Virus record (IMG/VR): IMGVR_UViG_3300025684_000938
Span: 1-23,452 of that record
Reading direction: 5' to 3' (one strand)
Length of the DNA stretch: 23,452 bases
Source of the DNA: a virus
The notes below the pieces were generated by a model. That model did not search any database and was not told the DNA's origin. It was given only the letters and a program-made list of their open reading frames with translations. This document shows, one piece after another, positions 1-23,452 of this stretch. The translations under genes were made by a program, and so were the position numbers. Positions within the stretch are counted from its first letter, which is position 1; every line of letters begins with the position of its first letter.

Positions 1-125
1 TAAGCGATTTACTATCAGAAAAAACATCGATAATTCCTTTCACAACTGAGCTAGAACAAGACAGTACTGATGTAAGTATATACACAGCAAAATATTTTGA
101 CAGTTACGCACACGAGGTTATTTAA
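1..125 (+). CDS. C-terminal end of an unknown protein (partial)
   Basis: A reading frame is open from the left edge (first complete codon at base 3) to a TAA at 123-125. It gives about 40 residues ending in YFDSYAHEVI. The stop overlaps the ATG of the next gene by one base (TAATG), the same junction seen between the SGNH gene and the dehydrogenase gene. This tight coupling is the main reason to regard it as the end of a real gene of the plus-strand sugar operon. Too little is visible to assign a family. A glycosyltransferase or another surface-polymer enzyme would suit the context, but that is only inference. Confidence 0.6.
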   Translation, partial: SDLLSEKTSIIPFTTELEQDSTDVSIYTAKYFDSYAHEVI

Positions 126-1051
126 TGACAGCATTTAAACCAATAGACTACGATATTATCTATCTTAGTTATGACGAACCTAATGCAGAAAAAAATTATG
201 CAGATTTGTGTAAGAAAGTACCGTGGGCAAAACGTGTTCATGGAGTTGAAGGATCAGATGCAGCACACAAAGCATGTGCAGAACTAAGTGAAACAGATAG
301 ATTTATTACAGTAGACGCCGACAATATTGTTAGACAAGATTTTTTAAATCAAACACTAGATTTTAACGAGCATGGCGACTTAAAAAATACCGTGATTAGT
401 TGGAAGGGCCGTAATGAAATAAACGGATTAATGTACGGCAACGGTGGACTTAAATGTTGGCCTAAGAAGTATGTGTTAAATATGCGTACACACGAAAACG
501 CTGATCCAAATAATAAGCATGCTCAAGTAGATTTTTGCTGGGATGCGCAGTATATTCAAATGAATAGTTGTTACTCAGATGTGTACAATAATCATACCTC
601 CCAACAAGCATGGAGAGCGGGATTTAGAGAAGGAGTAAAGCTTGCTACTGACCAAGGCTTGCGTCTTACTCCGGACACTCTTAAAAATAATCACTGGCGC
701 TGCTTACATTGGCTTTACATTTGGACTATGATTGGTGCAGATATTAAAAATGGTCTATGGGCTATATATGGCGCTAGAGAAGGATTGTACATGTCAATGT
801 GTACAGACTGGGATTATGTACAAGTAAGAGACTTTAAATATTTAAACGAGTATTGGGATAAAACAGTTAGCGTACACATACATGATGGAAACTTGTTAGA
901 ATCAATTCAACGGCTAGGTAACAGCCTTATTGATGAGTTAGACATTCCTATTTCAGTAAATCCATTAGATGCACAACAAAGTAAGTTCTTTAAAGCAGTG
1001 TATGAGCATCCGGCAAGGACTAACAATCTAAAATTTATTGATAAGGAATAA
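125..1051 (+). CDS. GT-A-like glycosyltransferase family protein
   Basis: 308 aa. The N-terminus (IIYLSYDEPNAEKNY, residues 11-25) leads to a KRVHGV motif (37-42) and VDADN (63-67), which resembles the DXD motif that binds metal and nucleotide sugar in GT-A glycosyltransferases. A conserved block reading INGLMYGNGG follows in the middle. The gene at 4165 is a shorter paralogue sharing all four blocks, which shows they are conserved family features. No signal peptide or membrane segment is visible, so a cytoplasmic enzyme is expected. The start overlaps the preceding stop by one base. The next gene follows after 2 nt with a good Shine-Dalgarno (AAGGA, 1043-1047) inside this gene's end. The sugar donor and acceptor cannot be predicted. 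The fold class is inferred from the DXD-like motif and context. Confidence 0.75.
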   Translation: MTAFKPIDYDIIYLSYDEPNAEKNYADLCKKVPWAKRVHGVEGSDAAHKACAELSETDRFITVDADNIVRQDFLNQTLDFNEHGDLKNTVISWKGRNEINGLMYGNGGLKCWPKKYVLNMRTHENADPNNKHAQVDFCWDAQYIQMNSCYSDVYNNHTSQQAWRAGFREGVKLATDQGLRLTPDTLKNNHWRCLHWLYIWTMIGADIKNGLWAIYGAREGLYMSMCTDWDYVQVRDFKYLNEYWDKTVSVHIHDGNLLESIQRLGNSLIDELDIPISVNPLDAQQSKFFKAVYEHPARTNNLKFIDKE

Positions 1052-1053
1052 TC

Positions 1054-2310
1054 ATGAGTAAAAAATCAGCAAGAAAATCTGGTTTATTAAAACGCAGTAC
1101 TAATTATAAAATTCCTTTATTTGTTTCAGGCCAAGGTCAAAATAAATATACAAACATATACGACGACTGGACCAATGTAGAAAGATTTTTCTTCCCACAG
1201 AAAGATCACGAAGGGTATTTTGGTCTGTTCGGAAAACCTTTTTTTAGAATTTTTACAGATAGAATAACCCAAGAAAAATACTATTTTCCTATTATTGTTA
1301 GTATATCCGGTATTAGTAGCGTTATAGGCCAGCATATTTTAATCCCAGGATCTGTTCTTAATGATATTCAACAAAAAAAATGTAAAATACTTGTTGTGTG
1401 TCCTTATGAAGGATGGAACTGGCATTATTGGCAAGATCTAATAGATACAATTATAGATAAGTATTCATCATTATCTTCTGATGATTTTGTTGTTATAAAC
1501 GGAAATTTATCAAAAAATACTACTATTAAATCAGTTTATTTTAATTTTTTTGAACGTCAAACTATGTACGAAGATTTAAATAGTTTCCAATATGCAGGAA
1601 CTGATAAGATATTAGAAGGCGATTCAAGAGAACACAAATTTTTATATTTAAATCGCAGGCCTCATCACTTTAGGATTGCAGCAGTTAGCTTACTATATAG
1701 TAAAAGGCATCAAGGATTAATGAGCCTTGGTCTAAATGGGCAAATGGGTGATAATTATTTTGAAAATCAAGAAACTATATTTAAAACCCAATTACCAACA
1801 ATATACAAAACATACCAAAATATTAATTTAAAAAAGTCGTTACCATTAGTAATAAAAGACGGAATAGATGCAGAAACAGAAAATCCAGTTATTGACAAGC
1901 GTGTAGATAAATTTTATAATTCCTATTTACACATAGTAGCAGAAACATATCAGGATTACTCGATAGACAGATCTTTTTTTAGTGAAAAGATTTTTAAACC
2001 TATAATGTTTATGCAACCATTTGTTATTGTAGGAGAAGCGTTTGCATTGCAAAATTTAAAAAGTTTAGGTTACGCTACCTTTGATAAGTTTATTGACGAA
2101 TCGTATGACACAATAACTAACAATGAACAAAGAATGTACGCATGTATTAAAAGTGCTAAAGATTTTTTTAATAAACCTTCTAAAGAATTAGACAATATAC
2201 TCATTGAGATGTTGCCAATTTTAACACATAATATATGTCATTTACAATATAGATGTCAAACTTATGATCTTTCAATTAAACACCAATTGCTAGAGTTATT
2301 ACATGATTAA
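1054..2310 (+). CDS. glycosyltransferase-like protein (phage LPS-type)
   Basis: 418 aa. The most telling part is near residues 305-350: a block reading SFFSEKIFKPIMFMQPFVIVG, followed by LKSLGYATFDKFIDESYD. An Arg/Ser-Glu-Lys/Lys-Pro block followed by a Gly-Phe/Tyr-x-Thr-Phe segment is typical of GT-B type sugar transferases (fucosyltransferase or exostosin-like) found in marine phages and bacteria. A second conserved-looking block, LYLNRRPHHFRI, lies near residue 200. There is no membrane helix. The gene is very AT-rich: 12 of 60 bases are G or C at 1801-1860. AAGGA lies 6 nt before the ATG. The end overlaps the next gene by 8 nt. Donor specificity is unknown, and the family call rests on motif recognition only. 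Confidence 0.65.
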   Translation: MSKKSARKSGLLKRSTNYKIPLFVSGQGQNKYTNIYDDWTNVERFFFPQKDHEGYFGLFGKPFFRIFTDRITQEKYYFPIIVSISGISSVIGQHILIPGSVLNDIQQKKCKILVVCPYEGWNWHYWQDLIDTIIDKYSSLSSDDFVVINGNLSKNTTIKSVYFNFFERQTMYEDLNSFQYAGTDKILEGDSREHKFLYLNRRPHHFRIAAVSLLYSKRHQGLMSLGLNGQMGDNYFENQETIFKTQLPTIYKTYQNINLKKSLPLVIKDGIDAETENPVIDKRVDKFYNSYLHIVAETYQDYSIDRSFFSEKIFKPIMFMQPFVIVGEAFALQNLKSLGYATFDKFIDESYDTITNNEQRMYACIKSAKDFFNKPSKELDNILIEMLPILTHNICHLQYRCQTYDLSIKHQLLELLHD

Positions 2311-2920
2311 AAAAAGACTTATAACTTTTGGATGTTCGTATCCTTTTGGACAAGGATTACCTGATTGTATCGGACGCAATAACAATGAACCTGGGAAAAC
2401 AGCAAGTCATCAAGCATTTCCTGCACTAATAGCAAATGCAATAGATAGAGAAAATATAAATTTATCTGTTCCTGGATCGAGTAATAAAGCTATGGTTTAT
2501 AGATTACAAAAATTTAAGTTTGAAATCAGTGATATTGTACTATTGAATTGGACTCATGCTGAAAGAAGTTGTGTTATAAATAATAACACTGCAAGTATTA
2601 TAGGACCTTGGTGTCCAGATAAAAAATCTAAAATTTTTTATAAACAATTTAGTACAAACGAAGAAATAGAATTTAATAATAAAATATTTATATCTTGGAC
2701 AAATTATTATCTTGCACAATGCGTTACTCAAATAATTAATACTAAACCTTTTAATTATACAGGCGACACTGCAAGTAATTTTAAATCTAATAATGTAGAA
2801 TTTTTAGACAACACTATAAATGATTATAGAACAGATCACGCAGCAGATGGCTCGCATCCAGGGATTAAAAGTCATCAAGCATATGCAGATTATATATTAA
2901 CTGTATTGGAAAGAAACTAA
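2303..2920 (+). CDS. SGNH/GDSL-like hydrolase
   Basis: 205 aa. It shows the SGNH pattern. Block I is FGCSYPFGQG (residues 9-18) with the candidate nucleophile Ser12. Block II is the Gly of SVPGSSN. An Asn follows in DIVLLNWT (block III-like), and block V is DGSHPG with Asp182 and His185 (DxxH). The order and spacing match esterases and acyl-hydrolases of this fold. Between glycosyltransferases and a nucleotide-sugar dehydrogenase, the likely job is removing or moving O-acetyl groups on a glycan (inference). Such phage proteins are sometimes catalytically uncertain. It overlaps the upstream gene by 8 nt and shares one base with the downstream ATG (TAATG), indicating translational coupling. Confidence 0.65.
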   Translation: MIKKRLITFGCSYPFGQGLPDCIGRNNNEPGKTASHQAFPALIANAIDRENINLSVPGSSNKAMVYRLQKFKFEISDIVLLNWTHAERSCVINNNTASIIGPWCPDKKSKIFYKQFSTNEEIEFNNKIFISWTNYYLAQCVTQIINTKPFNYTGDTASNFKSNNVEFLDNTINDYRTDHAADGSHPGIKSHQAYADYILTVLERN

Positions 2921-4158
2921 TGAAAATAGGATTTATAGGTACAGGCAAGCTAGGCATGCCATGTGCAGAAGCAATTGCTAGTAAAGGACACAACGTTACA
3001 TGTTATGATGTTGCAAAGCGTACTAGTCACCAAGTAACAATCATGCCTACAATTAAAGATGCAGTAGAAGGCAGAGACATTGTATTTGTTGCAGTGCCTA
3101 CTCCACACGATCCAGACTACGATGGCAGAGCACCAACAGCACATTTAAATCCAAAAGACTTTAATTACGATATTGTAAAAGATGTATTAGCAGAAGCAAA
3201 CAAGCACATGACACAAGATCAATTGCTTGTGCTTATTAGTACAGTATTGCCCGGCACAACACGCAAGCAGTTTGTTGACCTTGTTCCTAACACACGCTTT
3301 GTATACAATCCTTACTTAATTGCAATGGGCAGTGTAGCATGGGATATGGTAAATCCAGAGATGGTTATGATCGGCACAGAAGATGGAAGTGCAACAGGCG
3401 ACGCAGAACAACTTGTAGACTTTTATAAAACTATAATGGAAAATAATCCACGCTATGAGATTGGTACTTGGGACGAGTGCGAGTGTATCAAAGTATTCTA
3501 CAATACGTTTATTAGTGCTAAAATAGGTCTTGTAAACATGATACAGGATGTAGCGCAGCAACAGGGCAACATTAACGTAGACGTTGTTACAGACGCTCTA
3601 GCTAAGTCTACGATGCGTATTATGGGTCCACAGTATATGAAAGCAGGCATGGGTGATGGAGGTGGGTGTCATCCACGTGACAACATTGCACTACGCTATA
3701 TGGCAAACGAACTTGGCTTAGGATACGATTTATTTGACAGCATCATGAATGCCAGAGAAATACAAGCAAAGAACATTGCATTAGAACTAGTGCAACATGC
3801 AAACGAACATAATATGCAGATTGTTATTCATGGCAAAGCATACAAGCCAAACGTAGAGTATTGCGATGGTAGTTACAGTTTACTAATTGGTCATTACTGT
3901 GAAGAGCAAGGCTTTGAACCTGTGTATGTAGATCCACTAACAGGCGACGAGTATGATCCAACAGAGACTTGTGTATTTTTACTAGCACACAGCGCAAGTA
4001 CTACATACAAGTACACTGGCAAGGATAGTGCAGACAAATTGTATTGCGATATTCCCAACGGTAGCATAGTAGTTGACCCTTGGCGCTCATATGTAAATCC
4101 AAATTGCACAGTAATCCATTACGGAAACACTAGACAATTAACTAAAAAAGTGTTATAA
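2920..4158 (+). CDS. UDP-glucose/GDP-mannose 6-dehydrogenase family protein
   Basis: 412 aa. The N-terminal Rossmann fingerprint is IGFIGTGKLG (Gly7, Gly9, Gly12). It is followed by FVAVPTP and STVLPGTT, which are typical of this family's NAD domain. The catalytic-Cys loop reads GGGCHPRDNIAL with Cys250, equivalent to the family's GG-S/x-C-F/H-P-K/R-D. A C-terminal HGKAYKPN motif matches the family's nucleotide-sugar binding domain. Members oxidise the C6 alcohol of an NDP-sugar to the carboxylate in two NAD-dependent steps. Length is near the family norm of 390-450. The aa after Cys is His where many members have Phe, so the exact substrate is uncertain. Local GC is clearly higher than in neighbours (28/60 at 2941-3000). 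It is translationally coupled to the SGNH gene. Confidence 0.9.
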   Translation: MKIGFIGTGKLGMPCAEAIASKGHNVTCYDVAKRTSHQVTIMPTIKDAVEGRDIVFVAVPTPHDPDYDGRAPTAHLNPKDFNYDIVKDVLAEANKHMTQDQLLVLISTVLPGTTRKQFVDLVPNTRFVYNPYLIAMGSVAWDMVNPEMVMIGTEDGSATGDAEQLVDFYKTIMENNPRYEIGTWDECECIKVFYNTFISAKIGLVNMIQDVAQQQGNINVDVVTDALAKSTMRIMGPQYMKAGMGDGGGCHPRDNIALRYMANELGLGYDLFDSIMNAREIQAKNIALELVQHANEHNMQIVIHGKAYKPNVEYCDGSYSLLIGHYCEEQGFEPVYVDPLTGDEYDPTETCVFLLAHSASTTYKYTGKDSADKLYCDIPNGSIVVDPWRSYVNPNCTVIHYGNTRQLTKKVL

Positions 4159-4159
4159 T
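4131..4159 (+). promoter_or_regulatory. sigma-70-like promoter with predicted leaderless start
   Basis: TAGACA (4131-4136) and TATAAT (4154-4159) are separated by exactly 17 nt; five of six -35 bases and all six -10 bases fit the consensus. The box lies in the last codons of the dehydrogenase gene. The next ATG is at 4165, only 5 nt after the -10, so transcription would start at or next to the start codon. No Shine-Dalgarno is visible before that ATG, which agrees with a leaderless message. Confidence 0.55.
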
Positions 4160-4164
4160 AAACT

Positions 4165-4833
4165 ATGTATGATATAGTATTCATAAGTTATCAGGAACCT
4201 AGTGCAGATGCTAACTATGCTGCACTCAAAGCACGGTTTTCTATGACTAAACGTGTACACGGAGTTAAAGGAATACATCAAGCACACATAAAAGCAGCAA
4301 AGAAATGCTTTACTAAGATGTTTTGGATCGTAGATGCTGATGCAATAATTATGGACGACTTTAACTTTGATTATGTTGTTCCTAATCACCAGTTAGATCA
4401 TGTACATGTATGGAGAGCAAAGAATCCTATTAATGGATTAGAATATGGTTACGGAGGAGTAAAGTTATTTCCTCGGCAGATGACAGTCGATATGGATACA
4501 ACTAAACCGGATATGACTACAAGCATAAGCGAACATTTTATTGCTGTAGATGAAGTTGCAAATATTACAGCATTTAACACAAGTCCATTTGAAACATGGA
4601 AAGGTGCATTTAGAGAATGTGCTAAACTAAGCAGTAGGACAATTACGAGACAAAACAATGAAGAAACAGAACAAAGACTTAATACTTGGTGTACAAAAGG
4701 CGGTGAGAGGCGCTATGGTGATTTCGCTATTGCTGGTGCTAATGCTGGCAGGGAGTTTGGGATTTCTAATAGGAGCAATATTAGCCTTATAAATAATTTT
4801 GATTGGTTAGCACAACAATTTAAAGAGGCATAA
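4165..4833 (+). CDS. GT-A-like glycosyltransferase family protein (short paralogue)
   Basis: 222 aa. It is a paralogue of the gene at 125. Shared blocks are YDIVFISYQEPSADANYA at the N-terminus, KRVHGV (29-34), the DXD-like VDADA (56-60), NPINGLEYGYGG, and a basic segment FETWKGAFRECAKL matching AWRAGFREGVKL in the longer copy. It lacks an internal stretch and about 60 C-terminal residues, so it may be a minimal version of the fold. No ribosome binding site precedes the ATG; a promoter with its -10 box 5 nt upstream suggests leaderless expression. It is the last plus-strand gene of the block. Its stop codon lies inside the convergent methyltransferase gene (14-nt tail-to-tail overlap). Function beyond likely sugar transfer is not visible. 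Confidence 0.7.
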   Translation: MYDIVFISYQEPSADANYAALKARFSMTKRVHGVKGIHQAHIKAAKKCFTKMFWIVDADAIIMDDFNFDYVVPNHQLDHVHVWRAKNPINGLEYGYGGVKLFPRQMTVDMDTTKPDMTTSISEHFIAVDEVANITAFNTSPFETWKGAFRECAKLSSRTITRQNNEETEQRLNTWCTKGGERRYGDFAIAGANAGREFGISNRSNISLINNFDWLAQQFKEA

Positions 4834-5632
4834 ATTTGCCAACAAGCATATGCCTAGTGCCGCGAGTGTCTTCTACTTCCTCTTCAAAAAGTATCTCTGC
4901 ACGTTCGGGCATTTGGTCTTTAAACTCTTGTAAACTATTAACACAATTTACATGCCCTTCTATGCCAAACATATTATTCGACTGGAATGCAAAGTAACAA
5001 TTGTCTGATAATTTAGGAGTTCTAAATATGCTAGTGTCTTGATCATTACTTAATGCTCCAGCCCCAAACCATTTCCAATCTTTCATTGGCGGCATATGTT
5101 CGCAGCTAGTATTAATAATTAGATTTGTATTTAAATATGCATCTCTATATGTTTTAAAAATGTCATCACAAATATAATCTACATTTTCGTAATTATTAAA
5201 TAATTTTTTTGATACCTTTGTAGTTTGGTTATCTAAATCAATGTTAACAATTTTTTTAACTTTATTTGCTAGCTTAGGTATCAATATACTTCCGTACCAT
5301 CCTGCCCACATTACAACTGTTGAATCTTTGTCTAATATTTTTAAATCGTCTACAGCATTTAACAGTGCTGTTTTTGCTGCAATTTGATTATGACTAAATG
5401 AATCTAATAAAGTTTTCTCTAAACTAGGATCTTCTTTAATTAATCCAAATACAGTTTTTAATAAAGATGCATCTGTTTCAGGCTGCAATAACTTAAACAT
5501 AGTAGTTAGAAAGTACAACTCGTCATTTCTGTTTATTGCAGTTACTAAATTATATAATTCGGTAATATCTATATCTTTATTAGTAAGACTTAGTACATTT
5601 TTAACGTACTGTAACTTTTCTCTATTAATCAT
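4820..5632 (-). CDS. class I SAM-dependent methyltransferase-like protein
   Basis: 270 aa. A helical N-terminal part (about residues 1-100) is followed by VVMWAGWYGSILIP (107-120), which fits the glycine-rich motif I of class I methyltransferases. VNIDLD follows, with an acidic residue near position 132 at the end of the second strand that would bind the SAM ribose. Further on comes INTSCEHM, a motif-IV-like segment. Motif I has Trp-Tyr-Gly instead of the usual GxGxG, so SAM binding should be treated as likely rather than certain. It is the last gene of the minus-strand run and its start overlaps the carbamoyltransferase stop by 8 nt, so the two are probably co-translated. The natural acceptor is unknown. 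Confidence 0.6.
   Translation of the reverse strand: MINREKLQYVKNVLSLTNKDIDITELYNLVTAINRNDELYFLTTMFKLLQPETDASLLKTVFGLIKEDPSLEKTLLDSFSHNQIAAKTALLNAVDDLKILDKDSTVVMWAGWYGSILIPKLANKVKKIVNIDLDNQTTKVSKKLFNNYENVDYICDDIFKTYRDAYLNTNLIINTSCEHMPPMKDWKWFGAGALSNDQDTSIFRTPKLSDNCYFAFQSNNMFGIEGHVNCVNSLQEFKDQMPERAEILFEEEVEDTRGTRHMLVGKFMPL
4826..4855. repeat. 7-bp inverted repeat at convergent gene ends
   Basis: AGGCATA (4826-4832) is the reverse complement of TATGCCT (4849-4855), with a 16-nt loop. It sits exactly where the two convergent genes overlap, so a hairpin could slow polymerase in either direction. No T-run follows on either strand, so it is not a standard intrinsic terminator. Confidence 0.25.
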
Positions 5633-7103
5633 TTGTTTTCCTTATAATGTAATCGCCAATTACTAGTATGTCTAATCCGCATTTATTAAACGTAGCAATA
5701 GCGTCTTCAGGAGTTTCTACAATAGGCTCTTGACAGTTAAAGCTAGTATTAAGCAGCATAGGAACGCCTGTAAGCGCATAGAACACATTTATTAAGTCAT
5801 AGTAACGAGGATTAAACTCGCGCTGTACGGTCTGTATACGTGCTGTGCCGTCTACGTGTGTTACTCCTGGAATAGCATCTGACGTGACTGGCATAATACG
5901 ACTCATGTACGGACTAGGCTGAGTAGTGTCAAAGTATTCGTTGTAATGTTCTACAAGTACACTAGGAGCAAATGGTCTAAAGTCTTCACGCAGTTTAATT
6001 TTACTATTAATGATATCTTTAATATTAGGATTACGAGGATCAGCAAGTATGCTACGATTGCCTAACGCTCTATTACCGCTTTCGCTTTTGCCTTGGAACC
6101 ATCCAACAATTTTACCGTCAGCAATAGCTTGAGCAACTTCTGTTATATTGACTTTTTCATCACCAACGTAGTTGTATTCTTTGCCTGCATATACATTTGG
6201 TATGTGTATATTATTATTTTGGGTATACTCGGCATGCATATAAGTGCCAAGAGATTGTCCCTCATCGCCTACAGCAGGCGGCACATGCACATTAGTATAA
6301 TGTTTTGTAAATTCTTCATTTACATATCCGTTGTATGCTACTCCGCCTGTTAGGCACAAGTTGTTACAACTTTTAAGAGGATATACATGTTTTTTAATTA
6401 AGTTTTCTGTATAAATTTGTAGTGTAAATGCAACGTTTTCTTTGGGAACACGTTTTAAAATTTTAGAAGATCCGTCTGGTAATCTATGATTAGGAGCAGC
6501 CATATACATATCGATCATATCGTGTATTTCGCTGTCGTACTCACCAAATCCTGCTAGGCCCATGGTCTTGCCTGCACCCAGATAACTAAATCCAATGTCT
6601 TGTGACAATCGATTCCAAAGCCCACCGATTGATACTTTATCAGACAGGTTGGTTATATTTCCGTCCTTGTCTGTAAAGATGCAGTTAAATTGCCATCCTC
6701 TGCCGTCAATTGCTAACACATCGCTTTGTTTAAATCCCGAGCTTAAAAAAGCATAAGCAGCATGTGATTGATGATGATCAATGTAGTAATAGTCATCAGT
6801 CTTGTAATAGTCCCATAAATTAGTAGGCTTAAAATCTAAAAAACTTAAATCAGGTAATGTATCTTCGAGTAGATCACGAACAAATTCTTGACCTAGATTT
6901 GAACATGTAAATGCAAACATGTGATCTTTATTATAATTAGGTAAAAAGTGTTCACGGAAAAACTCACGACTAGGTTCTGGATCGTGCGGATTAGTAGGAT
7001 TAAGATTGTGCTTTTTACGAGTATATCTTTCGGCCAAGTAATGAAGCTCGCCGTTGTATGTATTATGATCGTGTATATTTACTGCAACAGAAAAAATATT
7101 CAT
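5625..7103 (-). CDS. NodU/CmcH-family carbamoyltransferase
   Basis: 492 aa. The N-terminal half holds the HHQSHAA motif (residues 110-116), the metal-binding signature of the Kae1/TsaD-like carbamoyl-adenylate domain, followed by LAIDGRGW, GAGKTMGLAGFGEYD and LTGGVAYN. The C-terminal half holds FQGKSESGNRALGNRSILADP and LREDFRPFAPSVL, the hallmark of the CmcH/NodU C-terminal domain. LLNTSFNCQEPIVETPEDAI lies near the end. Family members transfer a carbamoyl group from carbamoyl phosphate, with ATP, to a hydroxyl of a sugar (NodU), antibiotic (CmcH, TobZ) or similar. The protein is shorter than many members (about 550-600 aa), but both domains look complete. Stop and start overlap neighbours by 8 and 4 nt. 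Confidence 0.93.
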   Translation of the reverse strand: MNIFSVAVNIHDHNTYNGELHYLAERYTRKKHNLNPTNPHDPEPSREFFREHFLPNYNKDHMFAFTCSNLGQEFVRDLLEDTLPDLSFLDFKPTNLWDYYKTDDYYYIDHHQSHAAYAFLSSGFKQSDVLAIDGRGWQFNCIFTDKDGNITNLSDKVSIGGLWNRLSQDIGFSYLGAGKTMGLAGFGEYDSEIHDMIDMYMAAPNHRLPDGSSKILKRVPKENVAFTLQIYTENLIKKHVYPLKSCNNLCLTGGVAYNGYVNEEFTKHYTNVHVPPAVGDEGQSLGTYMHAEYTQNNNIHIPNVYAGKEYNYVGDEKVNITEVAQAIADGKIVGWFQGKSESGNRALGNRSILADPRNPNIKDIINSKIKLREDFRPFAPSVLVEHYNEYFDTTQPSPYMSRIMPVTSDAIPGVTHVDGTARIQTVQREFNPRYYDLINVFYALTGVPMLLNTSFNCQEPIVETPEDAIATFNKCGLDILVIGDYIIRKTND

Positions 7104-7960
7104 ATGTTTCTCGTGAATATTTTGTTTAATTGATCATCCTTAATTATATCAAGTATACGTTCACGTTGTGCGGCAGGGCGCTTTGGAATGATATCTAAAC
7201 AACTTCGGCAATAGTTTTCATATTCGAACAATTTATAATTCATCATCTTGTCAATGTTTTCTTTAGTAACGTCAAATTGCCTTGACCCATTAATTGCTTT
7301 ACGACTACAATGTCTTATTTTTTGTATTTCAAAGTCGAACACAGGTACTAGCGGAAATTTAGCACATACTCTTCGATCCATTTCTGGTGCTTGGACAGGT
7401 GTATGATCTTCAAAAAAGCTTGGCGAACGTGAATTGTATTCCTTAAACTCTGTGTTCTTATGTTTTAAATATGCTAAATCGTGTTTGTCTCTGTAATTAA
7501 AGTAACCCGGTGTTTCAATAATCAAATTGTAATTGTTTAAATCATTAGGTTCAAAGAAATCATAGTTGCCTAGTTTTTCAATTCGATCTTCATAAAAGTC
7601 TAATACTAAATGTTCGATGTAGATAATTTCTGGATCTTCTAATACCTCTGGATAAAATTTACGTATTAGTGAATTAGATAATACTTGAATTACAAGATTA
7701 GGATGCTTTTTAATTTCAGCAATAATTTCTCGTAGATTTTTAATAAGAGCAGGTTCACCGCCTAGTAAACAAATGCGTGTCTTATACGGAGAAAGACCGT
7801 CTAGGATAGTTCTTACGAAATCCATATCAACATCAAGATTGCGCATTTCTAGCGTCCACGCCGTACAGTAGTGACAACTTTTATTGCAACTCTTGGTCAT
7901 GTAAAAGTCTACAGTTCTGTATTCTGAACCTTTTAGATCTGCTAACATTTTAATTGCCAT
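7100..7960 (-). CDS. radical SAM protein
   Basis: 286 aa. Cys25-x3-Cys29-x2-Cys32 (SCNKSCHYC) is the canonical radical SAM [4Fe-4S] site, and GGEP at 67-70 is the SAM amino-group motif. Extra cysteines in the last third (RRVCAKF, RHCSRK and CRSC) suggest a second, partial SPASM/twitch-type cluster. The ATG has an AAGGTG Shine-Dalgarno about 7 nt upstream, which supports this start over the Met at residue 5. It overlaps the nitroreductase gene by 11 nt and the carbamoyltransferase start by 4 nt, so the three form one translational unit. Reaction and substrate are unknown. The neighbours suggest a step in making or decorating a small molecule (inference). Confidence 0.85.
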   Translation of the reverse strand: MAIKMLADLKGSEYRTVDFYMTKSCNKSCHYCTAWTLEMRNLDVDMDFVRTILDGLSPYKTRICLLGGEPALIKNLREIIAEIKKHPNLVIQVLSNSLIRKFYPEVLEDPEIIYIEHLVLDFYEDRIEKLGNYDFFEPNDLNNYNLIIETPGYFNYRDKHDLAYLKHKNTEFKEYNSRSPSFFEDHTPVQAPEMDRRVCAKFPLVPVFDFEIQKIRHCSRKAINGSRQFDVTKENIDKMMNYKLFEYENYCRSCLDIIPKRPAAQRERILDIIKDDQLNKIFTRNI

Positions 7961-8663
7961 TAATAGTCACCTTTGTATGTTTTTCAAAGCTAGGAAATTG
8001 CCAAGGTTCGTCTAACTCACCGGTACGGGCTATTTCTAGAACATCTTTATTTAATGTTTCGGCGTGCCACCGCCTATTAACTCCGACATTTTCGTATCCT
8101 ATACCAACTAACAATTTAGGTACTTTATCGCTTTTAATTATTTCTGCAACTTTATCTTGATGAAAAGCAGAACATACTCCTGTTTTATATCCTAAAAGAT
8201 TAGCAGATAAGATAAGTTGGCCTACTGATACACCTACAGAATATGCTTTATTTTCTATATAAAAAGCATTTAACATTTGTTCTTCGGGGTTCTGTTGTGC
8301 TAATTTATGTGATCCGCCCCTTGCAGGTCCTTCGTCGTCCTCGTAGACAAATAATACATTTGCTAATATTTGAGAGTTATGAACAGACGTATTTTCGTCT
8401 TGCCATATTTTTCCATCTTTAACTTCCGCTATCGGTTTACTACTAGGAAGAGAAAATAATTTAGTACAGTTGTATATCTGTCTAATGACAGATTGATCAG
8501 TATACACTTTTATCTTATAGTGTATTTCGTTTTGTTTTGAAGGAGAATTTTTTGCAACATAAATTAACGTCTCTAAATCACTTTTAGATACTGTACAACT
8601 TAGGTCATAATTACGCTGTGCTCGCTGAGAGTTGTCTATAGCATTTTTAATTTTATCTTTCAT
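7950..8663 (-). CDS. nitroreductase-family flavoprotein
   Basis: 237 aa. Residues about 15-45 carry an RNYD segment and a SPSKQN motif, corresponding to the RR/SxRxF and S-P-S-x-x-N FMN-phosphate elements of the family. The middle reads SVGVSVGQLILSANLLGYKTGVCSAF, the typical helix preceding the C-terminal FMN contacts, and VGIGYE follows. Members use FMN and NAD(P)H for two-electron reductions or oxidations, including dehydrogenation of peptide-derived azolines or tailoring of natural products. No Met candidate lies near residue 1 other than the first ATG. That ATG lies 6 nt after a perfect sigma-70 -10 box and has no Shine-Dalgarno. It starts a four-gene overlap-linked run with the radical SAM, carbamoyltransferase and methyltransferase genes. 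Confidence 0.85.
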   Translation of the reverse strand: MKDKIKNAIDNSQRAQRNYDLSCTVSKSDLETLIYVAKNSPSKQNEIHYKIKVYTDQSVIRQIYNCTKLFSLPSSKPIAEVKDGKIWQDENTSVHNSQILANVLFVYEDDEGPARGGSHKLAQQNPEEQMLNAFYIENKAYSVGVSVGQLILSANLLGYKTGVCSAFHQDKVAEIIKSDKVPKLLVGIGYENVGVNRRWHAETLNKDVLEIARTGELDEPWQFPSFEKHTKVTINGN

Positions 8664-8669
8664 AATAAT

Positions 8670-8698
8670 ATTATACTACCAATTAATATAGTTGTCAA
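8670..8698 (-). promoter_or_regulatory. perfect-consensus sigma-70 promoter, leaderless
   Basis: On the minus strand TTGACA (8698-8693), a 17-nt spacer and TATAAT (8675-8670) match the bacterial housekeeping consensus in all twelve positions. It fills almost the whole 37-nt gap between two genes. The nitroreductase ATG begins at 8663, six bases beyond the -10, so the expected first transcribed base coincides with the A of the start codon. No ribosome binding site is present. Confidence 0.8.
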
Positions 8699-8700
8699 TA

Positions 8701-10197
8701 CTAGATTATACTTTGATCTATTATTTCTTCTTGTTTCTTTACTTGTTTATCCCATGATTTAAACAACTCTTCTTGTTCAGAAGTAATTTCTTTCTTTATA
8801 TAAAATTCTTCTAGTTCTGGAAATACCTCAAATAAATTCATTTCCCATTTAGTGCCTTTATAAAATTCATCTGCCCTTAGCAAATAGTCAAAAATATTTT
8901 GAATATCTACATCGGAGTCATTTGGCATTTCTAAAGCTGCAATGATATCAGGCCAATCTTTGTATTTAGGAATCAATGCTTGTTTAATTTTTTCTGGCAA
9001 ATTATTAGCACGTAAATGTCTAGGATGTTCAACAAACGCCCAGTTTAATTGGTTAATAACAGGATTTTCCTTACACCAGTCTATAATTTCATAAAATCTC
9101 ATAACACTAAGAAATGATACTAAACCATTAAAGTCTACAACTACATTCGGATGCTTTTTAACTAAATCAATATTATCAACTACTTCTTGCCAGTCAGTTC
9201 GTCTTCTCATGTATTCAATAGTTTTACCTATACCATCAACTGAAGCAACTACAGTAACACGATCAAAGTGTGGAATATAATTAAATATATTATGCTTACC
9301 TGCCTTAGTTTTAGTTAAATTAGTCTGATACTTGATTCTAATATGTTTAGAATGCCCGGTTTCGATCAGTTTATCTAACATTTCATAATGTTTTTTCATA
9401 ATTAAAGGTTCGCCGCCGATAATTTTTATGCTTTTAATATATTGTGCAATAGCAACAATTTGCTCGGTTACTCCTTCAGTTTTATCCTTCATTACTTGTG
9501 CGTTACGGGCATCTCTTTCTGGAGACTGTTCGCCAAATACTTTAGTATTCCATACACCTTTCTTTGCAACTTGCATGCGTGTAGTTGAATTATCATGCAG
9601 ACACATGTAGCAATCTAGATTACATTCAGAGCCGTATATTTTTAATTGAACTTCAAATATGCGCCCTGCACCTTTAAGAGTAAATTCGCCTGTATCTCTA
9701 AATTTTGTTGCTTGTTTTTCAATTTTATTCCAAAAATTGGGATCATTAGTATGTATTTTCATACAATTTGTTCTTCTTGATCTACCATATCGTGCTTCGT
9801 CGCCCCTGCAACGTTGACACCATTTGTCTACAGCCTTAAGATCAGAACCTACTGTAGTCATTTCTCTACGTAGGTCGTTCATATAGTCACTATTTTCCAT
9901 CCATTCCTTTAAAGGAACTTCTTCTACGCTAACGCCAGACGGTTCGCCAAAACAACATGCCTGATATTGGCCGTCTAATTCTGAATATATCTGTGTAAAC
10001 GGAATAGTACAAAAGTAAATATCTTTGTTTTTTGCCTGCTGAACAATAGATCCTTCTTTTGCAGCAACTTCTTTACCTTCATCATCTAACTTTTGCCACC
10101 ATGCTTCGGTATTCACAAAGCCCGGTGCAGATCGATCTCCAGGACCGCCTTTTGTTAAATATTCAGGTAAGTTGGGTGTTTGTTTATCATCACTCAT
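8701..10197 (-). CDS. radical SAM protein with N-terminal SPASM/twitch-like Cys domain
   Basis: 498 aa. An N-terminal Cys-rich region (Cys63, the Cys81-Cys82 pair, and Cys127-x2-Cys130) resembles the auxiliary iron-sulfur SPASM/twitch domain. The radical SAM core follows with GSECNLDCYMC (Cys192, Cys196, Cys199) and GGEP (261-264). The order is unusual: in most SPASM enzymes the auxiliary domain is C-terminal. The C-terminal 200 residues include SVDGIGKTIEYMRR, a conserved core strand, and an acidic tail rich in Glu and Lys. The protein at 12161 is a paralogue with the same layout. Such proteins are frequent but uncharacterised in marine T4-like phages (family knowledge). The stop is 37 nt before the nitroreductase gene, the start only 5 nt after the PP-loop gene. 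Confidence 0.85.
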   Translation of the reverse strand: MSDDKQTPNLPEYLTKGGPGDRSAPGFVNTEAWWQKLDDEGKEVAAKEGSIVQQAKNKDIYFCTIPFTQIYSELDGQYQACCFGEPSGVSVEEVPLKEWMENSDYMNDLRREMTTVGSDLKAVDKWCQRCRGDEARYGRSRRTNCMKIHTNDPNFWNKIEKQATKFRDTGEFTLKGAGRIFEVQLKIYGSECNLDCYMCLHDNSTTRMQVAKKGVWNTKVFGEQSPERDARNAQVMKDKTEGVTEQIVAIAQYIKSIKIIGGEPLIMKKHYEMLDKLIETGHSKHIRIKYQTNLTKTKAGKHNIFNYIPHFDRVTVVASVDGIGKTIEYMRRRTDWQEVVDNIDLVKKHPNVVVDFNGLVSFLSVMRFYEIIDWCKENPVINQLNWAFVEHPRHLRANNLPEKIKQALIPKYKDWPDIIAALEMPNDSDVDIQNIFDYLLRADEFYKGTKWEMNLFEVFPELEEFYIKKEITSEQEELFKSWDKQVKKQEEIIDQSII

Positions 10198-10202
10198 AAT
10201 AT

Positions 10203-11012
10203 TTAATCATTCCATTCTAAGTTAAATGCCCATTTTCTTTCATGACACCAAAAGCATTGATGGCAATCCCTAGTAAAATTATCTGTTCCCCTAGCAGTAC
10301 CAACACATGACCGTGTTATTGGAAACAACGACTCCATTAAATTATTTTCTTGATATACACCTGCAACAAATTTTTTATCTACATTTATGTATACTTGATA
10401 TATATTATTCAAGTAATCCGAATGTCCTGCAGGTAATATTGGAACCCCAGCAGCTTCACAGCTAGTTTTTACGGTCCTAAGCTCTTGTATTTTTGGAACA
10501 GATTTATCTCTTCTTCTTTCTGCTTTATCCCAAAATCCTAATTCTAACATTTCTTCTTCTGGAGGATTTCGAGTCATACCGTCTAGTCTAATAGCACCCG
10601 GATTTTCTTTCATTACAGATCTTGCTATCCTGTCTATTTGTATTATTTTTGACATTTGGACTCTATTTAAATTTTTATAGTTAAATCTAGGATTTGCTAT
10701 GGCTTTATCGCATTCTTCCCAAGACACTATTGATTCACTTTTATCATCAAAGTTAACTGTTTTTAGATCTCGAATTTTATTATTGGGAAATTCTGTTTTT
10801 ATCCACTTAACAATTAGCTCGGCTGCATCTGCATCTTTTGGAGCATTTATATCTCTACAACAAAAGGGAACAATCTCTATTTCAGGAAAATGTTTAGCTG
10901 TAAGGTACATAGCTGATGCTGAATCAGCTCCTCCAGATAGCGAAATTACTATAGTTTCTGGTAAGTCGAAACTAAAAAAATCTATAGTTTGCTCACTGTA
11001 AGTTAATTTCAT
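10203..11012 (-). CDS. QueC/ExsB-like PP-loop ATP pyrophosphatase
   Basis: 269 aa. SLSGGADSASA (24-34) is the SGGxDS PP-loop of adenylating ATP-pyrophosphatases. The C-terminus has Cys236, then Cys250-x2-Cys253-x2-Cys256 followed by ERKWAF, which matches the zinc site of QueC (Cys, then CxxCxxC, then R-x-x-GF). QueC turns 7-carboxy-7-deazaguanine into preQ0. No QueD, QueE or FolE partner was recognised nearby, so this may be a relative acting on another carboxylate. ATG choice is secure: AGGAG lies 6 nt upstream. It is the first gene after an 88-nt gap. A thiolase-type or asparagine-synthase-type PP-loop remains possible, but the Cys4 tail argues for QueC-like. Confidence 0.75.
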   Translation of the reverse strand: MKLTYSEQTIDFFSFDLPETIVISLSGGADSASAMYLTAKHFPEIEIVPFCCRDINAPKDADAAELIVKWIKTEFPNNKIRDLKTVNFDDKSESIVSWEECDKAIANPRFNYKNLNRVQMSKIIQIDRIARSVMKENPGAIRLDGMTRNPPEEEMLELGFWDKAERRRDKSVPKIQELRTVKTSCEAAGVPILPAGHSDYLNNIYQVYINVDKKFVAGVYQENNLMESLFPITRSCVGTARGTDNFTRDCHQCFWCHERKWAFNLEWND

Positions 11013-11018
11013 ATTTTT

Positions 11019-11040
11019 CTCCTAATAGTGTTTAATTATA
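11019..11040 (-). promoter_or_regulatory. probable -10 box and ribosome binding site for the PP-loop gene
   Basis: In the 88-nt gap TATAAT lies at 11040-11035 on the minus strand and AGGAG at 11023-11019, six bases before the ATG. The -35 region is poor (TATTGT at a 17-nt spacing), so either an activator or an adjacent TATAAT-like element is needed. The strong Shine-Dalgarno contrasts with the leaderless starts elsewhere in the window. Confidence 0.4.
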
Positions 11041-11100
11041 CTTATACTACTGTATCAACAATAGCCTTGCTTATTGAGTTTATGGTATTAAAAATTGTTT

Positions 11101-12174
11101 TTATATTTTATGTTGTACAATTTCTATAATATTTTTAATTTCATCTTCGGTCAACCATGCGTGTATAGGTAACGATAAAACAGTGCTAGAAGCTGTTGTA
11201 GAAGCTGTACAAGCGTCTCTCCTGCTGTCAACACTGTCATACATACTGTTTGCACTTAATGGAGTTTCGTAGTGTATACTAGCATTTAAAGCGTTCTTAA
11301 CACGTTTTCTAGTGTCTTTATCCTTAAATCGTACTACATACTTATGGTAATTATGGTTAAGTCCATTAGACATTCCTTGTGTTACTACAGGTAAGTCTGC
11401 AAATGCTGTGTTGTATTCATGTGCAATTTGCTGTCTACGTTCTTGATTACGGTCTGCGTGTCGCAAGCGTAGATTAATAATCTCTGCGTTGAGAACATAC
11501 ATGCGGCTATTGTAACCCATCATACTAAAGTCTTTATCTTTACCGTGACGTCTAATCATCTTAACACGGTTGGCAATGTCTTCGTTATCAGTTAGTACAA
11601 CTCCCCCGCCGTTAATGCCAGCGATGACTTTGTTGCTGTTAAAACTATATACACTGCAATCACCAATAGTGCCTGCATGTACATTGTGCAAGCTACTGCC
11701 CAAACTTTGCGCAGCATCTTCAATAAACAGTATATCGTTATCTTTGCAAAACTGTTGTATTTCTGTAGTGTCGGTCATGTTGCCAAACAAGTGCGGATAT
11801 ATAATTGCTTTAACTTTATCACTGTACATACGTTTGATGCTATCTAAGCTAATGTGGTATGAATCTAAATCAATATCACAAAATACAGGAGTAGCACCTA
11901 CCATACTTGCACATGCACTACTACTAATCCAACTAAAGTCAGTTACTAATACTTCGTCGCCGGCACCTATACCGTGTGCTAATAATGTAAAATGTAGTGC
12001 GTCTGTGGCACTTGCTACACTAACACAATGTTTACGTCCTACACGTTCAGCAAAGCTACGTTCAAAGTCTTCATTATTTTCGTAATTCATTTGACTCATA
12101 AAACGGTCAAATACATCTAAGTAGTCTTGTTTGTTTTCTTGGTACTCACGGTCCCATCCATCATATGCTGGCAT
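11101..12174 (-). CDS. DegT/DnrJ/EryC1/StrS PLP aminotransferase
   Basis: 357 aa. The family signatures are all visible: an N-terminal EDFERSFAERVG segment, SATDALHFTL (55-64), EDAAQSLGS with Asp153 and Gln156 contacting the pyridine ring, and SFNSNKVIAGINGGG with the Schiff-base lysine Lys182. Members transaminate keto-sugars (nucleotide-linked 3- or 4-keto sugars) to amino sugars, using glutamate or glutamine. A few instead act as dehydratases, but the lysine is present here, so transamination is expected. Length matches the usual 360-400. The 5' end overlaps the Cys-rich radical SAM gene by 14 nt. GC is somewhat higher than in the flanking genes. Confidence 0.92.
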   Translation of the reverse strand: MPAYDGWDREYQENKQDYLDVFDRFMSQMNYENNEDFERSFAERVGRKHCVSVASATDALHFTLLAHGIGAGDEVLVTDFSWISSSACASMVGATPVFCDIDLDSYHISLDSIKRMYSDKVKAIIYPHLFGNMTDTTEIQQFCKDNDILFIEDAAQSLGSSLHNVHAGTIGDCSVYSFNSNKVIAGINGGGVVLTDNEDIANRVKMIRRHGKDKDFSMMGYNSRMYVLNAEIINLRLRHADRNQERRQQIAHEYNTAFADLPVVTQGMSNGLNHNYHKYVVRFKDKDTRKRVKNALNASIHYETPLSANSMYDSVDSRRDACTASTTASSTVLSLPIHAWLTEDEIKNIIEIVQHKI

Positions 12175-13399
12175 TGTAATAACTCTCTAGTTCTGGATAT
12201 AATTCAAAAATATCTGTTTTATAATATTCATCTGATTGTTTAATATAATTTATAGCTGCTATAAACGATTTGTTAACGCCCTTCATTGCAAGTGCGTTAA
12301 CAATAACTGGGTGATCGCAATACTTCTTGCGTAACTTCTTTTTAAGTTTTTTAGGTAAGTGCTTAACATGCAACTCATCAGGATCGTCAACTACAAAACA
12401 GAAATATTCTAAATTTTCTCTATCACAAAATTCTTGTAGTTCGTTATATCTTAACACACTTAATAATGACACTGTTGAAAACACACCCATATTAACATTT
12501 CTATAACTTCTAAGAGTGTTTAGGTTATTAACAATAGTATCCCAATCCGATCTTCGACGAATATAATCATTATATTTTCCAAATCCGTCAAGTGAAGCAC
12601 TAATATTTAATTGTTTAAATTTATCAACATAGTCTAAAATATTATACTTGGTAGTTCCTAGTACTGTTAAATTACTATTCATTTCAAGAACAATATTTTT
12701 TGAGTGGCCGCTTTCAATTAGCCTGTCAAGAAAATCAAACTGTTTTTTCATTACAAACGGCTCGCCGCCTTGTAGAAAAAAACAGCGTATATAAGGTGCT
12801 AATTTAACTAGTTCATCTATGCCGCTGCTTTTAGAAGATTTTATATTATCAGGATAATCTATATCAAATGTTTTTATATACTTTCTACTATCAAGTTTTT
12901 TAAACATTAGTTGTCTAGTAGACGATGCACCCGGTTGACACATATAACAATCAAGATTACATTGATTTCCAAACACTCTTGCTTGTAATAATAAGCATCT
13001 TTCTGTAATTGTATATTCCTGTGTAGGATCAAACGAAAGTACTTGATCTATACACGAAAAGTCTTGGTCATTGTCAACAGCTTCTAACAATCTCATATTA
13101 TGATGCTGTCTGTCAGATTCTCCGTAATTTGCTTCTTGTTCCATACAACGCCGGCATTGACTGTTTAAAACAGGAGTGCTAGCATCTGTTTCGTCTAGCA
13201 TTTCAATTCTTGCAGCAGTTAACAAGTCAGAATTTAACCATTCTTTAGGTGTAGTTGTTGTTATATTAAGATTAGTACTGTTGCCAATGCAGCATACTTT
13301 ATAATCGCCATCGGGATTAGTATATATGTGATCAAACAGTCTAGGACAAAACCAAATAGAGTCGTCTTTTATTTTATTTACTAATGATTTACGGTTCAT
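12161..13399 (-). CDS. radical SAM protein with N-terminal SPASM/twitch-like Cys domain (paralogue)
   Basis: 412 aa. Same architecture as the 498-aa protein at 8701: Cys18, the Cys36-Cys37 pair and Cys82-x2-Cys85 in the N-terminal Cys-rich region, then GNQCNLDCYMC (Cys147, Cys151, Cys154) and GGEP (211-214). SASLDGFGKYNDYIRRR matches the SVDGIGKTIEYMRRR segment of the paralogue. It lacks the long N-terminal extension of about 45 residues and the long acidic tail. The two copies flank the aminotransferase and PP-loop genes, so they probably act on related substrates (inference). The stop overlaps the aminotransferase start by 14 nt; the start follows the previous gene after 12 nt. Confidence 0.85.
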   Translation of the reverse strand: MNRKSLVNKIKDDSIWFCPRLFDHIYTNPDGDYKVCCIGNSTNLNITTTTPKEWLNSDLLTAARIEMLDETDASTPVLNSQCRRCMEQEANYGESDRQHHNMRLLEAVDNDQDFSCIDQVLSFDPTQEYTITERCLLLQARVFGNQCNLDCYMCQPGASSTRQLMFKKLDSRKYIKTFDIDYPDNIKSSKSSGIDELVKLAPYIRCFFLQGGEPFVMKKQFDFLDRLIESGHSKNIVLEMNSNLTVLGTTKYNILDYVDKFKQLNISASLDGFGKYNDYIRRRSDWDTIVNNLNTLRSYRNVNMGVFSTVSLLSVLRYNELQEFCDRENLEYFCFVVDDPDELHVKHLPKKLKKKLRKKYCDHPVIVNALAMKGVNKSFIAAINYIKQSDEYYKTDIFELYPELESYYNASI

Positions 13400-13411
13400 T
13401 TATTCTCGGTC

Positions 13412-14143
13412 CTAGACATTATTTCTCCGCCAGTTTTGGAAAATATCTGTTGCATTGCCCCACCATTCTTTCTTTAAACGGTCTTCTCTATATGCTTCGT
13501 TAGGTGTTGTTAGTTTAAAATCTACATTATTTCTTAATAAAGGACTGTTTGGATTAAACCCTCTATTTGTATTAATGAATACAATTGAGAAGTTTTCTTC
13601 TTTAGCTATTTCAATTGCACGATCAATTTCGTGTTCGTTGTACCCAAATATGATATACTGCCATACAATTACATGTCCTAGATCTCTACCTTGTTTCATA
13701 CGTTTCCATACATCATCAAAGTCTGAGCCAATACGATATAACTCACTCTTTTTATCAATACCATCAACGCCGAAATACCAAGCACTTGTTCCTACGTTAT
13801 AACTATATGCTTCATCCCACCAGGTATCACTTTTGCCGCTGCCAACTGTTGCAATACGAACTTTTGTTTTATGTTCATCACACATTTTTAACAAATTTAA
13901 AAACTTGGGGTGATAAATGGGATCACTTATTTGTCCACAAAATGTAACGCCGTATTCGTAATAATCTATTATTTTTTTAAAGTTGTGTTCTTGTAGGTCA
14001 AACGAACGTTTAATTTGCTCTTGGCTTGTGACTTTTTGTCTAATACATTGAGGACATCTAAAGACACATCTATGTGATGCATCTATATTAGGCCTTACAT
14101 ACTTTTGTTTTTCAATATATAAATCAGTAAGTCTACTTTCCAC
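13412..14143 (-). CDS. radical SAM core protein
   Basis: 243 aa. SHRCVFRCPQC (Cys26, Cys30, Cys33) is the radical SAM cluster motif close to the N-terminus. The GGEP equivalent is degenerate (FCGQISDPIYH). The start is GTG, with GAGG seven bases upstream and no ATG nearby before the cluster motif. It overlaps the small Cys-rich gene at 14133 by 11 nt. The pair recreates, as two polypeptides, the Cys-domain-then-core order found fused in the proteins at 12161 and 8701. No C-terminal cysteine cluster is present, which fits the idea that the partner supplies the auxiliary cluster. Substrate unknown. Confidence 0.8.
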   Translation of the reverse strand: MESRLTDLYIEKQKYVRPNIDASHRCVFRCPQCIRQKVTSQEQIKRSFDLQEHNFKKIIDYYEYGVTFCGQISDPIYHPKFLNLLKMCDEHKTKVRIATVGSGKSDTWWDEAYSYNVGTSAWYFGVDGIDKKSELYRIGSDFDDVWKRMKQGRDLGHVIVWQYIIFGYNEHEIDRAIEIAKEENFSIVFINTNRGFNPNSPLLRNNVDFKLTTPNEAYREDRLKKEWWGNATDIFQNWRRNNV

Positions 14144-14486
14144 CGGCCTGCCTCACTACTTCTAATTTTTCTTCAGCTTTGCGTACCTCAGTGTCGTGTT
14201 CTGTAAGCTCTATACCACATTTCTTTTTACACATGTAAGAACAATTATCTGGATCGTTTACTAATTTTTGGAAAAAGTTTTCCCATGCATCTGATCCAAA
14301 TATTTCTTCTAAACTAATATTGTTTTCTACTGCTAGTTTAGGATCTTTTAATCCTGATTCCATAACGTATCTATGCACCGGCGGATCGTCCAACCAACAA
14401 CAAGGCAACATATAACCGTCTGATGTGTAGGCTGCACCTTTTTTGTCCTTGCTATCAAACGCTAAACATTTGGCTCTTATTTTCAT
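14133..14486 (-). CDS. stand-alone SPASM/twitch-like Cys-rich protein
   Basis: 117 aa. Cys7, the Cys29-Cys30 pair within TSDGYMLPCCW, and Cys82-x3-Cys86-x3-Cys90 (NCSYMCKKKC) are arranged like the N-terminal Cys region of the two larger radical SAM proteins in this window, so it probably holds an iron-sulfur cluster. No radical SAM motif is present. The last 25 residues form a charged helix (EVRKAEEKLEVVRQ) that could dock to the partner. AAGGA lies about 6 nt before the ATG, and a TATAAATA late-type box lies at 14513-14506. It overlaps the radical SAM core gene by 11 nt. The auxiliary-subunit role is inferred. Confidence 0.65.
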   Translation of the reverse strand: MKIRAKCLAFDSKDKKGAAYTSDGYMLPCCWLDDPPVHRYVMESGLKDPKLAVENNISLEEIFGSDAWENFFQKLVNDPDNCSYMCKKKCGIELTEHDTEVRKAEEKLEVVRQAGGK

Positions 14487-14495
14487 GATCTGTCC

Positions 14496-15365
14496 TTATT
14501 CATTATATTTATAGGTTAATGATTTTATAGCATCTACGATTGGCTGTATATTAGGTTCTTTAATATCTCGTTGCCAATATATGGTGCCGCCGTCTAATCC
14601 TGGATCTCGCCTTTCATAAATTACATCCTTGCCATAATACTTGCACTCTTGAAATATGCGAGGAGCAGGGTCAAATGTTTCTTTTGTATATACATATGTT
14701 TCAAACATGCTCATTAAGTTTTCTACAGGTACGAATATATTGTTATTCTTTATATTAATATAATTTTCGTCATATGTTAAGATCCCGTGATCAGGATAAT
14801 CATCAATAACTTTTTCAACACTTGCATAATACTTGTCGTTAGTACCTAAAAACAAATGCTTAAATTGTATGTTATCTTTGTAAGGCTTGTATATACTAAA
14901 ATTAATAGTCTTTTCAAAGTGTGTGCCTACACCATTAGGGTATACGTCAGTGTCACACAAGTCTACTATTTGTTTTGGTTTATAAAAGTCAACTGCTTTA
15001 GGATATCCCTCAACATGATTCTCTGAATATACGCTTATAACGTTACCGCTAAATAATCTCTGTAAGGATAGTTGTTGCACTAGGGTATAATCATTAAAAC
15101 TTTGCCAGCTTAGTGTCATCATACTTCTGCCCATAATAAGTGTAACATCATCGTCAGACGGCACATATGTATCTGGAAACCAAACACGATTACAATGAAT
15201 GTATTTACGTGTGATAGAATTTACATAGTCACGCTGATTATATTTTCTGTGACAAATAATAACAACTTGTGCAGGGTAACCAGCATTGTTTAGCATATCA
15301 CAGTGTTCATAGCTGTAATATAATAACCCGTCTACTGGTTTGCTTGTAACTACAATATTGATCAT
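14496..15365 (-). CDS. glycosyltransferase-like protein of unknown specificity
   Basis: 289 aa from the ATG at 15365. A GTG start 21 nt upstream (15386) would also fit the frame. The ATG is preferred because the protein then begins with a typical beta strand (MINIVVTSKP) and because a late-type box ends 8 nt upstream. Near the C-terminus TFDPAPRIFQECKYYGKDVIYERR resembles the GT-B acceptor-domain segment in which a small-residue/Pro/Arg stretch is followed by a helix and Gly-x-Asp-Val. No transmembrane segment or signal peptide is seen. The N-terminal region has many Tyr and His and no recognised motif. It is the first gene of the minus-strand run after the divergent junction. The family call is tentative. 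Confidence 0.5.
   Translation of the reverse strand: MINIVVTSKPVDGLLYYSYEHCDMLNNAGYPAQVVIICHRKYNQRDYVNSITRKYIHCNRVWFPDTYVPSDDDVTLIMGRSMMTLSWQSFNDYTLVQQLSLQRLFSGNVISVYSENHVEGYPKAVDFYKPKQIVDLCDTDVYPNGVGTHFEKTINFSIYKPYKDNIQFKHLFLGTNDKYYASVEKVIDDYPDHGILTYDENYINIKNNNIFVPVENLMSMFETYVYTKETFDPAPRIFQECKYYGKDVIYERRDPGLDGGTIYWQRDIKEPNIQPIVDAIKSLTYKYNE
14506..14513 (-). promoter_or_regulatory. T4-type late promoter box TATAAATA
   Basis: The minus-strand sequence reads TATAAATA from 14513 to 14506, at the extreme 3' end of the upstream gene. A T4 late start site is expected about 6 nt downstream, near 14500, giving a 14-nt leader that contains AAGGA and ends at the ATG at 14486. T4 late promoters need only this extended -10 box. 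Because the octamer also occurs inside genes here, the position relative to start and Shine-Dalgarno is the main support. Confidence 0.5.
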
Positions 15366-15372
15366 TATGTAA

Positions 15373-15380
15373 TATTTATA
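15373..15380 (-). promoter_or_regulatory. T4-type late promoter box TATAAATA
   Basis: Minus-strand TATAAATA at 15380-15373. By T4 spacing transcription would begin near 15367, two bases before the preferred ATG at 15365, producing an essentially leaderless message. Confidence 0.4.
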
Positions 15381-15402
15381 AACCACTACTTATTGTATAC
15401 AT
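15376..15402 (-). other. possible 8-codon leader ORF
   Basis: On the minus strand ATG at 15402 opens a frame of eight codons (MYTISSGL) that ends in a TAA embedded in the late box. A GGAAAG sequence stands 4 nt before the ATG. If transcription starts from the upstream late box, this mini-ORF would be the first translated frame, and its stop would lie 10 nt before the main gene's ATG. It may be a chance ORF. Confidence 0.2.
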
Positions 15403-15421
15403 AATTCTTTCCAATTTAATA

Positions 15422-15429
15422 TATTTATA
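15422..15429 (-). promoter_or_regulatory. T4-type late promoter box TATAAATA (second copy)
   Basis: A second exact minus-strand TATAAATA, 49 nt upstream of the first, inside the divergent intergenic region. It would give a leader of about 50 nt upstream of the ATG at 15365, including the possible 8-codon ORF. Two exact boxes pointing the same way in a 140-nt noncoding stretch are less likely to be chance than single ones inside genes. Confidence 0.5.
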
Positions 15430-15514
15430 GATAATCTATTACTTTCGGATTGATATTGAGGCACGTTATCTAACACTAAATAACTGTAACACAGCACAGA
15501 GTAGTGTCAATTAT

Positions 15515-15520
15515 AAAGGA
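15515..15520 (+). promoter_or_regulatory. ribosome binding site AAAGGA fixing a GTG start
   Basis: AAAGGA (15515-15520) stands six bases before GTG (15527-15529). No ATG lies at usable spacing, so this site decides the GTG start of the following gene. A partial late-type box (CACTAAATA) about 45 nt upstream is too weak to call. Confidence 0.6.
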
Positions 15521-15526
15521 ACCATA

Positions 15527-16150
15527 GTGTATAATAACTCTACATTATATTCAACGTTAACAAGATTTGGTGACTATTATCCATTACGCTTAGAAAACCA
15601 AGTGGGCTCTTTAATCGAAGATGTTAGAGATAACTTTACATGGGTTCAGTACAATCCGAGAAAAAATATTAATAGAGAAGGCCTTAGTATTACAAGTTTA
15701 GATGGCGGGTTATCTGGTAAGCCTGACTTGGATAGTTTGTATGAATACTATAAAGAAACGGGTATAGTATTAAACGAAACACACTTTACTATTAAAACAC
15801 CAGTCTACGAATATTTTAAACAATGGTTAGATCCGTTAGAAGCGCACCTAGGCAGAACACATGTTATTAGATTAAATCGAGGAGCGTTCTTTCCTCCGCA
15901 CAGAGACAACAAGCACTCTAATATAGATTCATTTAGATTATTTTTACCATTAAACTACGAAAGCGATCAAAACTTTTTTCTATTAGAAGATAAAAAGATG
16001 GAATTTAAAAACGGAGTTATGTATTTTATTGATACTGCAAAAATGCATACATTGTTTAATACTAATGACTACCCATTCTACTTTGTTGTTGCAAATGTAA
16101 TTTTGTCAAAAGAAAGTGTTGACAAGACTCTTAAGTTTTTACACGGCTAA
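15527..16150 (+). CDS. Fe(II)/2-oxoglutarate oxygenase, Asp/Asn-hydroxylase-like
   Basis: 207 aa from a GTG with a strong Shine-Dalgarno. The double-stranded beta-helix part is C-terminal: RGAFFPPHRDN gives the HxD iron ligands His125 and Asp127, FRLFLPLNY is the next strand, and AKMHTLF gives the distal His174. This is the layout of aspartyl/asparaginyl beta-hydroxylase-like enzymes, which hydroxylate aspartate-type residues or small molecules using O2 and 2-oxoglutarate. The basic residue that binds 2OG is not obvious after His174, so co-substrate use is inferred from the family. It is the first gene of a two-gene plus-strand unit diverging from the minus-strand run. Confidence 0.75.
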   Translation: MYNNSTLYSTLTRFGDYYPLRLENQVGSLIEDVRDNFTWVQYNPRKNINREGLSITSLDGGLSGKPDLDSLYEYYKETGIVLNETHFTIKTPVYEYFKQWLDPLEAHLGRTHVIRLNRGAFFPPHRDNKHSNIDSFRLFLPLNYESDQNFFLLEDKKMEFKNGVMYFIDTAKMHTLFNTNDYPFYFVVANVILSKESVDKTLKFLHG

Positions 16151-16165
16151 AATATCTACTTTAGC

Positions 16166-16173
16166 TATAAATT
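16166..16173 (+). promoter_or_regulatory. possible late-type box TATAAATT
   Basis: TATAAATT (one mismatch to the T4 late octamer) lies in the 40-nt gap before the next gene. The predicted start site near 16179 would leave a 12-nt leader. The gap is almost pure A and T, so chance occurrence is likely enough that this is only a candidate. Confidence 0.25.
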
Positions 16174-16190
16174 AAAAGAATATAAAAATT

Positions 16191-17786
16191 ATGAAACTAA
16201 AATTTGTTAACCTGTACCTTATGTCTAGATATCTAAACTTTATTGGTATTAATATAAATTACTATATGCTTAAATCCTATTATAGGTATAAAAATAATGC
16301 GAATCATAATAGGATTCAATGGACTCCTCAACATTGGCAGCCAGATTGTTCAGTAGATTATATTGCTAATAAAATTATAGAAGAAGAGATTGACATACTC
16401 TGTATGTCGGTATTTGTTTGGAACAGCGACTTTACCTATCAAATTGCTAAAAAAGTTAAAGAAATAAATCCTTTGATTAAAATAATAATAGGAGGCCCGG
16501 ATGTTAATGTATTGTCTAACAATGACTATTTTGAAATTCACAACTACATAGACTACGCAGTTTACGGCGACGGTGAAGAAGCTTTTTGTAAAATTTTAGA
16601 TAGTATATTAGATAATAAACCTATAGAAAACGGCATTAATATTGTAACAAAAGAAAAAGTTTATCAGCACAGAGTATTTTTTGATAGTGATTACAATACT
16701 AAAAGTAGTTTCTTAAGTGAAAAGGATATTTTAAAAAACCATTTATTAGAAATAAGAGAAAGTACAAATGATAAGATCTCTCTAGAGGTCAGATGGGAGA
16801 GAGCTCGGGGATGTCCTTATTCTTGTAGTTTTTGTGACTGGTCTAGTGGCCTACACAACAAGGTTAAAAGAAAAAAATCTAGTTGGAAAGAAGAGTTAGA
16901 TTTTTTATTTTCTTGTCCTGGTGTTGTTGTATCGCCCACAGATGCTAATTGGGGTATGTACGAAGAAGATATAGAAATAACAAAGTATGCGGTAGATAAC
17001 GGAACTTTTTATGTTACAAATTTAAGTAAACTTAATAAAGAACGTGTCTACAAAATTTATGATATAATGATAAAAGGAAAAAAGACTAAAGTGCTAAAGG
17101 TAAAACTTTCTTTTCAAGATATTCACGAAGATGTGCTTGACAATATTAGTCGACCTGACGTATCATGGAAAGATCATAAATCTTTAATACAAAGTTTTAA
17201 AGAAAAAAATCCCAATATTGGTCTAATAGCTGAAATTATAGTAGGACTTCCTGGACAAACTATTTCAAAACAGTTAGATCAACTAAATGAATTTAAGAAC
17301 AACGGAATAACTAATATACTATGCTTCTTTTGGGAACTAATTCCAAATAGTCCGGCGTATAAAGAAGAATATCAAACTGTCTATGAATTAAAAGTAGATT
17401 CCCTTGTACTCCTTAAAGAAGATAATCAAGATTTTAAAAGTTTAGCAGATGTTGATAACGCTATACAAACTGGCAAACCCGGCTGGTCCAAATCTAATAT
17501 TGTAATAGGAAATAAAACTCAAGAATTAGCAGATATATTAACATGCTTTGCTTTAGCACAAGTTTTTAATAAAAGTTCTGGAAAAGGAGACTTTTCGCTT
17601 TTAAATAATTCTGTTTGTGAAAACATATACAAAGAAATGAAGCTCACAGCTGACCTTATAAAAGAAACAAAAATACTGGGTATGTACAGTAAAAAACATA
17701 ATTGTTATGTATCAATAGACAAGTATTTTATCGACATGGATTTTGAGACTATGATGAATAATTACGGTAGCACAGTTAAAGTTTAA
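16191..17786 (+). CDS. radical SAM enzyme with N-terminal B12-binding-type domain
   Basis: 531 aa. Residues 1-140 look like the cobalamin-binding Rossmann domain that precedes many radical SAM cores: IDILCMSVFVWN, IKIIIGGPDV (97-105), and YAVYGDGEEAF (122-132). The D-x-H-x-x-G cobalamin ligand motif is absent, so cobalamin may bind base-off without that histidine, or not at all. The core follows with ARGCPYSCSFCDW (Cys208, Cys212, Cys215) and VGLPGQT further on. Relatives catalyse methylation of unactivated carbons, ring contraction or other rearrangements. The Shine-Dalgarno is weak (AAAAGAA). Its stop overlaps the convergent oxygenase gene at 17776 by 11 nt. Confidence 0.85.
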   Translation: MKLKFVNLYLMSRYLNFIGININYYMLKSYYRYKNNANHNRIQWTPQHWQPDCSVDYIANKIIEEEIDILCMSVFVWNSDFTYQIAKKVKEINPLIKIIIGGPDVNVLSNNDYFEIHNYIDYAVYGDGEEAFCKILDSILDNKPIENGINIVTKEKVYQHRVFFDSDYNTKSSFLSEKDILKNHLLEIRESTNDKISLEVRWERARGCPYSCSFCDWSSGLHNKVKRKKSSWKEELDFLFSCPGVVVSPTDANWGMYEEDIEITKYAVDNGTFYVTNLSKLNKERVYKIYDIMIKGKKTKVLKVKLSFQDIHEDVLDNISRPDVSWKDHKSLIQSFKEKNPNIGLIAEIIVGLPGQTISKQLDQLNEFKNNGITNILCFFWELIPNSPAYKEEYQTVYELKVDSLVLLKEDNQDFKSLADVDNAIQTGKPGWSKSNIVIGNKTQELADILTCFALAQVFNKSSGKGDFSLLNNSVCENIYKEMKLTADLIKETKILGMYSKKHNCYVSIDKYFIDMDFETMMNNYGSTVKV

Positions 17787-18231
17787 TATCACCGATGGCA
17801 TTTTCGTCTTTAGTCCAAACACTAATTGCTATGCGTGTACTATTGATTCCTACAACATTATGAAACTTTGTTACGTTAATATTATGCCAAACACATGTAG
17901 GAAAAATTACTCTATCAATTTCTTCTGCATTGTCGTCATACCAAATTGTGCTAACATCGCCTCCTGATTTAATAATATAATTATAACAGTTTGTTCTACC
18001 ATAGTCTTTGTGTAGGGGTAAATCGTCTGTAATTAATTGAAAGGCAATATTTACATTATTATCGAAGTATGGTTTTAAAAAGTCATTAAGCTCTTGAGTA
18101 GCAGTGTGCAGTGAATACTTAGTTGCCTTGATTCCGTTAAACTTATTAGGAATTTTTCTAATCTCATCTTCTGTTAGATTAATAATATTATCTGGAATTC
18201 GAGGCAATTGTGAACAATAATTATATAACAT
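17776..18231 (-). CDS. Fe(II)/2OG oxygenase-like protein
   Basis: 151 aa from ATG at 18231; a TTG 36 nt upstream (18267) also fits the frame, but that would overlap the sulfotransferase by 47 nt instead of 11. With the ATG start, LPLHKDYG gives His74 and Asp76 as the HxD iron site, FHNVVGI gives the distal His124, and STRIAISVW gives Arg133 as the likely 2OG ligand. All four residues expected for the family are present. The enzyme is short for the family, so it is a minimal jelly-roll. It is the last gene of the block-D operon and ends tail-to-tail with the B12-type radical SAM gene; the two stop codons lie within a TTAAAGTTTAA palindrome. Confidence 0.65.
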   Translation of the reverse strand: MLYNYCSQLPRIPDNIINLTEDEIRKIPNKFNGIKATKYSLHTATQELNDFLKPYFDNNVNIAFQLITDDLPLHKDYGRTNCYNYIIKSGGDVSTIWYDDNAEEIDRVIFPTCVWHNINVTKFHNVVGINSTRIAISVWTKDENAIGDIKL

Positions 18232-18793
18232 TGGTACTATACGAAAAGTTTTTAAAATCTTCTTCAAAAGTTTGAAAGATTAACTTTTCCCTTTTCTCGT
18301 CATAATAGTCTAAATAATTATAGTTAGAGTTAACCATCTCTTTTTGATTTATCTTAAATCCTAATTTGTATTCTAATTTAGAATACCCGTCTTCGTATTT
18401 AAAAATATTAGGAACCATACCGTTATTACCTGTTAAGATCTGTGTTTGCGTAATACTAGTAAATGTATTCTTTTTAGAATATAGCTCTTCAAAAGTTAAG
18501 TTAGTAAGTTTATCTTTAAATGCATACATGTTCTTTAAAAATACATAGAAACTTACAGCTCTAACAAACGGATTTCTAACAACAGAAAACACCCATTTGT
18601 TTTCTATTAATGGCTCCCAATAAATATACGGATAGTGCATAACTTTACGCCAGTCAACACCGTTTATTTCATTGCTAAACGTATCTTCCGGCATGTATTT
18701 TGCGTCTGCACAATTTAATTCTATGCTTTTCTTAATACTCATGCCAGAAGTTTTTGGTACGTGTATAAATGCAAAATCTTTTGTGTAAATCAT
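18221..18793 (-). CDS. sulfotransferase (PAPS-dependent)
   Basis: 190 aa. FAFIHVPKTSGMS (residues 8-19) is the 5'-phosphosulfate loop of PAPS-dependent sulfotransferases, and SVVRNPFVRAVSFY (70-83) is the 3'-phosphate binding motif with Arg and Ser. This is the Sulfotransfer_2 / carbohydrate sulfotransferase pattern. Members transfer sulfate to hydroxyls or amines of glycans and small molecules. It is short (typical 230-300 aa), but both PAPS motifs are complete and the length is consistent with other bacterial and phage members of the family. Start and stop overlap neighbours by 4 and 11 nt. It probably decorates the same product on which the adjacent oxygenases act (inference). Confidence 0.85.
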   Translation of the reverse strand: MIYTKDFAFIHVPKTSGMSIKKSIELNCADAKYMPEDTFSNEINGVDWRKVMHYPYIYWEPLIENKWVFSVVRNPFVRAVSFYVFLKNMYAFKDKLTNLTFEELYSKKNTFTSITQTQILTGNNGMVPNIFKYEDGYSKLEYKLGFKINQKEMVNSNYNYLDYYDEKREKLIFQTFEEDFKNFSYSTNVI

Positions 18794-19407
18794 TTAGGTA
18801 ACTCGTTTTCTAAAAAGTTATCAAAACTTATGCCTGACTTTCTAGTCATAGTTTTTGTTCTTATTGTTAGAACTACACGTGGATAGTTTTTATTTTCAAA
18901 TTCTTCTGTTACAACATTATGCGGAATACTAGCATTAAATAATGTTGGTCTATCTAGGATCATCTCGTAAATTGGTTTAATAACGGCATTATGCGGATAT
19001 GTCCATGCGCCACCGTCATTAGCAGCATAAGGTGCGCTTGCGCTATCACGAATCCAGCCTTCGTTGTCTGATCTAAGTCCGCGGTTCATGTCATACCAAA
19101 CATTCTTACCATATTTGTTGCAATTTATAACTGGAATATTTAAACAAGTATTATAGCCTGCATCCTCATGTATTATTGTATTAGAATTTGGCAATGTGAT
19201 AAAGAAACGTGTAACTGTAATCCTACTATTAAAAAAGTCTTCACACCAATTATAAAAGTCTGGAAGGACACTTTTTAAATCAAACAGTCTTAAATTCCAT
19301 TCAAATTCGTAGTCTTTTTTTGCTAACAACTCTTGTACATACGGATGATTTAAAATAACACTATTGTCATAGTGTTGTATATCAATGTCTTTATGAAATA
19401 TTGTCAT
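18790..19407 (-). CDS. Fe(II)/2OG oxygenase-like protein
   Basis: 205 aa. NTIIHEDAGYNT supplies His80 and Asp82 (HxD), ASIPHNVVTEE supplies the distal His163, and NYPRVVLTIR supplies Arg177 as the candidate 2OG-binding residue. An insert of about 60 residues between the two iron-ligand strands (residues 95-150, rich in Asn, Trp and Gly) is larger than in the 151-aa oxygenase at the end of the operon and may form the substrate pocket. No similarity beyond the fold is obvious with the TauD-like neighbour. The start lies inside the TauD-like gene's 3' end (17-nt overlap); its stop overlaps the sulfotransferase ATG by 4 nt. Confidence 0.7.
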   Translation of the reverse strand: MTIFHKDIDIQHYDNSVILNHPYVQELLAKKDYEFEWNLRLFDLKSVLPDFYNWCEDFFNSRITVTRFFITLPNSNTIIHEDAGYNTCLNIPVINCNKYGKNVWYDMNRGLRSDNEGWIRDSASAPYAANDGGAWTYPHNAVIKPIYEMILDRPTLFNASIPHNVVTEEFENKNYPRVVLTIRTKTMTRKSGISFDNFLENELPK

Positions 19408-20215
19408 TTGTTATTCTTTCATTAAACCAGTTTTGATCCCACGTAACTCTTTTTAGTTTACGTTTACCTGTAAATGCATCTCGAGTATGAATAGTACTCC
19501 AGTTGTCATATACAACTAAATCACCTACATTCCAGTTATGTGCATATGTTGTTTCGTTGCTTATCATTTTATTGATAACATTTTTCTTAATCCATTGTTT
19601 ATAATCAACATCTTTTTCAAGTCCTTCTATCCACTGCGTGAATAACTCGTCAGCTACTAATCCGTAATCATTATGGATAGGATGCCATTGTATTGCCGGT
19701 CTTCTAACATAACAATCCCAAGGAGTATTATAAGGTGCTTTACATAGTGCTGTAGCATATTTTAAAAATTCTTTTATTGAACTGTTAATTAAGTTTAGAC
19801 CTTGTACTGTGTCAATAAATTGAGTACTAGCTGTATCTCCTTCGAGCTCAACTGCGTACAAGATTCTGTTAGGTAGTAGTTGCGAAGGAAAGTGTGTAAG
19901 ATCAACATGCCACGGTATTAATCCAGAGCTCAATAGTCCGTCTTCACTTACTGTCTCAACAAAGTTGTCTTCATGACCGCTAACTACACTTTGTTGAAGA
20001 CCGCTGTACTTTTCCTTTGAATTATCCCAAACTTGACCAAAAATACTACAAAACTTTTTTAATTGCATATTATTTAAAGATTGATCTTTAAAAATAACTA
20101 CTTTTTGTTTGGCAAATATTTCATATATTTGTTTTTCTTCAGATGAAGTAAGATTGGCACAATCTACATCTAGAATTTCACTTACCCAATTGTTTTTGAT
20201 TTTCTTAACTAGCAA
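19391..20215 (-). CDS. TauD/TfdA-family 2OG dioxygenase
   Basis: 274 aa. LIPWHVDLTHF carries His103 and Asp105, NWSTIHTRDAF carries the distal His243, and KLKRVTW carries Arg256, completing the HxD...H...R set of the TauD family. An additional Gly-Asp-Leu-Val segment (NVGDLVVYDN) just upstream of the distal His is also diagnostic. Members hydroxylate or desaturate small molecules or cleave alkyl sulfonates and sulfates. The start is TTG with AGGAAA seven bases upstream; the next ATG is at residue 50, so a TTG start is needed to keep the fold intact. Given the sulfotransferase two genes downstream, a sulfated substrate is possible but unproven. Confidence 0.92.
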   Translation of the reverse strand: MLVKKIKNNWVSEILDVDCANLTSSEEKQIYEIFAKQKVVIFKDQSLNNMQLKKFCSIFGQVWDNSKEKYSGLQQSVVSGHEDNFVETVSEDGLLSSGLIPWHVDLTHFPSQLLPNRILYAVELEGDTASTQFIDTVQGLNLINSSIKEFLKYATALCKAPYNTPWDCYVRRPAIQWHPIHNDYGLVADELFTQWIEGLEKDVDYKQWIKKNVINKMISNETTYAHNWNVGDLVVYDNWSTIHTRDAFTGKRKLKRVTWDQNWFNERITNDNIS

Positions 20216-20220
20216 TTTAA

Positions 20221-20226
20221 TTTCCT
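20221..20226 (-). promoter_or_regulatory. ribosome binding site AGGAAA fixing a TTG start
   Basis: AGGA at 20226-20223 on the minus strand lies seven bases before TTG at 20215. It sits in the short gap and the stop codon of the upstream gene. No ATG occurs within the first 49 residues of the frame, so this site decides the start of the TauD-like gene. Confidence 0.6.
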
Positions 20227-20800
20227 AATTTATAGATCTACTTGGCAAGTTAAAGTCTTCGTGACCGTTAATATCTAACATTGCGATGTTTTGCCAACAT
20301 GCTTCATTTGTATTTTCTGAAATATCGTGATTACATGTATAATACATTTCAGGTAATAATATAAATTTATTTTCGTTATCGCTATTATTGTTCCATCTTT
20401 CGATTACTTTAACCATTGCAGCTCTTCTTTTAATACCAGATATAGAAAAAAACGGAATTAAGTTTTTTTCAATTGCTATCTTCACATGTAATGGCAAGAA
20501 ATATGTTGAAGCTGTAGCCTTTAATTTATTTTCATTTAAAAAAGATAATGAACTACTTCTAGCTATTTTAAAGTAGTAAGTACGGTCTGCTATTCTAACA
20601 AACTTCGGATCCCATTGCTTGCTTTTAAACATGCCTGACATTGCAATAACTTCGTCATTATACTTTGCTACATGATAATTTAAATAATCGGGTATTCGTT
20701 TTTCAAATTTATTAAAGTTAGAAAACGAGTCTTCCTTTGCAAGCTCAGTTAATCTTAAAAGTTCTTCTTTAGAATCGAGTATATCTTCAATTGATATCAT
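20225..20800 (-). CDS. protein of unknown function, possible GNAT-like fold
   Basis: 191 aa, not confidently recognised. Residues 40-75 (YHVAKYNDEVIAMSGMF, then FVRIADRTYYF) have the strand-turn-strand pattern of the GNAT acetyltransferase core, but the A-type acetyl-CoA loop (Q/RxxGxG/A) is absent; SGIKRRAAM around residue 122 is the closest. No signal peptide, membrane helix or metal site is seen. It lies between two 2OG oxygenase genes in one operon, overlapping the upstream gene by 14 nt, and so probably works in the same pathway. Its C-terminus (INGHEDFN) resembles the end of the adjacent oxygenase (INGQEDLD), which may be coincidence. Confidence 0.35.
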   Translation of the reverse strand: MISIEDILDSKEELLRLTELAKEDSFSNFNKFEKRIPDYLNYHVAKYNDEVIAMSGMFKSKQWDPKFVRIADRTYYFKIARSSSLSFLNENKLKATASTYFLPLHVKIAIEKNLIPFFSISGIKRRAAMVKVIERWNNNSDNENKFILLPEMYYTCNHDISENTNEACWQNIAMLDINGHEDFNLPSRSIN

Positions 20801-21380
20801 TCAAAACATCCAAGTCTTCTTGTCCATTAATTGATACTATTAACTTTATTGCATCAGTGCTACCAAAATTAAATCCGGTATGTTTGTGTCCTACGTTTAC
20901 AAACCACACCGAACCGTCTGCAGGCATGTATTGAAATTCTGGCAACTTTTGACCTTTTCGCTGAATAGCATTCCAACTCCACTCGTTAGCAACAAGCGGA
21001 ATAAAAAATCTAATACTAAATCGTGTATCATAGTCCATGTGCGGTAAAATATAAGCACCTGGCTTTTGAACAACTAATCTTGTTCGTGTATATGGAGATT
21101 TAAAACTATCTAACACTTCTTCAACATACGTGCCTTTATACTTTTCATATAGATTAGTATAAGTTCTTTCATCTGCTTTGTCTCTAAGCATAGCATCTTT
21201 GTCACTTGTATATGTAACATATGTTTGTTCATATTCGTCGTTTAATAAATATGGTCCACATTTGTTAACAAGCTGATCTTTACTAGGTTCGAAATCTCTA
21301 AAGCATTGTAATAGTTTTTCAGTATCAACTTTCATATTTGGCATTTTATAAAAGTTTGGTAATTCGTTTCTATTTTTCAT
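20787..21380 (-). CDS. Asp/Asn-beta-hydroxylase-like 2OG oxygenase
   Basis: 197 aa. The jelly-roll is C-terminal. YILPHMDYD gives His114 and Asp116; FSIRFFIPLV is the following strand; GSVWFVNVGHKHTGFNFG gives the distal His (165 or 167), a block that closely follows the aspartyl/asparaginyl hydroxylase pattern (W/V-x-x-x-x-x-x-H-x-x-x-N). Lys179 could contact 2OG. Members hydroxylate aspartyl or asparaginyl side chains or free amino acids such as proline. It overlaps the upstream radical SAM gene by 11 nt and the unknown gene by 14 nt. Confidence 0.75.
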   Translation of the reverse strand: MKNRNELPNFYKMPNMKVDTEKLLQCFRDFEPSKDQLVNKCGPYLLNDEYEQTYVTYTSDKDAMLRDKADERTYTNLYEKYKGTYVEEVLDSFKSPYTRTRLVVQKPGAYILPHMDYDTRFSIRFFIPLVANEWSWNAIQRKGQKLPEFQYMPADGSVWFVNVGHKHTGFNFGSTDAIKLIVSINGQEDLDVLNDIN

Positions 21381-22287
21381 TTATTAACTCCAATTTAATC
21401 TTTCTAGGACCGTCTACTTTTGTTTCATAATATTCAAAGAAAGGTTCGATTTCGTAGTCTTCGGTAAGTATGCCTCTTCTTTTACTTCCTCTGTCTGGCA
21501 AGCCATCATCGTCTACAGTCCAGTCAGTACACTTACCGTATATAGTGCCTGCTTTAGATTCAAACTGATATACACATGTATTAGTTTCTTTATAGCCGTT
21601 TACTTCAAATTTAGGTACAAACTCTCCAAAGTTTTCTTTTGCAATATCTATTAGTTCGTTTATATTGTATGTATAAGTATCTAAATAATTTCCCATATTG
21701 CCTACTGATTTAATTCGTATTACTATAGGAAATTTAATACCTGATTTTCTATTATACTTTTTACATAATTCTTCGATATAAGATAACAACGGCTTTAGGA
21801 TATGTATATTAGTAGGATCAACAATTATATTGATATGCGGCACAAGTTTATGTTTTATACAATTTTCTAATGCTCTTTTCTTTACAGTTGCAAATTTACC
21901 ATTATCAAATCTTTTATATACTTCGTCGTCAAGCCCGCCGTTCATACTCAATCCTAAAAAGTTTAGCCCTGACTTTTTAAGATTAATAACGTAATCTTCT
22001 TGGGCAAGTTTTAGACCATTAGTTAGTAAAGAAGGAAGGTGATTATATTTTTTAACAATTCTTATCATATCAAAAAGATTATCATTCATAGTTGGTTCTG
22101 CACCTATGAATCTAATTTCTGTTTTATTAGGTAATCTACTTATAGCATCTTCAAATCTTTCAATGTGTACATCTTTATAGTTTGGATTATTTAACATGTC
22201 ACCTAAGTAACAATTAGCGCAGGTCATATTACATTTATAAGTTGTCTGAATTGATAGTATACGAAATGTATTATCTTCAGGTTTCAT
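21370..22287 (-). CDS. radical SAM protein
   Basis: 305 aa. SIQTTYKCNMTCANCYLG holds Cys19, Cys23 and Cys26. The second motif reads IGAEPTMND (61-69), with Ala in place of the second Gly of GGEP, which is seen in some families. LSMNGGLDD (about 115) is a core strand. Two Cys (TNTCVYQ and YGKCTDW) follow in the C-terminal region, too few for a full SPASM domain. AAGAGGA lies 7 nt before the ATG, so the start is secure. It is the first gene of the seven-gene minus-strand operon, with a TATAAT -10 box upstream. Substrate unknown. Confidence 0.85.
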   Translation of the reverse strand: MKPEDNTFRILSIQTTYKCNMTCANCYLGDMLNNPNYKDVHIERFEDAISRLPNKTEIRFIGAEPTMNDNLFDMIRIVKKYNHLPSLLTNGLKLAQEDYVINLKKSGLNFLGLSMNGGLDDEVYKRFDNGKFATVKKRALENCIKHKLVPHINIIVDPTNIHILKPLLSYIEELCKKYNRKSGIKFPIVIRIKSVGNMGNYLDTYTYNINELIDIAKENFGEFVPKFEVNGYKETNTCVYQFESKAGTIYGKCTDWTVDDDGLPDRGSKRRGILTEDYEIEPFFEYYETKVDGPRKIKLELINEK

Positions 22288-22307
22288 AACAGGATCCTCT
22301 TATGTTT

Positions 22308-22313
22308 ATTATA
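22308..22313 (-). promoter_or_regulatory. probable -10 box for the block-D operon
   Basis: Minus-strand TATAAT at 22313-22308, preceded by TTAG. With start about 7 nt downstream, the leader would be roughly 14 nt and include the AAGAGGA ribosome site before the ATG at 22287. No good -35 hexamer exists at 16-18 nt, so an activator or a different sigma factor would be needed. The same AGTATAAT core precedes the nitroreductase gene. Confidence 0.4.
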
Positions 22314-22340
22314 CTAACATATTTAAGTAATTTAGCCAAG

Positions 22341-22369
22341 AAAAAAGGCAGTATTGAATACAATGCTGC
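22341..22369 (-). terminator. rho-independent terminator of the fibre-like gene
   Basis: On the minus strand GCAGCATTG, loop TATT, and CAATACTGC (22369-22348) form a 9-position stem with one C-A mismatch, followed by CTTTTTTCTT. The hairpin begins 17 nt after the TAA of the fibre-like gene (22387) and ends before the -10 box of the next operon. It therefore isolates the structural gene from the enzyme operon. Confidence 0.75.
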
Positions 22370-22386
22370 TTTGTTTATTTTAAGAA

Positions 22387-23418
22387 TTAAGAAGCAGCTA
22401 AGCCGTCGTCTAAATTAATCCAGCCACCGTTTTGATAACCTTCAAATTTATTATTTGTAGTATTATAGATAACCATTCCGTTTGCAGCAGTTAGTGCATC
22501 TCGCTCTGCTGTAGTTAAACTACCAAATTGTACAAAACTTTGTGCATTAATACTTCCGTCTATTCCGTTAATAATAATAGACGAATCGTCAGTAGCCACA
22601 CTACCAACAAATGATGCGGCTTCTACGTTTCCTGTAAATACACCATTACCATTTACATCAAGTGCTTCGGCAGGGGTTGCAGTACCAACCCCTAGTTTGT
22701 TATCTCTCCAGACCATAAAATACGATCCGTCATTAAAAACTCCAGTAGGTGTATTACCAAAATACATTCCGTTTTCTCTACCAAAGAATATATTTGTAGT
22801 TAGTGTTCCGTTTACATCTTCTCTTCCAAACGTAACAGTACCGTAAATAGCTGATATATCCCCTGTTAGGTCTGTCTCTGACACTCTTCGAAGATTTAAA
22901 AGACTTCGATTGTCATTACTAGCAATATCAAGATTAACTTCACCAATCCCACCATTTAGTCCGTCACCTGGTTGATCTGCATTATCGAGTCTTACTCTAG
23001 GAGATGAAATATTACCAGTACGTATACTTCCGTCAATACCGTCAACAATTAGATTTGAATCATCGCCGAATACACTACCAGTTAATTCACCGTCTAGTGT
23101 TCCGACTACATTACCTGTTACAGTTCCATTAAGTGTACCAACTACAGTGCCATTAAATGTATCTGTCGGTTCCCACTTGCTAGTACCACTATTATATGTC
23201 AATACATCATTGTCTGATGCACCTGTTAAATCAGTATCAGTAAGTGCATCTAATGTTGTGGAGCCACCACCACCTGAACCAGTAACTAACGTTCCGCCAG
23301 CAGTACTACCGTCACCTGCGTATAGCAGTTTGGTATCTGTAGTGTAGATTAGTTCACCTTCTACGGGTGTTATTAGCAAGCGCTCTGCATCTGTGCCGCG
23401 TCTTAGACGTAATGCCAT
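22387..23418 (-). CDS. phage tail-fibre-like structural protein
   Basis: 343 aa. The N-terminus RLRRGTDAERL...PVEGELIYTTDTKLLYAGDG is the domain at the start of many marine T4-like fibre and structural proteins, similar to the Mtd N-terminal domain. A Gly/Ser linker (GSGGGGS) is followed by G-T-V/L-x-G-x repeats (NGTVVGTLNGTVTGNVVGTL). A second module appears twice: GDDSNLIVDGIDGSI and TDDSSIIINGIDGSI. The C-terminus (TAERDALTAANGMVIYNTTNNKFEGY) is the usual short capping segment. No peptidase S74 chaperone domain is visible. AGGAG lies 7 nt before the ATG. The protein probably forms a trimeric fibre or adhesin on the virion. A rho-independent terminator follows. Confidence 0.88.
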   Translation of the reverse strand: MALRLRRGTDAERLLITPVEGELIYTTDTKLLYAGDGSTAGGTLVTGSGGGGSTTLDALTDTDLTGASDNDVLTYNSGTSKWEPTDTFNGTVVGTLNGTVTGNVVGTLDGELTGSVFGDDSNLIVDGIDGSIRTGNISSPRVRLDNADQPGDGLNGGIGEVNLDIASNDNRSLLNLRRVSETDLTGDISAIYGTVTFGREDVNGTLTTNIFFGRENGMYFGNTPTGVFNDGSYFMVWRDNKLGVGTATPAEALDVNGNGVFTGNVEAASFVGSVATDDSSIIINGIDGSINAQSFVQFGSLTTAERDALTAANGMVIYNTTNNKFEGYQNGGWINLDDGLAAS

Positions 23419-23452
23419 GTATATACTCCTAGAATATCTATTATTAGTATTT

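Follow-up and report, generated by a model that had tools for sequence, protein, structure and literature searches.

A conserved operon shared by two unrelated marine phage families probably builds an unusual nitrogen-containing sugar decoration

Background

Sugar-modifying islands are known in phages, their chemistry having mostly been guessed from single genes. In pelagimyophages, the host recognition cluster (HRC) forms a large, variable island adjoining the tail-fibre genes, described in the available part of its report as carrying glycosyltransferases and other LPS genes, with radical SAM cassettes in one comparison (Zaragoza-Solas 2020, PMC7029224). Twelve radical SAM genes are given for the T4-like marine phage TARA_ERS488813_N000010 in the accessible text of its report (PMC5332604). 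Rich radical SAM content, and its arrangement in cassettes, is already known in such phages; no description of the operon reported here as a pathway was found in the literature.

In this work, we describe a stretch of viral DNA of 23,452 bp (the window), which is the whole of its IMG/VR record. A first-pass annotation had counted six radical SAM proteins and five 2OG oxygenases, accompanied by other tailoring enzymes, between 4820 and 22287, and had proposed for them a shared biosynthetic or surface-modifying pathway.

Phage backbone

The window matches a portion of a 73-kb contig at 99.8% identity; a near-DNA search against annotated phages gave no match. Its source is assigned to a jumbo-type T4-like phage (myophage), which specifies the "phage region" correctly recognized in the first pass: the gp6-like wedge of the window's contig has its nearest relatives in jumbo phages and the Mosig baseplate proteins find no match in contig G001, setting it apart from a Kyanoviridae/pelagimyophage backbone. 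The same core is also present in the SAR11 phage Mosig (Kyanoviridae). By homology, the core set is common to two unrelated marine phage families, in the same gene order, and in both lineages tail and fibre genes adjoin the operon. Packing is tight, as the overlaps already observed had indicated: 12 of the 22 same-strand neighbour pairs overlap, and intergenic gaps in the window are all ≤140 bp.

The core operon

The genes of the core, in order from the first to the last, are as follows.

14496..15386 (-) GTX, predicted GT-B fold glycosyltransferase, heading the core operon
14133..14486 (-) TWI, stand-alone SPASM/twitch half-protein, partner of RS4
13412..14143 (-) RS4, the half of a split twitch enzyme that carries the radical SAM core
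12161..13399 (-) RS3, second N-terminal-twitch radical SAM
11101..12174 (-) DEGT, DegT/DnrJ/EryC1 sugar or cyclitol aminotransferase
10203..11012 (-) PPL, QueC-like PP-loop ATPase
8701..10197 (-) RS2, N-terminal-twitch radical SAM (NF033640)
7950..8663 (-) NTR, nitroreductase-family flavoprotein
7100..7960 (-) RS1, radical SAM with a C-terminal four-cysteine twitch-like auxiliary-cluster region
5625..7103 (-) CARB, O-carbamoyltransferase of the TobZ/NovN/GdmN type
4820..5632 (-) MT, predicted class-I SAM methyltransferase, closing the core operon

The count of six radical SAM proteins in the window holds: the CxxxCxxC motif is found in all of them, and PF04055 exceeds its cut-off in five (7100, 8701, 12161, 16191 and 21370). 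The motif cysteines are invariant across the aligned families of 7100, 8701/12161 and 13412, and were read straight from the sequence at 16191 (CPYSCSFC) and 21370 (CNMTCANC). RS2 and RS3 belong to the NF033640 family, scoring 300 and 279 bits against a cut-off of 170 and sharing the N-terminal twitch cysteines: invariant positions in RS2 are C63/C81/C127/C130 and C192/C196/C199, and RS3 has the same seven. An RS3 orthologue, 86% identical, occupies the same position in G006/G007. RS4, found in 49 of 57 non-redundant GTX (glycosyltransferase) loci, which form the sample used throughout, falls just under the PF04055 cut-off (27.5 vs 29.5 bits) but matches TIGR04317 (E 5e-9), with C26/C30/C33 invariant in the aligned family. 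By itself it scores 24 bits against NF033640 and does not qualify, its twitch half being a separate gene. This half, TWI, has a SPASM score below cut-off (17.2 bits), a weak score against the RS2 N-terminus and invariant cysteines at C7, C29, C30, C86 and C90; in L022, L042 and L224 it is joined to the end of GTX. TWI was absent from the first-pass list, and overlaps RS4 by 11 bp.

RS1 (PF04055, 34.5 bits) features, beside the invariant C25/C29/C32, four further invariant cysteines, C199, C218, C251 and C254, as in BtrN/SpeY-type enzymes, a set which suggests a putative auxiliary cluster site. Its sequence match to BtrN is weak (E 0.01), and Foldseek places CteB first, with BtrN, MoaA, EpeE and SpeY among the matches (TM about 0.4–0.57). 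A viperin-type defence function was considered for 7100 and 21370, and rejected, since in both proteins the match to pVip models is limited to the radical SAM core.

Pfam supports the partner enzymes previously proposed at 5625 (carbamoyltransferase), 7950 (nitroreductase), 11101 (aminotransferase) and 18221 (sulfotransferase). CARB contains Carbam_trans_N and Carbam_trans_C, and matches NovN, GdmN and TobZ in the PDB. The metal-binding HHxxH is invariant, and W335/G348/R350, equivalent by motif spacing to W408/G421/R423 of TobZ, are conserved, across roughly 170 sequences that include copies; both domains, the histidines and the W/G/R residues together mark CARB as TobZ-type. DEGT matches PF01041 over its full domain (287 vs 19.8 bits, residues 19–354) and reaches no NCBIfam equivalog cut-off; its best PDB matches are scyllo-inositol transaminase, QdtB, perosamine synthetase and WbpE, and the substrates of its nearest solved relatives are sugars or cyclitols. 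NTR matches PF00881 (31 vs 23.5 bits) and occurs in 30/57 GTX loci. PPL, for which no close characterised relative was found, scores 22.9 vs 22 bits with PF06508; given its invariant SGGxDS and C-terminal cysteines, QueC-like chemistry is possible. For MT, present in 49/57 loci, no Pfam match rises above cut-off, and the methyltransferase named in the first pass is supported solely by its family profile, which finds MJ0882 and KsgA-type methyltransferases in the PDB (E 7e-5). GTX, which has no useful sequence match in Pfam or PDB, was modelled by AlphaFold2 (pLDDT 87.8, pTM 0.87), and the best Foldseek matches of the model, PimA, BshA and other GT-B enzymes, predict a GT-B fold glycosyltransferase.

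On the other side of MT, and before GTX, the following features are found.

125..4833 (+) GTa, U418, SGNH, UGD and GTb, flanking; glycosyltransferase-like genes and a UDP-glucose dehydrogenase
15422..15429 (-) TATAAATA, T4-type late-promoter-like motif, 43 bp ahead of the start of the GTX ORF

UGD, the UDP-glucose dehydrogenase (2920–4158), scores 67.8 bits in Pfam and 336 bits with phrog_9148, and GTb is found in 26/57 loci; the glycosyltransferase and SGNH labels of these flanking genes derive from weak matches or inspection only. The motif TATAAATA lies directly before GTX in Kyanoviridae-lineage loci. In the window it is no commoner than chance (6 observed vs 6.4 expected), a count that gives no support to a late promoter for the window's operon.

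Conservation and distribution of the core

DEGT, CARB and RS1 are each found, on one strand, in 56 of the 57 GTX loci (98%); DEGT and CARB never served as queries in this count. The core gene order, the comparison of which in relatives had been set beforehand as a test of the pathway, is the same in those long contigs that were examined, of either phage backbone, a favourable outcome for 4820–15386. Full-length fusions in relatives join PPL to RS2, PPL to RS4, GTX to TWI, GTX to RS2 and RS2 to CARB, the last in G012 and others, where CARB is joined to an RS2-type radical SAM. Divergence is correlated among GTX, DEGT, RS1 and CARB (Spearman 0.55–0.77). Because of the 98% co-occurrence, the same-strand order and the repeated fusions, 4820–15386 is, on comparative sequence evidence, one conserved phage operon.

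No bacterial donor of the operon emerged from the searches made for one. Searching a genome collection with RS1 returned three MAG contigs; RS1 occurs in 1 of 247 genomes of the SAR11 order and in 1 of 399 genomes of its phylum, both hits being one small contig. These bin contigs look like phage sequence, L148 by its Mosig-type tail genes and the other two by gene order. From the cellular genomes sampled, the core is essentially absent.

The accessory half

The remaining genes of the region are listed below.

15527..16150 (+) OX1, 2OG-oxygenase-like, accessory
16191..17786 (+) B12, cobalamin-binding radical SAM, KedN5-like, accessory
17776..18267 (-) OX2, 2OG-like from motif, accessory
18221..18793 (-) SULF, sulfotransferase, accessory
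18790..19407 (-) OX3, 2OG-like from motif, accessory
19391..20215 (-) TAUD, TauD-family 2OG oxygenase, accessory
20225..20800 (-) P191, part of an RS6-oxygenase-P191 module
20787..21380 (-) OX5, 2OG-like, accessory
21370..22287 (-) RS6, radical SAM of an accessory module

All five 2OG proteins, SULF, B12 and RS6 are each found in no more than 37% of GTX loci, and the commoner genes of this half lie mostly on the opposite strand. By this distribution, 15527–22287 is a set of variable accessory modules, apart from the core operon. Co-occurrence in the 57 loci thus splits the region in two and excludes 4820–22287 as a single pathway: the shared pathway proposed in the first pass survives for 4820–15386, where order, 56/57 co-occurrence and fusions sustain it, and fails for 15527–22287.

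The number of 2OG oxygenases is confirmed as far as the HxD...H triad is concerned, which all five proteins possess; two, OX2 and OX3, are so classified by motif only, no family match having emerged in profile searches, and TAUD alone passes a curated 2OG profile cut-off. TAUD (11/57 loci) matches PF02668 with 86.6 bits, its triad being seen by inspection. OX1 (21/57 loci, mostly on the opposite strand) and OX5 fall below the 22.6-bit cut-off of PF05118 (Asp_Arg_Hydrox), with 21.2 and 20.9 bits; H125, D127 and H174 are invariant in the former, H114, D116 and H167 in the latter, and the two families are homologous (hhalign 98.7%). The OX2/OX3 group gives 1.7% against the OX5 family. An HxD...H...R motif is common to OX2, one L074 relative and OX3, itself present in 1/57 loci.

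B12 contains PF02310 and PF04055, scores 111 bits with NF033712, below the 700-bit cut-off, and occurs in 10/57 loci. SULF, in 2/57 loci, scores 23.6 vs 22 bits with PF03567 and matches phrog_3347, a galactose-3-O-sulfotransferase. RS6 (PF04055, 49.7 bits) is 78% identical to its counterpart in G013, which has a Mosig-type backbone, and P191 follows RS6 and a 2OG-like gene in the window, G013, L087–L089, L093 and L094.

Proposed function and alternatives

A surface or glycan function is the best-supported reading for the core, in agreement with the surface-modifying role initially suggested. We consider it reasonably likely that the core is a phage pathway making and attaching a carbamoylated amino-sugar, and both phage families probably use the core set to build an unusual nitrogen-containing sugar decoration. 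RS1, a twitch radical SAM, and perhaps RS2, RS3 or RS4/TWI as well, would abstract hydrogen from an alcohol of a sugar or cyclitol, and the auxiliary cluster would accept a second electron to yield a ketone, by analogy with the aminocyclitol dehydrogenases BtrN and SpeY. DEGT would convert the ketone to an amine, PPL would use ATP to activate a carboxylate or amide, towards an amide-type change, CARB would add an O-carbamoyl group and MT a methyl group, and GTX would transfer the sugar to a surface glycan or tail-fibre glycan. The accessory modules, with their 2OG oxygenases, sulfotransferase and B12 radical SAM, might make the decoration differ from phage to phage. In the core, no gene for the synthesis of nucleotide sugars (nucleotidyltransferase, 4,6-dehydratase) was recognised, so the host would need to supply the substrate.

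The amino-sugar reading is supported by the co-occurrence and fusions of the core genes, the W/G/R residues of CARB, the relatives of DEGT, the GTX fold, the four auxiliary cysteines of RS1 with BtrN and SpeY among its fold matches, the bacterial glycan context and the tail/fibre neighbourhood. Against it stand the missing nucleotide-sugar genes, the weak fold match of RS1, which also matches peptide-modifying enzymes and MoaA, the weak score of TWI against RS2, a bacterial context of three loci, and a PPL devoid of close characterised relatives. A bolder version, possible but doubtful, is that of a virus-specific pathway, swapped between unrelated marine phage families, in which twitch dehydrogenation, DegT transamination and O-carbamoylation yield a new carbamoylated amino sugar on fibres or on the infected-cell surface.

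The product might instead be a hypermodified DNA base, made, carbamoylated, aminated and glycosylated against restriction. A phage carbamoyltransferase acting on 5-hydroxymethylcytosine (5hmC) does exist (PMC8670742), of the same superfamily as CARB, T4 alpha-glucosyltransferase shares the fold class of GTX (a lower-ranked match) and PPL resembles QueC. However, at the positions tied to cytosine specificity the published 5hmC enzyme has I/C/T (PMC8670742), where CARB and its homologues have W/G/R, and the two proteins, both phage-encoded, are 26% identical over 258 residues. Neither a thymidylate synthase/hydroxymethylase (PF00303), the partner expected for 5hmC carbamoylation, nor PTPS/QueD (PF01242), nor a C5 DNA methylase was found in 11 possibly incomplete contigs, including a 262-kb and a 171-kb one; PPL, with 16 bits against a QueC equivalog threshold of 150.3, and no PF01242 beside it, does not fit a queuosine/7-deazaguanine pathway; and the late-promoter motif at the operon head in Kyanoviridae-type loci also speaks against DNA as the target, which we regard as unlikely. 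Disfavoured as well, and quite improbable, is the modification of a peptide or phage structural protein by the radical SAMs, be it RiPP-like or by fibre crosslinking. SPASM/twitch radical SAMs are frequent in RiPP pathways, CteB, SuiB and EpeE are among the Foldseek matches of RS1, and a fibre protein, given the adjoining tail-fibre genes, may be a radical SAM substrate; yet the gaps of the window leave no space for a precursor gene, and no conserved one was found, small ORFs not being widely conserved in the operon (the best recurs in 7 further loci, which include copies of a single contig). To our knowledge, DegT, carbamoyltransferase and GT-B enzymes are atypical RiPP partners.

There is, in our judgement, a similarly slim chance that the product of the operon is a soluble small molecule or cofactor aiding infection, such as an aminocyclitol-like inhibitor. 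The top DegT match is indeed scyllo-inositol transaminase, and a twitch dehydrogenase with DegT and a carbamoyltransferase resembles aminoglycoside tailoring, but no scaffold enzyme (e.g. 2-deoxy-scyllo-inosose synthase), export or resistance gene was found among the window proteins searched, and a polymer is favoured by the presence of a dedicated glycosyltransferase and by the O-antigen setting in bacteria. That unrelated host-derived auxiliary genes have gathered in a hypervariable tail-fibre island without forming a pathway together holds for 15527–22287, whose co-occurrence is low and variable; for the core it is contradicted by co-occurrence, strand order, fusions and correlated divergence, as well as by the near absence of cellular RS1 homologues in the samples searched, and is very improbable.

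Comparison with known systems

All three bacterial NF033640 loci found lie amid glycan genes, of O-antigen/capsule type. In L319, the radical SAM is fused to a Wzt ATPase, Wzt being an exporter of O-antigen, along with WbsX, TylF, an ABC-2 permease and RmlD; in L320 it lies beside a sugar epimerase and a GT2, and in L322 beside a GT4 and an FkbM-methyltransferase fusion. These loci share with the phage operon a radical SAM of the same family, above cut-off, and the glycan context, and differ from it in that no GTX-DEGT-RS1-CARB block was noticed. If the amino-sugar reading is true, it would suggest what the N-twitch radical SAM family does, the bacterial members seen in this work lying in O-antigen-type loci. 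What these phages build is directly testable, since one of them, Mosig EXVC030M, is in culture on HTCC1062.

The butirosin pathway offers a functional analogy, in which the twitch radical SAM BtrN has a four-Cys auxiliary cluster and is accompanied by a DegT enzyme; the phage operon adds a glycosyltransferase and a carbamoyltransferase, and 2-deoxy-scyllo-inosose synthase was not recognised in it. CARB resembles TobZ, NovN and GdmN in family, metal-binding histidines and W/G/R residues, while in the N-terminal domain the match to Carbam_trans_N is incomplete (from position 85).

Compared by description, the radical SAM genes of TARA_ERS488813_N000010 are read, in the accessible portion of that report, as Fe-S cluster related auxiliary genes, with no operon or glycan reading (PMC5332604). 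In the available part of the HRC paper no conserved operon or pathway is described (PMC7029224). The operon shares with the HRC its location on the tail-fibre/baseplate side (PMC7029224, as far as available), and differs from it in that the backbone of the window is of jumbo type and the core spans two phage lineages.

Organization of the operon

The window is one complete 23,452-bp IMG/VR record, to which the 73,284-bp contig G001 gives a 99.8% match. The first-pass annotation had placed six radical SAM and five 2OG-type proteins in it, and their positions are correct; TWI and GTX are additions to that list. The core operon is listed below, with the occurrence of each gene among 57 non-redundant GTX loci having enough downstream sequence.

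Core operon genes and their occurrence
14496-15386 (-), GTX, predicted glycosyltransferase
14133-14486 (-), TWI, stand-alone twitch half-protein, 38/57
13412-14143 (-), RS4, radical SAM, 49/57
12161-13399 (-), RS3, radical SAM
11101-12174 (-), DEGT, DegT aminotransferase, 56/57
10203-11012 (-), PPL, QueC-like PP-loop ATPase, 24/57
8701-10197 (-), RS2, radical SAM, 24/57
7950-8663 (-), NTR, nitroreductase, 30/57
7100-7960 (-), RS1, radical SAM, 56/57 (partly favoured by the search, RS1 being among the queries)
5625-7103 (-), CARB, carbamoyltransferase, 56/57
4820-5632 (-), MT, predicted methyltransferase, 49/57

Loci were collected with RS2, RS6, RS1 and GTX queries; DEGT, CARB and MT never served as queries. 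Relatives were confirmed in virus contigs, without dereplication, at no fewer than 278 places for RS1 and at 318 for GTX. In 13 relatives and in the phage Mosig EXVC030M a recurrent order is found, GTX - TWI/RS4 - DEGT - (PPL - RS2 - NTR) - RS1 - CARB - MT, with local changes: Mosig lacks PPL and RS2 beside RS1, and in G006 and G007 the RS1-CARB-MT segment is inverted. Several genes also occur fused in frame over their full length: PPL with RS2 or with RS4, GTX with TWI or with an RS2-type enzyme, and RS2 with CARB. For most pairs of core genes the pairwise identities co-vary, MT being the loosest member.

Since TWI is a stand-alone twitch half and overlaps RS4 by 11 bp, the two (13412-14486) look like one N-twitch radical SAM split into core and twitch genes; in the Mosig-type lineage their order is reversed, RS4 preceding TWI.

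The genes of the variable half (15527-22287) recur less regularly: the oxygenase-type OX1, OX5, TAUD, OX2 and OX3 are found in 21, 14, 11, 3 and 1 of the 57 loci, the B12 radical SAM in 10, the radical SAM RS6 in 5 and a sulfotransferase in 2, the commoner ones mostly on the opposite strand. The B12 protein (16191-17786) is a phage-borne, KedN5-like, cobalamin-binding radical SAM that would depend on cobalamin from the host. A small module recurring next to tail genes consists of RS6, a 2OG-like gene and P191. The RS6 proteins of the window and of G013, whose backbone is Mosig-type, share 78% identity, which suggests that phage lineages have exchanged it.

Phage lineages and expression

The cassette is common to at least two lineages, jumbo-type and Kyanoviridae/pelagimyophage, the latter represented by Mosig, a cultured SAR11 phage (PMC7892664). 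Jumbo phages such as Phosso, Atu_ph07 and SCTP-2 have the closest counterparts of the tail genes that adjoin it in G001, judged by a 1,160-aa gp6-like wedge protein, and the 262-kb contig G024 shares both structural genes and operon with G001. Mosig baseplate proteins have no match in G001, match in G005, G012 and G013, and match partially in G009/G010.

Also adjoining the cassette in G001 (L097-L098, 44279-60328) is a single 5,349-aa tail-associated protein, with a 4,986-aa relative in G024. A structural protein with an Mtd_N domain (22387-23451) marks the cassette edge; TATAAATA lies 37 bp upstream of its gene in G003 and G001. Within the bacterial genome collection, RS1 relatives were found only on three short MAG contigs with the phage operon order (L148, L149, L150), which probably represent phage DNA binned with bacteria; L148 also carries Mosig-type tail genes.

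Of 65 non-redundant regions upstream of GTX, 12 have an exact T4-type late motif, most of these 12, at a spacing of about 26-50 bp, being in Kyanoviridae-type or related loci; the figures are 1/69 for DEGT, 1/75 for RS1 and 0/64 for CARB. Within the window alone the motif shows no excess over chance. Late expression, weakly indicated, would be compatible with virion or late surface decoration.

Predicted function

GTX gave no useful family or solved-sequence match; its predicted model has, with good confidence (pLDDT 87.8, pTM 0.87), a GT-B glycosyltransferase fold, and its top PDB fold matches include PimA and BshA. DEGT lies closest to aminotransferases of the scyllo-inositol, perosamine and WbpE types, and CARB is TobZ-like. 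Seven cysteines are invariant in RS1: three belong to the radical SAM cluster, and C199, C218, C251 and C254 could be ligands of one auxiliary cluster. The RS1 model resembles several types of radical SAM to a similar degree. RS2 and RS3 have four conserved N-terminal cysteines. BtrN, which oxidises an aminocyclitol alcohol, has a fully ligated twitch cluster (PMC9012708, PMC6231123). The pathway steps that we propose are inferred from these enzyme families.

We favour a glycan as the product, because GTX, the CARB type and DEGT are consistent with it, as are the nearby genes for a UDP-glucose dehydrogenase and glycosyltransferase-like proteins, and because all three bacterial N-twitch (NF033640) loci found, two in genomes of a phylum sample and the third in a later order sample, sit among glycan genes. 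One of the three has its radical SAM fused to Wzt, the ATPase of the O-antigen exporter. In that locus (L319, 4235-11143) three further N-twitch genes follow in tandem. That the operon serves phage DNA modification instead appears improbable. Three residue positions have been linked to cytosine specificity (PMC8670742), and at these, mapped to TobZ numbering via motif spacing, CARB and its homologues, about 170 sequences with copies among them, have W/G/R, whereas the published 5hmC enzyme has I/C/T (PMC8670742). Moreover, thymidylate synthase, PTPS and C5-methylase families were not found in 11 contigs, which may be incomplete.

A search of the openly accessible literature found no description of the operon or its pathway. 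T4-like marine genomes rich in radical SAM genes are already on record (PMC5332604), as are radical SAM cassettes in the pelagimyophage island (PMC7029224), and in pelagiphages another multigene set is known to transfer across families (PMC9599517).

Follow-up and report, generated by a model that had tools for sequence, protein, structure and literature searches.

A modular cassette of oxygenase, radical SAM, GNAT-fold and sulfotransferase genes in the variable island of a marine virus

The window analyzed here, a stretch of 23,452 nt from IMG/VR record IMGVR_UViG_3300025684_000938, carries a seven-gene block (Table 1) that, judging from its gene arrangement, is a real, translationally coupled operon. 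Compared with related viral records, the block is two recurring modules joined, one consisting of a radical SAM enzyme, an oxygenase and a GNAT-fold protein (rSAM-oxygenase-GNAT) and the other of TauD, a sulfotransferase and JR2 (TauD-ST-JR2), with JR1 inserted in the second. It is proposed, at about even confidence, that the enzymes of this cassette form a variable set that tailors a glycoconjugate, either made or modified by the phage and located perhaps on the host surface or the virion; both the chemistry and the target are inferred. Among the auxiliary genes that are common in marine phages but unexplained are those for 2OG oxygenases and radical SAM enzymes, and the finding of ordered recurring modules with fixed partners (the GNAT-fold protein, the sulfotransferase and a carbamoyltransferase core) turns an orphan gene list into a pathway hypothesis.

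Table 1. Features of the block and its surroundings, in transcription order of the minus strand
Feature	Position	Strand	Evidence and remarks
Tail-fibre-like protein, Mtd_N domain, upstream neighbour	22387..23418	-	PF18454 2.1e-7
Terminator-like hairpin	22345..22372	-	stem listed on + strand; T run read on - strand
rSAM5, radical SAM enzyme, 305 aa, first gene of block	21370..22287	-	PF04055 6.3e-13
AspH, Asp/Asn-hydroxylase-like 2OG oxygenase (probable), 197 aa	20787..21380	-	HMD...H; PF05118 20.9 bits
GNAT-fold protein, 191 aa	20225..20800	-	AlphaFold2 pLDDT 86.5; PDB GNAT-type matches
TauD/TfdA-family 2OG oxygenase, 274 aa	19391..20215	-	PF02668 3.5e-24
JR1, probable small 2OG oxygenase, 205 aa	18790..19407	-	HED...HNV...PRVVL pattern only
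ST, sulfotransferase, 190 aa	18221..18793	-	PF03567 6.7e-5; PHROG 3347 2e-8
JR2, probable small 2OG oxygenase, 163 aa	17776..18267	-	TTG start, in-frame ATG 18231; HKD...FHNVVGINSTRIAI pattern
Cobalamin-binding (B12) radical SAM, C-methyltransferase-like, convergent neighbour	16191..17786	+	PF02310 + PF04055
AspH_plus, fifth oxygenase-like gene	15527..16150	+	PF05118 21.2 bits, under cut-off; relatives
Core: putative glycosyltransferase, GT-B-like by eye	14496..15386	-	no Pfam family; 51-54% relatives
Core: DegT/StrS-type aminotransferase	11101..12174	-	PF01041 2.4e-85
Core: radical SAM rSAM1	7100..7960	-	PF04055 2.9e-8; 51-91% relatives
Core: carbamoyltransferase	5625..7103	-	PF16861 3.6e-68; 58.6% to Pelagibacter phage Mosig
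Core: putative methyltransferase	4820..5632	-	no Pfam match; 46-50% relatives

Organization and transcription signals

Seven consecutive ORFs, all on the minus strand, span exactly 17776-22287, in agreement with the limits and the single direction that an earlier sequence-only reading had ascribed to the block. In transcription order, rSAM5 and AspH overlap by 11 nt and AspH and the GNAT gene by 14 nt; a gap of 9 nt separates the latter from TauD, which overlaps JR1 by 17 nt, and JR1 overlaps ST by 4 nt. The overlap of ST with JR2 is 11 nt if JR2 starts at the in-frame ATG, so that the spacing claimed in that reading (overlaps of 4-17 nt or gaps below 10 nt) holds throughout, but 47 nt if it starts at the TTG, which falls outside it.

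The same reading had placed a single promoter-like element before the block. This candidate was rejected, since the best sigma-70 match upstream of rSAM5 reaches only 8/12, a score equalled in 490 of 500 shuffles, and the promoter scan of the window listed no minus-strand site upstream of this gene. Perfect TTGACA-17-TATAAT elements were detected 26-33 nt before the first gene in four of 14 upstream regions, all four belonging to other cassettes, which suggests that those cassettes may be transcribed early by the host polymerase. In the window, the terminator-like hairpin stands between the block and the tail-fibre-like gene upstream.

Encoded proteins

The product of rSAM5 scored 49.7 bits against PF04055 (cut-off 29.5) and contains a CxxxCxxC motif at residue 19, as CNMTCANC, and that of TauD scored 86.6 bits against PF02668 (curated cut-off 27), which upholds the radical SAM and TauD-like assignments made previously. 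Relatives of rSAM5 with 69-76% identity occur in other marine viral contigs, and the divergence of rSAM5 is rich in third-codon-position changes. In TauD/TfdA oxygenases the HxD...H facial triad is accompanied by an Arg that binds 2OG; both HxD and H...R were retained in the three TauD sequences aligned, as inspected by eye, and relatives in loci L053 and L054 are 77-79% identical.

The score of AspH lies below the curated cut-off of PF05118 (22.6 bits), whereas a relative in contig G015 (51-52% identical) exceeds it with 37.9 bits, and for this reason AspH was filed as Asp/Asn-hydroxylase-like and not as a member of the family. Profile A5, built from AspH and AspH_plus sequences combined, matched a beta-hydroxylase structure at 3e-10 and an L-proline cis-4-hydroxylase structure at 5.3e-7. 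With the support of the relative and the profile, AspH is a probable Asp/Asn-hydroxylase-like 2OG oxygenase, as had been claimed. TauD and AspH are the two oxygenases of the block that have good support. LpxO and KdoO are LPS-modifying Fe(II)/2OG oxygenases that hydroxylate a cell-surface glycolipid, LpxO belonging to the Asp/Asn-hydroxylase-like family; the phage AspH proteins may resemble LpxO at the level of family, a point of difference being their size of about 200 aa.

The two remaining enzymes of the four 2OG oxygenases originally proposed, JR1 and JR2, described then as jelly-rolls, are probable small 2OG oxygenases at the level of motif and size. The pattern HxD/E...H...R is present in both, and appears in 5.5% (JR1) and 2.5% (JR2) of shuffled copies. 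Pfam, PHROG and NCBIfam returned only chance-level matches for either protein, no oxygenase was found among their PDB sequence matches, and profile comparison revealed no link to the small oxygenase families of other cassettes. JR2 is conserved at 75-82% in two other lineages, and its structure prediction (pLDDT 37.7) was unusable; JR1 is located here between TauD and ST, whereas the TauD-ST-JR2 modules that L053 and L054 carry are without it. A BLAST match of JR1 to proteins of 234-236 aa (L011/L027) was rejected, as these look glycosyltransferase-like by eye and the alignment holds no common metal motif. Likewise, the small-oxygenase families S1 and S4 matched each other at 99% in the profile comparison, a result that was discarded because it came from a spurious N-terminal extension read from upstream DNA common to both; this extension was removed ahead of the profile scan.

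The sulfotransferase assignment was borne out marginally, by 23.6 bits against PF03567 (cut-off 22). Its best PHROG (3347) is a galactose-3-O-sulfotransferase, and PKTSG near residue 13 and RNPF.R at residue 73, both located by eye, are what we take to be the 5'-PSB and 3'-PB PAPS-binding motifs; a sulfotransferase profile found no PDB relative of ST.

The seventh gene, earlier called unknown, can be given a fold: based on its AlphaFold2 model and on PDB structure matches, among them a VIA alignment to PaiA (Z 11.5, 146 residues aligned, rmsd 3.6), its product is predicted to be a GNAT-fold, acetyltransferase-like protein. R/QxxGxG/A is the canonical acetyl-CoA (acyl-CoA) loop motif of GNAT acetyltransferases, and because it is absent in all 13 members of this family the protein was named after its fold and not as an acetyltransferase.

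Neighboring genes and recurrence of the modules

The functional unit is wider than the seven genes, with the convergent AspH_plus and B12 radical SAM genes belonging to it. The latter matched the NCBIfam KedN5 family at 3.8e-32, under the family cut-off, and a relative lies in the operon itself in L054 (4882-6669). AspH_plus has relatives that face JR2 in convergent orientation in L053 and L054 and others that lie within an oxygenase run in G015 and in the Pelagibacter phage Mosig. As for the conserved core, relatives of the putative glycosyltransferase adjoin cassettes in G003, G015, G023 and Mosig, and those of the putative methyltransferase keep their position in G003, G024 and Mosig, where the gene is annotated as a methyltransferase. 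The island of the window also encodes a UDP-sugar dehydrogenase (UDPG_MGDP_dh, 1.2e-18).

Among 23 related viral records, 17 have rSAM5 and 21 have GNAT. A scan of 25 profiles on 28 sequences (the window and 27 loci, several of them near-duplicates) placed an oxygenase directly after rSAM5 in 17 of the 18 sequences with this gene, and GNAT directly after an oxygenase in 19/23; TauD-ST-JR2 was present in five of the 28, which represent three distinct lineages. All nine TauD matches (10 records) and all four desaturase matches (13 records) fell within cassettes, and as many as four oxygenase-like genes occur per cassette, as in L028 and L036, where TauD241 or AspH accompanies three small HxD..H..R proteins. 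The carbamoyltransferase core was found in 6/13 records, including five of the six of at least 34 kb; it is absent from the sequenced part of G016 (40 kb), which bears an rSAM5 and GNAT cassette. Near-universal among cassettes are only an oxygenase and a GNAT-type protein, with the exception of L053, without GNAT; G015 has a cassette without rSAM5. Related cassettes differ in their oxygenases, some including a desaturase-like enzyme, and records that are long enough mostly show the core alongside.

The families of the block do co-occur elsewhere: in G024 and G026, five of the seven (GNAT, AspH, TauD, ST and JR2) share a run on one strand that also includes a desaturase and a B12 radical SAM gene, and G025 contains TauD-ST-JR2. 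The alternative of an accidental assembly, raised in the sequence-only reading, is rejected in view of such recurring modules in other marine viral records. The view of the operon as one cassette is supported insofar as it recurs, but not as a fixed seven-gene pathway, given the two exchangeable modules and the JR1 insertion.

In 50,697 phage records, tblastn gave no match for rSAM5, GNAT, Mtd, TauD and two relatives at the limits used, and none for JR1 at 1e-5; at E up to 10, JR1 and JR2 yielded chance-level matches only. Alignments of rSAM5 and GNAT found no relative in a bacterial/archaeal genome collection by short exact patterns, which distant relatives may escape.

Proposed function and alternatives

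A glycoconjugate is favored because of the sugar-type partners (UDPG_MGDP_dh, DegT, carbamoyltransferase and the galactose-3-O-sulfotransferase-like ST), and because the modules recur, the core adjoins them, the Mosig cluster is analogous and, in the part of the source available, a host recognition cluster location is published (PMC7029224). Starting from a nucleotide sugar, the conserved core would build a glycosyl unit that is aminated, carbamoylated and methylated; the cassette would then hydroxylate this unit at several carbons and alter it by radical chemistry, while the GNAT-fold protein would transfer a group onto it and the sulfotransferase would sulfate it. The product would be placed either on the virion or on the surface of the host cell, where it would block rival phages, and phages would differ in their oxygenases through diversifying selection on the decoration. 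Next to a tail-fibre-like gene in a variable island, the block would represent the tailoring arm of the neighboring core pathway. The earlier idea that one compound is hydroxylated several times in succession and also sulfated is plausible in this respect, but a single substrate is unsupported and JR1 and JR2 stand at motif level. Against a glycoconjugate, proline hydroxylases are among the closest relatives of AspH with a solved structure, which suits peptide or amino-acid chemistry too; the GNAT-fold protein lacks the acetyl-CoA motif, and JR1 and JR2 are putative oxygenases by motif. In addition, G016 lacks the carbamoyltransferase in its sequenced part and the cassette of G015 lacks rSAM5, the Mosig GNAT is not recognizable as the same family, and the window has no convincing promoter.

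It can be hypothesized, more tentatively, that at least two ocean phage lineages, one of pelagimyophages and the jumbo-like one of the window, share a modular, phage-borne biosynthetic system in which a conserved core and interchangeable oxidative cassettes lead to a chemically new glycoconjugate. This product would carry several hydroxyl groups as well as carbamoyl and sulfate groups, and would be diversified between phages to serve as a signature for superinfection or recognition. Such cassettes would combine radical SAM enzymes with 2OG oxygenases (two to four, or more) and desaturase-like enzymes, and would add a sulfotransferase and a GNAT-fold transferase that uses an unusual donor.

Aminotransferases, carbamoyltransferases, several radical SAM enzymes and oxygenases are also found together in natural-product clusters, which the gene composition of the island resembles; core and cassette could then be a miniature cluster whose product, a small metabolite resembling an aminoglycoside or a nucleoside, would diffuse and affect the host or competitors instead of decorating a surface. 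The KedN5 family as best NCBIfam of the B12 radical SAM and cytosylglucuronate decarboxylase as second PDB relative of rSAM5 (1.4e-6) point in this direction, but these matches are far below family cut-offs, no export, resistance or assembly-line genes were seen among the proteins examined, and the several glycosyltransferase-like genes and the tail-fibre location favor a polymer or a surface, making a metabolite rather unlikely. The fibres themselves might be the substrate, if the enzymes acted on phage proteins, of which the adjacent tail fibres are the most likely, hydroxylating side chains that are then glycosylated or sulfated: the block adjoins the Mtd_N gene, the Mosig cluster adjoins tail-fibre genes, and proline hydroxylases are among the relatives of AspH. 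The hairpin parts the block from the fibre gene, however, the promoters of sister cassettes look early and not late, and between G002 and the window rSAM5 is 99% identical while the adjacent fibre gene is only 61% identical, therefore the genes do not track each other; this explanation is considered unlikely.

GNAT-fold, radical SAM and 2OG enzymes are known in phage DNA hypermodification, and phage Mu Mom appeared among the Foldseek matches of the GNAT-fold model. That match (rank 36, TM 0.37) is one of hundreds to GNAT proteins and too weak, for which reason a Mom-based link was rejected; the absence of Mom from the best 50 VIA alignments proves nothing. As the surroundings of the cassette showed no base-hydroxymethylating enzyme and the partners are sugar- and sulfate-type, modification of DNA is highly improbable, the least likely of the explanations weighed. 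It is also very unlikely that the genes share no substrate and are a hoard of separately useful auxiliary genes, e.g., oxygenases drawing down 2-oxoglutarate under nitrogen stress. A role in relation to 2-oxoglutarate was proposed for cyanophage oxygenases, according to the part of the source available (Sullivan et al., 2010; PMC3037559), and phages differ strongly in the genes that the island carries; nevertheless, ordered modules with conserved overlaps recur in separate lineages, which, together with the third-codon-position-rich divergence of rSAM5, argues for a joint, selected function.

Comparison with known systems

In pelagimyophages, tail fibres, glycosyltransferases and radical SAM cassettes are encoded in a large variable island, the "host recognition cluster" (HRC) (PMC7029224). 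The variable island of the window is similar in having a tail-fibre-like gene and glycosyltransferase-like and radical SAM genes; in the available part of the HRC description, neither the rSAM-oxygenase-GNAT nor the TauD-ST-JR2 module, both present in the window, appears (PMC7029224). HRC islands lie between VrlC and gp14 in pelagimyophages, and the virus itself may not be a pelagimyophage, since its baseplate protein is closest to those of jumbo phages such as Atu_ph07 (36%). Cyanophage S-SCSM1 has 24 2OG oxygenase genes (PMC9602691), and it and the T4-like cyanophages are similar to the window in their numerous, diverged 2OG oxygenases with no function assigned; in the accessible parts of these sources they are given as a repertoire, in contrast to an operon with sulfotransferase, radical SAM and GNAT-fold partners (PMC9602691, PMC3037559). 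The cassette composition had been regarded as unfamiliar in a phage, which is too broad insofar as oxygenase-rich and radical SAM regions are published (PMC9602691, PMC7029224, as available), but this modular cassette was not found in print by a search that was thin on subscription journals and bioRxiv preprints.

The closest parallel in culture is genes 72-81 of Pelagibacter phage Mosig EXVC030M (MT647606.1), an analogous cluster between tail-fibre genes and VrlC with the order AspH-GNAT-methylase-TauD-2OG-like-...-desaturase-AspH, adjoining a GT/DegT/rSAM/carbamoyltransferase core. As in the window, AspH-like, GNAT-type, TauD-like, HTD..H..R and AspH_plus-like genes lie on one strand beside the same core. 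In contrast, relatives of the sulfotransferase, rSAM5, JR1 and JR2 were undetected in the cluster, which has instead a methylase, a peroxiredoxin, an FMN reductase, an aminotransferase and a desaturase, and its GNAT is not recognizable as the family of the window (E 0.03). Mosig was isolated and cultured on Pelagibacter HTCC1062, which opens the oxygenase targets to chemistry on infected cells and virions.

Organization of the block and its promoters

Seven ORFs fill the minus-strand block in this record of 23,452 bases from an IMG/VR virus, in transcription order rSAM5 (radical SAM), AspH (Asp/Asn-hydroxylase-like), a GNAT-fold protein, TauD, JR1, ST (sulfotransferase) and JR2, where JR1 and JR2 are small putative 2-oxoglutarate (2OG) oxygenases (see the table of coordinates). 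Neighboring ORFs overlap or are separated by at most 17 nt provided that JR2 starts at its ATG; under this start the overlaps of 4-17 nt and gaps below 10 nt described in the sequence-only reading stand, while a TTG start of JR2 produces a 47-nt overlap with ST. This longer overlap lies at the same place in L053 and L054, two related loci, and residues 1-12 of JR2 read from the TTG are largely conserved in three lineages. JR2 is convergent with two neighbors, a B12-binding radical SAM gene and AspH_plus (Asp/Asn-hydroxylase-like), and a terminator-like hairpin separates rSAM5 from the upstream tail-fibre-like gene, which carries an Mtd_N domain.

Coordinates of the features discussed
Feature	Sequence	Positions	Strand
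Seven-ORF block	window	17776-22287	-
ATG start of JR2	window	18231	-
ST/JR2 overlap, JR2 from TTG	window	18221-18267	-
AspH_plus	window	15527-16150	+
B12-binding radical SAM	window	16191-17786	+
Region of five further radical SAM genes	window	7100-17786	
QueC-like ATP-pyrophosphatase	window	10203-11012	
rSAM4	window	13412-14143	
117-aa SPASM-type ORF	window	14133-14486	
Tail-fibre-like gene	L004	8170-9231	
rSAM5-AspH-GNAT	L004	9331-11394	
5,239-aa open frame	L039	4279-19998	
Mosig_00083	L058	10415-11281	

The promoter-like element formerly placed ahead of the block was not upheld, as the window lacks a convincing sigma-70 promoter upstream of rSAM5. Among 14 cassette-start regions examined, four (L005, L010, L033, and L036) contain perfect 12/12 sigma-70 promoters (TTGACA-17-TATAAT) at 26-33 nt from the start codon of the first cassette gene, and none of 500 shuffles was equally good. 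Matches of 11/12 were found in L054 (36 nt upstream; equalled in 6/500 shuffles) and L028 (120 nt upstream; 11/500).

Identity of the seven proteins

Based on sequence comparison, the family assignments of TauD and rSAM5 are secure. ST scores 1.6 bits above the Pfam cut-off and matches a PHROG sulfotransferase family (2e-8). AspH falls slightly below its Pfam cut-off, its relative in the viral record G015 exceeds the same value, and a combined AspH/AspH_plus profile matches one solved beta-hydroxylase as well as proline hydroxylases. Of the four 2OG oxygenases proposed earlier, TauD is firm and AspH is supported by its relatives and profile; JR1 and JR2, for which no family match was found, are candidates by their histidine/acid/arginine pattern. 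Shuffled sequences also show this pattern, at frequencies of 5.5% for JR1 and 2.5% for JR2. The predicted structure of JR2 (pLDDT 37.7) is too low in quality for use. The GNAT-fold protein, which is the unknown of the sequence-only reading, was modeled well from an alignment of 13 sequences (pLDDT 86.5, pTM 0.84). For this model Foldseek listed 50 PDB matches, all of acetyltransferase type except phage Mu Mom, at rank 36; the best VIA Z of the model was 11.5 (146 residues, rmsd 3.6). Since the R/QxxGxG/A motif is absent from all 13 family members, an acetyl donor is not to be assumed.

Recurrence of the two modules

Related loci were collected by searching viral contigs with rSAM5, GNAT, JR1, AspH, JR2, and ST, and among 23 related records rSAM5 was present in 17 and GNAT in 21. 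Twenty-five profiles were then scanned against 28 sequences (the window and 27 loci), a set containing near-duplicates (rSAM5 identical in L005-L008; L025/L027, 99.9%; window/L004, 99.3%), in which rSAM5 is present in 18 sequences, with an oxygenase directly after it in 17; in the sole exception, L023, GNAT follows directly. GNAT occurs in 23/28 and is immediately preceded by an oxygenase in 19 of these, the exceptions being L023, L024 (its contig starts 82 nt upstream) and L054/L055 (order GNAT, desaturase, AspH). At rSAM5 DNA identity below 95% about ten distinct lineages are distinguished, counting the partial copy of L023, which is outside the identity table; the differences between lineages concentrate at third codon positions.

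The TauD-ST-JR2 module is present in 5/28 sequences, namely the window, L003, which belongs to the window's virus type, L053, L054, and L055; they represent three distinct lineages with 75-84% protein identity. TauD directly overlaps ST in the two lineages other than that of the window, and JR1 is therefore regarded as an insertion of the window lineage. In L054/L055 a single-strand run comprises GNAT, desaturase, AspH, B12 radical SAM, TauD, ST, and JR2, with AspH_plus convergent; the co-occurrence suggested earlier as a check on the seven families was thus borne out, as these loci hold five of them together with relatives of both convergent neighbors of the window.

The partner oxygenases vary. 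Three small HxD..H..R proteins precede rSAM5 in L028 and L036, L005 encodes a TauD of 234 aa and an ORF of 316 aa that scores weakly as Asp/Asn-hydroxylase, and L018-L022 (the start of L020 is cut off) contain AspH_plus, TauD, desaturase, and AspH without rSAM5. Over 10 records, all nine TauD matches and six of eight Asp_Arg_Hydrox matches lie inside cassettes, the other two lying outside them, at 92.4 kb in the cultured Pelagibacter phage Mosig and at 36 kb in G003; desaturase matches are inside cassettes in 4/4 cases (13 records).

Carrier viruses

The 109-kb record G015 has T4-like genes for terminase, sheath, capsid, and polymerase. With 92.4% identity between its capsid protein and that of Mosig, G015 very probably represents a pelagimyophage. 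The virus of the window itself, recorded as G001 (73 kb), carries the same cassette (99-100% protein identity), and its baseplate protein shares about 36% identity with jumbo phages. Taken together, these affiliations indicate that distant phage lineages have the modules in common. Mosig, for which HTCC1062 is given as isolation host in PMC7892664, has an analogous cluster (genes 72-81) close to the same core and VrlC; no sulfotransferase is among these genes, its TauD is only a distant relative and its GNAT-type protein at most one (E 0.03).

Compared with the window, L004 shows 61% identity in the tail-fibre-like gene and 98-100% in the adjoining rSAM5-AspH-GNAT, a pattern indicating a recent exchange with its breakpoint between the two. 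L039, a sister contig of the window, contains a very long open frame that leaves the piece, amid tail and baseplate genes.

Published setting and proposed function

The portions of the literature covered describe a "host recognition cluster" of pelagimyophages, containing tail fibres and glycosyltransferases as well as added cassettes of radical SAM genes (PMC7029224), a cyanophage with 24 2OG oxygenase genes, enzymes whose viral functions were not specifically investigated according to the same source (PMC9602691), a proposed 2-oxoglutarate/nitrogen role (PMC3037559) and seasonal viruses enriched in 2OG oxygenases (PMC11561400). Neither module is described in those portions of the four papers. 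Within the literature searched, the setting is already known and the modular arrangement with a GNAT-fold protein and a sulfotransferase appears undescribed.

The genes are coupled, the modules recur and a core lies beside the cassette, with genes for a putative glycosyltransferase, a radical SAM enzyme with a stand-alone SPASM-like protein, DegT aminotransferase, rSAM1, carbamoyltransferase, methyltransferase, and nitroreductase-like proteins. Whole or partial, this core is present in the window, G003, G015, G023, G024, and Mosig; carbamoyltransferase was detected in 6/13 records and, among the six of at least 34 kb, is absent from G016 only. Further along, the window encodes a UDP-glucose/GDP-mannose dehydrogenase (1.2e-18). 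Mainly because of these sugar-type genes, the cassette is interpreted as a variable set of tailoring enzymes for a phage-made or phage-modified glycoconjugate, in competition with synthesis of a small molecule, modification of a virion protein, hypermodification of DNA, or enzymes without a common substrate. Under the glycoconjugate interpretation, the cassette would be expressed early, the core would supply a sugar-derived scaffold whose unactivated carbons may be altered by oxygenases and radical SAM enzymes, the GNAT-fold protein would transfer a group and ST would sulfate, and the product could be displayed on the host surface or the virion.

Beyond rSAM5, the window contains five radical SAM genes (rSAM1, rSAM2, rSAM3, rSAM4, and the B12 one), each with CxxxCxxC. 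A 117-aa ORF resembles a stand-alone SPASM-type partner of rSAM4, a split arrangement retained in Mosig and G021. Amid the radical SAM genes lies a QueC-like ATP-pyrophosphatase (PF06508, 6.6e-5), other queuosine genes not being seen. Mosig_00083, annotated as "molybdenum cofactor biosynthesis enzyme", lacks CxxxCxxC on inspection by eye and is 53% identical to the putative glycosyltransferase of the window; its label is probably a misannotation.
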